Below, one piece after another: positions 1-64,000 of a DNA stretch of 64,000 nucleotides. The DNA is taken from assembly GCA_021521415.1 (NCBI GenBank), contig JAIQDT010002053.1, forward strand, positions 62,001 through 126,000. The letters run 5' to 3'. Source of the DNA: Bidens hawaiensis. Lineage: Eukaryota > Streptophyta > Magnoliopsida > Asterales > Asteraceae. A model generated the notes under the pieces. It was not told the origin of the DNA. It did not search any database and saw nothing but the letters and a program-made list of their open reading frames with translations. Positions within the stretch are counted from its first letter, which is position 1, and every line of letters starts with the position of its first letter. Made by a program: the position numbers and the translations under genes.

Positions 1-772
1 CTAGTATGAAATTTGTATGTATGAAGGTATATCATGAAATGAGTATGTAGAAAATTATTTTATATAAATAAAAGGTATGTATGATTAAAGGATGGATTGA
101 ATGTATGGTTAAAGGGTTGCAGAACCTAATAATATCTGTGAAGGTTAAAGGGTTGCAGACCCTAATAATATATGCGAAGGACAAAGGGTTGCAGACCCTA
201 AAATTATATGTGAAGGTTAAAGGGTTGCAGACACTTCTAAACTCTGCCAAGGTTAAAGGGTTGCAGCCCCTAACAATATATGTGAAGGTTATAGGGCGGA
301 ATGCTCTTTAAAACAAATAGTTAGTTATGTATGAAATGCACAGGCTCAAAGAATGAATGTAAGTAAGAAAGAATGAAAGTATGTATAAAGAAAGGTAACA
401 GGTTAAGAATGGTTTATGTATCTTCGGATACGTATTTATAAGTAAGTATGTCTATGTATTGTATGTTTTCCTTATTAACTAGCACTCACTCAACGTAGCT
501 GACTTTCAGTATGCATGCAGGCAAATAGGATGAAGGGGCTGGCTTGAGGGGGGCACAATGCATGGGCTGAGCTAACTGGCATCCAGTGAAGAAAAGATAC
601 GATGTTTTACTTTAAGACAATTTGAACTATTCAAACTAGAATGTCATGCTTTTGTAAAATAATGTTTGATTTTTTTATATTTCGAAAAAAGTTTTAATTA
701 ACTATGATATTTAGAACTGTGTTTATGAGTAAATCCAGTGCCGAAGTAGGGCAACGGGACCGGGGCCTTACA
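1..772 (+). mobile_element. 3' part of a gypsy-type LTR (remnant)
   Basis: The stretch ends in CCTTACA and is followed three bases later by a Met-tRNA-type primer-binding site, which is how a 5' LTR of a plant gypsy element ends. The left end lies outside the window. No coding region is supported; reading frames at 81-311 are translations of a tandem repeat. The element's internal region begins at 773 and is cut at 960 by insertion of copia element A. Gypsy rather than copia is inferred from the LTR-end composition only. Confidence 0.6.
106..296 (+). repeat. 36-bp tandem repeat inside the LTR remnant
   Basis: About five diverged units spaced 36 bp apart, each containing AAAGGGTTGCAGACCCTAA or a close variant (units begin near 107, 143, 179, 215 and 251). 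The core contains a GGGTTGCAGACCC inverted repeat, so each unit could fold as a small hairpin. Such minisatellites are common in LTRs. Confidence 0.85.
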
Positions 773-775
773 AGT

Positions 776-787
776 TGGTATCAGAGC
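776..787 (+). other. Primer-binding site, Met-tRNA type
   Basis: TGGTATCAGAGC, the complement of the 3' end of plant initiator Met-tRNA, three bases after the LTR end. It marks the start of the internal region of the plus-strand remnant. Confidence 0.85.
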
Positions 788-960
788 ATTAACTCGAGAA
801 AATTAAGCGTCCAACATGCTTAGACTCGAATAGAGAATGAAATTAAAGAAGAAAAGAAAGAAGATGCAAGTTCAAGAAAGCCATGTATCTCTCAAGCAAG
901 CTCGAGAAAGATAAGGTACGTGATTAAGTTCATGTAAAGATTTATACATATATGTATATG
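788..960 (+). mobile_element. Leader fragment of the truncated gypsy remnant
   Basis: Purine-rich leader-like sequence with no ORF. It ends at the ATATG target duplication (956-960) of element A. The sequence resumes at 12901 but no gag is recognisable there. Confidence 0.4.
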
Positions 961-1393
961 TGTAGGTTCCCTGGACGGATCACACGAGATATCCCGATAT
1001 ACACAGGTGCGGAATCCCTGTGTAGATCGTTACGGATGTAGAATATAATCACACAAACACACGTACACACGATACGAACAAAACTCACGTTATATTGATA
1101 ACTCGAACCGAGATGCTTACAGACTCACGTCAATAGACTCACACGTAACTGAACTCGATCAACCAAAACGCTAACTGACCAACTGATTAACCGATTAACC
1201 GTAAATAGTTAAACTACTTAAATACACGACAACTTCGCCTCAGGCGAAGTTGTCAATAACTTCGCTCGTTGAACAAGTTCGCCTAGGCGAACTTGTCAAC
1301 AACTTCGCTGTTACACAAACAATTACATAAACAATATTACAGACTCGATTACAGACTTTAGACATATGAACTACTGACATCTATGCACCAACA
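961..1393 (-). repeat. Element A 3' LTR
   Basis: 433 bp, TG...CA. It contains the CTTCGCC/GGCGAAG palindrome cluster at about 1230-1310 and, downstream on the minus strand, a TATA-like GTATTTAAG (about 1217-1226). It matches 12420-12895 except for six substitutions and one missing 43-bp palindrome unit. Confidence 0.95.
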
Positions 1394-1406
1394 GACTCCC
1401 CCTTGG
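1394..1406 (-). other. Element A polypurine tract
   Basis: The minus strand reads CCAAGGGGGAGTC directly against the 3' LTR; it primes plus-strand DNA synthesis. The same AAGGGGGAG core is used by element B. Confidence 0.9.
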
Positions 1407-1457
1407 CAGTAGCTTCATATGTTGATCTTTCAGCTCTTGTCTTGTAATCCTGTATCT

Positions 1458-1658
1458 TCATGCGTGCACTCCTTCTCTAACACACACCGTCACAACTCGT
1501 TGATACTTTCTTGCTTCATCCTTCCAAGCTGGAATATAAAAGATCTTTTTCTCGTTGAGCATCTTCAGATCAGCTTGCGACAAGTTTACAAGATGCATCG
1601 GGTCGTAAACTCTAAGGATCTCTTGTTCATCCTCATCTTCCATCACAGCTTCAGCAGT
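1458..1658 (-). pseudogene. C-terminal tail of element A 3' ORF, beyond an in-frame TAG
   Basis: This reading frame continues without shift from the 876-residue ORF after a TAG at 1659-1661. Its residues (RVYDPMHLVNLSQADL region) align with the C-terminus of element B's 3' ORF (RIFDPMWLTNLSREDV region), showing that the tail belongs to the same protein. It is expressed only if the TAG is read through; otherwise it is a lost tail. No ORF lies in 1407-1457. Confidence 0.75.
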
Positions 1659-4289
1659 CTAGCAATCAACGTACCACCATTTTAGATTCTTCAACACATC
1701 TTGAGGCATATTCTTCATCGGAACCTCCTTGATGCATCGGATCGGCTTGTACTTCATCACCATCCATGGCTTGCCATCTGCTCTCAATCCTCTCTCTGTA
1801 TCCTCCACGAGCTTTCCCTTTTGTGGCTTTAATAGTTCAAACTTCTTTTCTTTTATGCCTTCTTTCCACATAATCTTCTTAATCATTCTCGCCATATTGT
1901 TGTCACTTCTGTTTATCAGGCCCAACCTGGCCAAATCCTTCACCTCGCATTCCGGCAACGTGTTGAAAGATCTCAACATTCTCTTGAAGTATTGAATGCC
2001 ATCATAACGCTTTACCACAAACAACTTGATCTGTTCATCATAAATCCAACATATGATTCCCTTCTTAGACTCAGCATAGCCTTTAATGTTATAGCTTTTC
2101 TTGAACATGGCTGGAACAGTAGGCTTCTTGGTCTTGATAAACCAATGAGCACAGCCTTCCTTCCACCTAGGCTGCTCCTCCCACTCAGTCTCATCCATCT
2201 CAACGCTCACGTCGGCTTTCTCAACCCCAGGGATCTTGTGTTCAACGTTTTCTTCTACTATCTCCCCCTCTTCTATTCCATCTTCAATCACAATCTGCTC
2301 ACCGATCTTCTCAATCATGTCACTCGGCAGCACATCTTCATCGAACAACACCTCATCACTGAACATGTCGTCGTCAAGCTCTTTCAGCGCATCAATAACG
2401 TCATCTTCAACTAACACCACATCATCACCAGAACCACCAGCCACGTCAGTAGACTCCCCCTCAGCTGTGGAAGTACCAAGAGCTTCAGAAGTTCTTGGCA
2501 GCTCACCACCTGCATCTTTCGATGCATTGGGATCATCGTCACGGTCATTTTTCTTCTTCGTTCTGAGCTCGTCGCCCTTACAGCTCATCTCCCCCTGAGA
2601 TGCCAAGAACTCCTTCAAGGCATCTATGATTTTCCCATGCTCGACCAGGAGGGATGCCTGTAGTTGATTTGCTTCCACTAGGCTTTGAATAGTCTTCGAT
2701 TGTTCTGCCACGATCCGCTCTAGTGAAGCTATTCTTTCTGAGTCTGACATTGGCAAAGGCGAGACTCCAGAAGCAGGCGTAACCGCAGGTGGTATCATAC
2801 CTGATAACCCTGCAGCTGTGACGACCGTTGACTCCACAAAACGAGCAGCTACCACCGATTGAGTAAGCGTTGGCGGTGGTAGAGACACGATCTCCGGAGT
2901 CGACGTCTGGGTAGCAATGATGGATGGAGTGCCAGCCGTAGATGTAGCCACCACGGAAACATCCGCAGCGCTTGTACTCGTCACCTGTACAGAAGAAGGA
3001 ACAATGGACATACCAGACAGTGCGGCCGGAGCAAATCGTACAGTCCTTGAAGTCTCTCCAGCTCCCATGCCAGCATCTGTCCTCTCCCGTCTTGATCTTC
3101 TAATCAGCTTATGAATGTCCTCTTCTTCTTCCGACTCATCATCATCCTCCGTTCTCTTCCTCTTCCTAATCGTTCTTTCCCGAGACACCATTAACCTTCT
3201 CCCCTCATTCATAATCTCGTCCAAATCGGAGTCATCCATCGACGTAGCTGCTCTAGTCATACTCACACCCGAACCCTGTGCAGCTGAGACTTTCACCTCT
3301 TCCACATGATCCATATCAAAATAGCCTTGACCTCCAAAAACAGCGTCATGGTCTATATCCTCTGCAGTAGATGCAACAGGCACAGCAGGAGCAGGAACAG
3401 CTTGAGTTGCTCTTGCCTTTTGCGGTTGAGGATCTCTGAACTCGTCCCCGCCAGCAGGAACATACTCTGGATTGATTAAAAACCCAAATAGAGGAGTATG
3501 CCTGGGACGACGTTCAGGATTGCTCCTCGCACTTGACGTGCGGCACTGAGCAAAGATACGTTTGCTCACTGATTCGACGTATCTGATCTGGCGTCTCTGA
3601 GGTAGAGCCGGAGCCACATGGTTCAATATCATCTGTAAAAAGCGTGGGTACATGACGAACCGCTCCCGAGACATCGCCCTTCTTTGCCTGTCTATCTCGT
3701 AAAAGACCATTTGGCTGAAACTATAACGCTTGTTATAGGTCAGTGTAGTCATAGCAGACTGCATGGTCGCACCCATGCCATCTGTGCCCGCCTTCCTCCC
3801 CGACATGCACACGATCATGACGTGCATGAGGAAGCGCCACTGGTCTAGAAGGAAACCCTTCCTCCTTTGGGTATCTCCTAATGGACCAGAGTAGCCCATT
3901 CGAAGAAACGCTCCATCACGAAAAGGAGCTACGAACTCAGTTGGATCGTCTCGTGTCTCTTCTCCAAATCGTAGCGCCACCCGGATCTGTTCAGAATTGA
4001 ACTGAACTACTTGATTGTTCACCGTTGCTCTCATCACCGGGGGCTCAACACGGCAATCATATTCTACCGTCTGCCAGAAGTCTTCGATGTTCGGCAGAGA
4101 TATCGGCAGCGTGTTGGTAATCGCGTGAAAAATCCTCGAGCGCAGGAGGAACGTGATAATCTCGCGGTAGTCGTCCACACCGCTCGCCTCCGGGTCAAAA
4201 GTGATGTACATATTGTGACCCGGGAAAAACTGTCTCTGATTGTCACCATCATCGCCTCCTGCACCACCAGCACCCGCTATCGCAGCCAT
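1659..4289 (-). CDS. Element A 3' ORF protein ('envelope-like' position), 876 aa
   Basis: Sense-strand ORF between pol and the 3' LTR, where Sireviruses carry the so-called envelope-like gene. An N-terminal globular domain (about residues 25-245) includes YSFSQMVFYEI and RFVMYPRFLQMIL, which match the 3' ORFs of elements B and C. Then come an acidic, Ser/Thr-rich middle, a basic cluster RKRKRTEDDDESEEEED, a coiled coil (SERIASLERIVAEQSKTIQ region), a second acidic stretch and a conserved C-terminal domain (about 700-876). I see no signal peptide or transmembrane segment, which argues against a real envelope. ATG at 4287-4289 follows a palindrome/TATA block by about 130 bp. No enzymatic domain is recognised. 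A TAG truncates it relative to B. Confidence 0.85.
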   Translation of the reverse strand: MAAIAGAGGAGGDDGDNQRQFFPGHNMYITFDPEASGVDDYREIITFLLRSRIFHAITNTLPISLPNIEDFWQTVEYDCRVEPPVMRATVNNQVVQFNSEQIRVALRFGEETRDDPTEFVAPFRDGAFLRMGYSGPLGDTQRRKGFLLDQWRFLMHVMIVCMSGRKAGTDGMGATMQSAMTTLTYNKRYSFSQMVFYEIDRQRRAMSRERFVMYPRFLQMILNHVAPALPQRRQIRYVESVSKRIFAQCRTSSARSNPERRPRHTPLFGFLINPEYVPAGGDEFRDPQPQKARATQAVPAPAVPVASTAEDIDHDAVFGGQGYFDMDHVEEVKVSAAQGSGVSMTRAATSMDDSDLDEIMNEGRRLMVSRERTIRKRKRTEDDDESEEEEDIHKLIRRSRRERTDAGMGAGETSRTVRFAPAALSGMSIVPSSVQVTSTSAADVSVVATSTAGTPSIIATQTSTPEIVSLPPPTLTQSVVAARFVESTVVTAAGLSGMIPPAVTPASGVSPLPMSDSERIASLERIVAEQSKTIQSLVEANQLQASLLVEHGKIIDALKEFLASQGEMSCKGDELRTKKKNDRDDDPNASKDAGGELPRTSEALGTSTAEGESTDVAGGSGDDVVLVEDDVIDALKELDDDMFSDEVLFDEDVLPSDMIEKIGEQIVIEDGIEEGEIVEENVEHKIPGVEKADVSVEMDETEWEEQPRWKEGCAHWFIKTKKPTVPAMFKKSYNIKGYAESKKGIICWIYDEQIKLFVVKRYDGIQYFKRMLRSFNTLPECEVKDLARLGLINRSDNNMARMIKKIMWKEGIKEKKFELLKPQKGKLVEDTERGLRADGKPWMVMKYKPIRCIKEVPMKNMPQDVLKNLKWWYVDC

Positions 4290-4416
4290 ATCTTTGATCG
4301 GTGGAAAAATCGGAATAAAAACACGTAATCGAGGTGAAATATCAAGTTCGCCGGAGAATGAGTATAACAGTGGATATGTTCGCTGAAAATAATGAACAGT
4401 ATGACTGTTTATTATC

Positions 4417-4512
4417 CTTATATATGGGCGGAGTTATACAGGCGAAGTTACAGATAACTTCGCCTAGGCGAAGTTAACCACAACTTCGCCTGTGCAACAA
4501 CATCGCCTATAT
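4417..4512 (-). promoter_or_regulatory. Putative internal promoter of element A 3' ORF
   Basis: Minus strand: CTTCGCC/GGCGAAG repeats at 4431-4510 (including CTTCGCCTAGGCGAAG), then CCATATATAAG at 4417-4427 as a TATA box, then the 3' ORF start at 4289. The repeats are those of this element's own LTR and leader. Promoter function is inferred from layout and from the parallel blocks in elements B and C. Confidence 0.55.
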
Positions 4513-5892
4513 ATTTACAAAATCAAACCTTATAATTTTAACAATTTTCCAATTAAGTTATAAAACTTTCCTAGAAGAAATAAATGACGTGATCAATTCT
4601 AAGTAACCAGTTAAAAATCATAAAACTATATAAGTACAAAAACTTAAAAAAATTTAAAGTATAAGGGATCAAATTTCAGTCTTGCTAGGGACTGCTACGT
4701 TGTAGAAAAGATCCGAACAGGAATCATACTAACTACGTGACTGTCACATAGATCCGTGTTTAGCTGTATTATGACATATAGAGACAGGTTGTAAGCAGGT
4801 AATATACTTAAGATGGTTTTCATCGTTTCTGTGATACGAGTTAGGTTCAATTAATCCTTAAAATTTAAGTGGGCAACAACTCAGAAATATTGATGCCTCC
4901 TATCTATCCTCAAAGCGTATTTGGCTTTCCCCAAGTCACCCCGAATTGACTTCGACCCATAGTGTCTGATTAAGTTGTAAATATTCTTGATCTGCTTCCC
5001 GTTCTTCTCTCTTACTCAAAGATTGTGAAGTCTTGATATTATCATCACTAATATGTTACAATAACTTCAAATATTTTTTTTTATTTTTTTTTTATTTTTT
5101 TTTTTATTTTTATTTATTTTTTTTTATGAACAACCTAGACTTCAAAGTAGAAATTAACTGCAAGTCCCGAATCTGGATCACTGCAGTATCTTGAGACGCT
5201 ATCTTCACGGGAATCAGAACACACATGGGCTAGTGTATGACTGGGTAATCGCTTTTCTGCCTATCATTCGGAAAGATATATATGAAGGCACGCAAAACTC
5301 TTAAGGAGTTTCCACGAAAAATCAAGTAAAATTCGTTTGTATCACATTTACTTTTACGTACCATAAAAAGTTACCATGACATACAATGGCTGTCCTAAAG
5401 CCTTTTAAGCCTAATAACATCACTAGTTAAGCACACAGAATTAGTATATCTATCATTTTCCAAGGTTGGATCAATTTTCCGTTTAACATAGCTAACGAAC
5501 TTCTTACGAAGTAACAGACTTGAAAAGTAATTTCATTTCCCTTTTCTCTTTCAAAATTTAAACAAAAATCGCCCCGACCAAAACAAAGTCTTCAGGTAAA
5601 CGGCTATCCCGAAGATCCAAAGGATCAGCTGGATCGACCACATACTAGTATGTGTCCTTCTAACTAAGTATGATCGACTAATTTTAAGCGAAAGAAAGAA
5701 AAACTCATCATAAACCGCCCCGGTCACTATCAGTAATCTGGTTAATGGCTATCCTCAAAATCTACAAGTAGAGAATGAGGACCAAAACATATCCGAAGAC
5801 AAGTCCATCAAACTAATGTAACCGACATAATTTTAAGCGATTAGTGACTTCTTTTTTTTTTTTTTTATTTCGAACAACAAAAGAAAGGCATG
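4513..5892 (-). other. Element A conserved non-coding block between pol and 3' ORF
   Basis: No ORF, but long stretches match the same interval of element B (36400-37640) and more weakly C (26030-27130). Shared pieces include two related units with GGATAGCC followed by TTAACC or TTTACC, ending near GGGGCG. A stem-loop is predicted at 5590-5614 (minus strand CTTCGGG...CCTGAAG), and a perfect palindrome CACATACTAGTATGTG lies at 5639-5654. T-rich runs at 5073-5125 and 5850-5868 on the plus strand are A-runs in the element's sense; the first matches the place of an A-run in B. Confidence 0.7.
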
Positions 5893-6328
5893 GTTACTCG
5901 GGATTGATCATCCCATTCAGTTCAATAAGGTTTTGAAATCTGGATTTGTCAAATGCTTTAGTGTATAAATCAGCGAAATTATCAAGCGTATCCACCTTTT
6001 CAAGAATTATCAGTTTCTTCTCAGCACAATCTCATATGAAATGATGACGTATGTCAATGTGTTTAGTTTTACTATGTTTCACGGGATTGTTAGTTACTGA
6101 GATAGCAGCTGTGTTATCAATGCAAATAGGAGTAAGTAAGAAATTCAGACCATAGTCGCGCAGCTGTTGTTGTATCCAAAGAACCTGAGAGCAGCAGTTG
6201 GATGCAGCCATGTATTCTGCCTCACAGGTTGAGATTCGACTGAAGTCTGCTTCTTGCATTGCCACGACACCAATCTGCCACCAAGAAACTGACATCCTCC
6301 AGTTGTTGACTTCCGACTCTGATTGCAC
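5893..6328 (-). pseudogene. pol: Element A pol C-terminal RNase H piece, frameshifted and stopped
   Basis: Shifted frame relative to the main pol ORF. It carries the end of the copia RNase H domain (CEAEYMAAS, then a DNTAAISVTNNP region and SKTKHIDIRHHF). The frameshift lies near 6225-6240. A TGA at 6032-6034 then interrupts HHFI-DCAEK, and the frame continues to a TAA at about 5893-5895. Two lesions in the last part of pol mean this copy is unlikely to make a full RNase H. Confidence 0.8.
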
Positions 6329-9201
6329 CCTCCATAATCAGAGTCCGTGTAAGCGACCAGCTCCAAGTCACCTCTTCTTGGGTACCACAACCCCAGCTTC
6401 GGCTTGCCCTTGAGATACCGCAGTATCCTCTTTGCACCTTTCAAATGAGATTCTTTTGGATTTGACTGAAAACGTGCATAAAGACAAACAACAAACATTA
6501 TATCAGGCCTAGACACAGTTAAGTACATTAAAGAACCTATTATCGCCCGATATTGAGTTGGGTCCACATCTGCATCACCGTCTACTTCAGCACCCAATTT
6601 GTGATTGACGCAGATTGGAGTATCATATGGAGAACTGTCCTCCATCTTGAAGCACTTGAGCACATCATGAACATACTTCGTTTGATGAATGAACATCCCG
6701 TCCTTCCTCTGATCAACCTGCAATCCTAGAAAGATAGTTAGTTCACCCATAGCACTCATTTCAAACCTTTTCTTCATGACGGCTTCAAACTCCTGACACA
6801 TGGAGACTTTTGATGCAGCAAATATTATGTCATCCACGTAGACTTGAACCAGCAGGATGTCGCTTCCATCTCTTTTGAAGAACAACGTGCTATCAATTTT
6901 CCCTCTTTCAAAACCATTCTCGAGCAAGTAATCCGATAAAGTTGCATACCAGGCACGAGGTGCCTGATGTAATCCATACAACGCCTTGCTCAACCTGTAC
7001 ACGTGATCTGGATAGTCTGGGTCAGGAAAACCCGGTGGTTGCTGAACATACACAACCTCATCAACTATCCCATTCAAAAACGCACTCTTTACATCTAGCT
7101 GAAACACCTTCATCTTTTCATGAGCAGCAAACGCCAAGAACAGTCTTATGGCTTCCAACCTAGCGACAGGAGCAAACACTTCGTTATAATCAATCCCCTC
7201 TTGTTGATTAAAACCTTTCACGACAAGCCTCGCCTTGTTCCTTATAATAATCCCCTTATCATCTCTCTTGCACTTGAACACCCATTTTGTGCCTATCGCA
7301 TGCACATTTTTTGGTTTTTCAACCAAAGTCCAAACTTCCATCTTCTCGAATTGAGCCAACTCTTCTTGCATGGCCTCGACCCACGAGCTGTCCTTTAAAG
7401 CCATTTGATAATTCTTCGGTTCGATCTGGCTTATAAAGCAGGTATACAGGCATTCATTGATTATTCCTGTCTCCTTAATGCTTGCATAAACACAGGTATG
7501 TTCATTCAAGCTATTTCTCATTTGTACACCTGAGGACACATCACCAATCACATTATCCAGAGGGTGATCTTTATGAATTCTCGTGGTCGGAACAGAACCG
7601 ACATGAAAATTATCTTCCAAATTAGAAGAGATCTCATCAATGGTTGTTTCATGCTGAGAGTGAAAAGGATTGATAAATTCTTCTTCAGTTGAGGTAGCAG
7701 GGGTACCGATAGTGTTTGATGAGGAAGGTTGACAATTTTCAATCAGCTGTCTTTGCAATAAATTTTCTTCCTCATCGAGTATCATCTTCGTCGCAGCTCT
7801 TTCTTCTTCTTCAGAAATCTCCAAATCCGGTATGTTAAACGACTTAAAAAGCTTAACATAGTCGAAAAGCTCAGCAGGTCCATTGCTTGGTTTTGGCGGT
7901 TGGTAACTTGTGATGTCAGTGTTACATACCACCTCCACCTTGCAAGTCGAAGTATTGAAGACACGCCTGTTGGGAGTCCCAACAACATAACCGACTAAGA
8001 TTCCTTCATCGGCTACTTCTCCAAATTTCGAATTTGTCTTCAAGATCGAACAAGGAGACCCGAATGGTTCAAGACCACTCAAGTTGGGCTTCCTTCCATG
8101 CATAAGCTCGTAGCAAGTTTTACCAAGTCTCTTAACGGTTAACACCCTATTCAGAACATAGCAGGCTGTAGCAACCGCTTCAGCCCAGAACATCACAGGA
8201 AGCTTCGAATCTGCCAGCATAGTCCTGGCTCCTTCAATTAAAGTTCGGTTCTTCCTTTCAGCCACTCCATTCTGTTGCGGAGTATACGGAGCGCTATATT
8301 GATGTTCAATTCCTTTCTGAAGACAGAAGATCTCCATTTCAAAATTCTTGAACTCTGTCCCATTGTCACTTCTGATGAACTTAACTGTTTTACTCATGAC
8401 GTTCTCAACTTTAGTAATCAAACTCTTCACCATTTGAGCCGTCTCATCTTTCAATTTCAGAAAATATACCCACGAGTATCGCGAGTAGTCATCAGTGATC
8501 ACCAAGCAGTAAGAAGTACCTCCTAGACTTTTGACATTCACGGGACCGAAAAGATCCATGTGAAGCAGTTCTAGAGTACTGGCAATTGAGTTGACCTTCT
8601 TGGTGAGATGGGATTTCTTGTGTTGCTTTCCCTTCTTGCATGCAATACATTTGTCTTCAAAGTTAAAACTTTTCAAGGGAACGCCCATCACAAGCCCATT
8701 TTTGACAATGTGGTTCATCTTCCGAAGATGAATGTGCCCCATTCTCCTGTGCCATAGTTCGGATTCTGATTCGCTTGCTTTCGTCATTAAACATGATTCT
8801 CCCAAGGCCATTTCAGTAGACCTCATATCCATCACATACGTATTTGTATCACGTGGAGCTGTCATCACTATCCACTCTTCTGGTATCTGAAAACCAGGCT
8901 TCAACACGATCGCCTCATTCTTCGTGAAGTGAACAGTATACTCCTTATCACAAATCGGCGACACACTCAGCAGATTGTGCTTCAGCTCTTCCACAAAATT
9001 CACATTCTCAAGTGTCATCTTCCCATTGGACACCGTTCCTTTTCCAGTTATTCTTCCTCCACTTTCACCAGCAAAACTAACTCTCGCTCCATGAACAGGT
9101 TTTAAGTCGTGCAACAAGTATTTGTTGCCCGTCATGTGCCGGGAACAGCCGCTATCTACAATCCAAAGACTGTGGGCAGCCCTGTTCAACTGTTCCTGCA
9201 C
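6145..9201 (-). CDS. pol: Element A Pol: protease, integrase, reverse transcriptase, partial RNase H
   Basis: Copia-order polyprotein. Protease active site [11 protein letters not shown] lies near residue 16. The GAG-pre-integrase [10 protein letters not shown] lies near 150. The integrase core has [15 protein letters not shown] and [10 protein letters not shown], giving the D-D-E triad. The RT has [21 protein letters not shown] and YVDDIIF (YVDD codons at 6829-6840, residue about 788). RNase H starts at YTDSDYGGC but the frame shifts at about 6230, so the last residues are unrelated. No in-frame ATG is needed: the frame opens at a splice-acceptor-like GTGCAG (AG at 9197-9196), suggesting that it is reached by splicing from gag. 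Confidence 0.93.
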
Positions 9202-10376
9202 AATAAAGCAAATGATTAGAATCTAGGGACCCAAGACCAATTGCTCTTGGATCTATACATCCCGTACTTCTGCTTTCCGAAGTTAGCATTTGTATAATTC
9301 CTGTCAGTCCTAGTAGGAAATCTCATTGGAGATTGAGTGTGAGGCCTTCCAAACCTATGCGTATTGAAAGTATTATATCTTACGGTTTGGTGATTAGCAT
9401 TGTAAAACTGAGGTTTGTTTCTTTGAAAACCTGTATTAATTACATTTCGGAACCTTGAAGGGTTTTCATTTTTAACAGTATTAAAATTACCAGTAGACTT
9501 ATGCTCAGTTTTAATAGGCCTCACGCCTCTGAATTTCGGCGTCAGAGGACAATCTGCAACAAGATGTCCTACTTTATTACACCTAAAACAACACCTATAC
9601 TCCATTTTCTTTTCAAATGTTGTTTTGGATGTAGAGGCAGTGTTACCAGCCGTTCGTCTCACATAAGGTGGGACGTACGGGTTGAGTGGAGTACTCTTTT
9701 TAGAAGTTTTATCTTTATCTCCACCAGTGGGTAACCCTACTTTCTCTTTTGTCTTACCCGATTCGGACAACTTATCCGAATCCGATGAGACTGGACTTGT
9801 AACAGAAATATTTACACTTGAAACAGGCGAACTCGTTTCGCCACTACTAACACTCGGTTCTTTACTTGTAACCTTGATAGGAACTGTCTGAGGAACTTCA
9901 AAATCAGCAGATTTCTGTACACTAGGGTTAAAAGTGTAATTGTGGTTATACGGTGGTGGAACCTCATGATAACCAATTCCTCCTCTCTTTGTAGAGGTAC
10001 CTTGATCACTAACAAGGTGATTAAGAATAGCTGAGGAATTTTTGAACTGTTCTAGTTTTCGGTTCAGTTCCACCACTTTCACCTGGTGGTCAGCAATCTG
10101 CTTTTCACGTTCAGCAATCAGTTTAGTCTTTTCTTCTAAAACCTCATAACTAAGATTAATAACTTCAACTTTTTCAGCAAGTTTAGTTTTTAAGCTTTTA
10201 ACATCTTTTTCACATGCTTTAATTTTAACTTTGTAACTGTTTTCTCTTGCTTTTGTGAAGTGATGATCTTCTTTAAGAGTTTTAAATTCAGCATCTAAAC
10301 GAACATACTGATCAGTTATGGTAGCAAGTTGCTCAGACAAATTCTCACATTTAGTACAAAAAGATTTAGAACTTAC
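9196..10376 (-). other. Putative gag-pol intron of element A
   Basis: The donor CGAG/GTAAGTTCT (GT at 10376-10375) is a perfect plant 5' splice site inside the second gag frame. The acceptor TTTATTGTGCAG ends at 9196, preceded by a CTAAT branch-point-like sequence that contains the gag stop codon. Both sites are in phase 0, so removal of 1181 bp would fuse gag codon 128 of that frame to pol. The donor sequence GTAAGTTCTAA is shared with element B at the homologous codon. Confidence 0.65.
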
Positions 10377-10760
10377 CTCGGAGCGTTGATCATCGTTATC
10401 TGCCATGAAAGCTTTTTCCTTACCAGCAGCTTTCTCTTCTCCGGTAGTCTTCTCACGTTCTTCACTCTCTACCTTAGCCATATTTGCCTGTTCACCAGTT
10501 TCATTCAAATGCAGGTTCCAGTTGTATTCACCTGCTTCTCTGGACAGCATGGCATTGATTTCCTTATTATTCCCAGTGTGCTGTGCAGGCCTTCCTTGAC
10601 CACGTTCAACTCTCTCGTTTCTGCAATCTTTGGCAAAGTGCCCGTTTTGTTGACAGTTATAGCACCTCACCTTAGATTTGTCGAACCATGGCCTGCCACC
10701 AACAAACTTTCTCCCCGTCTTTCTCATGAACTTCTTCACTCTCCTCACTATCATGGCCAT
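9216..10760 (-). CDS. gag: Element A Gag C-terminal part: two zinc knuckles and coiled coil, 514 aa
   Basis: Continues the Gag frame after a TAG at 10764-10766; the corresponding codon in element C is TGG, so the stop probably arose from Trp. Nucleocapsid-type knuckle 1, [14 protein letters not shown], is near residues 33-46; knuckle 2, [15 protein letters not shown], is near 390. Between them is a Lys/Glu-rich coiled coil (about 130-255) and a Ser/Thr/Pro-rich stretch; an Asn/Arg/Phe-rich tail follows. Copia Gag usually has one CCHC knuckle; a second downstream of a possible splice donor means that only the unspliced RNA would encode it. Confidence 0.85.
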
Positions 10761-10763
10761 CTG

Positions 10764-11855
10764 CTATTGTAAATCCATCTCCTCTAGATCATCAGTATCG
10801 ATCTGGTCGTAGTCTTCATCTAGCATCGCTGGATCAACCACCTTTCCTTGAATGTAGTTTTCATAAGAAGCAATAAATGAAGCATAGAGGCCAAACTGCT
10901 CTTCAGCAGATTTGACGCTCATTGGCATTTTTGAGTAATTATTGCTTGAGGAACTTGAAGATCCACTACTCTGGCTTGCTGTCTGCTGAGTACCACTTGA
11001 TCCACCCGCAACAAACCAAACATCCCCATTTGTGTTTACTGACACATGTCCCTCCTGTGAAGAATTGGCACCCGGCTCACCTTTCGAGTAGTAGGCGGCA
11101 GAGTCAGTTTTTGAACTTGTATTGGAGTTCACTTTCGCACCGTACATGCTCGGATCTTGAACCTGATCCATAGATGTTTCCTTTCTTACCATATTAAGCT
11201 CAAAAGTTCTGAGCTTGTTGACCGCGGTTTCAAGATCATAAGTAGAGAAGTCCTTGTCTTCTCTCATCAGTACAGTATACATCTCCCATTTTGGTGGGAG
11301 AGCATCGAGAAGTTTTTCTACAATCTCTTCTTCTCGGTAGGAAATGGAGTAGTTACTCAATTCAGTCATTAGATGATAATATCGAGTGATAATATCATCA
11401 ATAGATTCGTTCTTTAAGTACTTAAAGACTGAAAATTGAGTTTTAAGTAACTTTATCTTTGAGGCCCGAATGCCTACATTTCCTTCGAATCTGCTCTCAA
11501 GAGCTTCCCAAAGCTCTCTAGCTGATGTATACTTTCTGAAAGTATGGAGGATCTCCTGTGGAAGAGCCATTGTGATTGCAGCATAAGCCTTGCTTTCGGC
11601 TTCATACATCTTCTTCTCCTCTTCTTCCATTTTACTGTATTTCTTGATCTGGTCTCGACCCTCATACTCCATGATCGGTGGAATATATCCATCTTGGATG
11701 CATACCCACATTTTTGCATCCTGGTACTTAACATACTGTATGAACCGATCATTCCACGCAACAAAGTCGGTTCCCTTCAGCAACCTTGGGGCCTTTGTAG
11801 CTGACCCCGCTTCAACTTCCATCTTGACAAGCTCTGAAATATTGATTGACGACAT
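10764..11855 (-). CDS. gag: Element A Gag, capsid-like N-terminal part, 363 aa
   Basis: A copia Gag of the UBN2/DUF4219 type: PRLLKGTDFVAWNDRFIQY near the N-terminus, RELWEALESRF, and a region on degenerate-helix spacing ending MTELSNY. It packages element RNA into cytoplasmic virus-like particles. The ATG at 11855 follows the repeat-rich leader. It ends at a TAG (CAA TAG CAG ATG), after which the same frame continues for 514 codons. Either this copy is broken or some readthrough occurs; TAG followed by CAG partly resembles known plant readthrough contexts. Confidence 0.88.
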   Translation of the reverse strand: MSSINISELVKMEVEAGSATKAPRLLKGTDFVAWNDRFIQYVKYQDAKMWVCIQDGYIPPIMEYEGRDQIKKYSKMEEEEKKMYEAESKAYAAITMALPQEILHTFRKYTSARELWEALESRFEGNVGIRASKIKLLKTQFSVFKYLKNESIDDIITRYYHLMTELSNYSISYREEEIVEKLLDALPPKWEMYTVLMREDKDFSTYDLETAVNKLRTFELNMVRKETSMDQVQDPSMYGAKVNSNTSSKTDSAAYYSKGEPGANSSQEGHVSVNTNGDVWFVAGGSSGTQQTASQSSGSSSSSSNNYSKMPMSVKSAEEQFGLYASFIASYENYIQGKVVDPAMLDEDYDQIDTDDLEEMDLQ

Positions 11856-11879
11856 TCTTCTTGAAGACTAAGAAACCCG

Positions 11880-12240
11880 AAAAATTCTGAAATTGGCGAA
11901 GTTAGAAAAATTTCTTCGAAACAGTACTGTAGGCGAAGTTAAGTATAACTTCGCTTAAGTAATAACTTTGCTGGATCCTTCGTAAATTCGCGTAAATGGG
12001 CGAAGTTGAGAATAACTTCGCTTAGGATAAGCGAACTTAGAAAGTAAGCGAACTTGAAGAGAACTTCGCTGAACGAGGCGAACTTGAGAAGAACTTCGCT
12101 GAGTTAGGCGAAGTTGAGGAGGTAGGCGAAGTTGTGAATAACTTCGCTTCTCCTTATATCTTCGCTGAAACCATACGAATCCTGACGGCAACTTCGCCTG
12201 ATGAACAACAACTTCGCCTGACGAACTTGAACTTTCTGCA
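11880..12240 (-). repeat. Element A leader: cluster of CTTCGC/GCGAAG motifs
   Basis: About 19 copies of ACTTCGC or its complement GCGAAGT/GCGAACT in 360 bp, mostly in inverted pairs, between the primer site and gag. The motif is the same as in this element's LTRs and in front of its 3' ORF. Short frames here are repeat translations. Confidence 0.85.
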
Positions 12241-12405
12241 GATCTGAAAAACGGATTTTAACGACGATTTTGACGGTTTGAAGGCTTAAACACACTGATA
12301 GGAAGCTAGAATGAGCAAACACACCACAAACTCGTCCCGGTAACACCCGAAATGAAACGAATTCTACACCCGCGTGAATATCCCGAACCACACAATCGAG
12401 CAAAT

Positions 12406-12417
12406 GCTCTGATACCA
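12406..12417 (-). other. Element A primer-binding site, Met-tRNA type
   Basis: The minus strand reads TGGTATCAGAGC two bases inside the 5' LTR. Confidence 0.93.
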
Positions 12418-12419
12418 AT

Positions 12420-12895
12420 TGTAGGTTCCCTGGACGGATCACACGAGATATCCCGATATACACAGGTGCGGAATCCCTGTGTAGATCGTTACGGACATAG
12501 AATATAATCACACAAACACACGTACACATGATACGAACAAAACTCACGTTATATTGATAACTCGAACCGAGATGCTTACAGACTCACGTCAATAGACTCA
12601 CACGTAACTGAACTCGATCAACCAAAACGCTAACTGACCAACTGATTAACTGATTAACCGTAAACAGTTAAACTACTTAAATACACGACAACTTCGCCTC
12701 AGGCGAAGTTGTCAATAACTTCGCTCGTTGAACAAATTCGCCTAGGCGAACTTGTCAACAACTTCGCTTAGTTAACAAGTTCGCCTAAGCGAACTTGTCA
12801 ACAACTTCGCTGTTACACAAACAATTACATAAACAATATTACAGACTCGATTACAGACTTTAGACATATGAACTACTGACATCTATGCACCAACA
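12420..12895 (-). repeat. Element A 5' LTR
   Basis: 476 bp, TG...CA, followed by the ATATG duplication at 12896-12900. It carries one extra 43-bp palindrome unit (12769-12811) compared with the 3' LTR. Confidence 0.95.
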
Positions 12896-12900
12896 ATATG

Positions 12901-14555
12901 CATCCTATATGAGAGTGAAGAACACATTAATGTTTTCTTAATTGATATAGAAACGTGTCACTCGATTAAACGTCACGAGACCCTATAATATTATTATTAT
13001 TGTAGTTAAAGTTATATTTTTGTTTGAGCGGTTGACCTGTTTAAATAGACAAACATGTTTGTATCTTTTATTTACATGAATTAACTAATATAAATGAATG
13101 TATGATTTCGTTTGCTTCTTTTACATAAACTGATCAGACAAATTCTAATATTTACAACTAGTGTTTATTATCTACAAAACCAATTTATATAAATAATAGG
13201 ATGAGGAGCATGCATGGTTCTACATTTTGTGAATTAACTCACAATAGACCTGCACATATATATGTATATATATATGAACTCCATATATATTTAATATTAA
13301 CCATTGTTGAATAGGAAAGCTTCTGTATAAACAAATTTATAAAACAAAACTTCAATCAACTAAAACTTCACTATACCGTTCTATTTTATTCCGAAAACAA
13401 AACGACAACGTATGTCACAGTTTGTGTTTAAACCAACAAAATACAATTTATTATTGTTGTTTCATTAACCAGTTGTTCAAATCGATAGAAACAAAACACG
13501 GAGTATGACTTGATCTGGGTTACCTTCGATGGAGGTTGAAGCGTGCGACGTTGGTTCGTTCTGGTTGCAGAGACTACGGCACTCGTGATTACGGTGTAGG
13601 TGGCGTAAATCGAAAGAGCAGGAAACGCGGTGTCGGTGATTCCTTGAAACCACTGACGCGTCCGAGGCTGTGGCGGTTGTCTCCGAAAGCGATCGTTAGC
13701 GGTCGCGATGGTTTCCATCAGAAAGTTTTCGGCAATTTACAGGGTGGCGGTGCGGCATTGAATAGTAGAGATAGAATTTCGTTATGACCAGAATAGTTTG
13801 TTTGATGTTCTCACGAATATTAAAAGGATTAGTAAGGATCGGTTTAACTGATTTAATTTGTATGATTATAAATTTTAATCTCAATAATTCTAGCCGGAAA
13901 GTACGTTCATTACAACAGGCTTTCAAATTCCATTTTCTTTCAAGTTCTATTTTGGGGATATTACACAAATGGTACTTGTACTTTATTTCATAGTAAATTC
14001 CGATATTAACAATTCGAACCTTTTAGTTTGTTATTTATTTAAAATTAACAACTTAACTTAAATTATTATAAGAATATGGGTTAATGAATATTTATTATTA
14101 TATATCATGTTTGGTTAATCGACACTGATATTCATATGGTTTTGCTAATTAATATATGGCATTTAATATTTTAGGTTTTCAGTCTTCGTACATTACAAAT
14201 ACACTAAGGGAGTTGCTCAATTGTCACCAAAGCATCAAAGGCAGCCCAAACTGGGATATCCAAGTGAATGCAACATGAGAGATTCAGAGATAAGCCAACT
14301 AAAATGAGTCAAGACATGTAGTATGCCTACAATAGTTAACTTTTGGACTTTCAATTTTAAACCCTTCTTCGCTAGCGTTCATTTCGCGTGTCTGCTACGC
14401 GGCAAAGTTTAACTGTTTTTAACGTAATAAAATATAACACATATATTCTTGGAGTTTTTAGACTAATATATCATTATTTTTAGTAAAAATAATATTTTAT
14501 TTTCCATAATATTTGTATATTAGTAATGGATTATGCTTAAAATAGCCGGGTGTCA
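12901..14555 (-). mobile_element. Possible 3' LTR of an old minus-strand gypsy element
   Basis: The right edge, CCGGGTGTCA at 14546-14555, is followed by a sequence whose minus strand reads AAATTTCGGGACAAAATTTC, typical of the end of Tekay/Del-type gypsy internal regions just before the 3' LTR. A GC-rich patch at 13530-13760 could be LTR R/U5; frames there have no recognisable homology. The left edge is not found. No gene is supported. Confidence 0.35.
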
Positions 14556-16908
14556 TATTCTCCCTTCCTTTAAGAAATTTTGTCCCGAAATTTAGAAGGT
14601 AACACTTGTGTTGTTTCTATGGGGAAGAGGTGAGAATATTTTATTTTAATTTAATCTTGTTATTCACATGTTATCATAGGGCCCAGACTCGAATGCAACC
14701 TGACTTTGACAAGCTCGATTTTTTTTCGCCAGAGTTGCTGGATTTCGAATCCCGGATTTCTTTGTGTTTTACAATATATCAAAGCTTTTTGTCTTTGAGG
14801 ACTTTGTTAGATGGAATGATCAGTGATTTGTCAGATATGTATTTCTTTAGATTAGACACGTGGAACATGTCAAATATTTTACTAAATACTGGAGGTAATT
14901 CGAGCTCTCAACTTCTCTTAGAAATGTAACGATAGAAAGTATTTATTTCCGTATAAGGCTCCCAACGGTGGGACTCCAATACTAGAAGATAATTGTTTTG
15001 AAAACCTTGCCAATGGTAGGCTAATATTCAAAGATTCTTGGAGAGTTAACCAAATCCTTGACATAGAAAGCCATATTGGAGTTCAAATGCACCTGTAAAT
15101 TCACAATTATGTTCTAGAACCATAATTGTCAATTTACCTTACACGATTATTCTAGTTTTCTTTTCTTCAAGAATAAATCATTTCTCCTTCTTACCTTTTT
15201 TCCTAAAGGGCAGAGAATGAACGAATCGATTTACAATTATCAGAGAGTTTCGTGTTCACTTAGGTGTTTGTTGGAGTTCTTTTATAGAGTATATGGAAAT
15301 GGGCTCTCTTTTATTGAGGAATTTCTTGTTGTTTCATAAGTTCATATGGCTTCTGATATTCTATCTTAACCCTTGATCATGCTAAACATTCATTGCTATA
15401 TACTATAATGTCGCTTTTAATATTGATTTACTAATACGGTCTTTGGAGTTTTTGTAGATTCTTGATGAATTGAGCATTTAGACTTATGCATTCCTCTAAC
15501 ACAAATTCACATAGTTCCTCATATCGAGTCATCTAAACTCTATTCAATCAGTATTAGATTTCTCTTTAATAAACGCTTTGCCTTGTACATTTACAGTCTG
15601 AGTTGTAAGCCTTGTTTGTAACGTTAATCCCAACGTGCATATATGTGAAGGATTTTCTTTTCTACTCAATCATCAGCTACAATTTTCATTTTACCTACGT
15701 GGTAACAAGTATTACAGTTGAAATAATTGAGTAGGTCTACTTCAACTGTCTGCCCCATTTTGAGTTCCATTTGATTTACAACACATAGAAAACTCTTATG
15801 GTTGATGTAGTTTGTACACTTAGTTCCATAAAGATGATGTCTTCAAGTCTTAAGAGTAAAACCAACAACTCCTAGCTCTAAAATGTGAGTTGTATAATGT
15901 ACGTCGAGTTATCATGATGCATAGCTGTTGTCTTTTGTCTTTTTTCATAAGCATGCATACAAGACCTAAGCGTAAAACATCAAAATTAATATAAGTATAT
16001 GTGCTCCTTCTGGGAGGGGCAAGATAGGTACATTACATAATCTTTTTCTTAGTAATTGAGAAGCTTCCTCTTATCTTCTTGTTTCAGGCGTATTCTTATC
16101 ATTTTGGGTTAATGTTTTCAAAGGTCATGCTAATCTTGACTATGCATCTACAATAATTCGCTGTAAGGCCTAAAAATTTTCCCACTTTGGTAGGAGAACT
16201 TTGGTATTTCCCAATCCTTAATTTCATAAATCTTTAATACAATTATATGTATACCCTTCATACTAATTATTTGTCTAAGACAATGAATTTATAAAATACA
16301 GAATTCATACTTAAAGAATTTCTACATACAATCATTCGCTATTCTCAACTCAGTTTAAAGTGTTGTTCATGAAATTTTCTTGGCTTGTGAATAATTATGC
16401 TTATATCATCCAGGTAGGATGTGCATATCCTATTCATAAGATTCAGGAACATTATGACTTATTTGCCAATTTGACAGGTATGACTTACAACTTATAATGA
16501 CCCTACAGTGTTTCTAAAATGTCTTTAGAAAGTCCTATTCTATTGATATGTAGTTGGTAAATCGATATTCGGGTATGGAAACTGATCAGATAAATCATCA
16601 ACAAGATCCAGTCTAAACTTTATGTGTCTACAAAATCTTGAATTGTAGGCATATCTCAAGGCGTAGGATATTCTTCATGTAATAATTTGTGTGTCTTGGT
16701 AACAATCATCAATTTGGTATCACGCTAATCACCATGGATTTCCAGAGTTTCACCACCGTTGAGTGGTAAACGTACTAGCCTTTCCGAACAAACGATCTCA
16801 GCATGATTTTCAGATAATTCGCCTATGTCTATGTCGAGGTTGTCTAATTTGATGGGTATATAGATCATTACCGATATTTTGGGTTTCTATCGGAAGATTA
16901 TAGTCAAA
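14556..16908 (-). mobile_element. Decayed internal region, probably of the same old gypsy element
   Basis: AT-rich, stop-filled sequence with no ORF above background. The assignment rests on the gypsy-like 3' border at 14556-14600 and on a degraded primer-site-like GGCTTTGATACAA at 50579-50590 beyond element C. I see no intact domain. Confidence 0.3.
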
Positions 16909-18096
16909 TGTTGAGTCAAGATTTGACATAAAACTGATCAGATGGAAGATTGGAATCTTCTCAACCTCCTCAGAATTCGCTAAGTATGGATCCGATCACA
17001 CCTTAGACCTCCGAGCAAGCTTATACTTAGCCGGGTACGATATTTTGTCTATCGGGCAAGGTTATCTTTGAAAGTCTTCTTTAGTGGACATCCGAGCAAG
17101 GTTTGCAAACTTGTGTATTATCGGGCAAGGTTCACTAGTATATTCATGTCCGGGCAAGGATCACTTTATCAAGCAGTTTTGTTCTTCATAGCCAAGTAAA
17201 GTTCACTTCCGAGTAAGCTTTAGGCTAACCAATCTCAAGAAACCAAGTATTTGAAGATCGGGCAAGGTATTCATTAATAAAGATGGTCCGGGTATGCCTG
17301 GTGTTTAATGAAGTATCACAAGTATCATCGGGTAGGATTTAACTCAAGCAAGGTAAAGTGCCTCCAAGCACACTTTGCTAATTAGCTATTCCAGGCAAGG
17401 AGTTGATAGGACCATTGAAGAACAAGGTTGCTCGTAAGGGTTTGTCGGGCAAAGTCTGATAAAGCCAAGAAGATTGAAGTCTACCCGGTGAATATTTTAC
17501 TTGGTAAAATACTCTTCAAGTAAAGTCTACCCGGAAACTGATCCCGAGCACACTTCTATATTACCAAGTCATAAAGGATTGCAGAGCATACTCGGAAAGA
17601 CAAGATTGATGCAAAGCCTACCCGGAAAACTTGTTTTACACTTAGATTATTTCTGAATATGTAATTTGAATATGTATTATCGGATAGGGTTTCTAGAAGG
17701 AATGACAGCTGTAAAGGAGGTTCCAGGGCTATAAATAGAATAATTTAGGGCAAACCTCAAGAACACAGGCAACGGCACACACAAAAAGGAAGACAGACAC
17801 ATTAATTAAGAAAGAATATTGTGTGTGTGACTGCTGTCCTTCAAGAAACCCTAAATTGATTATCCACTTTGTATGATTGATATTATATGAATGGAAATCT
17901 TTTGAGTTAATCTTGTTTGTGTTGATTACCTTTGAATACTGATTTAGCAACCGTATGTTTGTTATTGATTCCGCCTTTATCAAACGGTAATCTTTCTAAA
18001 TATAGCAACCCGTCATTAACTCTCTTGTCAACACATTTATTTGTGTGAGTTATGGCATGATTTAAGTAAGATGCATCTAAAATCGGGGACCTGACA
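16909..18096 (+). repeat. Element C 5' LTR
   Basis: 1188 bp. U3 (about 16980-17640) holds roughly 25 copies of a degenerate 12-mer of the form CCGGGCAAGGTT / CCGAGCAAGCTT / CCGAGCACACTT in both senses. A TATA box, TATAAATA, is at 17730-17737. Ends GACCTGACA. Confidence 0.95.
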
Positions 18097-18098
18097 AG

Positions 18099-18110
18099 TG
18101 GTATCAGAGC
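18099..18110 (+). other. Element C primer-binding site, Met-tRNA type
   Basis: TGGTATCAGAGC two bases after the 5' LTR. The leader 18111-18404 is short and, unlike A and B, holds no motif cluster. Confidence 0.93.
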
Positions 18111-18404
18111 TTGTTACTACTATTTTGGAAAGATTCTTGTTTCTGATTGAAGATTTGAAGAAAGATGACGTAAGCAGACAACTGCTTAATTGATTTGTGA
18201 CGTCAGCAGCTCTGTTTTTCATTTTTCTTCCAGATCTACAATCTACCGGTGTTTTCTCTTCCTTATTTCAATTAAAGCTTTAATCTTTATATCTAAATCT
18301 TGCTCTAATCATATCAGACACATCAGATCTGAACAACCTGTTCTCAGATCTGATTATTTTAAAACTTTGCTTTTTACAAAGAAACTAATTTTAAATCCTT
18401 GAAA

Positions 18405-19472
18405 ATGTCTGGATATGAGGAACAAGAGGTGTCTACTAACAAGATACCAAGATTGTATGGATAGGAAAACTTTACCAAGTGGAAAGTGCTTTTTGAAGCA
18501 GCAGTGTGCTACAATGATGTTGATATGTGGAACTCCATCAAGAATGGTCGAAAAGCTGATGCTGAGGAAGGAGCAAACACAACTGCAACTGCTGCTGTAA
18601 GAGAAAGAATGAGAAAGGTGGATGACAAGGCCTTAGCTATGATTAAGCTAGGATTGTCTCGGGAGATTCTAACCAAGGTGGCACATCACACAACTACCAA
18701 GCAAATGTATGATGCTATCCTTGAGATGTATGAAGGGAATACTGAGCTGAAGAACATAAAGAAGCAAAGATTGAAACAACAGTTGGAAAGGTTCAAGTAT
18801 AAGGAAGGAGAAAGGTTGAAATCAATACTAGAACGTTTTCTAGGCATTGTGAATGAGTTGAGGACAACTGATTATGTCATGACTGACTTTGATTTAAACA
18901 CAAAGTTACTCAACTCAATGCCAAAGGAATGGTATACTGCTTGCAAGTTCATCCTTCAGAAGCATAATTTCAATGACTTGAAATTGGATGATGTAGTATG
19001 CTTCCTTCAGGCTGCAGAACTGGAGATGATAGAGAATGAAATGATTAAGGAAGAAAGACCTTGTTTCAATGTTTCAAGTGCATTGATTGCACCCATGGGA
19101 AATTTGACTACCAAAAATCAACAACAAATTCCCATTATTGAAGAACCAGTTGAGCACAATGTTGATACTCCAAAGTCTTTTATTGGTGGTAGCACAAGTA
19201 ATCTAGGAAATCAGCAGAGGTTCAATGTGCAACTGACTGATTACACTGATACTGCCTCAATGGCAAGTGGGAATGGTCCTCACTCTAGTGGAGGAAATGG
19301 TCAAAGCAATGAAACACAGGCATTGTTGTCTATGTTTACTGATTCATATAATGCATTTGTTGCAAAGAATCTAATTCACACAAGTGTAGTACAAGATGAT
19401 TTAGAGCAAATTGATGCAGATGATTTAGAAGACATGGATTTGAAGTGGCAAGCTGCCATGTTAGCTTTGTGA
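18405..19472 (+). pseudogene. gag: Element C Gag N-terminal part, broken
   Basis: Capsid-like copia Gag (UBN2 type). The ATG at 18405 is followed by an in-frame TAG at 18462 inside the conserved start (IPRLYG then stop), then an open frame from 18465 containing FTKWKVLFEAAVCYND, MYDAILEMYEGN and a helix-rich C-terminal domain. It ends with TGA at 19470-19472 where elements A and B continue toward the first zinc knuckle. Confidence 0.85.
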
Positions 19473-21989
19473 AGTAAGAGGTTGTATAATAGAACTGGTA
19501 GATCTCTGGTTTTTGGTCCTAATGAGAGGATTGGATTTGACAAGTCACAGGCAATCTGCTACAATTGCCAACAGCCTAGACATTTTGCAAGAGAATGCAA
19601 CTTGCCAAGGAATTATCAGATGAATAAATTCTAGAATCAACAGCCAAGAGGTCAGCAACAATACCAGCAGAATTAGCAAAGAAACAACAACCAAAACTTC
19701 AACAACAACTTCAATCCCAACAACAATTATAATCCCAACTTCAACAACTTTTAGCCTCAAATGAATAATCTTAATCAAGGGGTGCCTCAGAATCAAGGAT
19801 TTCAAATGAATAATAATCAGAACCTTCAAGCAGTTCAAAATGTTCCAAACAACACTGTTCCAGCCAACCAAAATCAACCAAGAAACGAAGGAAATGTGGC
19901 AGTGACTACACAACATGAAGGTAACTTTGATTGGAGCAATCATGAAGAAGATATTGCAGATGATATCAATAGAGCAAATGTGGCATTCATGGCTATAATT
20001 GGGAAAGAAACTGCATCTTCATCTCAGATACAATCTGCTCCTACTGTTGATTTAAATGAACTTATCAATGAATTGAAAACAAAAGTAGGAAAGCTGGAAA
20101 GTAAGTGTTTTAGGAAACAAAGTATCATCAATACATATGAGGCAAGTGAACTGATAAGTGAGAAAAGAATGAAAAGTTTGGAAGAGGACTGTGTAAACAG
20201 CTATAGAGCTCAGAAAAGGTTCACAACTGAAATAGATGGGTTGAAGAAAATGGTTATAGAAGAAAAGGTATAGAACACAAAACTACAAGCAGATAATGAA
20301 TTCTTGAAGAACTTGATCTCCACTGGAAACATCTGTGGAATTTTAAATCAAGTTAAGGAAGAATACAAGTACAAAGTAGTACCACCACCATTCAACAACA
20401 AATTTATGCCAAAAGTTGATAAAGAGAAAAGAAATGCATATCTACAACAATTCAAAGATGTTTTTCAAGACAAAGAAGAACTTGTAGATTTGTACAAAAA
20501 TGTTGAGGTGAGTGAAGAAGGAGAGTTTGTTGTGAAGAAAGAATTGAAAGAAGAAAAGTCAATTGGAGTTCAAGTCTCTGAAGATGACCTTGAGTCAATT
20601 GATTTGAATCAAGATGACTTGAGTGATTTGAGTGATCAAATTACTGAAGAGGAAAACAAAGCTGCTGAAAGAGGAAGAAAATACAAGAAACCAGAATATG
20701 TTGATCAACTTCCAAAGTATCCGCCAGTCCCACCAAGAATGAAGAAACAAAATGATAAGATGAAAAGATAACATGTATCTTTTGACATTTGTGAAAAGAA
20801 GAAGATAAGCTACAATGCAGTCAGGCAACCAAGCAAGGCTGTGTTGGAAAGGATAAAGCAAAACAAAAAGAAGAGAATAACTGAAGAAGTTGATTTAGAA
20901 AACTTTATCCCAGTTTATCCAGTTTTCTCTAGTGATGAAGTATTGGATGTTGGAGAAGTGGAAACTATGGAAGAGTATGAGAAGAGACAGTCAAGGTTTA
21001 GAGAGAGTAGTGATGAAGAACCTATGATTATGGAAAATGTTATCTTTGTCAAAAGCAAACTTGACAGACAGGATATCAAGATTGAGGAGTTTGTGCCTTT
21101 CTCAATTAACTTTGATAATTTGAAGAATCAGAAGACTCTAGGAGTCAAGTCACCTAAGCCAAGTGAAAGGTTCAAGAAACCAATAGAGCATGAAAAATTT
21201 AAAGGCAAGGTATGGTGCAAGAAGTGTGATGAATATGGTCATCACACAGACTCATGCAATGAGAGATTGAAATTTCAACCATTTCATGTCCCAGATGGAA
21301 CAAAGTATGGTCAAGACTTTGTCCTGTACAAACAAAAGTATGATGTATATCTAGAAAAAGGAAAGGTGTGTGGAAATGAAACCATGAACAGAGAAGAAAA
21401 GAAATTTGAAAAGGAGACAAGGATTGAGAAGAAAGCTGAAAAAAAAACAAAGAAGCAAGTGGCTAGATCAGCAAGAAAAATTAAATCTCCTAAGAAGCAT
21501 GAGAAATTGACCAAAAAGAACTATCATCCATTGAGAAACAAACAAGACACTCAATCAGTCAAATCTGATGAATCTCAAGAATCATCAAGCAGTGAGAAGA
21601 CAAGAAGAAAATGTGCATATCCTAGAAGAAACCAACAGAACTCACTGGTGATGAGAATTTTTTTCTAAAACATGGATATGAACCACAAGGTTTCCTATGG
21701 AAACCCAAGATTGAAACTAAAGTTGAGATAGTTGCTGATGTGAGAGAATACTCTGAAAAGAAAGATTATGTGATCAAAGAGTATGCCACTGACTCAGCTG
21801 AATTACAGACCTCAACTTCACTTGTTAAAACCCCAAGAGAGTGTGGTTATGAAACTGATAATTCAGACAACTTAGAAATAACTCATGAAGATCCAGAACC
21901 AACAACACTCACTTCCTAAGCTGTCATAGAAACTGAAATTGATGAGTTGCAAGCTGTAGAAGCCTGCATTTCATCACTCAACTAATCGA
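19473..21989 (+). pseudogene. gag: Element C Gag C-terminal part: zinc knuckles and coiled coil, broken
   Basis: Same frame as the upstream Gag throughout, interrupted only by stops: TAG at 19632, 19674, 19752 and 20271, TAA at 20769, 21666 and about 21918. Knuckle 1 is CYNCQQPRHFAREC (Gly of the knuckle replaced by Arg); knuckle 2 is near 21210 (WCKKCDEYGHHTDSC). A Lys/Glu-rich coiled coil lies at about 20040-20270. The last stop, TAA at about 21984, sits inside CTAAT just before the gag/pol acceptor. The donor seen in A and B is absent at the homologous codon (CAG then ATACAA at 20028), probably lost by mutation. Confidence 0.78.
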
Positions 21990-22007
21990 ATTTTCTCTTC
22001 TGTACAG

Positions 22008-25000
22008 GAATAGTCCACTCCTCTGAATGACATATGGTATATGGATAGTGGTTGTTCTAGGCACATGACTTGTGACAAAAGATCACTTGTTAATTATGAA
22101 GAAAAGTATGAAGCACTTGTAGCATTTGGGAGTGATGAAAATGGTGGAAAGATTGTGGGGAAAGGAATCTTAACAAATGAAAAGGTTTCATTTGATAATG
22201 TATTTTATGTTGAAGGTCTTCAGTATAATCTACTGAGTATATCAGAAATGTGTGATATGGGATACAAAGTCAGTTTTGATGATTCCCACTGTTTCATCTT
22301 AACCTGAGTTTGTCATTCCACCTGAAATGATTATGATGATGGCACCAAGAAATGGCAACTTGTATGAACTGAATATGAAAGAAGCTGTTTCAAGAGGGGG
22401 TGCATGTTTTGTTCCAATGCCACTGAAAATGAATCAAAATTGTGGCATAGGAAACTATGTCATGTGAACTTAAAGAACATGAATAGACTTGTCAAAGGTG
22501 GGCATGCCATAGGCTTACCTACAAGAGAGTTCAAATTGGAAGATCATTGTAATTCATGTCAAAAAGGAAAACAACACATATCTACTCATAAGCCTAAGCT
22601 AATCAACTCAATTGATCAAATACTTGAATTACTTCACATAGATCTTTTTGGTCCTGTGAGTGTGCCAAGTATAGGAAAGAAAAGATATTGTCTTGTGATC
22701 ATTGATGACTATTCAAGATACACTTGGGTTTATTTCCTAAGTACCAAAGATGAAACTGCAGAGTTGATTAAGGATTGTGTAAAAATAATTGAGAACAAGT
22801 TGAATAAGAAGGTTAAAATGATGAGAAGTAACAATGGTACTGAGTTCAAGAATGGAGTTATGCAAGAATTTTGTGCAGAAAAGGGAATATTTCAACAATT
22901 CTCAGCTCCTAGAACTCCTGAACAAAATGGTGTTGCAGAAAGAAGAAATAGAACTTTAATTGAAGCTGCAAGAACCATGTTAGTAGATGCTAACCTGCCT
23001 GTTACTTTTTCGGCTGAAGAAATAAACACTGCTTGCTATGTTCAGAATAGGGTGCTTGTAAACAAAAGGCATAACAAGACTCCATATGAAATATTCCACA
23101 ACAGAAAGCCTTATATCAATTTTTTCAAGCCCTTTGGATGCAAATGTTTTCTTTTGAAGACTAGAGATTATTTGAACAAGTTTCAAACAAAATCTCTAGA
23201 TTGTTTCTTTGTTGGATATTCTACACACTCAAAAGCTTACAGAGTATATGCGAAAGACCATTTGAGTGTTATAGAATCATCTGACATTATTTTTAATGAG
23301 AATCAATTCAATACAGTTGATGGTGCGGCATGGCTGTTTGATTATGAAAAGTTAATAAGGTCTTTCAAGATTTATCCTGAAGACTTTGATGACTCATTCT
23401 ACAAGACTAGTGTAATTGAAGAGAAAAAGAAGAAACAACTGGACTTAGAAGAATTGTGGAAAAAGGTTGCTGAAAAAGAAAAGGAATATACTTTTGTGAA
23501 GAATGCCTCAAGTGATATTTCTGAACAAGTTCAAGAAGATAATCAAGATGTACAGAATGATCAAGTTCAGAGTGAGGAAGACTCAAGCAACCAAGCAAGT
23601 GAAGAAGAAGCTGCATCTACAGCAAGATTTCAGCATTTATTTGAAAGCTTGAACATTGGAAACAATGGTGCATCTACTTCAGGACAACATAATGATGAAG
23701 CACCAGAATTTCATGATGCAGAGACTGATTTGATCATTGAAGAACTAGAACTCAATGAGTCAAATCTTGACACAACTGTGTCTACAGATATGATTGTTCA
23801 AACTCCTTATGTGGAAAAGAATCATCCTTCTGAAAACATCATTGGAGATTTGCATGAAAGAGTTACAAGAAGTCACTCAAAAATTGCAAACATCTGTCTT
23901 TACTCCTATTTTCTATCCCAAATAGAGCCTAAGAATATTGCTCAAGCACTGAAAGACAATAGTTGGGTGGGAGCCATGCAGGAAAAATTGGCACAGTTCA
24001 GAGATCTACATGCGTGGGATCTTGTTGATAAGCCATTTGACAGATATGCAATAGGAACCAAATGGGTTTTTAGAAACAAAAGGGATGAGAGGGGTTTGGT
24101 GATTAAGAATAAAGCTAGACATGTGGCACTGGGATGTCTTCAAGAGGAAGGAATAGACTTTGAGGAAGTCTTTGCTCCTGTAGCAAGACTTGAAGCTATC
24201 AGGATCTTTCTTGCATATGCTTCCTCAAAGAACATTAAGGTGTTCCAGCTTGATGTTAAGTCTGCATTCCAAAATAGAAAGATTGATGAAGAGGTGTATG
24301 TAGCTCAACCTCCAGGTTTTGAGGATCCTTTGTATCCAAACAGGGTGTATAAGCTAAACAAAGCCCTTTATGGATTGCATCAGGCTCCTATAGCTTGGTA
24401 TGATGAGCTGTCAAATCATCTTCTTGAAAATGGTTTCAAAAGAGGATCTATTGATAAGACACTCTTCTACAAAAGAAAGGGATCAGACTTGCTTCTGTTA
24501 CAAGTGTATGTTGATGAAATCATCTTTAGTTCCACAAATGAACAAATATGTATTTGAAGGGGGGTAATGAAGTCCGAATACAACATGAGTTCAATGGGAG
24601 AAATGAACTTCTTTCTTGGATTACAAGTTCAACAAAAGGCTGAAGGGATCTTCATTCACCAAAATAAGTATGTGCAGGACATCTTGACCAAGTTCAACTG
24701 TCATGAGTACAAAACTGCCTCAACTCCAATGGACACCAAGGAAAAGATGATTGCATTAGGGGGAGCCTGTAGATGAACATGAATACAGAGCCAAAATTGG
24801 ATCTCTGATGTATCTAACTGCTACTAGACCAGATATCATGTTTGCTGTATGTGTGTGTGCAAGATTCCAGTCAAGTCCAAAAGTTTCCCACATGAATGTT
24901 GTTAAAAGAATATTCATATATTTGAAGGGAAGACCAGATTTGGGAATTTGGTATCCAAAGAATCAATCATTTGATCTGATTTCCTACACAGACAGTGATT

Positions 25001-25443
25001 ATGATGGCTGCAACATGAGCAGAAAGTCAACATCAGGAGGATGTCAATTCTTGGGAGAAAGGCTAGTGTCATGGCAATGCAAGAAGGAAACAACTGTTTC
25101 AACCTCAACTGCAGAAGCAAAATATGTAGCTGCATTTGCCTGCTGTGCACAAGTTCTATGGATTCAGAACCAGATGCTGGACTATGGTTTGAATTTTCTG
25201 AACACCCCTATTCTTATTGACAATACTGCTGCATATTTTACTGTTAAGAATCCAGTTCAACATTCTAAGACTAAGCACATTGAAATTAGACATCACTTCA
25301 TTAGAGATTGTAGTGAAAAAGGTTTGATTAAAATGCAAAGAGTTGATACAAGTGACAATTTGGCTGACCATTTCACCAAACCACTTGATAGAACCAGGTT
25401 TAACTTTCTTTTGAAAGCCCTGGGAATGATCAACTCTGATTAA
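22008..25443 (+). pseudogene. pol: Element C Pol, broken, catalytic residues lost
   Basis: Copia Pol in several pieces. The frame after the acceptor TCTGTACAG has a TAG at 22011. Protease [10 protein letters not shown] is at 22041. Frameshifts lie near 22303 and 22400, a stop at 24555-24557 and a frameshift near 24770. Integrase keeps HIDLFGP and [10 protein letters not shown], but the central RSDNGTEF reads RSNNGTEF, so a catalytic Asp is gone. RT reads YVDEIIF instead of YVDDIIF. RNase H has YTDSDYDGC, STAEAKYVAA and DNTAAYFTVKNP. Ends LGMINSD. Confidence 0.9.
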
Positions 25444-27325
25444 ATCTGATTAAGGATGTGTGCTTGGTTATATACCTCTATGTGCTAACTGATTACTTTG
25501 TTTAGAGGTTTTACAAATTGAATGTTGTGTGAATATGTTTAAGTGTGATACTGAATATGTTACAGAATATGCTGACTGTTATGTGCTTTGACTGACTGTG
25601 TGTGCAAAGAATGACAAGTGTTTTCATGTTTATCAGTTAATGTGTATTTGTGATGTTAAGATGAGTAGTCATGTTATGAATTACCAGTTAAATGCTTATC
25701 TGACATCACTGGTTATTTGCTTGAATATGTGTTTTATCTGATCTTCTAATGTTATTAAGATAGGATAGACTTTGAATGTTATAACTGTCTACTTGTCCTG
25801 ATAATATCAAGTTTGATTATGATTTGATTATGTGTTACAACTGCTTGTGTCAAAATGAGTCTTATGTCAAAATTAAGTAATAACATGACTTTTCTAATGA
25901 ATTTTGCATAAATACTCTATTTTTGAATCAAAACATGAGCATGTTGTTAATGGTGTTGAGATATGATAAGATTATTCAGTTCAAGCTTTAAAGAAGCATA
26001 AAAGAAGGATTTTTCAATGAAAAGTCGCAGGTAGTTATCTTTGCTGAAAATTATGTCATTTGCCCAGTTGGAAGGACATACACTTATGTATGTTTAGTCC
26101 TGCAATCTGCAAAGATTAAAAGGATAGCCATTAACCAGAAAACTGAAAGCATTTGGGGCAATTATAACTTGTTTTATATTCTTTCACTTAAAACTATGTC
26201 AATAGCTCTGACTTTGAAAGGGCGTATATTCAAAATGTTTGTTTGGTCCTGTTGACCACTAGTGGTCAAATAGAACATCCATTTACCTGACAAGTAAGAG
26301 ACATTGGGGTGTTTGAATATTAAACTGAATATAAATGGGAAATGATAGTACATTGACTACTAAGCCAATCATATGGATTTATTAGGCTAAAAGGACTCTT
26401 AGTACAGTCATTGACAAGTATGGATGCTTTCTCATGATATGTAAAATCTAAGGTGATATAAACATAAAGAAAATGCGAAGATTTATGTGGAGTTACATTG
26501 TTGTCTATGCATGTTCCTAGATAAATCTTTTCAAATGATAGGCAGAAAAGTGATTATCCAGTCATACACAAGCCTGTTGGTCTTTGGTTACCCAAAATGA
26601 AACATCTTTTAAAAGGAATGACAAAGAACTGATGTGAACTACTTTAATTTCAAATATTTAGTCAATCAACAGTTGATATATGTTCACAAATTTTTATTAG
26701 AGAAATACAAACATGAGGGTTAATTACAGAACTACAAGGGTGGAGGCAATCATATAAGTCCTTTAAACATCCTGAATGAAAGGCCTATAAGTCCGACTTG
26801 CGTGGCATGTAAGTCCAACGTTCAACCTCACATATGTTTGTAGATTTGAAAAGAAATATCTTTTAAATTTTTTATAACATGTTCTGTCATTAAAAGTTTT
26901 AACCAAAACCAGGCGGTCAAAGTCAAATTGGGGTGATCTGGAGAAAGCCTAATAAGCCTTGAGGATAGATAAGGAGCATCAGACCACAACATGTGTTATC
27001 CATTAAATTTTCTGCAACTTAATTGAAACTTAATCATATCACTAAAGAAATGAAAATCATGTCAAGTCTAGACCTGCTGTTGACCTGTCTTTGTAGTCAT
27101 AATAATGCTGAGAATGAAGTATTGAGAAAGCTACTTAGTCAATATGATCCAATTCTTGAGATCTTTTCAGTTTACAAACGGAATTTGTTTTGAAAAGAAA
27201 AATAACTGAATTTTGATCTCTAAATGCACCATTTGCTCTTAAACTATGATCTTTAAAGATAAAATTATTCTGACAAATCTAACAAGTTGGTTTAAGTCAA
27301 AAAGTGTTGCATTTTGCCTAAAATA
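25444..27325 (+). other. Element C non-coding block between pol and repeat block
   Basis: No ORF. It contains diverged versions of the block conserved in A and B: GGATAGCCATTAACCAG near 26123, a GGACATACA...TGTATGT stem-loop near 26075-26100, GATAGGCAGAAAAG then CCAGTCATACAC near 26540-26572, and GATAGATAAGGAGCAT near 26964. The first 600 bp are T-rich UTR-like sequence. Confidence 0.6.
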
Positions 27326-27329
27326 GGTT

Positions 27330-28412
27330 GAATATGTATGTTCGGGTAAGGTTTGATGTTATTAAACCTTCCCAAGCACAAACTGTTTGAATATGTATTT
27401 TCGGATAAGGTGTGATGTTCTCAAACCTTTCCGGGTACAAAGCAGTTGAATATGAGTGAATATGTATTTTCGGGTAAGGTTTGATGTTTTTAACCTTTCC
27501 GAGCAAGCTTTGTCATTTTGGACTAAGTTTATGATTTTCGGGTAAGGTTTGATGATTCATAACCTTTCCGGACAAGCTTTGTCATTTTTGACTAAGTTTA
27601 TGATTTTCGAGCATGCTTTGAAATGTTTACACTTTTCGGGTAAGGTACACAATTGTACAAGTTTCCCGAGCAAGCTTGAAGTCTTGAGATGATTATGTGT
27701 TTAATTGCATCTTGTTTATGCTGATTGTTATTTCAAGCAAACTTTGTGAACTCCATGAGTACACCAAGCATGCTTTGTGTGTGAATATCTTTTCTTTGGA
27801 ATTACAAGTGTTTTCGAGCAAACATTGTTTTCCGAACACACTTTATATTTCGGGTACACTTTTGTTCCTCTAATATACTTGGTAATTTTCAAAAGTTGAT
27901 TTTCCGAGCACACTATCTTCTAGAAGTCCTTTCCGGGCACACTTTGTATTATAAGAATATTATTCGGGTATACTTTGTATAAGAAGGTTGTTCAGGCATA
28001 CTGACATTGTGAAGGTTGCTCGAGCACACTATGTTTTTCAAGTATGCTTGATTGAATATGCTTTTATTATGATTGACTGAATATGATTCTTATTTTTGAT
28101 AGGGTTTATGCTAGATTAAGATTTTAATTTAAATTTGAGAAATTTAAATGGGAATCTTAATTGATTCCTAGCAAGAATATTTATTTGATATTTCATACTT
28201 GATTAATTGTCTTGTGATTAAGTTCTCATGAAATCTGGTATTTCGGGTAAGCTTTCTTCATAGTATCTTGACTTTAAATTACATAGCTTAATCAGATAAG
28301 GTTTGTGATTAAAAGGGATCGGGTAAACCTTATAAAACTAAAAGAAAATATTGTCAAGAAAGATTTAATATTGTTCGGGTAAGCTTTGTGTAAGTGAAAA
28401 TGTACCGAGTAG
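27330..28412 (+). repeat. Element C motif cluster upstream of 3' ORF (left part)
   Basis: About 25 copies of degenerate CGGGTAAGGTTT / CCGAGCAAGCTT / CCGAGCACACTT, the same motif as in this element's LTR U3. Element B inserted into the cluster at 28412; one more copy (CCGAGTAAGGTTT) remains at about 42926. With the TATA box at 43052 it forms an LTR-like block before the 3' ORF. Confidence 0.85.
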
Positions 28413-28861
28413 TGTTAGGACATGAAATGTCATGTGTATGTCCCCAGTTCTATCAGGATGGTTCGATATGAAGATAACGATCGTGAAACTAAGTTAACGG
28501 ACTGAAAATGTCAAAAGAAACTGATTCGATCGAATCAGTGACTGATTCGATCGAACCAGGTCTCGTTCGATCGAATGAGAGACTCATTCGATCGAACCAG
28601 TTTTCGATATATAAACGAAACTTAGGAAATTTCACAATAGAGCACACATTCTACACACAGTCACGAACCACCACTCTGCTGAAATACTCTCTGCCCGTTC
28701 TTCACGTGTCGGTCCTTTCCTCCGTCCCTAGGTGTCAAACCGTCTTAGGAATCGTTACCGCGCGTTGTTGATCACCACCGAATCGCCGTGTTAGAGGATT
28801 CCGCACTCTAACACGTTGCCCCGTGAATCGTTGGGAAACCGTGTCCCGCACCGGTCCGACA
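28413..28861 (+). repeat. Element B 5' LTR
   Basis: TGTTAGG...CCGACA. Four TTCGATCGAA palindromes lie between 28523 and 28597, then a TATA box, TATATAAA, at 28608-28615. The 87-residue frame here occurs identically in the other LTR and includes palindromes; I do not treat it as a gene. Confidence 0.97.
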
Positions 28862-28864
28862 AAG

Positions 28865-28877
28865 TGGCATCAGAGCC
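28865..28877 (+). other. Element B primer-binding site, Met-tRNA type with one change
   Basis: TGGCATCAGAGCC, three bases after the LTR; it differs from the usual TGGTATCAGAGC at one base. Confidence 0.85.
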
Positions 28878-29264
28878 TTTGGTTCTTGATTCACGTTAGA
28901 TTCGTGGTGAAATTCGTGTTTTTCTCGCGAAAATCGTTATTTTTGCCGGAAAATTCCGAATTTTTGGTGTTTTTGATCTTAGTGTTCGTCGTGTTCTTGT
29001 CAAAAACTGTTAAAATTGTCATATTTTGGTGTTTTGATCTTGGAAAAGTGTGTTAAAAGTTCGAGTTTCGTCAAGAACGTTCTTCGCGTTCTTCGTGTTC
29101 TTCGTGTTTTTGGTGTGTTTGATCCGTTTTTTGGTTGGTGTTCATCTGTTTTTGTGTTAAAAGTCTCATTTTGATCTTACTTTGCTCCTTGATCTTCTAA
29201 GATTCGTGTTTGTGGTTCAAAATTCGAAAATCCGTCAAAATCTCCTAATTTTGGAATTTCCAGA

Positions 29265-29700
29265 TTTTCCGATCGAACCAGTCTATTTTTGGAACTCATT
29301 CGATCGAATAGCCCTCCTATTCGATCGAACCAGTTTGAACTTGGACCGAATCAGTTTTTCCCGCCTAGAAATACTCCAAGTTCATTCGATCGAACCAGAT
29401 TCGTTCATTCGATCGAACCAGTCTCCAGTTGATCGAATAAGTCACACATTCGATCCGTCCATTCGATCACTGTCTTATTCGACTGTCAGAACCCGTTCGA
29501 TCAAACCATACACTCAATCGATCGAATCTGTTAACCCATTCGATCGAACCAGTTACACAATCGATCGAATAACTTTCAGAAGATCAGTTCGGTTTTCCAG
29601 AGAGACATTCGATCGAATCAGAACATATTCGATCGAATAAGGCACTCGTCCGATCGAACCAGTCTCATTCGATCAACAGTTCAAAGTTAACCAAAGGATC
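29265..29700 (+). repeat. Element B leader: TTCGATCGAA palindrome cluster
   Basis: Seven exact TTCGATCGAA decamers and about nine near-matches (for example ATCGATCGAA, CCGATCGAA), often followed by CCAGT or TAAG, between the primer site and the gag ATG at 29705. 28878-29264 is T-rich leader with TTCGTGTTCTTCGTGTT-type runs. Frames across the cluster, such as one from 29182, are repeat translations. Confidence 0.88.
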
Positions 29701-29704
29701 AAAA

Positions 29705-32700
29705 ATGGCTTCAAGTTCGAGTACCAACAAGAGGATCCAATCGATTCTCGAAAGCGATTCTGAATCGGGAAGCTACAACAAGCCACCAAAGCTGATGACA
29801 TTAAACGACTTTACAACCTGGAAGACAAGATTTCAAATTCATATAACCGGTGTGAATCCTGGATTATGGGAAGCTGTTCAAACAGCTTGGGTTCATCCGA
29901 CCAATGATGATGGTGAGTCGTTGAGCTACTTTAGGCTATCTGAAGAACAGAAGATAGCCTTCGATGCTGAGAAGAAAGCCTTCTCCTTACTATCACAAGC
30001 ACTCTCCACTGATCTTTTTCATCAGTTTAACCAGTTTACTACAGCGTCAACTCTTTGGAACGCACTGGTTGACCGATGTGAAGGATCTGATTCCCTTAGA
30101 GAAATTCACGCACGGGAGCTCAAGCGTGAATTTGATCTGTTTAGTCCAGAGTCGGGAGAAGATATTGAGTCGTTACTGTCGAGATTTTACCATCTAATGT
30201 CAGAACTCAAGTCCTATAACGTCAAAACTACAGGGACTGAGAAAGTTAGATGTCTTGCACAAGGACTTCCACCTAGCTGGAGCACCTTCCTGACAGTAAT
30301 GAGAAGAAGTCATCAGCTGGAGACGATTCTCCTGTCTGATTTTATTAAAGAAATCAGACACGAAGAGGCTGAACTAAGAGCCTCTTCCAGAAAACCGAGA
30401 TCAACTTCTGACAAATCACTTTACATGTCAAAACCTCCTTTGTCAGATTCAACTGATCATGCTCCGATGAAGACTGCTTTTGTCTCCTCAACGTCAAATC
30501 AATCAAAGGGGACTGAAACGAGATCTTCCGTCCCACTATCAACTTCTGGAAACTCAAGTACTAACTCCGGACCCAAGTCAACGGAGAAAGCAACGTTGAA
30601 TACTGAAGGCTTGGGAACAGTAACAGTGGAGGTTGCCAAAGAACACATGGCAACTCTAGGCACGATAATTGAGTCCTACAGTTTAATGGTGGCGGGTAAG
30701 CTAGGAAATAGTCATCTGGACAGCGATGACTATGAACAGCTTGACGAAGATGATATGGAACGCATAGACATTATGTGGGCTCTTGGCAGTGCGTTCCGAA
30801 GGGCCAGAAAGTGGACGAAGAAAACAGGTCAGGCCCTCTCAATAAACAACAAATCCAAGTTCGGCTTTGATAAAAGCAAAGTAAAATGCTACAACTGTGG
30901 CGAACTTGGTCACTTTGCCAAGGAGTGCTCGAAGCCAAGAAGGGAAGGTCACCAATATCCCTTCCGAACCACTTCATCATCATCCACTCCTGCTGCAGCA
31001 GCTGCAACTGTCAACCTTGAGAGACAACTGGTCCCTCAAAATCAAACCGCAGCAAACAACGTCGACATCAACAACGAAACTGCTCTTGCAGTTCAAGGGG
31101 ATGAAGGCGAGACATGGAACTTGAGCATCAACATGGCTGATGTCACAGTAGTAGATGAAAACTCTGAAACAGAGTCTGTTGTTTCCTCGACCAATGAAGA
31201 ATATACTGTCGATGAACCAGCTGCTGAAGTCCATGAAGGAGAACCTGAGGTTGAAGTGGTATCTTTGGAGATTAAGGAGGATCACGAAAAAGAGTCAAAT
31301 GTTCCTCAATCATCCCCATGTTCGACAATTCCCGCAGAGGCTGCTAAAGTTGAAGAAGTCAAAGAAGCAGAAATTAAAGTAACTTCTCCATCGTTTTTGG
31401 GTAGAGCGGGGAAACTATGCTCCGCGTTCATGGCAGACACTTCATCAAATGCCAAGGTAAGTTCTAACCCTTCAACTCCTAAATCTGTAAATGTTAAATG
31501 CATAAAATGTGAGTTGTATGAACAAGAAATTCAATCTCTAAAAGAGAGAATTGAAGATCTCGAGGCTTACAAACAAGCAGCCTCAAGATCTTTAATGGAA
31601 CTGACTGACGCGCTTGCACAGAATAAGGCTTGGAAGCAGAAAGAGTCTGTTTTTAAAGAAAAGATTGATGGCCTTAAGCGTCAGAACAAGGAACTTGAAA
31701 TATGTGTTCTTAATCAACAAGATTCTATCAATTTTCACATAAATAAGAATAATGTTTTGAAAAAAGAATTGGAAAACTTGAAAGCTGATTTTGAATCATT
31801 AAATTTCAAATTAAAAAGTTATTCAAATTCATCTTATTTATTAGAACACATTATTCCCGAGTTCCGAGGCAAAAAGGAAAAAGGAGTGGGATACAACAAT
31901 GTCCCACCCCCGATCCTGAATCAATTTTCAAGCACACCAGGAGCTGTGCCGGATGATGAATCAAATGATTATATACCCGAGGACACAAACCAAATTTCTA
32001 AGTCTAAGGGTAAAGAAGTCATTGACCCGGCTCCTGAGTCCAAACAAAATGTTGATGCCACAGACTTAGGTTCTACAACTAAATCGGGCCCACCACCATC
32101 TAAGTCAAAGGCAACAACAACAAGAAGTTCTCAGAAGAAAAAGTTTAATCCTAAATCTGAGAAAGTCTATGTGGAACATAGTACCCAGTTTGTAAAGGAG
32201 GGTAACGTTAATGAAAAACATAATTTCCCAAAACACCCTCCTAGACAAACTCCACCCCAAAATGTCAAATCCAGGGGGTACTATGATAACAGACAAAACC
32301 AGAGTTATTTCTCTCCACCAAGTCAAAGGGGGAGAAACTACTGTTTTTCGTGTGGAGAGGTAGGGCATATAGCAAGATTTTGCTATAAGTACACGGATCC
32401 TAAGCAGTACATATCGACTCCGGATCCGAGGTATGTCAAGTCACCTCCTAGGAGGCGATCGACCATTGACATTCAAGGTCAAGAACGGTTTCACACACCG
32501 AGGTCGGTTTCTCCTCGGAAACCTCAGCCAACCTCACCACACCAATCCCCAAACCCCTCAGATCCAAGTGTTTCCACTTCGACAAGTGAAACTCAGTCTT
32601 CAACCAGCTATCTCAAACATGCTGAGAAGAAGACTGACTTTTGGAAACCTAAGAAAACTAACACTGTTGATAACAACGTCAAATCTGAAAACAGTGTTAA

Positions 32701-32785
32701 TGAGGGTAAATGGATTGAATTGTTCATTCGTGATGAAGATGGAAAACCCAAGACCTTAAGGGCTTGGGTTTCCAATGATATTTAA
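29705..32785 (+). CDS. gag: Element B Gag, 1026 aa, two zinc knuckles
   Basis: Full-length Gag, about twice the usual copia size. The capsid-like UBN2-type region is residues 1-230 (PPKLMTLNDFTTWKTRF, TLWNALVDRCEG, FYHLMSELKSYN). Knuckle 1, CYNCGELGHFAKEC, is near residue 395. Then come an acidic segment, a coiled coil (about 600-715) and a Ser/Pro/Lys-rich segment; knuckle 2, CFSCGEVGHIARFC, is near 880. The ATG context is AAAAATGGCT. The TAA at 32783-32785 lies 21 bases before a splice-acceptor-like site that opens pol. A consensus donor at codons 584/585 suggests that a shorter Gag fused to Pol is also made. Confidence 0.93.
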   Translation: MASSSSTNKRIQSILESDSESGSYNKPPKLMTLNDFTTWKTRFQIHITGVNPGLWEAVQTAWVHPTNDDGESLSYFRLSEEQKIAFDAEKKAFSLLSQALSTDLFHQFNQFTTASTLWNALVDRCEGSDSLREIHARELKREFDLFSPESGEDIESLLSRFYHLMSELKSYNVKTTGTEKVRCLAQGLPPSWSTFLTVMRRSHQLETILLSDFIKEIRHEEAELRASSRKPRSTSDKSLYMSKPPLSDSTDHAPMKTAFVSSTSNQSKGTETRSSVPLSTSGNSSTNSGPKSTEKATLNTEGLGTVTVEVAKEHMATLGTIIESYSLMVAGKLGNSHLDSDDYEQLDEDDMERIDIMWALGSAFRRARKWTKKTGQALSINNKSKFGFDKSKVKCYNCGELGHFAKECSKPRREGHQYPFRTTSSSSTPAAAAATVNLERQLVPQNQTAANNVDINNETALAVQGDEGETWNLSINMADVTVVDENSETESVVSSTNEEYTVDEPAAEVHEGEPEVEVVSLEIKEDHEKESNVPQSSPCSTIPAEAAKVEEVKEAEIKVTSPSFLGRAGKLCSAFMADTSSNAKVSSNPSTPKSVNVKCIKCELYEQEIQSLKERIEDLEAYKQAASRSLMELTDALAQNKAWKQKESVFKEKIDGLKRQNKELEICVLNQQDSINFHINKNNVLKKELENLKADFESLNFKLKSYSNSSYLLEHIIPEFRGKKEKGVGYNNVPPPILNQFSSTPGAVPDDESNDYIPEDTNQISKSKGKEVIDPAPESKQNVDATDLGSTTKSGPPPSKSKATTTRSSQKKKFNPKSEKVYVEHSTQFVKEGNVNEKHNFPKHPPRQTPPQNVKSRGYYDNRQNQSYFSPPSQRGRNYCFSCGEVGHIARFCYKYTDPKQYISTPDPRYVKSPPRRRSTIDIQGQERFHTPRSVSPRKPQPTSPHQSPNPSDPSVSTSTSETQSSTSYLKHAEKKTDFWKPKKTNTVDNNVKSENSVNEGKWIELFIRDEDGKPKTLRAWVSNDI

Positions 32786-32806
32786 ACCTTTTGTTTTTGT
32801 GTGCAG
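31457..32806 (+). other. Putative gag-pol intron of element B
   Basis: The donor CCAAG/GTAAGTTCT fits the plant consensus fully; the acceptor TTTTTGTGTGCAG ends at 32806. Length is 1350 bp. Both edges are in phase 0 with gag and pol, so splicing would join gag codon 584 to pol and bypass the gag stop, the coiled coil and the second knuckle. Element A has the same arrangement with donor core GTAAGTTCTAA at the homologous codon. No RNA evidence is available here. Confidence 0.68.
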
Positions 32807-35800
32807 GTTGCTCTAGATGATCCAAGATTCAACATGTGGATCATAGACTCAGGAGCTTCCAGGCACATGACTGGAAACATGAATCTCCTTTCAAGTGTCA
32901 GACAAATAAAAGGAGGTGCAGTTTCCTTTGCAGGAAATCAAGGAGGTTATATCACGGCCCAAGGAATGGTGTCTAATGGGCGAATTTCGTTTGAGAAAGT
33001 AAATTTCATCAAAGAGTTGGAGAACAACCTGTTGTCGATAAGTCAAATCTGCGACAAAGGTTTCAAAGTTATGTTTGACGACCGAGATTGCCACATCTTG
33101 CCTAAGGATTTCAACTTTCCTGAAGACAAGGTTTTAATGTCAGCTGCACGCCAGAGTGATCTTTACATTCTGGATATGGCTAAGGCAGGGTCAACGTCTC
33201 CAACGGCGACATGTTTCGTGTCCAAGGCATCCGAACGTGATACTGTCTTATGGCATAGACGGATGGGACACATAAATGTCAGGAACATGAACAAGCTTGT
33301 GCACCGCAGACTAGTTGAGGGAGTTAATCTGAGAAGTTTTCGTCTCCCTGATTCATGTGTGAAGTGCAAAGCCGGAAAGCAGATAAAAAGGTCCCACAAG
33401 TCTAAGAGTTTCCACTCAATTGATATTCCGTTGGAACTCCTTCATATGGATCTTTTTGGCCCAATAAGCGTCAAAAGTATCTCTGGGCACTCATACTGTC
33501 TAGTGGTTACTGATGAATATTCTAGATTCTCTTGGGTGTTTTTCTTGAAAGTAAAATCAGAAACGTTTGGGTGTATACAACTGCTGGTTACAACTATTGA
33601 GTCTCAATACAATCTGAAGGTTCGAAGAATGCGGTCAGATAACGGTACAGAATTTAAAAATGCGAATGTTGAAAATTTCTGCAAAGAAAAAGGGATCGTT
33701 CAGGAGTTCAGTGCCCCATATGTTCCTCAAATGAACGGGGTTGCTGAAAGGAAAAATCGTACGTTAATCGAGACAGCAAGAACAATGTTAGCCGACTCAG
33801 TGTTACCTGTTACGTTTTGGAGTGAGGCAATTGCCAACGCCTGTTTCACATTAAATCGGGTAGGCATCGTCAAGCGCCACGGCAAGACAAGTTTCGAGCT
33901 TCTTCAACGACGAAGGCCTAACTTAGAGCACCTGGAACCATTCGGGGCTCTTTGCACGTTACTTAAAAGGCAAGTCGATAATAAGTTCGAGGAGAAGATC
34001 ATCAACGGCTATTTTCTGGGTTACAGCATACCTCTCAAAAGGGTCTTCAACAGAACAACAAAATTAGTTGAAGAATGGTACCATGTCGATGTTCAACGCT
34101 ACACAGAACCAGCCAAGGGGACAGGAGAAGACTGGTTGTTTGATTATGACAAACTGTTCAAGTCATTCAATCTGTATGAGATTGCTATTCAAATGATGTA
34201 TGAGGCGCAAAATGCACCTCCTGATGAATCTTTGCAATCTTCAACTCATCCTGGTCCGTCATCATCTTCCTCCACAGAGTCTAGCGATCAAGTTCAAGAA
34301 TCTTCCGAATCTGAATCTGAAGATGAATCTCCAGCAGATGATGTACAATCGGCACCAACTCAGGTTACGTCACAACCTTCATCGTCAAATCAAGAAGTGC
34401 CGAATGCAGATCAGCCTCTAACGTCTACTTCAGAGGCACCACAATCCGCTCCAGTTCCTGAGCCGAACTTAACTAACTTGGAACAAAATGTTGTCGTTTC
34501 TGACAATCCGGTTGTTAGGACTGAACGTGATCATCCACAAGACAACATTATAGGGGACATTCAACAGGGTGTCAAAACTCGTCGACAGCTGAATTTTGGT
34601 CTCTACACAGAAATGATGGAGTCAGGATTAGTTGCTCTTAATGCCCATGAATGCTTCTTAGCACAAGAAGAACCACACAGCACCACCGATGCGCTGAAAG
34701 ATCCCAACTGGGTCACAGCCATGCAAGAGGAATTATTGCAGTTTAAAAGACTTGGTGTGTGGAAGCTGGTGGATCTCCCCAAAGGACAGAAGAAAATTGG
34801 CACTAAGTGGGTACTAAAATGTAAACGTGATGATCGTGGAGTGATTGTTCGCAACAAAGCCCGCCTGGTGGTCCAAGGGTTTAGGCAAATCGAAGGCCTA
34901 GACTACAATGAGGTATATGCTCCGGTTGCTCGTTTGGAGGCAATTCGGATGTTCTTGGCGTATGCATCTTTCAAGAAATTCAAAGTATATCAGATGGACG
35001 TCAAGAGTGCCTTTTTGTACGGTCACATCGAAGAGACCGTATATGTGGCACAACCTCCAGGTTTTGAAGACCCATATCACAAGGACAAAGCTTATCTGCT
35101 CAATAAGGCTTTGTACGGTCTTCACCAAGCCCCGAGAGCTTGGTATAAAGAACTATCCAAACACCTTCTCAACAACGGGTTTCGAAGGGGAACCATTGAC
35201 TGCACGTTATTCACAAAAGAAAAAGAAGGAGATCTAATTATGGTACAAGTGTACGTGGACGACATCATCTTCGGGTCCACGAATAAAACACTTTGTAAGG
35301 AGTTCGAACAGGTGATGAAAGAAAAATTTGAAATGAGCTCCATGGGTGAGATGAAGTTCTTCTTAGGACTTCAAGTTGATCAAAAAGATTCCGGTATCTT
35401 CATTCACCAGACAAAATACGTCAATGACATCTTGAAACGGTTTGAGATGTTGAGTTCTTCTTCACAGAGAACTCCTTTAGAGGTTAATCACGGGATTAAT
35501 CCTGACGAGAAGGGTGAATTGATCAATCCAACTCACTATAGAGGGATCATCGGATCTCTAATGTACCTGACTGCTTCTCGGCCAGACATAATGTTTGCTA
35601 CGTGTCTCTGTGCACGTTACCAGTCAAAGCCGAAGGTCTCCCATCTGATTGCAGTCAAAAGAATTTTGCGTTATCTGAAGGGTACTCCTGATTGGGGTCT
35701 TTGGTATCCTTATGATGATAACTTTGATCTACATGCGTATAGTGATTCGGACTATGGTGGTTGTAAACTCGATTACAAATCAACAACAGCAGGATGTCAG

Positions 35801-36220
35801 TTCTTTGGAAGTCGTTTAGTAACGTGGCAATGCAAAAAGCAGACGTCAGTCTCCACTTCAACAGCTGAGGCGGAATATATTGCGGCTGCCAGTTGCTGTT
35901 CTCAAGTTATTTGGATTCAGCAACAAATGCGTGACTACGGTATTGAATGCTCTACTACTCCCATATATATTGATAATTCTGCTGCAATTTCAATTACCAA
36001 AAATCCGGTTCATTTTAGCAAAACGAAGCACATCGAAATTCGATATCACTTCCTTCGTGACTGCTACGAAAAGAAGTTAATCGATGTGATAAAAATCCCC
36101 ACTCAGGAACAACGCGCTGATCTCTTCACTAAAGCATTTGATAAACCACGGTTTTTATATTTACTAGAGATCAACGGCGTTAAACGTATATCAGATGATG
36201 TTCCTGAAGATATCATTTAA
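32801..36220 (+). CDS. pol: Element B Pol: protease, integrase, reverse transcriptase, RNase H
   Basis: Uninterrupted 1139-codon copia Pol. Protease IIDSGASRHMTG with Asp at residue 16. GAG-pre-integrase [15 protein letters not shown]. Integrase triad D217 (HMDLFGP), D280 (RSDNGTEF), E316 (NGVAERKN), with D-to-E spacing of 35. A Ser/Pro/Gln-rich linker follows the integrase. RT has [21 protein letters not shown] and YVDDIIF (YVDD at about 818-821). RNase H has YSDSDYGGC, STAEAEYIAA and DNSAAISITKNP. There is no suitable ATG: the frame opens at the acceptor GTGCAG, so translation as a spliced Gag-Pol fusion is the best guess. Confidence 0.96.
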   Translation: MQVALDDPRFNMWIIDSGASRHMTGNMNLLSSVRQIKGGAVSFAGNQGGYITAQGMVSNGRISFEKVNFIKELENNLLSISQICDKGFKVMFDDRDCHILPKDFNFPEDKVLMSAARQSDLYILDMAKAGSTSPTATCFVSKASERDTVLWHRRMGHINVRNMNKLVHRRLVEGVNLRSFRLPDSCVKCKAGKQIKRSHKSKSFHSIDIPLELLHMDLFGPISVKSISGHSYCLVVTDEYSRFSWVFFLKVKSETFGCIQLLVTTIESQYNLKVRRMRSDNGTEFKNANVENFCKEKGIVQEFSAPYVPQMNGVAERKNRTLIETARTMLADSVLPVTFWSEAIANACFTLNRVGIVKRHGKTSFELLQRRRPNLEHLEPFGALCTLLKRQVDNKFEEKIINGYFLGYSIPLKRVFNRTTKLVEEWYHVDVQRYTEPAKGTGEDWLFDYDKLFKSFNLYEIAIQMMYEAQNAPPDESLQSSTHPGPSSSSSTESSDQVQESSESESEDESPADDVQSAPTQVTSQPSSSNQEVPNADQPLTSTSEAPQSAPVPEPNLTNLEQNVVVSDNPVVRTERDHPQDNIIGDIQQGVKTRRQLNFGLYTEMMESGLVALNAHECFLAQEEPHSTTDALKDPNWVTAMQEELLQFKRLGVWKLVDLPKGQKKIGTKWVLKCKRDDRGVIVRNKARLVVQGFRQIEGLDYNEVYAPVARLEAIRMFLAYASFKKFKVYQMDVKSAFLYGHIEETVYVAQPPGFEDPYHKDKAYLLNKALYGLHQAPRAWYKELSKHLLNNGFRRGTIDCTLFTKEKEGDLIMVQVYVDDIIFGSTNKTLCKEFEQVMKEKFEMSSMGEMKFFLGLQVDQKDSGIFIHQTKYVNDILKRFEMLSSSSQRTPLEVNHGINPDEKGELINPTHYRGIIGSLMYLTASRPDIMFATCLCARYQSKPKVSHLIAVKRILRYLKGTPDWGLWYPYDDNFDLHAYSDSDYGGCKLDYKSTTAGCQFFGSRLVTWQCKKQTSVSTSTAEAEYIAAASCCSQVIWIQQQMRDYGIECSTTPIYIDNSAAISITKNPVHFSKTKHIEIRYHFLRDCYEKKLIDVIKIPTQEQRADLFTKAFDKPRFLYLLEINGVKRISDDVPEDII

Positions 36221-36293
36221 ATTGTTTTCATTTTTCTTTTCTTAAAAATTTAAAAAAAAAAAAAAAATCCAAAAAGATTTTGTTTTTTATAAA

Positions 36294-36310
36294 TTCTAGG
36301 GGGAGAAAAG
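36294..36310 (+). other. Extra polypurine-tract-like sequence after pol
   Basis: CTAGGGGGAGAAAAGG shortly after the pol stop. It is close to the polypurine tract of element C (CTAGGGGGAGAT). Sireviruses are known for multiple polypurine tracts; this one lies 6 kb before the 3' LTR. Confidence 0.5.
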
Positions 36311-36399
36311 GTTCAAGAAAAACCAAAAACAATATAAAATACAAAAACCCAAAAACATTAAAAAAAATTTTCAAAATTTTGAGAAGTTGATCTTGTTAC

Positions 36400-37180
36400 A
36401 AGAAAGGTGATAGTACACAGACGCTATCATACTGAGACATCAAAAAGATTTGCTATTTCTGTACAGCTTATTTTCATTTTTCTTATATTAAATTTTTATA
36501 CATCACTATCGCTTAAAATTATGTCGGTTACCTCAGTTTGATGGACACATTTTCGGATGTGTTTTGGTCCTTATTTCTACTAGTAGATTATGAGGATAGC
36601 CATTAACCAGATGACTGAAAGTGATCGGGGCGGGTTTTGATGGTTTTTATTCTTTCGCTGAAAAATAGTCGGTTATACTTAGTTAGAAGGACACATACTC
36701 GTATGTGGTCGGTCCAGTTGATCCATTGGATCTTCAGGATAGCCGTTTACCTGAAGACTTTGACTTGATCGGGGCGAAATAATTTAAACGTTTTTTAAAG
36801 ACATTCATTTATATTCAGAAAATGAGAAATTGATCCAACCTTGGAAAATGATAGATACACTGATTCTGTGTGCTTAACTAGTGAAGTTATTAGGCTTAAA
36901 AGGCTTTAGAACAGTCATTGTGTGTCATGGTAGCTTTTTATGGTGCGTAAAAGTAGATGTGATACAAACTAAATCTACTCGATTTTACGTGGAAACTCCT
37001 TAAGAGTTTTGTTTGTCTTCATATATATCTTTCCGAATGATAGGCAGAAAAGCGATTACCCAGTCATACACGAGCCCATAAGTGTTCTGATTCCCGTAAA
37101 GATAGTGCATGAAGAAACTGCAGTGATCCAGATTCGGGACTTGCAATTGTTTTACTACTCTGAAGTCTATGTAACATTCA

Positions 37181-37233
<53 letters not shown>

Positions 37234-37639
37234 TCTTTATGAGTTATTGAAACATTCTAGAGTTAATAATGTCAAGACTTCTCAATTATGGAGTAAGAAA
37301 GAAAACGGGAAGCAGATGAAGACACTTACAACCTTAATCAGACACTATGGGTCAAGGTCAATTCGAGGTGACTTGGGGAAAGCCAAATACGCCTTGAGAA
37401 TAGATAGGAGGCATCATAATCTCTGAGTTGTTATTCACTTAAATTTTGAGACATAATTGAACCTAACTCGTATCACAGAAACGATGAAAACCATTTTAAG
37501 TTATTTTCATGCTCATAACCTGTTTCTTTATGTCATAATACAGCTCAACACGGATCTATGTGACAGTCACTTAATTAGTATGAATCCTGTTCGGATCTTT
37601 CTCACAAAAAGAATATTCATTATGTCTTGTTCAACTTCG

Positions 37640-37640
<1 letters not shown>
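36400..37640 (+). other. Element B conserved non-coding block with repeated stem-loops
   Basis: Two related units, 36509-36634 and 36655-36776, share the order TCGCT, GTCGGTTA, GGACACAT stem-loop, GGTCC, GGATAGCC then TTAACC/TTTACC, GATCGGGGCG. Predicted stems: ACACAT/ATGTGT at 36545-36562, CACATAC/GTATGTG at 36692-36707, CTTCAGG/CCTGAAG at 36732-36756. Later pieces (37045-37075, 37320-37420, 37540-37610) also match element A. No ORF. Conservation across families without coding suggests an RNA-level role. Confidence 0.72.
37182..37228 (+). repeat. Poly-A tract 1 in element B
   Basis: 47 uninterrupted A. Element A has an A-rich run at the homologous place (minus strand of 5073-5125). Nearby lysine-rich frames are artefacts of this run. 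Confidence 0.95.

Positions 37641-37645
<5 letters not shown>

Positions 37646-37698
<53 letters not shown>
37646..37698 (+). repeat. Poly-A tract 2 in element B
   Basis: 53 uninterrupted A, followed at 37771-37791 by a T run. Lengths of such runs are error-prone in assemblies. Confidence 0.95.
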
Positions 37699-37703
<5 letters not shown>

Positions 37704-37900
37704 CAGTAGATAGTCATATACGTCTGTATGATTTCTTATTATAGATCCTTCTCAACCAAAAATAATGTGTTTTAAATTTTTTTTTTTTTTTTTGTACAGA
37801 TGTTTATTTCAGTTTGAATATTATAAAAAGAAACAAGACAAAAATTCAAAAACATTTTTATTCTGAATTAATTTTTCTTTAATTTTATTCTGCTTTAATG

Positions 37901-38078
37901 TCGATGAGAAATCATTGTGACAGGTAGTCTGATCCCTGTCCCTCCCTGTAAATATTTTGATAAAAACCAAAAAAGATTTTATTTCTATTTATTTTTTTTC
38001 TTTCTTTCTCATTTTATCTATTTCTGTTTGTTTGAGAATCGATGAGAAATCATCGTGACAGGTAGTCTGATCCCTGTC
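37901..38078 (+). repeat. Direct repeat in element B, two copies
   Basis: About 40 bp beginning TCGATGAGAAATCAT and containing GACAGGTAGTCTGATCCCTG, at 37901-37940 and 38039-38078, one mismatch seen. It lies between the poly-A tracts and the palindrome block. Function unknown. Confidence 0.85.
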
Positions 38079-38403
38079 TGTTCCTACTAAATGTTTATCC
38101 AGTGTGTAGGAATGAAAGAAAACTTCATGCAGGTTGCTAAATGTTCATCTGTGCAACAGGCTGTGCATGAAAGAAAGAATGAAGTGACAAGAAAACCCAA
38201 AGATGTTTGAGCCTGATATTTTTCCATTTGTTACTAATGTATTATGATCTATATGTTCTGTAGGAACGAAGCTCTCAGGATTGGAAAATGTCTACGAAAA
38301 CTAACCAAGTGTCAAAAGTTTATGTTTTCGTGCAGGTTCAAAGGCATCACGATCGATGGACGGGAAATAAGAAATTTAAAAATTTATTTTTCAAATGTTT
38401 TCC

Positions 38404-39012
38404 CTCATTCGATCGAATAGGTTGCTATTCGAACGAATAACTCGATCGAATGAACAAATTCGATCGAATCAGTGGTTGAGGAATGTAAACAGTTGCGAAG
38501 AGACTCATTCGACCGAATAAGAATCTCATTCGATCGAATGGTCCAAACGAACAAGTCCGTTCGATCGAATAAGTCCAAAAATAGTATAAATATTCAAACT
38601 CATTCGATCGATCAGTTTTATTCGAAATATTTTACGGATTTTTGCTCTCAAATTGATTTTCCTCAAACCCTCTTTTTGATCCGATCATATTATTCGATTT
38701 TTCACGTAGATCACGAAAATGTAAGTTTTACTTGTTTTTAACCGTGTTTTGATCGAGTTCTTGATCGTTTAAGTTTTCCGGGTTCGGTGTTCTTCGTTTC
38801 TGGGTTTCTGTTTGAATGAGTCGAACCAGTCCATTCGATCGAACGAGTTTCTTATTCGATCGAATGTGACTTATTCGACCACTAGTTCGATCGAATCAGA
38901 AGTCAACGATAAGATCTATCTCATTCGATTGTCTGTGATCGAACCAGATCTCATTCGATCGAATGAATAGCTCAACCGATCGAATGTGTTACTCGTTCGA
39001 TCGAACTAGTCC
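38404..39012 (+). promoter_or_regulatory. Putative internal promoter of element B 3' ORF with TTCGATCGAA cluster
   Basis: Nine exact TTCGATCGAA decamers plus variants in about 600 bp: four before and five after a TATA box, TATAAATA, at 38585-38592. The 5' LTR has the same order of decamers followed by a TATA box. A candidate 5' UTR intron runs from GTAAGT at 38721 to TTTACAG at 39084, five bases before the ORF ATG. Separate transcription of the 3' ORF is inferred from these signals. Confidence 0.6.
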
Positions 39013-39089
39013 AGAAAATTTGAAAAGTTTAAACGCATTCAGTCGTTTCAATATCTGTTCGTTCTAACACGTTTAAGTTTACAGATTCA

Positions 39090-40667
39090 ATGGCTGAAGT
39101 TGCAGTAGTGGTTGCCCCGTACAAAACGTCCATCAAGCACAACATCGTGGCTTTTCTAGACGAAAAGTCGAGCCACGGGAAAGACTTTGCAACGGTGATA
39201 AAGTTTCTGAAGAGGTCGAGGATCTCTGGACCCATCTCTAGGATTATTGAGCCTATCATGTCTATCCAACAAGAGTTTTGGAGGAATGCCACGCACGACA
39301 AAACAGTCGTGCCGTCGGTTATTCGCTCCACCGTTAGAGGGCATGCAATTGTTATATCTGCCCAGGTCATTCGAGAAGTCTGTGGATTTGAAGATGATGA
39401 ATCAGACCCGACCTCCCTACATCCTGCTGCAACAAGAGGATGTTTCGCACGTATGAAGTATGACGGCGACCTCAATGCCGGTCTGCTTCATAAGGCCAAC
39501 TTGTGCCCCGAGTTCAAATATTTGGCACACGTTGTGATGCACTGCTTGGGCCCTCAACGAACCAGCTTTGACAAGCTGAGGGAAAGCATGCAGTTCACTG
39601 TAGCTGCTTTGGTGATGAACCGACCATACAACTTCTCTCAGATGACTTTCGGTCATATGGTCGAGAACATCACGTTGAAGCAAGGGAAAAGTGAGAAGTT
39701 TCTACAGTTCCCACGGTTCGTGCAAATGATTGTCGATACTCAAGCACCAGGGTTACTGAAAGAAAACGAAGGTGATGTGGTGAAACTGGACCACATGAAA
39801 AATGAGACTCTCAACCGTCTCAAATCTTACAAGGAACGTCCAACCAGGCCACCAATCAAAAGATGCTTCGGGCATTTGGTGAATCCGTCTTACAGGGCCC
39901 CTCCTAAAAGGAAATGGAGAAATGATACCAGTGACTCAGACGTCGAAAACTTACCTTTGCAGGAATCAAGCGACGACTCTGACACTGAGGAGGTGGCGGT
40001 CCCTGAAGATACAAGGACCGAAGCTGAAAAGGAGGCTGATTCGTTTCTAAATGAAGAAGAGTTGGAAACTGGTGAGGAAGTCAGAGCCGTGGAAAATCCG
40101 GCCGACATAGATGTAGGAGAAGAAAGGCCTGCAAAGAGGCAAAAGAAGAAGGTTACTCGGAAGTATCGAAGCTTATTTCCCGATCAACCGCGTCCCTCAA
40201 TGTTACCATCCGTCGGGACTTCTGCTGCTCCTCCTGCTCAACCAGCACAGCCACCAACACCGCAGTCAGCTCAACAACCTATTCCTCAAGCTCAACCTGA
40301 AATGGCCATACCTCAAAAGGTTGCATCCGAACTTGCTGATTTGCACAAGGCGATGATGAAGATGTTACTGTTCAAGGCAGAGCAAGAAGAACAGAATCGG
40401 CTCAGAGATGAGCAGATTGCTAAACTTCAAGCTGAGAACGAAATGCTCAGGCTTGAAAATAGTCAGTTAAATGCTACTGTCGCTGAACAGGGATCTTCGA
40501 TCAATGAACAAGGTTCTTTGATCACCGAGCTGAGAGAGTCAAATCTACGCCTTGAAGCAAGAGTGACTGAGCTGAAGGGTGATGTTCTTCGTCTGGAAGG
40601 TCCAACCAATGTCGATGTGGACACAGACGAACTGGACTCTTCTGATGATGGAGGTGAAGGTAGTTAA
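39090..40667 (+). CDS. Element B 3' ORF, exon 1
   Basis: 525-codon frame. The N-terminal globular domain (about residues 10-265) shares RPYNFSQMTFGHMVEN and FLQFPRFVQMI with the 3' ORFs of A and C. Then come an acidic stretch (SDSDVENLPLQESSDDSDTE), a basic cluster RPAKRQKKKVTRKYR resembling a nuclear localisation signal, a Pro/Gln-rich linker and a long heptad-type coiled coil (about 415-510, AEQEEQNRLRDEQIAKLQAE and on). No signal peptide or membrane segment. The stop at 40665-40667 lies inside a probable intron whose donor, GAAG/GTAGTT, is at 40660; the true exon then ends at 40659 and the protein continues in exon 2. Confidence 0.85.
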   Translation: MAEVAVVVAPYKTSIKHNIVAFLDEKSSHGKDFATVIKFLKRSRISGPISRIIEPIMSIQQEFWRNATHDKTVVPSVIRSTVRGHAIVISAQVIREVCGFEDDESDPTSLHPAATRGCFARMKYDGDLNAGLLHKANLCPEFKYLAHVVMHCLGPQRTSFDKLRESMQFTVAALVMNRPYNFSQMTFGHMVENITLKQGKSEKFLQFPRFVQMIVDTQAPGLLKENEGDVVKLDHMKNETLNRLKSYKERPTRPPIKRCFGHLVNPSYRAPPKRKWRNDTSDSDVENLPLQESSDDSDTEEVAVPEDTRTEAEKEADSFLNEEELETGEEVRAVENPADIDVGEERPAKRQKKKVTRKYRSLFPDQPRPSMLPSVGTSAAPPAQPAQPPTPQSAQQPIPQAQPEMAIPQKVASELADLHKAMMKMLLFKAEQEEQNRLRDEQIAKLQAENEMLRLENSQLNATVAEQGSSINEQGSLITELRESNLRLEARVTELKGDVLRLEGPTNVDVDTDELDSSDDGGEGS

Positions 40668-40835
40668 GAGTATTTTGAGTGAATGTAGTAAGGACTTAAA
40701 TGTTAAATCTTTTCAATTAATGATTTGTTTGTAAACCTAGTTTCATATGTAATGATATTGTATTTAATGTTTATGATATTACATATGTTTACTTAAATTT
40801 GTTGTTACTTTGTGTTGTGATTATTAATCAAGCAG
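40660..40835 (+). other. Probable intron inside element B 3' ORF
   Basis: 176 bp, AT-rich, GT...AG (TTAATCAAGCAG). Splicing after one base of a Gly codon restores a Gly codon and keeps the reading frame. The homologous element A protein is one continuous ORF across this point, which supports splicing rather than two proteins. Confidence 0.72.
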
Positions 40836-42097
40836 GTGATGCTGATACATCAAATGTCCAACCGCTGCAGTCAAAAACAGCAGCGGAGTTTTTCACGTAT
40901 CTCTTGGACAACCCAGATGAACAGCAAATCTTCTCAAGTGGAGACTTGGAAGAAGGTGAGATTTCGCACAACTTCACGGAAGAAGAGCTAGAGCAAATGT
41001 TCGAGTTTTCAAACGAAGAAACAGGCAAAGTTCTGGCCTTGCCTTCAACAGAATCCACATCTGCTGCAGCTGCTTCAACCGACTCACCATCACCGACGGC
41101 CGCTGATCCGACACAAGTCGATCCTCCTCACTTCGAAGATGTCGAAATAGAAGACTTGACAAGGGAAGAATATCCTGAGTACTACACGTCGCAAACTGAC
41201 GATATTCCCAACTCATCAAGCTTCTTTCAAAACGTAAACGAGGAGGAAGTGCAGAAGAAGGCTGACGAAAGGTCAAATGCTATGAAACAGCCGTCTGAAG
41301 CCGATCAAGCCGAATTTAAAGACAAAACAGAAGAATGCAAGAAAGCGTTCAATGCTATTCTTGAAAAGATCAGGTCTAAACGCCAAGCGAAACCGACCAT
41401 TCCTCACACAAAGTCATATGATACTAAGGGTCGGAGAACCTCTGGAGAAATCCTAGCTTGGGCGTGTCTGAAAGACCTGAACTGCGTAGCTGTCAAAAGG
41501 GAAAAGGGGGTTGAGTACTATCAACGAATCACAGACTTGAAGACTCTTCCAACTTACGATCTTAATCGTCTTAATTTCCTGGACATGCTATACGCAAGCT
41601 CATCTCCATTCGCATCGTACTATCAGAGTGTATTACGAAAGGAATACAACTCAAAATGGAGATTGATTACACCGCAAAGGCCAAAGCGTTATACAAGTAA
41701 AAAGGAGATCGATCCGATCACCAACAGGCCAAAGATTGTTTTGAAGTACATGCCACCACTCACGATGAAGAAGATTCCTCTAAGAAAGATGAAGCAGGAC
41801 TTCTACAAAGCGTTCAGGCATTGGTACTATGACGGAAGACTGCATGAAGCAGTCATCGTGCTCAACGACAATGGAAATTGGAGCACAATTCGTATCTTTG
41901 ATCCTATGTGGCTCACAAACTTGTCACGGGAGGACGTCTACACGCTGTACAAGACAGAGATTCTCTACGCCCCCGAAGACATGGAGCAAGCTTTAACGTA
42001 TAGAAATGTCATTAGGATCTGCTTTGCCTATGACATACATGCAGGATCAAATTGGAAAGAGCAACAGAAGAAGTATGCACAAGAGACTGAAGCTTAA
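40836..42097 (+). CDS. Element B 3' ORF, exon 2
   Basis: Continues the 3' ORF protein for about 420 residues. It has an acidic start with LEEGEISHNF (A has IEEGEIVEE), then a conserved C-terminal domain (PTIPHTKSYDTKG, VLKYMPPLTMKKIPLRKM, FRHWYYDG) matching A, and a final RIFDPMWLTNLSREDV region that A has only beyond its TAG. No catalytic motif is recognised. The open frame starts before the exon because the intron's last bases are also open. Confidence 0.85.
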
Positions 42098-42370
42098 TTG
42101 TCATGTTTATTTTGTTTCTTGTTGTAATGAAAGGTTTAATCTTCTGGTTGTAATTGTTTTTGAGTTGAATGTAATTTGTTTTGGAACATTGTGATAGATT
42201 GTGCTTAAATGTTTATCTAAAGTTTCAATTGACAGCTTCTCAGGATATGCGGAACCTATGGTAAGTCTGACTGACTGGACCATTTGATCCTGAGAGAACT
42301 TCATGATGAAAGGAGTTCGTGGATGCAACATGCGCACCATTAGCTTTGAGAAAAGAGAGAGTGAGATAAC

Positions 42371-42382
42371 TCCAAGGGGGAG
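42371..42382 (+). other. Element B upstream copy of the polypurine tract
   Basis: TCCAAGGGGGAG, an exact copy of the tract adjoining the 3' LTR, 61 bp upstream of it. Multiple tracts are a Sirevirus trait. Confidence 0.75.
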
Positions 42383-42431
42383 TTACGATCGAGCAAGAGA
42401 ACTCGATTGATTGTAAGTAAATAGAACTGGC

Positions 42432-42445
42432 TCCAAGGGGGAGTT
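42432..42445 (+). other. Element B polypurine tract
   Basis: TCCAAGGGGGAGTT directly before the 3' LTR. Confidence 0.92.
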
Positions 42446-42894
42446 TGTTAGGACATGAAATGTCATGTGTATGTCCCCAGTTCTATCAGGATGGTTCGAT
42501 ATGAAGATAACGATCGTGAAACTAAGTTAACGGACTGAAAATGTCAAAAGAAACTGATTCGATCGAATCAGTGACTGATTCGATCGAACCAGGTCTCGTT
42601 CGATCGAATGAGAGACTCATTCGATCGAACCAGTTTTCGATATATAAACGAAACTTAGGAAATTTCACAATAGAGCACACATTCTACACACAGTCACGAA
42701 CCACCACTCTGCTGAAATACTCTCTGCCCGTTCTTCACGTGTCGGTCCTTTCCTCCGTCCCTAGGTGTCAAACCGTCTTAGGAATCGTTACCGCGCGTTG
42801 TTGATCACCACCGAATCGCCGTGTTAGAGGATTCCGCACTCTAACACGTTGCCCCGTGAATCGTTGGGAAACCGTGTCCCGCACCGGTCCGACA
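42446..42894 (+). repeat. Element B 3' LTR
   Basis: 449 bp, identical by eye to the 5' LTR; TATA box at 42641-42648; followed by the AGTAG duplication. Confidence 0.97.
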
Positions 42895-43029
42895 AGTAGA
42901 CTTTACAAAGGATTACTCTTCCGAGTAAGGTTTTCTAAACCTAAAATGACAAAGAGTTATATGTTTTAAAATGTTAAGTGGATAATGTTACTGTTTGACT
43001 GCTAATAATTCACAAAACGACAAAAGGCA

Positions 43030-43438
43030 TTTAAAACCCACTTTCAAAAGGTATATAAGATGGAGTTAGGCAAAAGTTTCAACATTATATTTCCCTCTCT
43101 CTCTCTCTTTTTTTCCACTGCAACTGCTTTCTCGCAAAGAAATCCAAACCGACCTATCGCATTCATTATTAATCCAAACCCTAACTTGAATCAGCCCTCT
43201 AATTCCGACTCGACAAGCATTAATAATGTGTTTTCCGACTACGATTAGACTATAATGGGCTTTGATTATGTATTTGATTACTAATATTTTGTTTATGTAT
43301 TTAAGTTATAAACTTGTCGAAGAACAGGTTCTTGAAGATTTTTTTCTCTCTTCTTCATTTTTATAATTTGAAATTGGGTAAAATTATAAACTTTTGTGCT
43401 AATTTCACTTTGAATATGTTTGTTTGTGATGTTCAGAT
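43030..43438 (+). promoter_or_regulatory. Putative internal promoter and leader of element C 3' ORF
   Basis: TATA box, TATATAAG, at 43052-43059, then a CT-rich leader (43088-43110), and an acceptor-like TGATGTTCAG ending at 43436, two bases before the ORF ATG at 43439. Upstream lies the CGGGTAAGGTTT cluster, now split by element B. A donor for a leader intron is not clear (CAG/GTTCTT at 43328 is one candidate). Confidence 0.5.
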
Positions 43439-46400
43439 ATGGCAGAACTGGATCAACCCAAGTATGCTTTTGAAAAGAAGCATAACATGTGTGCTCTATT
43501 GCAAGTCACACCTGACAACGAGCCGGTGGCACAAATGATTAACAGGATGGCTCGATCAAATGTCAGTTTTGCTTTTACTGAATGTCCTGTCATCTACAGA
43601 AATCATTCACTGGATTTCTGGAGATCTGCTGAATTGGTTGAAGATGTCAATGGAAAAAGAATAGAGGCAACTGTGGCAAGACAAGAAATACATATAACTG
43701 AGAGGATGATAAGAAGATGCCTACGGTTGAATGATGATAACCATTATCATATAAACTTCAATACAACACACCTGATGAGAATATTTGAAGACACAATGGG
43801 TTATTAGGGAACTGTACATGATGGACAGTTTCAAAAGGGTATGTTTCCAATGATGTATAGATTCCTCATTCATCATGTGATACAGGGATTTGCTCCAAGA
43901 AAAGGGTCATGGACTTTGATGAGTCATGACTTAGAAAATGCCACTGTTGGGATTATGTATGACCTACCCTTCAACTTTTCAAAGATGATATTTGATGGAC
44001 TGGTAGCAAACCTGAAGAAGGCAGAGAAAGACAGATTTTTACTATATCCAAAGTTCTTGCAGATAATCTTTAACAGAGAATTAAGAGATTTACCCACTAT
44101 GGGAATTACACACCTACTGCGGAACCCTGATACATACAACAGAATTAAGAATCCTAGAGTTGCAAATAGATTCAATTCTGAAGTTCCATTTGAGATCTTT
44201 CCATGGTTGTTGAACCATGACTTGAATGTGATGCCAGTGCCTGAGTTAAGCTCAGAGGAGGAAGGAAGAGATGATGTTGATAGTGATGATGATGGTTCTG
44301 ATGATGAAATGATAATATTGATGGAGATGAAGGAGGAGCTGGAGTGGCTATGAATGTTGATGCACCTGATCAGGGGGAGTAACTTTAAGATCAAGAACAA
44401 CCTATTCCAACACCACCACAATCACCATTAAACATTGACCAACCTATTTTTCCATCATCACCACAAACTCCACCACCTCAAACCACTCAATCCCCACCAC
44501 AAACTCTAACCATAAGCCAACCTGAAACATCAATACATGTATCACCAACACCATAAACACCACCAACATCCAGCCCTATACACTCAGATCCATTCATCCC
44601 AAGCCCACATCATACACAATCACCACAACAATCCATTTTCCAAACTCGCACCACAACCCATAAACAAACTGAGTATGAACCATTTTCTACATCACCACCT
44701 ACAACACCACCCACTGACATTGACCTGTTGACCCTGTTAAAAGAGAATGCTGAATTGAAGAGAAGAAATGAAGGTCACTATGGAAAATGTCATGTTATTA
44801 GATTAGTTGACAAGGGCTAAAATGAGAATTCAAACCCTGGAGCAGGAGGTTGAGAAGACCTCAGCTGCCCCAAAACAGGGGGAGAATGAAATAATGCCAA
44901 CTGACTCTTGTGTGAATATTGAGATTTTGACTGAGACAGGTGTAGAGACTGTAGACAGTTTGAAACTAATCTTAAATGCTTATGATGATTGTGAGGAGGA
45001 TAGTGAAGAGAGAAGAATTGAAGATGATGAATATGAAGGTGACAAATCAGATGTGGAAGAACAAAATTATGACTTTAATGATGAAATAATGCATGTTGAA
45101 TGGAGCGAAGAGATTAATGAAGGGACAGGGGATGGGATTGAAAAGACAGATGTTGAGGAGAATGTAGCTGCTACTGACTTAGCTACTGATGTTTTCAATG
45201 CTACTGATATAGCTACTGATCTCTTAATGTTGCTGCTGCCTTAAGAGAACAAGAGAATATTTTAAGGGAGACAAGGGTTAGAGAGATATTGGCTCAAACA
45301 CTGACTCCAAAAGAAATGGCAGAGCAAGAAAATTTGATCAATCAAGCCAATCTTGCTAAAGAAATTTTTGAAGAAGTGGCTGATCAAGAAGCAATTTAAA
45401 CACTGATTATGATGAACATAACTGAGGAAGCTGAAAATTCCTTGGCTATGGTGGTTAGTATGTTTCAACCACAGAGTCAACCTGAAAAGGAATCTGAAAA
45501 GGCTTGTGAATCTGAAGAAATGCTACAAAAGGAACCTAAAAGGTAACCTGAAAGGCCAACTGGTGAATCTGTTGAAGAAATGATGGCTAATATCACCAAA
45601 ATCAGGATGGAAAGAGTCAAAGGATTTGAACAAGTGTATACAAGAAAGAGGAAGTTTGATGAACAGACAAGGAATGATGAGAGGAAAACAAAGAGGGGGA
45701 GATGGGATGAAAAGACAAATGCTATGTTGAGACTCCTGATGATGATGGTGATAATGACACTAGTCCAATCAGGGCAATTCCACTGCAAACCTTGCAACCA
45801 GGTGAAAAGGTTCAAGGTGTCCCTGATGTGCCTGCTCAAACTGAATCAAACCCAGAGCATCCACCCTCTGATGAACCCAAGATTGATGCTATGAATAATC
45901 TAACTAAAGAGGAGGATGAGTCTGAGGAGTCTGATGAGGATGATAATCCTGATGATAATCAAAGAAAAGGTGTTAAAGCTACCAATGTTGAATCTTCACA
46001 AGTTGAACTAACCAATGAGCAGAGGGTTAACATTGAGTTGAGTATGAGGGAAGCCAAAAGGAAAAATCATTTGGTTGTAAAGCTGAGAAAGCATGGAATT
46101 AGTTTTGAAGCTTTGGCTGATCTTGATGATGATCAGTTGCAAAAGAGACTTGATAAGGAGAGGGATGGTTTCAAGAAAAGAATGAAACAAAAGAACAGAG
46201 ACTGCCAGAAATACAGAAAATATCTCAGAAGGCATAATTATTCAGAGAAAGATCTGTCTCACTTCACAGTTGACCAACTCCGAGATCTTTACAACAGTGA
46301 AAGAGAAAAAGTGATTGAAAAGTGTGTAAAAGAGAATGAGAAGATTGAGAAGTTGGAAACTTTGAAGAAGAAATTTGGAGGTATGTGTGGATGCTTGCTT

Positions 46401-47851
46401 GAGAAAGGGTTAAAGCCTGAGATGGTTGAGAACCTATCTAGAGAATCAGTGTTGGATTAGTATAATAAATTGAAAAGAAAAAAAAAATTGAAGAGGGTCC
46501 AAACTGAGAGCTCTACCAAACATGCTGAAACATCTGTTGAACCTCCAATAAAGAGAAGAAAGATAATGACCCTGAGGGAGAAACAGAAGATGCAAAGTGA
46601 AAAGGATATATCCAAGGAAGATCATGTTGTTGAAATACCTACTCCACAAGAAGTGGATCCTGAATTTGAAGATGAACCTTGTATACCTTGGAAAAATGAA
46701 GATATGATCAACATTCTAAAAAATATAATGATTACTCAAAGAGGAATGGATGAAGCCTCTTTCAAAGCTTAGGAAAAGGAGGATTTGAAATATCTCTTCC
46801 ATATCCAAAAAGCTGAATGGGAGAAAGCTCTAAAAGAAGGTGAGAACCCTAGATACTATACAGATGGGAGTTTTGTACCTGCTGGTTTGTCAAGAACTCC
46901 TGGAATGGAGAAAATGATGCTAGCTCTTAGAGATGCAGGAGCAAATGTTGTTAAGCTTGCCAATCTTCCAACCGAAATGGTAGAAGCAGTCTATATTAAA
47001 TTCTTCAATTTGGGGCCTAGAAAACCCAAGAAGTTTGTTCCTTTCAGACCACCAATTTCAAGAAGATATCCACAAGGTGGAAGAGGTAAAAGTGGAAGAG
47101 GTGAAGGTGGAAGAGGAGAATCAAGTAGATCTGCACAACAAAGAACATCAAGACCACAGTCAGATGTTGATCTTGCTAGAGAAATCTACTATGATTCTGT
47201 GTGTGAATGCATAAGAGTGATTATGGAAAGTAGACAACTAAGGGATATAGTTGTGAGAAGTGATTTCTATGAATATACTCAAGAACAATTAGAAAGAATG
47301 ACAACACTCACTTTGTATGATTTTAGAAACAGAAACAGAGTGGCTAGAAAACAGATGAATAATCTTTCTAAATTCTTAAGAGATGAAGCAGACAAAGGAT
47401 TCAGATTCCTAAAAGAAAAGAGAAACTGGAAGACTGCCCAACTCCACAGATCAAAGAGAACTACAAAGACATAGCTGAAACAAACTACAAGATGAATGTC
47501 AGAGACAAGCATCCACTGTCAAACATGAACACATGCATAAGTCTTGAGAGAAGAATGATACGCCCCAACTACACAGTCCAAAGAAATGGCATCATTACTA
47601 AAGTTGAATACAAAGAAAAAGATGACCATTACTTGCTGAGAAATTTTGATGGAAAAATACTATGGATTATCAAGAAGGACAAAGACTTAAATTGCTTACA
47701 TGATGAAGACTTAATGGATATTAGGGACTGGGTCATAACAGAAGGTCACACTCATTACCGAGCCCTTGATATCTTCATAATGAGAGTTGCATCAGTGATA
47801 ACAAACAGAAGGCAAGCCGCATACAGTGCATGGAAAAGACAAAATTCCTAG
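43439..47851 (+). pseudogene. Element C 3' ORF, broken
   Basis: Homologue of the 3' ORFs of A and B. The N-terminal domain includes LPFNFSKMIFDGLVAN and FLLYPKFLQIIF, interrupted by an in-frame TAG at 43805-43807; the frame is then open to 44353. A Pro/Thr/His-rich stretch (about 44400-44740), an acidic part (44960-45240) and basic clusters (RKRKFDEQTR near 45650, PPIKRRK near 46550) follow. Helical segments lie at 45990-46460, with stops at 46458 and 46770. An Arg/Gly-rich stretch is near 47080. The C-terminal domain (47492-47851, ILWIIKKDKDLN) is in another frame. It is longer than in A or B (about 4.4 kb) and without membrane segments. Confidence 0.78.
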
Positions 47852-48007
47852 ACTAGGCTTTTACTTTGTAATGTCTTATGACAGCTTTTTGATTATGTAA
47901 TTTGTTTATGTTAATTGATTATGTAATTTGACTTTTAATTTGATGTGTATTTTTGACTAAGTGTAAGTAACCTTAGAAATGTTTTGGCTTAGCTGAGGTG
48001 TTCCAAT

Positions 48008-48019
48008 CTAGGGGGAGAT
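48008..48019 (+). other. Element C polypurine tract
   Basis: CTAGGGGGAGAT directly before the 3' LTR. Confidence 0.9.
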
Positions 48020-49209
48020 TGTTGAGTCAAGATTTGACACAAAACTGATCAGATGGAAGATTGGAATCTTCTCAACCTCCTCAGAATTCGCTAAGTATGG
48101 ATCCAAGCACACCTTAGACCTCTGAGCAAGCTTATACTTAGCCGGGTACGATATTTTGTCTATCGGGCAAGGTTATCTTCTGAAAGTCTTCTTTAGTGGA
48201 CATCCAAGCAAGGTTCGCAAACTTGTGTATTATCGGGCAAGGTTCACTAGTATATGCAAGTCCCGGCAAGGATCACTTTATCAAGCAGGTTTGTTCTTCA
48301 TAGCCAAGTAAAGTTCACTTCCGAGTAAGCTTTAGGCTAACCAAGCTCAAGAAACCAAGTAATTGGAGATCGGGCAAGGTATTCATTAATAAAGATAGTC
48401 CGGGTATGCCTGGTGTTTAATGAAGTATCACAAGTATCATCGGGCAGGATTCAACTCTAACAAGGTAAAGTGCCTCCAAGCACACTTTGCTAATAAGCTT
48501 ATTCCAGGCAAGGAGTTGATAGGACCATTGAAGAACAAGGTTACTCGTAAGGGTTTGTCGGGCAAAGTCTGATAAAGCCAAGAAGATTGAAGTCTACCCG
48601 GTGAGTATTTTAATTGGTAAAATACTCTTCAAGTAAAGTCTACCCGGAAACTGATCCCGAGCACACTTCTATATTACCAAGTCATAAAGGATGGCAGAGC
48701 ATACTCGGAAAGACAAGATTGATGCAAAGCCTACCCGGAAGACTTGTTTTACACTTAGATTATTTCTGAATATGTAATTTGAATATGTATTATCGGATAG
48801 GGTTTCTAGAAGGAATGACAGCTGTAACGGAGGTGTCAGGGTTATAAATAGAATAATTTAGGGCACACCTCAAGAACACAGGCAACTGCACACACAACAA
48901 GGCAGACAAACACATTAATTAAGAAAGAATATTGTGTGTGTGAAGGCTGTCCTTCAAGAAACCCTAAATTGATTATCCACTTTTTATGATTGATATTATT
49001 AGAATGGAAATCTTTTGAGTTATTCTTGTTTGTGTTGATTACCTTTGAATACTGATTTAGCAACCGTATATTTTTTATTGATTCCGACTTTAACAAACGG
49101 TAATCTTTCTAAATATAGCAACCCGTCATTAACTCTCTTGTCAACACATTTATTTGTGTGAGTTATGGCATGAATTAAGTAAGATCCATCTGAAATCGGG
49201 GACCTGACA
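48020..49209 (+). repeat. Element C 3' LTR
   Basis: 1190 bp, with the same motif cluster as the 5' LTR and TATA box TATAAATA at 48843-48850. About 45-50 differences from the 5' LTR by eye. Confidence 0.95.
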
Positions 49210-50596
49210 TCACAGATGACTATAGCGGTTTTTTTTATTTTATATTTCCATAAGTAAACTTAATGAATACCTTTTATCTAAATTTATTGGTCTTCTGGAA
49301 AGAGATAACCCTAATAGTTTGGAAACCAAACTTAACTCGTCTCTTGTATCGATAAGTACATGAACATAATGGTTATTTATTAGATTCAGTTATAACTTAG
49401 TGAATCCTTATGAGCGTCCACGGATTTTCCCGTAGCATTCTAATTTCTGAATCTGGGACAATCCTTTTTGGATGTGTTGCTCATCTATAACATTGGATAT
49501 TCTTATCGCTATTTAACGAATTTCTTATTTACCTAATGTTTAACTCAGTGTATACTATTGGGCTATAATAACTCTTGGAATCATCACAGACACCTTCAAT
49601 CTTATTCTTCCTAGTGGATTTCAAATAGTAGCTCAATTACATGCACTACGTCCTTGATTCTCTTGTAGCGTTAATGTATTGTGTAAGTTATTGAGCTAAT
49701 TTTCCAAAGAAGGTCGATAATTTAGATCTTCTAACTACATGTGTGTTGTCTTAGTGTGGTTGGTTAATTATCATTTCCACTATTCTTGGATAGCAGAAAT
49801 AGACAAAGATCATTTTTAATTATTGAAGGTGTGTGAATAAATATAGGAAATATTCACAAGCTCATAATAATTAACTAATAAAACCAGAAGATTATTTTGG
49901 CATTTTAAATTGAAAACTTATATTAATTGATTATAAGTTAATAAAATAACTACTACAATTAAATGAATACGATTCAGTACCAATCACAAGTTTTCAAATT
50001 TTTCCTTTCTGGAATAACTAAAGTCTACGATGTCTACCTAGAGCAAGAAGAGATAATCATTGAAGCTCGAGTACCGCAAAAAGGGTTCTAACACTTGAAC
50101 TGTAACTGAAGCAACATCCATACCGGAGTTACACGATCTCAAGAATTGGAAGATATAGGGTCAAATCTTCATCCTTAATCCACTTATTGCGTGTCAGCAG
50201 CAATTGCAGAAGGTTCTTGCATAGGCAGTTAACAAGTAGTCTAAGGGTAGTGGATGGATATCCTTATGGAAATGTGTGCACATTCGATGCAATAACAGAT
50301 GAAAGTGGAAGCGGTCCCCCGACTCATTGTTCCCGATATGAAACTCGGTTATAGTGTGTGAATTTAGGCATTTGTGACATAATCCGTACTAAGTAATCGC
50401 AACATGCTATTAATGAACCTATTTCTTGTTTTTTCAAATAAAATTAATTTACATTTCTTTTCATTATTTATTTATTTACGTTTTTACCTTGCTTCGTGAA
50501 GTGGGAAAAATATTTGTTTCGTATATTAGGGTTATAGTCTAAAATTTCATTAAAAATTTATTCTTCGCTATAACCATTGGCTTTGATACAAACTTC
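49210..50596 (-). mobile_element. Decayed sequence, perhaps 5' internal part of the old gypsy element
   Basis: AT-rich, no ORF. Near 50579-50590 GGCTTTGATACAA is followed by TGTCACACCCC, which on the minus strand resembles an LTR end plus a mutated Met-tRNA primer site. This would pair with the border at 14555, with element C inserted between. Confidence 0.3.
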
Positions 50597-50729
50597 TGTC
50601 ACACCCCAAGATCATTAATTTAACATCGAAAGAATTAATTAGGCTAATTTGGGTGGTGACAGACGATGTTTAGACAATAATATTCAAGCATCATATATAG
50701 CATTTATGGTTATGATGAATAGGGCATGT

Positions 50730-52424
50730 TATTCGATATTATGACAAATATGTCATTGCCTTCACAAAGGATAGTTTTTATTTATTTAAGGGTTAAGTCC
50801 GACAATGCTAAACACTTGAGAGAAGTGTTGAAACCGCTGAAGAAAGAGTAACTGTATGCTAGGTTTTCAAGGGGTACCATTGATACGTTTCATAAGAGTT
50901 TGGATATCTCTTAAGGCATAAAAAACAGAATACGAGGAACAGATGATGGTTAAGGTTGATAAAGGATTATGAGTGTGAAATCAAGTATTATCCCGGTGAG
51001 AATAATATGGTTGTTGACACAATCAACCGTGAAGGTTAAGAAGTTATTGCGAAAATTAAGTTGTATAAATTAGTTAGCACTTTGGATTTCATGAGCGAGA
51101 TCTACGAGGCGCAATAAAAGTTATAAAGGATGAGAGCAAATTTAAAAGAAATGAATTCTCTTGTTACACCGAGATTTGGAAGATGATACTTATTATTTGA
51201 AATCAGATTTGGTCGCTTGAGGATTCCACGTCCTGGAGATCCTCGAGGCCAAATCCAAGGTGAAGCTCATAAGTCTGGATACTTAGTTTACATCGAGGCC
51301 TCGAAAGGAAAGATGTCAGTTATAATAAAGGCAGATACTGATGAAATCGAAAGCCTTAAGTAGAAGTCGAGTAAAAATGAGTTTATGGTATGTGACACTG
51401 TGAGAGGATATGATACTTTTCCTACGTGGATAGGAACAACCACAAGAGTTATGAATGTGGAGTTGACAATAACACCGCAAGAGAATGCCAAAAACCAAGG
51501 ACATAAAACATGCACGGAAGGCGTAGAAATGGTTTATACTTATGTTTATTGGAATTGAGTCTTAACATGAGTGATTAGTGTTGCCACTGATAATAGTGTG
51601 ATCAAGAGAGGGAAGTCCTCTAGAACAGAAAGGATAGATTGACATTATAAGTGTCCATATGAAGGTCAAGACATGCATTGAAAGGAAATCGGTTAGAATA
51701 AATAGTTATGATAAATCAGGAAACCTGATATGCAACTGCAGACAACAATGGATTCACAGAACCTGACGAGGCATGAGTAATCAAGAAGAGGAAGATATAT
51801 CAACGTGGACTTCAAGATCAAGCTACATTAGACAACTATAACTCATGAACCCTAGGTGTTGATGCAAAGCTGAGGATGAAATAAGGTTGAAATGTCGATT
51901 TAAAAGTTCTTCACCAAGTTGCATAACAGTTGTATGCAAAAAAAAATTCAAGAGGTATTCTATCTTAAAGATTAGACAAAAATTCAAGAAATAACTCTTA
52001 AAGAAAATATCTGGAATGGTTTCCTTCATGGAATAATATGTTTTAAACGTACTAAAGGTTGTAGTTGAACATAAGGGTCATTCAGTGCTAAGTGTTATGG
52101 CAATAAGTGCAATTTTTCTATTAAAAAGACAAGAAAGATGAACATGCTTGAGGAAATGGCTATCTGATGACACGTCCCATGTGCCGCTAGTAGGCATCGA
52201 GGTTTATGAGTAGTTGAACTACATCGAACATCCTATTGAGATAGTGGACCGTAAGGAAAAGCAACTTCGTCATAAAGCTATTCCGTTAGTGAAAGAAATA
52301 TGGGAGCATCGTAAGGGATCGGATGCTACTTGGGATGTTGAAGAAGAGATAGGAATGTTTTACCCAGACTTGTTTAGGTATGAGTTAGGCTTCAAGACGA
52401 AACCACTTTTAAGGAGTGTAGACT
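50730..52424 (+). pseudogene. pol: Remnant of Tekay/Del-like gypsy Pol with chromodomain
   Basis: Plus-strand fragments readable through many stops. RT tail is near 50730-50860 (DNAKHLREVLKPLKKE type). RNase H end is near 50960-51040 (DYECEIKYYPGENN). The integrase zinc-finger region is near 51260-51315 (GEAHKSGYLV). A well preserved chromodomain is at 52214-52424 (IEIVDRKEKQLRHKAIP, then DATWDVEEEIGMFYPDLF). Most of the integrase core is missing or unrecognisable. Chromodomains at the Pol end define plant chromoviruses and are thought to direct insertion to marked chromatin. Confidence 0.75.
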
Positions 52425-53052
52425 TGTAACATCCCAAAATTTTTAAGAAAATGATATTTAATATATTATTTAATTATGATGGAAAAGTTTACTTAAGTTA
52501 GTAGCCGAAACAATAAATTAATAAAGATGGAAGGTAAAGTAGGCTTTAAAGATGGAATTAAATATGGACTAAATAGAAAAGATGGGCCAAAGGACTACGG
52601 GGTTAAGATAGTATAAATACCCCTTAAAACCCTAATCCTTACCATTTCCATCCATATCCACACAATAGCCTACACCTTAAAAAACATACTTCTCCAATTA
52701 TTGTTCTTGAGAAAATAGCCCGCAAAGACAGGACGATTCTAGGAGATCTAAACGTTGGATCAGGCTCAAATTTTAACTGAGTGTTCATGCCATAAAAATG
52801 AATATTTCTACCAATTAGATCATCGCTCAGAGGTTGGGAAGTCTGTTTTTTACTTGGAAAACCGTAATAGAAAAAAATGGAGTTTTCCGGCAACTGTTTA
52901 AGTTTTCTGGCGACTGTAGCGGCGGATTCCGGCAGAGGAACTTAGCAGAGCTGGTAGATCTCTGCTAGACGCTTCCGTGGCCGCTTGTATAACTCAAATC
53001 GAAGTTCATTTGATATGGTTTTGGGCATCTCGAGTGATTTCATTTGATATGG
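52425..53052 (+). mobile_element. Truncated 3' LTR of the chromovirus remnant
   Basis: Begins TGTAACATCCC shortly after the chromodomain stop, as Tekay/Del LTRs do. TATA box TATAAATA at 52612-52619. It ends where Athila-type sequence begins at about 53052; the 12-mer CATTTGATATGG occurs both at 53007 and at the junction. Confidence 0.65.
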
Positions 53053-53102
53053 TCGTTCTTAATACGCCTCTAACTGTGTCCCCGGCAACGGCGCCAAAAA
53101 CT
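53052..53102 (-). other. Primer-site stub left of the left Athila LTR
   Basis: 53079-53096 on the minus strand reads TGGCGCCGTTGCCGGGGA, the Asp-tRNA-type primer site of Athila and Tat elements, followed by about 27 bp of leader that also occurs at 62104-62130. Its presence shows that the left LTR was, or copies, a 5' LTR. Confidence 0.85.
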
Positions 53103-54884
53103 TGATGTGTGTACCGATCACTGTTAATATAGCACTAAGGAAGTCCGAGTGTCGAACACAAGGACACGTGAAAACGTACTTAATACTTAACCTTAACCAA
53201 GACTCACCTAAGAATAATATATTTTAAATGTTTTTTAATTATTAACTACTTAACCTAACTTAAATTAACTTAAAAGACTAAAATTAAGAAAACTAGACGA
53301 AAGTGTGAAAATACGATTTATCAATGGGAAAAACGTCTACCTAGGTAAGAATCCTATTGAGGGTATAGTAAGCTAATGGATTGTAGAATCTCACGAAACC
53401 GGTTCCTAAGTTTGACACAACTAAGGTTCACTCAAGAAACCTAGATTACCTCTCGGTCTCACTAACAAACCCTAACCTACACTTAGTTGATTTTAAGAAC
53501 AAACCGGGTGACAAATTGTTAACGTGTTCTAATGCCGACTCTCCTCTCGGTCTCACCGACACACTACCCTAATGTAGAATATTACTATGCAACCAAGGAT
53601 AGAGCAACAATTTATTTTAACTTAAACTAGGTCAACTAATCGCTCACAAACCCAAACCCGATAAGAACCGAACCCGCTCTCGCGCGATCCTAATCCTAAC
53701 AAGTAAAAGCTATGAGACGAGTTTACTTCCTATCAACTCTCGGTCTCAAGGAAGGTGTCTACCCACTGATTTTAACTAATTAATATACCCAAATTAACCC
53801 TATGGTTGTACACCCCGCAAACAATCTCTAAACACAAAGTAAAGAGTTCAAACAAGCTAAAATCAACTAAAACCGATTCAATCAATCAAAGCAAGAGGTA
53901 ATTGCGTATTATTAATCAAAATACAGCCACTAAACACAACCTAATTCAATGTTAAACCAAACATTACATTAACAAATCAAGTCATGATCATCAACAATCC
54001 AAACTACTTACTAAAAGCTAACAATAATCATCTAACCTAGGTAGAACTAATTACTTTAGCCAGTCATTGATTTTGGACAACAGCATATAGTTAAGATAAA
54101 CGTCACATAACTCAACCAAAACATAATTAAACTCATTTAATGATCAAAAACAATGAAACACAAGTCAAACTTCAAATTACTTGCAAAACAATCTAACAAA
54201 AAGATCAAGTTTAACTAGTTAGGGTTCTTGAACAAAAGAACAAAGTTTATGAATGATTACTAAGGTTTTATGAGCTGAGATTATGAGTGTTTATGATGCC
54301 TAGCATCTGTGTACAAACCTCCTCGGTGTTCTTCCTCCTTTTCTAGCCATCCTCTAGCCACCACAGCCGCCACAAGCCTTTTTTTCTTTCTCCCTTTGCT
54401 GCTGCCGATCGCAAGTTGTGGCCAGGTTAGGGGTTTTATCTTTTTTTTATTAATTAATATAATATGCAAGATAGGCTTCTAATTTTAGGCTTGGGTCGGG
54501 CCTTGATTTCTAGTATTAAAAGTTGACCAATTAAGCACCTAAACTCTTCAAATTCCACTCTTTTTCCATCAACTTTCAAAACCTACAAGTAAACATTCAA
54601 ATTTTTAAAATCAAGCATAATCAAACCATAAATCTTAATAATTATACTAATAAAGTATGTAAAACATGATAAAATGATAAAGAAAGTAATTGTGTTTTAA
54701 AACACATCAAACATCCCCACACTTAAGTCTTTTTCGTCCCTGAAAAAGTCCAATGCAGTTGGATCAAAATCGGAAAATACAGTCCTAAAAACATATAGGT
54801 TAATTTTTTAAAGCTTAGAAGAACGAAAAAAACCGCGATCACCGATATTGTTGTCCACTTAAAACCCATTCCTTAATCTTTACC
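53103..54884 (-). repeat. Left Athila LTR copy (aligned part)
   Basis: Matches 62156-64000 almost base for base apart from a 77-bp deletion after 53112 bounded by GTGTA. The inner end is not visible because the right copy leaves the window; it probably lies between 54.9 and 56.0 kb. A 62-codon frame occurs in both copies (54281, 63411) and is not treated as a gene. TCTCGGTCTCAC-type repeats lie at 53450-53760. Confidence 0.88.
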
Positions 54885-56602
54885 GGGACAAATAAGATCC
54901 GACAATAATATTACTCAGTGGTTTAGACAATTAAGACCCGCTTATTTTCAGCTTTTACCGGACCAGACCACCCCAACTTGACTTAAACCTCAAAGTTAGC
55001 AGATTTAAAACTTTTGTTGCTCTTATTTTTTTATGAATAGTTAAGACGATCAAGGGTATTGTTTATCCACCTAAGCTTAGGCATCAATTAATTAATAGCT
55101 AGTGTTCCCCACAACATGACATACCCCCGTTATCAAGCAATACCCCGAAACCATCACCATAGGTGAGTATGTAAAATTTCATCTGTAGGGCTTACATGTA
55201 GCGTGTCCCTTGTGGTCCGTTTCTGAATGGTAATGAGACGCGAGCAAGGGGACCCCACATGGCTAACAGCGTGGATGATCAAGTCTGTAGTATATTTGTA
55301 CTTTTGTACTTTTGTGATCATGTTTATAGACTTATAAGGGTTTGCTCTATGGCTTTATTTTAAATATCCACAACCCCACTTGGAAATTGTGAATACCCAG
55401 ATGAATAGATTGCATACAGACCCATGGTCTCCGGACCCGAAGCATCCCATCAATACAGGATTTAAGGTTATAAAACCATACGCCAATGAGGTGTAAAACA
55501 TTAAACTAGCAGTTTAAGATTTATATCACCGGCTACACGGCATACTCTAACGTTAAACCTACCCAAGCATCATATGATAACGTATTCAAATTTTTAAAAC
55601 TCATGCTACTTCCACTTTTTCTACTAAAATTTGAGGCTTGAGTATGGCCCGACCTTTCATTTCTTATTTTCCACTGACAAAATGCTTTACCCACAAAAGA
55701 TTTCCGTTTTAACCATTTTATCAAATTTGACCTTACATTTTTAAGGCTGAGCCTACCGACACATCCCAAGTTAAGTGTGTTTTCTTTTATTTATCTCATA
55801 TTATTAGTAGTTTGAAAAACCGATTTCCAATAAATATCATCATCTCCCACTTTAATGCAAAAGAAACTAAAAAAAAGGGACATTTTTTTTCAACATAAAC
55901 AACGTACGAAAACGAAAAGAAAAAAAAACAAAAAACAAGTGAAAACTTTTATTTAAAAAAAATTAACAACTAAGTAAAATAAATTCCCATCCCCACACTT
56001 AGAACGAAATCGTCTTGGATGAGAACAAGGAAAAGAAATAAAATAAAATAAAATAAAAACTGAAAAATAAACTTAAGACTTAAAGCAAAAAGTAAAACTT
56101 AAAATAGCAGAAAATAAAACAGAGAAAGGGTTACTCCCCTGGTTTAGATGCAGACTCTTCCTCAGCTGTGTATGAATCGAACGACCGAATAGCATTTCAT
56201 TCGTGGCCACAACCTCGGGTGAACCAGTTCCAAAACGCCATCAGAGCTACCATACGCATAATAATACATGCAATAACTCAAACTCGCTCGCAAGTAGCGG
56301 CGTACAAAACGGAAAACAAAAACATAAGAAATAAACATATTTTTGTGTTTTTGATTTTTTACTTTTTTTGATTTTTATTAAATATTTTAATTTTTTTGTA
56401 TTTTTATGTTTTTATAAATAACAAAAATAAGACAAAAAAAAACAAATAATAAAGGGAATCATAATACAAACTCTACAACTCGGGCTGTCTTCCGAGTGAT
56501 GCATCCATCATGTCTACTCCTCGGTGAATGAGTCAAGGTAGAACACCTCGAATGCCTGATCAGTTATCAGCTCGCCTATGTAGTGCTTCAATCTATGACC
56601 GT
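54885..56602 (-). other. Inner LTR end and 3' untranslated region of element D
   Basis: No supported gene. A/T-rich low-complexity runs at 55860-56110 and 56335-56450. A CATCCCCACACTTA sequence occurs at 54712 (in the LTR) and again near 55988. Many Athila elements have a further 3' ORF here; I see none. Confidence 0.5.
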
Positions 56603-57407
56603 TTACCTTAAACTTCCGCTTTGATCTTGTATCTCAATGGTGCCATACGGGAAAACTTCAGTGACCGTGAACGGTCCCGGGCATCGGGAATTCAACTTTC
56701 CCGGGAATAACCTCAACCGGGAATTATATAGTAAGACCTTATCCCCACACTTGAACTGCTTATTACCCTTCAACTTTCTATCATGAAGTTCCTTCGTATG
56801 CTCCTTATACCTAAATGATTGTGCATATGCGTGATCCCGGAGCTCCTCTAACTCGTGTAATTGATGGAAACGATTACCCTCTATGGCGGATAAATCAAGA
56901 TTAACCCTTCGAAGGGCCCATGAAACACGGTGTTCCAATTCAACAGGAAGATGACAGGCCTTCCCATAAAATCATCCGAAATGGTGTGGAACCAGTCGGA
57001 GTCTTGTAGGCTGTACGGAAGGCCCACAGAGCGTCATCTAATTTGTCAGACCAATCCCGACGATTTGAACCAACCGTTTTCTCGAGAATACGTTTAATTC
57101 CCCGATTACTCACTTCTACTTGCCCACTAGTCTGTGGGTGGTAGGCGGTCGCAAGCCGATAGGTGACCCCATAACGCCGCAACGCCTTATCCATCTGCGA
57201 GTTGCAAAAGTGAGTACCTCGATCACTGATCAAGGCTTTTGGGACTCCAAAATGAGCAAATATACTTTTTAGAAAACGGACTACCACTCGGGCATCATTG
57301 GTGGGTAGAGCTTTGGCCTCAACCCACTTAGACACGTAATCGACGGCCACGAGTATGTACTTGTTTCCACGCGAAGATGGAAACGGTCCCATGAAATCAA
57401 TACCCAA
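56603..57407 (-). pseudogene. pol: Element D integrase core and C-terminal domain
   Basis: 56940-57407 is the rve core: GIDFMGPF with Asp 4, ISDRGTHF with Asp 62, and QVEVSNRG with Glu 98 (35 residues between), so the catalytic triad is present, followed by [16 protein letters not shown]. 56603-56938 is the C-terminal part with HDRKLKGNKQFKCGDKVLLYNSRLRLFPGKL. A stop and frame change separate the two near 56940. The zinc-binding N-terminal part at 57410-57600 is badly broken. Confidence 0.85.
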
Positions 57408-57615
57408 CTATCAAAAACCTCACAAACTTGAATGGCATTCTGGGTCATTTCGTTTCGTGAAGAAATGTAGCCGACACGCTAGCAACGATCACAACTCTTA
57501 ACGAACATATGAGCATCCTTAAAGATAGACGACCAGTAAAAACCAGAATCAAAGACTTTCTTCCCCGTAGAACTCACACCGTGGTGACCTCCTGTCGGTC
57601 TCACATGACAGTGGC

Positions 57616-58281
57616 TCAGAATTTGCCATCCTCACTTGACATCCACAATCCTCCTAATAAGCTGATCAACACTGATGCGGAAAAGATACGGGTCATCCCA
57701 AAGGTAAAATTTGATGTCAGCAAATAATTTCTTCTTTTGCTGGTAGGCATCTTCGGGAGGTACCCGTCAGCGAGATAATTCGCGAAATCAACAAACCATG
57801 GAAAACCTTCCTCTTGCGCCGTAACAAACATCAGACTCTCCGTCGGAAAACGATCCTCGATCCTGATCCCCGAATTTCCTAAATCAACTCCTTCAAGACG
57901 TGAAAGATGATCGGCCGCCACATTCTCGGCCCCCTTTTTATCACAGATCTCTATATCGAACTCTTGAAGCAACAGGATCCATCAGATAAGACGAGGCTTA
58001 GCATCCTGCTTGCTGAAGAGTTATGGAATAACTGCATGATCCGTATTAACAATCATCTTGGACAGGACCAGATAGGACCTAAATTTATCGAAAGCGAAAA
58101 CCACAGCTAAGAGCTCTTTTTCAGTGGTGGTATAGCTTTCTTGTGTGCCATTTAAGGTCCGAGTAGCATAGTAGATCGTATGGAAATGTTTATCCTTCCG
58201 TTGTCCAAGAACTACTACGACTGGGAAGTCGCTCGCGTCACACATCAACTCGAATGGTAACGACCAGTCGGGACCGACCAT
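57616..58281 (-). pseudogene. pol: Element D RNase H
   Basis: 58021-58281 reads FELMCDASDFPVVVVLGQRK, then TTTEKELLAVVFAFDKFRSYLV, typical gypsy RNase H. 57616-57972 continues with LLQEFDIEICDKKGAENVAADHLSRL in a separated frame and runs into the connection to integrase. A break lies between 57972 and 58021. Confidence 0.85.
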
Positions 58282-58307
58282 GATCGGGGCGTTAACGAGT
58301 TTGTCTT

Positions 58308-59486
58308 TTAGGAGATCAAACGCCTCGATACACTGCTCAGAAAAAAAAATGGAGCATCCTTCTCCAAAAGTTTATTCATGGGTCTCGTTATCTTAGAAAA
58401 ATCTTTGATGAACCAGCGGTAGAACCCGGCATGACCTAGAAAGCTACGAATGGATCTCACAGAAGTAGGCGGGGGAAGATTAGAAATGGTCTCGACCTTT
58501 TCTCGTTCAACCTCTACCCCCGCACTTGAGATCCGATGACCAAGAACAATGCCCTCGCGAACCATGAAATGACACTTCTCCCAGTTAAGGACTAGGTTGG
58601 TGTCGACAGAGCGGGACATCATCCTCTCAAGATTTGACAAACAATGATCGAAGGAACTCCCAAATACGGAAAAATCGTCCTTGAACACCTCCATGGAGTC
58701 CTCGATCATATCATGGAAGATGGCCACCATATACCTCTGGAATATGACCGGAGCGTTAAAAAGTCCGAACGATATACGTTTATATGCAAATGTTCCGTAC
58801 GGGCAAGTGAAAGTGGTTTTCTCCTGGTCGTCGGGAGCTATATGGACCTGGAAACACCCAGAGAAACCATCTAGGAAGCAGTAGTACTGCTGACCTGCTA
58901 AACGCTCTAACATCTGATCAATGAAGGGTAAAGGAAAATGGTCCTTCCTTGTGGCATCATTTAGTCTGCGATAGTCGATGCAGACTCGTCATCCCGTCAC
59001 AATCCTGGTGGGAATAAGCTCGTTCCTCTCGTTGGTGACGACAGTCATGCCACCCTTTTTAGGAACCACCTGGACTGGACTCACCCAAGAACTATCAGAA
59101 ATGGGGAAAATGATCCCCGCATCAAGGAGTTTAATGATCTCCTTCTTTACGACCTCTTGCATTTTCTGATTAAGCCGCCGTTGCGGCTGAACGACAGTTT
59201 TGAAATTTTCCTCCATGAGGATTTTATGAGTGCAAAACGAAGGGTTAATACCCTTGATGTCGATAATCTTCCAAGCAATAGCCTCTTTGTGCTCTCGTAG
59301 CACCCTCAACAACTTCTCCTTCTCGACCTCCATCAAAGTAGATGCAATGATAACAAGCAGCTTCCTCTCCTTATGTAGAAATGCATACTCAAGGTGGGAA
59401 GGTAAATCCTTTAGCTCTAAGGAAGAAGGAGGACTCTCGACCGAAGTTCGGTCCATTGGATCGTCTCGTACTATCTCAGTAGACAC
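58308..59486 (-). pseudogene. pol: Element D reverse transcriptase
   Basis: 58989-59486: linker and RT start (LLDAGIIFPISDSSWVSPVQ, then VVPKKGGMTVV). 58308-58913: palm and thumb with LAGQQYYCFLDGFSGCFQV, TFTCPYGTFAYKRISFGLFN, and FKDDFSVFG in the place of the catalytic YVDD; then NLVLNWEKCHFMVREGIVLG and IRSFLGHAGFYRWFIKDFS. This wording is close to the Athila family. The frame breaks between 58913 and 58989 and again near 58300. Confidence 0.88.
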
Positions 59487-59685
59487 GCCAGATTCAGGGG
59501 TAAGCGACTCGGTGTCGTCATTTAAGGACTAATTGGTTACGGCAACCATTTCAATCTGCGGAATCTCCCTTTCGAGAATCTGGTGTCGGAGGCAGTTCCT
59601 CCACAGATTTCGCTGAGAAACTCCCCGACATGCTCCATGATGGTATCAATGAAGTATAAGGAGTCGTCAGCAGACTTGGGGTGTT

Positions 59686-60129
59686 TCAGTGACTGTGAAC
59701 GTCAAAGGTGACGTTCTCATCCCCAACTCTTAAGATTAATTTACCCTTGCAGACGTCGATCAACGCCTGTGCAGTGGCAAGGAATGGTCGGCCCATGATA
59801 AGTGGGACACTATCGTCATCGTTCATGTCCAGGATGACAAAGTCCACCAGGAAGATTAACTTGTCGACACGAACAAGCATGTTCTCGACCGCCCCTCGGG
59901 GGTATTTCACAGAACGATCAGCATGCTGGATACTCATACGGGTAGGCCTCGGTTCGCCTAGACCCAACTTGCGATACACGGAATACGGCATGAGATTAAT
60001 ATTGGCACCAAGATCTGCCAGCCCATGGACGACTGTATTACCACTGAAGATGCAGGGAATCGTGAAACTCGTGAAACTCCCTGGATTGGACATCTTTTTT
60101 GGTAACTTTTCTGCAAGACTGCAGAGCAA
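59686..60129 (-). pseudogene. pol: Element D aspartic protease
   Basis: Retroviral-type protease: VHGLADLGANINLMPYSVYR carries the DLGA active-site variant usual in Athila, followed by VPLIMGRPFLATAQALIDV. The N-terminal neighbour frame at 59958-60554 overlaps by frameshift. No long downstream frame links it to RT. Confidence 0.82.
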
Positions 60130-60554
60130 TCAGCACTCAGAGGAATGGAGGAGACTTCGGCTAACTTCTCTTTGTTTGAAAGAATATCCTTCAGGAACTT
60201 TGCGTATTTGGGCATTTGCGTAAGTGCCTCAAGGAAAGGAATATTAAGATGAAGTTGCTTCAGAAGATCAAGAAATTTGGAGTTTTGTTCCTCGTCTTTA
60301 TCCCTATGAACTCTCCCAGGGTATGGGAGTCTAGGTTTGTAGACTCTCGGTAGTGTGCTGTGTAATGGTTTGTTCTTGGCCTGTGCTGTACTTCCGGGGT
60401 TGTGCCTCTGATGCACCATGGCCGGTGGAGACTCCAACTGAATCTCCTCGTCTACCTGCTCCTCTACATCTACTGCAGGTTTGTTAACGACTCCTCTCGT
60501 CGCTTCCTGAATCACGGGCTGACTACGTGCCCCTGCACCGCTCCTCATCGTCAT
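59958..60554 (-). pseudogene. gag: Element D Gag C-terminal / protease linker
   Basis: Low-complexity start, then YKPRLPYPGRVHRDKDEEQN and LLKQLHLNIPFLEALTQMPKYAKFLKDIL, a segment typical of Athila polyproteins between the zinc knuckle and the protease. It runs out of frame at about 60110 where the protease frame begins. Confidence 0.75.
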
Positions 60555-60857
60555 AGCCTTCGCGAACGCCTTCGGATGTTATTCAGTGTTACTTAGAAGT
60601 GTACCTGGCGACCTCTCATTTAGACGACTTGCTATCTCTCCCATCTGACGCTAAAGATTTTGAATTGACGCTCCTTGGTTTCTCATGAATGACTCGTGCT
60701 CCCGGAATTTCTCTTGAGTTTCTTTGTGACGGGAGTCCTCTCGAGTCATAAGCTGCGACATCATCTGTGTCTGCTGTGCCATCTTCTCCTCTAATGTGAG
60801 CTTCTTCTCCGCACTACTCGTTCCCTCACCGGAATCCTGGAATAGGCTCTAACGTTG

Positions 60858-61827
60858 CTAGAAGTCGGACTGATTTCCGTTCCTCCAGTTGGAATTTTGG
60901 TTACCTCTCCACCCCGAATTATAAGAATTGAAAGAGTTTTGATTTCGGTTTGGATTATTAAATAAGTCGACTGCCTCCTCTTGGAAACCTACGCGGAACT
61001 GAACGGTATCATGTCCCCCTCTACAGATCTCGCATAACTTACTTTTCACCTACAGGTCCTTCACGATCTTTTCCAACGCCTCAACCTGTGCTGCAAGTGC
61101 GGTGCTCGTGTCGACCGAATGCATGCTGCGTGATAAGGAGTCGACGGTTTTGCTTCTCTTAGCTGGTGGTCGCTGGTATCCACTCATGGCTAAACCGTTA
61201 AACAAGGCAATGCACTCATCCGTATCCTTTGTAGTCAATAGGTTACCTCCCGAAGCCGTGTCGAGCATACTCCGAGTCGCGTACGTCACTCCGTTGTAGA
61301 ACTTCTAAAAAACCGCCCAGTCTTGTAGGCTGTGGTTCGGACATAAAGCAAGTATATTTTTGAACCTTTCCACGCCTCGTAGAAGCTCTCTGTTTCCTCC
61401 AAATGGAAAGAATGGATCTGGTTGCGCAAACGAGTGGCCTTAGCCGGAGGATCGTATTTTTCGAGAAATTGGGTCTGCATGGCAGCCCAAGTAGCAATGG
61501 ATCCCTGTGGAGGGACTCAAGCCACAGACTCGCATGATCAACGAGTGAGAAAGGAAAGATTCGGAGTTTGATGGCGTCTTCGGATACGCCGACAAGATTA
61601 AACGTGTCGCAAATTCGTGTAATGCGAGTGAGATGAGAATGTGGGTTCCCATGGAGAAACCCGTGAAATTGAGCAGAATGAGCAATCGTGTTTAGAATAT
61701 TGGATGGAATCTGCCAAGTTGTAAGAACTCTGATAGGTGGTGGAGCAATGTTGGATCTCGCGCCAGCATCGACCGGACGGGCCCGGTCTGCAACCGTCCT
61801 CCTCGGTGGTGGATTCGCGTCTCCCAT
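60858..61827 (-). pseudogene. gag: Element D Gag, broken
   Basis: 61243-61827: start MGDANPPPRR, then a capsid-like region HGNPHSHLTRITRICDTFNL and LRIFPFSLVDHASLWLESL, as in Athila Gag. 61050-61289 continues in another frame. 60858-61049 has a knuckle remnant, CEICRGGHDTVQF, in which the last Cys is replaced. Several frameshifts. 60555-60857 holds a Gln/Glu-rich part without a clear frame. Confidence 0.8.
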
Positions 61828-62130
61828 AATCCTATCCCTAATGACGGGTTCAGAAAAAGTAGGAGAAGAGAATGTATTACCGACGGACGTAGATGAACTG
61901 AAAGACGGGTTTGTACGACGTCTCTCACAAAGCTCTCTCTCTTGTTCGGAAAATCCTTCGGTTTCTGGTGGTCCTAGAGATCGAGTACGTCACATACAAC
62001 TATTAAAATAAACAAATTAAATGAAAATTAGCTAAACTATTTTAAACTAACAAACAAAACAAGTAAGAAAAACAAGTAGTAAACAAGGCAAGTCCTAACT
62101 CGAGTCGTTCTTAATACGCCTCTAACCGTG

Positions 62131-62149
62131 TCCCCCGGCAACGGCGCCA
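62131..62149 (-). other. Element D primer-binding site, Asp-tRNA type
   Basis: The minus strand reads TGGCGCCGTTGCCGGGGGA, seven bases inside the LTR end; leader 61990-62130 has no ORF. Confidence 0.9.
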
Positions 62150-62155
62150 AAAACT

Positions 62156-64000
62156 TGATGTGTGTATAACGATGCTCTCACAACTAAGCTTTAAATTTAT
62201 TAAATGAAACCCCTTAAGAAGCCATACAAAACCGGCAAGTGTACCGATCACCGTTAGTATAGCACTAAGGAAGTCCGAGTGTCGAACACAAGGACACGTG
62301 AAAACGTACTTAATACTTAACCTTAACCAAGACTCACCTAAGAATAATATATTTTAAATGTTTTTTAATTATTAACTACTTAACCTAACTTAAATTAACT
62401 TAAAAGACTAAAATTAAGAAAACTAGACGAAAGTGTGAAAATACGATTTATCAATGGGAAAAACGTCCACCTAGGTAAGAATCCTATTGAAGGTATAGTA
62501 AGCTAATGGATTGTAGAATCTCACGAAACCGGTTCCTAAGTTTGACACAACTAAGGTTCACTCAAGAAACCTAGATTACCTCTCGGTCTCACTAACAAAC
62601 CCTAACCTACACTTAGTTGATTTTAAGAACAAACCGGGTGACAAATTGTTAACGTGTTCTAATGCCGACTCTCCTCTCGGTCTCACCGACACACTACCCT
62701 AATGTAGAATATTACTATGCAACCAAGGATAGAGCAACAATTTATTTTAACTTAAACTAGGTCAACTAATCGCTCACAAACCCAAACCCGATAAGAACCG
62801 AACCCGCTCTCGCGCGATCCTAATCTTAACAAGTAAAAGCTATGAGACGAGTTTACTTCCTATCACCTCTCGGTCTCAAGGAAGGTGTCTACCCGCTGAT
62901 TTTAACTAATTAATATACCCAAATTAACCCTATGGTTGTACACCCCGCAAACAATCTCTAAACACAAAGTAAAGAGTTCAAACAAGCTAAAATCAACTAA
63001 AACCGATTCAATCAATCAAAGCAAGAGGTAATTGCGTATTATTAATCAAAAAACAGCCACTAAACACAACCTAATTCAATGTTAAACCAAACATTACATT
63101 AACAAATCAAGTCATGATCATCAACAATCCAAACTACTTACTAAAAGCTAACAATAATCATCTAACCTAGGTAGAACTAATTACTTTAGCCAGTCATTGA
63201 TTTTGGACAACAGCATATAGTTAAGATAAACGTCACATAACTCAACCAAAACATAATTAAACTCATTTAATGATCAAAAACAATGAAACACAAGTCAAAC
63301 TTCAAATTACTTGCAAAACAATCTAACAAAAAGATCAAGTTTAACTAGTTAGGGTTCTTGAACAAAAGAACAAAGTTTATGAATGATTACTAAGGTTTTA
63401 TGAGCTGAGATTATGAGTGTTTATGATGCCTAGCATCTGTGTACAAACCTCCTCGGTGTTCTTCCTCCTTTTCTAGCCATCCTCTAGCCACCACAGCCGC
63501 CACAAGCCTTTTTTTCTTTCTCCCTTTGCTGCTGCCGATCGCAAGTTGTGGCCAGGTTAGGGGTTTTATCTTTTTTTTATTAATTAATATAATATGCAAG
63601 ATAGGCTTCTAATTTTAGGCTTGGGTCGGGCCTTGATTTCTAGTATTAAAAGTTGACCAATTAAGCACCTAAACTCTTCAAATTCCACTCTTTTTCCATC
63701 AACTTTCAAAACCTACAAGTAAACATTCAAATTTTTAAAATCAAGCATAATCAAACCATAAATCTTAATAATTATACTAATAAAGTATGTAAAACATGAT
63801 AAAATGATAAAGAAAGTAATTGTGTTTTACAACACATCAAACATCCCCACACTTAAGTCTTTTTCGTCCCTGAAAAAGTCCAATGCAGTTGGATCAAAAT
63901 TGGAAAATACAGTCCTAAAAACATATAGGTTAATTTTTTAAAGCTTAGAAGAACGCAAAAACCGCGATCACCGATATTGTTGTCCACTTAAACCCATTCC
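62156..64000 (-). repeat. Right Athila LTR (5' LTR of element D, cut by window end)
   Basis: Starts TGATGTGTGTATAAC on the plus strand; includes the 77 bp missing from the left copy (about 62164-62240). Continues to the window edge. Confidence 0.9.

Follow-up and report, generated by a model that had tools for sequence, protein, structure and literature searches.

Clustered dyad motifs in Sireviruses of Bidens hawaiensis as candidate boxes of two co-regulated promoters

The closest described counterparts of the motif clusters discussed here are the RM boxes, reported by Bousios et al. (2010, PMC2829016) as element-specific, high-copy palindromes clustered ahead of the TATA box in the Sirevirus LTR and again ahead of the ENV-like ORF. 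In the sections of that paper covered here, 77 of the 79 linker RM copies stand before ENV, a CGG-CCG core is present in 12 of 13 motifs (the exception being ACAATCGATTGT of Tnd-1), six ENV-bearing Sireviruses are listed without RM boxes, and the RMs are termed Sirevirus-specific. The VANC/VANDAL system of Arabidopsis likewise has a short motif, differing between families, that is amplified in non-coding regions, both upstream of the genes of the element itself and within their introns, and that an unrelated repeat may carry as well (parts of PMC5735166 and PMC10398659). Its binder is known and its elements are VANDAL transposons, whereas the Sirevirus binder considered below is putative; unlike the Sirevirus boxes, VANC motifs are never termed palindromes in the main text of PMC5735166. 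The Ty3/gypsy elements Grande (gene23) and Retand also have an additional gene, placed after pol and before the 3' LTR; that of Grande has its own promoter and Retand TRP28 is predicted to bind DNA (parts of PMC7264820 and PMC11963269). These accessory genes are antisense, whereas the Sirevirus 3' ORF described here is sense.

The window is a stretch of 64,000 nt from Bidens hawaiensis (GCA_021521415.1, contig JAIQDT010002053.1, 62,001-126,000, forward strand). Judged by their sequence features, its elements A, B and C belong to the Sireviruses (Ty1/copia). In all three, the Sirevirus PPT octamer AGGGGGAG begins 10 bp ahead of the 3' LTR, and 4 (A), 2 (B) and 4 (C) sense octamers lie between the 3' ORF start and the 3' LTR. 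Pfam identifies copia-type gag/pol domains (RVT_2, rve and Retrotran_gag_2 in A; gag in B), and the RT is 65% (B) and 62% (C) identical to that of A. Like the RM boxes, a high-copy dyad motif stands before the LTR TATA box and the ENV-like ORF in A, B and a fourth family, D; the motif of C is a degenerate, weakly symmetric dyad. Unlike the RM boxes, these motifs lack the CGG-CCG core: A has GGCGAAGTT, B TTCGATCGAA and D TAACGAAYYAG, with CGAA-type half-sites, and the boxes of A, B and D are thus RM-like boxes of another sequence type. The earlier note on this DNA had regarded the recurrence before the 3' ORF as new; it is already reported in PMC2829016. What is added to the 2010 layout is the promoter-like block before the 3' ORF, the gag-leader clusters (A, B, D), the occurrence of motif B in Ty3/gypsy elements, and the half-site and phasing evidence from B. 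The main-text sections of PMC2829016 covered here say nothing of clusters in the gag leader, of a TATA box inside the element or of Ty3/gypsy elements that use the motifs.

Motif clusters in elements A, B and C

Element A lies on the minus strand. Its 5' LTR (12420..12895) has a motif cluster at about 12690-12811 and TATTTAA at about 12677-12683; its gag-leader cluster of GGCGAAGTT (11895..12228) comprises 7 exact copies, or 13 at no more than one mismatch; and its pre-3'-ORF cluster (4427..4507) is directly followed by TATATAAGG, from 4424 downwards. CTTCGCC/GGCGAAG is found in the LTRs at 1233/1243 and 12692/12702, in the leader at 11895-12212 and before the 3' ORF at 4441-4484. The 3' ORF (1659..4289) encodes 876 aa, and the PPT octamer (1396-1403) adjoins the 3' LTR (961..1395).

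Element B, on the plus strand, has four copies of TTCGATCGAA in its 5' LTR (28413..28862) at 28525-28596, followed by TATATAAA; the 3' LTR (42446..42895) is 100% identical over 450 bp. All 24 exact copies in the window are accounted for by 4 per B LTR, 7 in the leader and 9 before the 3' ORF, and our recount agrees with the 4, 7 and 9 given earlier. The gag-leader cluster (29268..29677) rises from 7 exact copies to 12 at no more than one mismatch. Before the 3' ORF, cluster 1 (38408..38594) is accompanied by TATAAATA at 38585, 15 bp past the last preceding box; a second cluster (38834..39005) follows the TATA box and precedes the ATG, within what reads by eye as a possible intron of the 5' UTR (about 38719-39085). 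The first open frame of the 3' ORF (39090..40667) matches PF20167 (Transposase_32, E 5.6e-12).

Element C, also on the plus strand, has a degenerate CGGGYAAGSTTT cluster in its 5' LTR (16909..18096), with CTATAAATAG at 17730. The pre-3'-ORF cluster (27328..28412) is interrupted at 28413 by the inserted B; the remainder of the block (42896..43438) contains the last box at about 42920, TATATAAG at 43052, a CT-rich tract and the 5' UTR, and the ATG of the 3' ORF is at 43439. The 3' LTR (48020..49209; PPT octamer at 48010) is 96% identical to the 5' LTR. All five exact copies of CGGGYAAGSTTT in the window are at 27343-28376, with none in the C LTR. The pattern CGGGTAAGGTTT at no more than two mismatches occurs 8 times in the LTR and 10 times in the linker of C, with none in its leader, gag-pol or 3' ORF.

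The 8-mers common to each LTR and the element's own blocks were scored against 60 dinucleotide shuffles. Between LTR and leader, z was 22.9 (A), 18.5 (B) and 1.0 (C); between LTR and linker, 4.6, 11.2 and 6.3; between LTR and 3' ORF, -0.3, -0.2 and 1.4; and between LTR and gag-pol, -0.8, -1.0 and 3.7. The last value and that of the B LTR against C gag-pol (4.8) run contrary to a clean picture; the remaining cross-element values were at most 2.5. A motif-free repeat score gave z = 8-67 in the D LTR and in all three block types (LTR, leader, pre-3'-ORF) of A, B and C, the C leader (3.5) excepted, compared with -0.7 to 3.6 in six control blocks (five long direct repeats from other elements and one arbitrary stretch) and -0.3 to 3.3 in eight coding or linker pieces. 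The proposal that the motifs occupy the same control positions stands for LTR and pre-3'-ORF block in A, B and C and for the leader in A and B, and breaks down at the leader of C, where no motif cluster was found. Neither gag-pol nor the 3' ORF of any of the three elements holds an exact copy. As the note had it, the motif sequences differ between families, yet they are not wholly unrelated: CGAAYYAG is common to the half-sites of B and D, and A has CGAAGTTG.

Distribution in the genome and in related families

Genome-wide, TTCGATCGAANCAG was counted 18,684 times against 39 for the reversed pattern, pairs 21 bp apart 9,412 times against 0, and the A palindrome 8,134 times against 0. Arrays of motif B, with units of 20 bp, are also present in Ty3/gypsy LTRs of the same genome, which rules out motif B as element-specific, as all the motifs had been described. 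In these Ty3/gypsy elements no 3' ORF was found, and tblastn returned no match to the 3' ORF of A or B. Substitution at box CpGs, which bears on a VANC-like loss of methylation at the motifs, was also compared within LTR pairs: 6 of 21 were changed in C against 2 of 9 outside the boxes, and 0 of 6 in A against 2 of 21 outside, small numbers without clear signal that box CpGs are spared.

Family D has clusters of its own motif in LTR, leader and pre-3'-ORF block, in the order LTR cluster and TATATATA, leader cluster after a PBS-like site, and pre-3'-ORF cluster. No LTR pair was found for D, and its LTR is presumed from location; D in L052 lacks the PPT octamer and has a purine tract, GAGGGGGTGTC, ahead of the presumed LTR. 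In a fifth candidate family, E (L047), a cluster stands in the 3'-ORF leader and none before the first TATA box, in a sequence that stops short of the LTR. Differing motifs at corresponding positions, repeated in D, support the idea of a recognition site whose positions were kept; E may depart from it. The site may have evolved fast or been replaced, and among the relatives examined no replacement event was caught: motif type simply tracked 3'-ORF type (A with L014; B with L012 and L013; C with L026 and L018; D comprising L017, L022, L049 and L050), in a non-random sample, L012-L014 having been chosen because they carry motif B. With PF20167 as bait for further Sirevirus 3' ORFs, 20 matches were fetched; in 19 of them (one, L048, is mostly N) tblastn found nothing resembling the 3' ORF of A, B or C, so the bait was largely unsuccessful. 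Families A-D also have a duplicated, covarying structured RNA after pol.

Two candidate promoters and their possible binder

The block before the 3' ORF often looks like a promoter and mirrors the LTR in its order of cluster, TATA box, 5' UTR and ATG. This lends support to an internal promoter, which Bousios et al. had been unable to pin down. A TATA-like box (TATAWA or TATTTAA) follows the cluster by 6-37 bp in all seven LTR blocks and lies no more than 45 bp from the preceding box in 9 of 14 pre-3'-ORF blocks, over a background of 0-9% of positions in motif-free regions. TATTTAA joined the pattern only after the A LTR had been seen; with TATAWA alone and the 45 bp limit, the counts are 6 of 7 and 7 of 14. 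The distance is 15 bp in all three B-type pre-3'-ORF blocks and, by exact half-sites, 25 bp in both L049 and L050. The pre-3'-ORF failures are L050 (57 bp when not taken by exact half-sites), L026 (80), L018 (92), L022 (253) and L047, where the cluster is downstream of the main TATA box. A TATA-like box precedes the cluster end in C, L017, L020 and L049 (TATTTAA), and the CT-rich tract past the TATA box of C recurs in the C-like L026.

We consider it fairly probable, from this arrangement, that the clusters consist of enhancer-type boxes, bound by a protein, that two co-regulated promoters of one Sirevirus share; the limited number of pre-3'-ORF blocks passing the TATA comparison lowers our confidence somewhat, and the missing leader cluster of C is a counter-point. 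Promoter 1, in the LTR U3, would give the genomic gag-pol RNA, and promoter 2 would lie internally, immediately upstream of the 3' ORF. Since each family has one dyad motif at both promoters, repeated in the leader (A, B, D) downstream of the start, a single sequence-specific factor would switch both transcripts jointly; this presumes that a protein binds the boxes and that the internal TATA box fires.

That the palindromes work instead in the transcript, by folding or by dicing into siRNA, appears very unlikely to us. The leader and pre-3'-ORF copies should be transcribed, those in U3 lie at the RNA 3' end, and the LTR palindrome clusters of maize Sireviruses show a small-RNA excess (Bousios 2016, as cited in the portion of PMC10760457 covered). 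The U3 clusters, however, precede a TATA box, in the manner of promoter elements, and the core of B leaves space for a loop only if the flanks pair. The ten blocks compared hold 108 B sites, of which 66 are perfect; one half is altered in 36 and both halves in 6, and none of these 42 altered sites is compensated. B sites are phased at about 10 bp (spacings of 20-21, 31, 41-43 and 51-52 bp), a periodicity reached by 0 of 2000 jittered sets, although growth of a 21-bp tandem unit can mimic part of it. Uncompensated half-site change and phasing together speak for a protein on duplex DNA rather than for an RNA hairpin. Helical phasing does not hold generally, as it is seen in B alone: for half-sites of A and D, 208 to 825 of 2000 jitters were equally good. 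Functionless growth of short tandem repeats, spread among LTR, leader and linker by template switching, seems most improbable. Several blocks do hold tandem arrays with units of 20-43 bp, as do the gypsy LTRs with their short units; against this, unlike motifs stand at corresponding positions in four families with TATA boxes near every LTR cluster, the core is kept although the flanks between boxes vary, the coding regions have no exact copies, and the control blocks have no such clusters.

If a protein binds the boxes, the balance tips slightly towards a host transcription factor, since motif B is also used by Ty3/gypsy elements that yielded no 3' ORF. A self-encoded factor, by which the 3' ORF product would bind its own family's dyads in LTR, leader and own promoter as a VANC-like activator or anti-silencing protein, is rather unlikely. 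Its N-terminal domain is common to A-D, and in A and B it precedes stretches that by eye resemble coiled coils and would suit a dimer; this domain is 25-38% identical between families (about 30% between A and B), compared with 58-71% for the RT, over at least 67 columns. VANC21 likewise binds a short motif whose copies cluster upstream of element genes and within their introns (in the part of PMC5735166 covered). Motif type tracks 3'-ORF type in relatives showing both, but co-inheritance alone predicts the same concordance; no discordance between 3'-ORF and RT relationships was found, so the comparison cannot discriminate whether the motif follows the 3' ORF or pol. Also contrary are the Ty3/gypsy elements with motif B, which lack a match to the 3' ORFs; a structure prediction of pLDDT 37, without support for a DNA-binding fold; and Pfam, where PF20167 ('putative plant transposon protein') is the sole match of the B 3' ORF and that of A has none. 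No homolog of the B 3' ORF was found among 7,994 protein-database candidates scored. Distinctly unlikely is a private circuit in which the fast-evolving 3' ORF protein would be the cognate binder in LTR, leader and own promoter, acting by positive feedback or anti-silencing, and in which the B circuit would be parasitised in trans by Ty3/gypsy elements that adopted its dyad in their LTRs.

Sireviruses make up 21% of the maize genome (PMC10760457, in part), and the function of their 'envelope-like' gene is described as unproven in the part of PMC3414828 covered. If the same private boxes do control the genomic RNA as well as this gene, the latter from a promoter of its own, the gene would be better viewed as part of element regulation than as an envelope. 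That LTRs of Ty1/copia and Ty3/gypsy elements have one dyad in common points to a shared factor exploited by unrelated elements.

Elements and their motif clusters

The stretch belongs to an assembly of 3.47 Gb and carries three Sirevirus elements that encode copia-type proteins: A on the minus strand, C on the plus strand and B, also on the plus strand and nested in C, with LTRs 100% identical to each other. Each has a 3' ORF (the "envelope-like" ENV gene) in the order pol, 3' ORF, 3' LTR; in all three the Sirevirus polypurine octamer begins 10 bp upstream of the 3' LTR, and additional octamers lie in the interval from the 3' ORF start to that LTR. This ORF has an N-terminal domain that can be recognized across families (30% identity for A-B; 38% for B and the further family D). 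Adjoining A is a 36-bp tandem repeat of 5.3 copies (window 107-296), and a long direct repeat pair (window 53109-54872 and 62239-64000; 99% identical, 9.13 kb apart) is without box clusters and served as a control.

The earlier note had assigned each element its own motif, placed in the LTR and pre-3'-ORF linker and, in A and B, in the leader. Its coordinates and counts were correct for A and B; in C, the exact degenerate pattern is found only before the 3' ORF, and the LTR copies need mismatches. Each LTR had more 8-mers in common with the linker of its own element than dinucleotide shuffles gave (z = 4.6 in A, 11.2 in B, 6.3 in C); the excess extended to the leader in A (z = 22.9) and B (z = 18.5), not in C (z = 1.0). 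Sharing between LTR and 3' ORF was at background in A, B and C, and so was sharing with gag-pol in A and B. Most between-element comparisons gave background values; two unexplained values are higher, C LTR versus C gag-pol (z = 3.7) and B LTR versus C gag-pol (z = 4.8). A motif-free repeat score gave z of 8-67 for the cluster blocks and 3.5 for the C leader, with -0.7 to 3.6 for six control blocks and -0.3 to 3.3 for eight coding or linker pieces. Genome-wide, motifs versus the same patterns backwards numbered 18,684 versus 39, 9,412 versus 0 and 8,134 versus 0.

Family D, which adjoins the window and occurs elsewhere, has the motif TAACGAAYYAG. Its clusters lie upstream of TATATATA in the presumed 3' LTR (L052; 50903-51053 of C2053, the contig carrying the window), in the leader 3' of a PBS-like site (C2053 56455-56932), and before the 3' ORF (L049, L050, L022, L017). 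We infer the D LTR from its position downstream of the 3' ORF and a purine tract, and from a TGTTAG start common to two copies; an LTR pair was looked for and not found. In family E (L047), the 3'-ORF leader carries a GCGAAGCGAA cluster. Locus L044 (340-1300) holds an A-type LTR and leader with 24 exact AACTTCGCC/GGCGAAGTT half-sites, and TATATATA 29 bp downstream of the LTR cluster.

A promoter-like block before the 3' ORF

Recurrence before the 3' ORF, which the earlier note took to be new, had already been described, since linker boxes before ENV are reported by Bousios et al. 2010 (PMC2829016). There, palindromic "repeated motifs" (RM boxes), unlike between elements, are described in 13 Sireviruses, clustering in the LTR 5' of the TATA box; they occur also in the linker of 9/9 ENV-bearing elements among the 13, with 77 of 79 linker copies upstream of ENV, and are absent from six other ENV-bearing Sireviruses. 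An internal promoter was proposed there without conclusive identification, and our search, limited to open-licence papers, found no later one.

In sequence, the pre-3'-ORF block often resembles a promoter. B has TATAAATA 15 bp downstream of the cluster, a spacing identical in its relatives L012 and L013; A has TATATAAGG directly 3' of the cluster; and C has a TATA box followed by a CT-rich tract upstream of the ATG. Counting all blocks, a TATA-like box follows within 45 bp in 7/7 LTR and 9/14 pre-3'-ORF blocks, by a pattern including TATTTAA that was picked post hoc from A, and in 6/7 and 7/14 by TATAWA only; 0-9% of motif-free positions pass the 45-bp criterion. Five pre-3'-ORF blocks fail, namely L050 (57 bp, or 25 with exact half-sites), L026 (80), L018 (92), L022 (253) and L047, and in C, L017 and L020 the detected box lies upstream of the cluster's last box. 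B, D and the A-like L014 have a further cluster downstream of the internal TATA-like box and ahead of the ATG (in B and D within a putative 5' UTR intron, judged by eye), which gives gag and the 3' ORF parallel layouts: boxes, TATA, box-rich leader, ATG.

The B relative at L012 1461-10000 is 98.5% identical to B in pol (nt), with ~78% in the 3' ORF (aa) and ~75% in the LTR (nt), and looks like a recombinant or an element whose 3' half is changing fast; TTCGATCGGA variants are more numerous before its 3' ORF. The PF20167 matches L029-L046 and L048 (the last mostly N) gave no tblastn alignment with Sirevirus 3' ORFs, and this Pfam entry seems to lump plant transposon proteins from two or more highly dissimilar groups.

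The post-pol linker and its RNA unit

The noncoding stretch from pol to the presumed internal promoter is conserved above the level of pol: A and B are 83.6% identical over 1,150 nt versus 66% for pol (84-88% versus 66-71% for window positions 4700-5847 in A and 36503-37607 in B), which may reflect constraint from RNA units, past inter-family exchange, or both. The B linker contains two uninterrupted runs of A, 47 and 53 bases long (window 37182-37228 and 37646-37698), and element A has an interrupted one (5074-5125; T on the plus strand).

A structured RNA unit of ~125 nt stands after pol in two tandem copies in A (window 5568-5841, minus strand), C (26040-26314, plus), B (36508-36778, plus), D and relatives (L012, L013, L014, L027, L049, L050). 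The predicted structure has 92.7% of cells paired in the same eight sequences from which it was predicted; 25 of 68 pairs are doubly changed, versus 15.3 in shuffles and 1-6 in slid versions. Covariation is strong. On four of five measures none of the 500 shuffles does as well; on the fifth, further pair types, 51 do. With 14 units pooled, 15/24 pairs are doubly changed. A covariance model, applied to the window plus 27 of the 52 loci, found two copies per element in eight elements; it also found two in L027, a locus absent from the model and probably a C-type element, since it adjoins the C-like 3' ORF of L026; the copia-pol stretches L019 and L023-L024 gave none. The window had no Rfam match, and a limited literature search, which cannot prove absence, found no prior description. 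Export, packaging or a 3'-end signal are guesses at its role.

Motif B in Ty3/gypsy elements and a proposed binding factor

Motif B is not specific to its element. TTCGATCGAA arrays, with a period of mostly 20 bp, lie within direct repeats ~8.2 kb apart at L009/L010, L015 and L016; the L009 and L015 polyproteins are Ty3/gypsy (Pfam RVT_1, Ty3_capsid), and L016 has open frames matching theirs. By tblastn, none of the three matches the 3' ORF of A or B. The core common to both groups is ATTCGATCGAAT, with flanks partly unlike (gypsy has TGTGT at one side, Sirevirus B has YCAG), and no strict TATA box lies close downstream of the gypsy arrays, the nearest being at 105 bp (L010). Comparable sharing is recorded for the maize Sirevirus palindrome, which is likewise the most frequent motif of structured Helitron regions (PMC10760457). 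Two small B-box elements (L012 258-1345, L014 481-3104), with terminal repeats of 467 and 531 bp identical or nearly so and short inner parts, are likely non-autonomous derivatives.

Among 108 B sites in ten blocks, one half is altered in 36 and both in 6, with compensation in 0. Distances between B box centres in the window are 20-21, 31, 41-43 and 51-52 bp, a periodicity reached by 0 of 2000 jittered sets; it fits proteins on a single helix face, and 21-bp tandem growth may contribute. A and D half-sites gave no helical phasing in the jitter test. In the LTR pairs of C and A, where numbers are small, box CpGs show no clear sparing.

The binder might be the 3' ORF product itself, recognizing its family's motif as the self-encoded VANC proteins of VANDAL transposons do (PMC5735166, PMC10398659). 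In relatives where both are visible, motif type went with the type of 3' ORF, as such a binder predicts; but co-inheritance alone predicts equal concordance, and the RT and 3'-ORF similarities show no conflict. Use of motif B by gypsy elements points towards a host factor or towards parasitism on B. We regard a self-encoded binder as unlikely. We consider it reasonably probable that the clusters are promoter boxes shared within an element; boxes common to its promoters would bind one factor, more likely encoded by the host.
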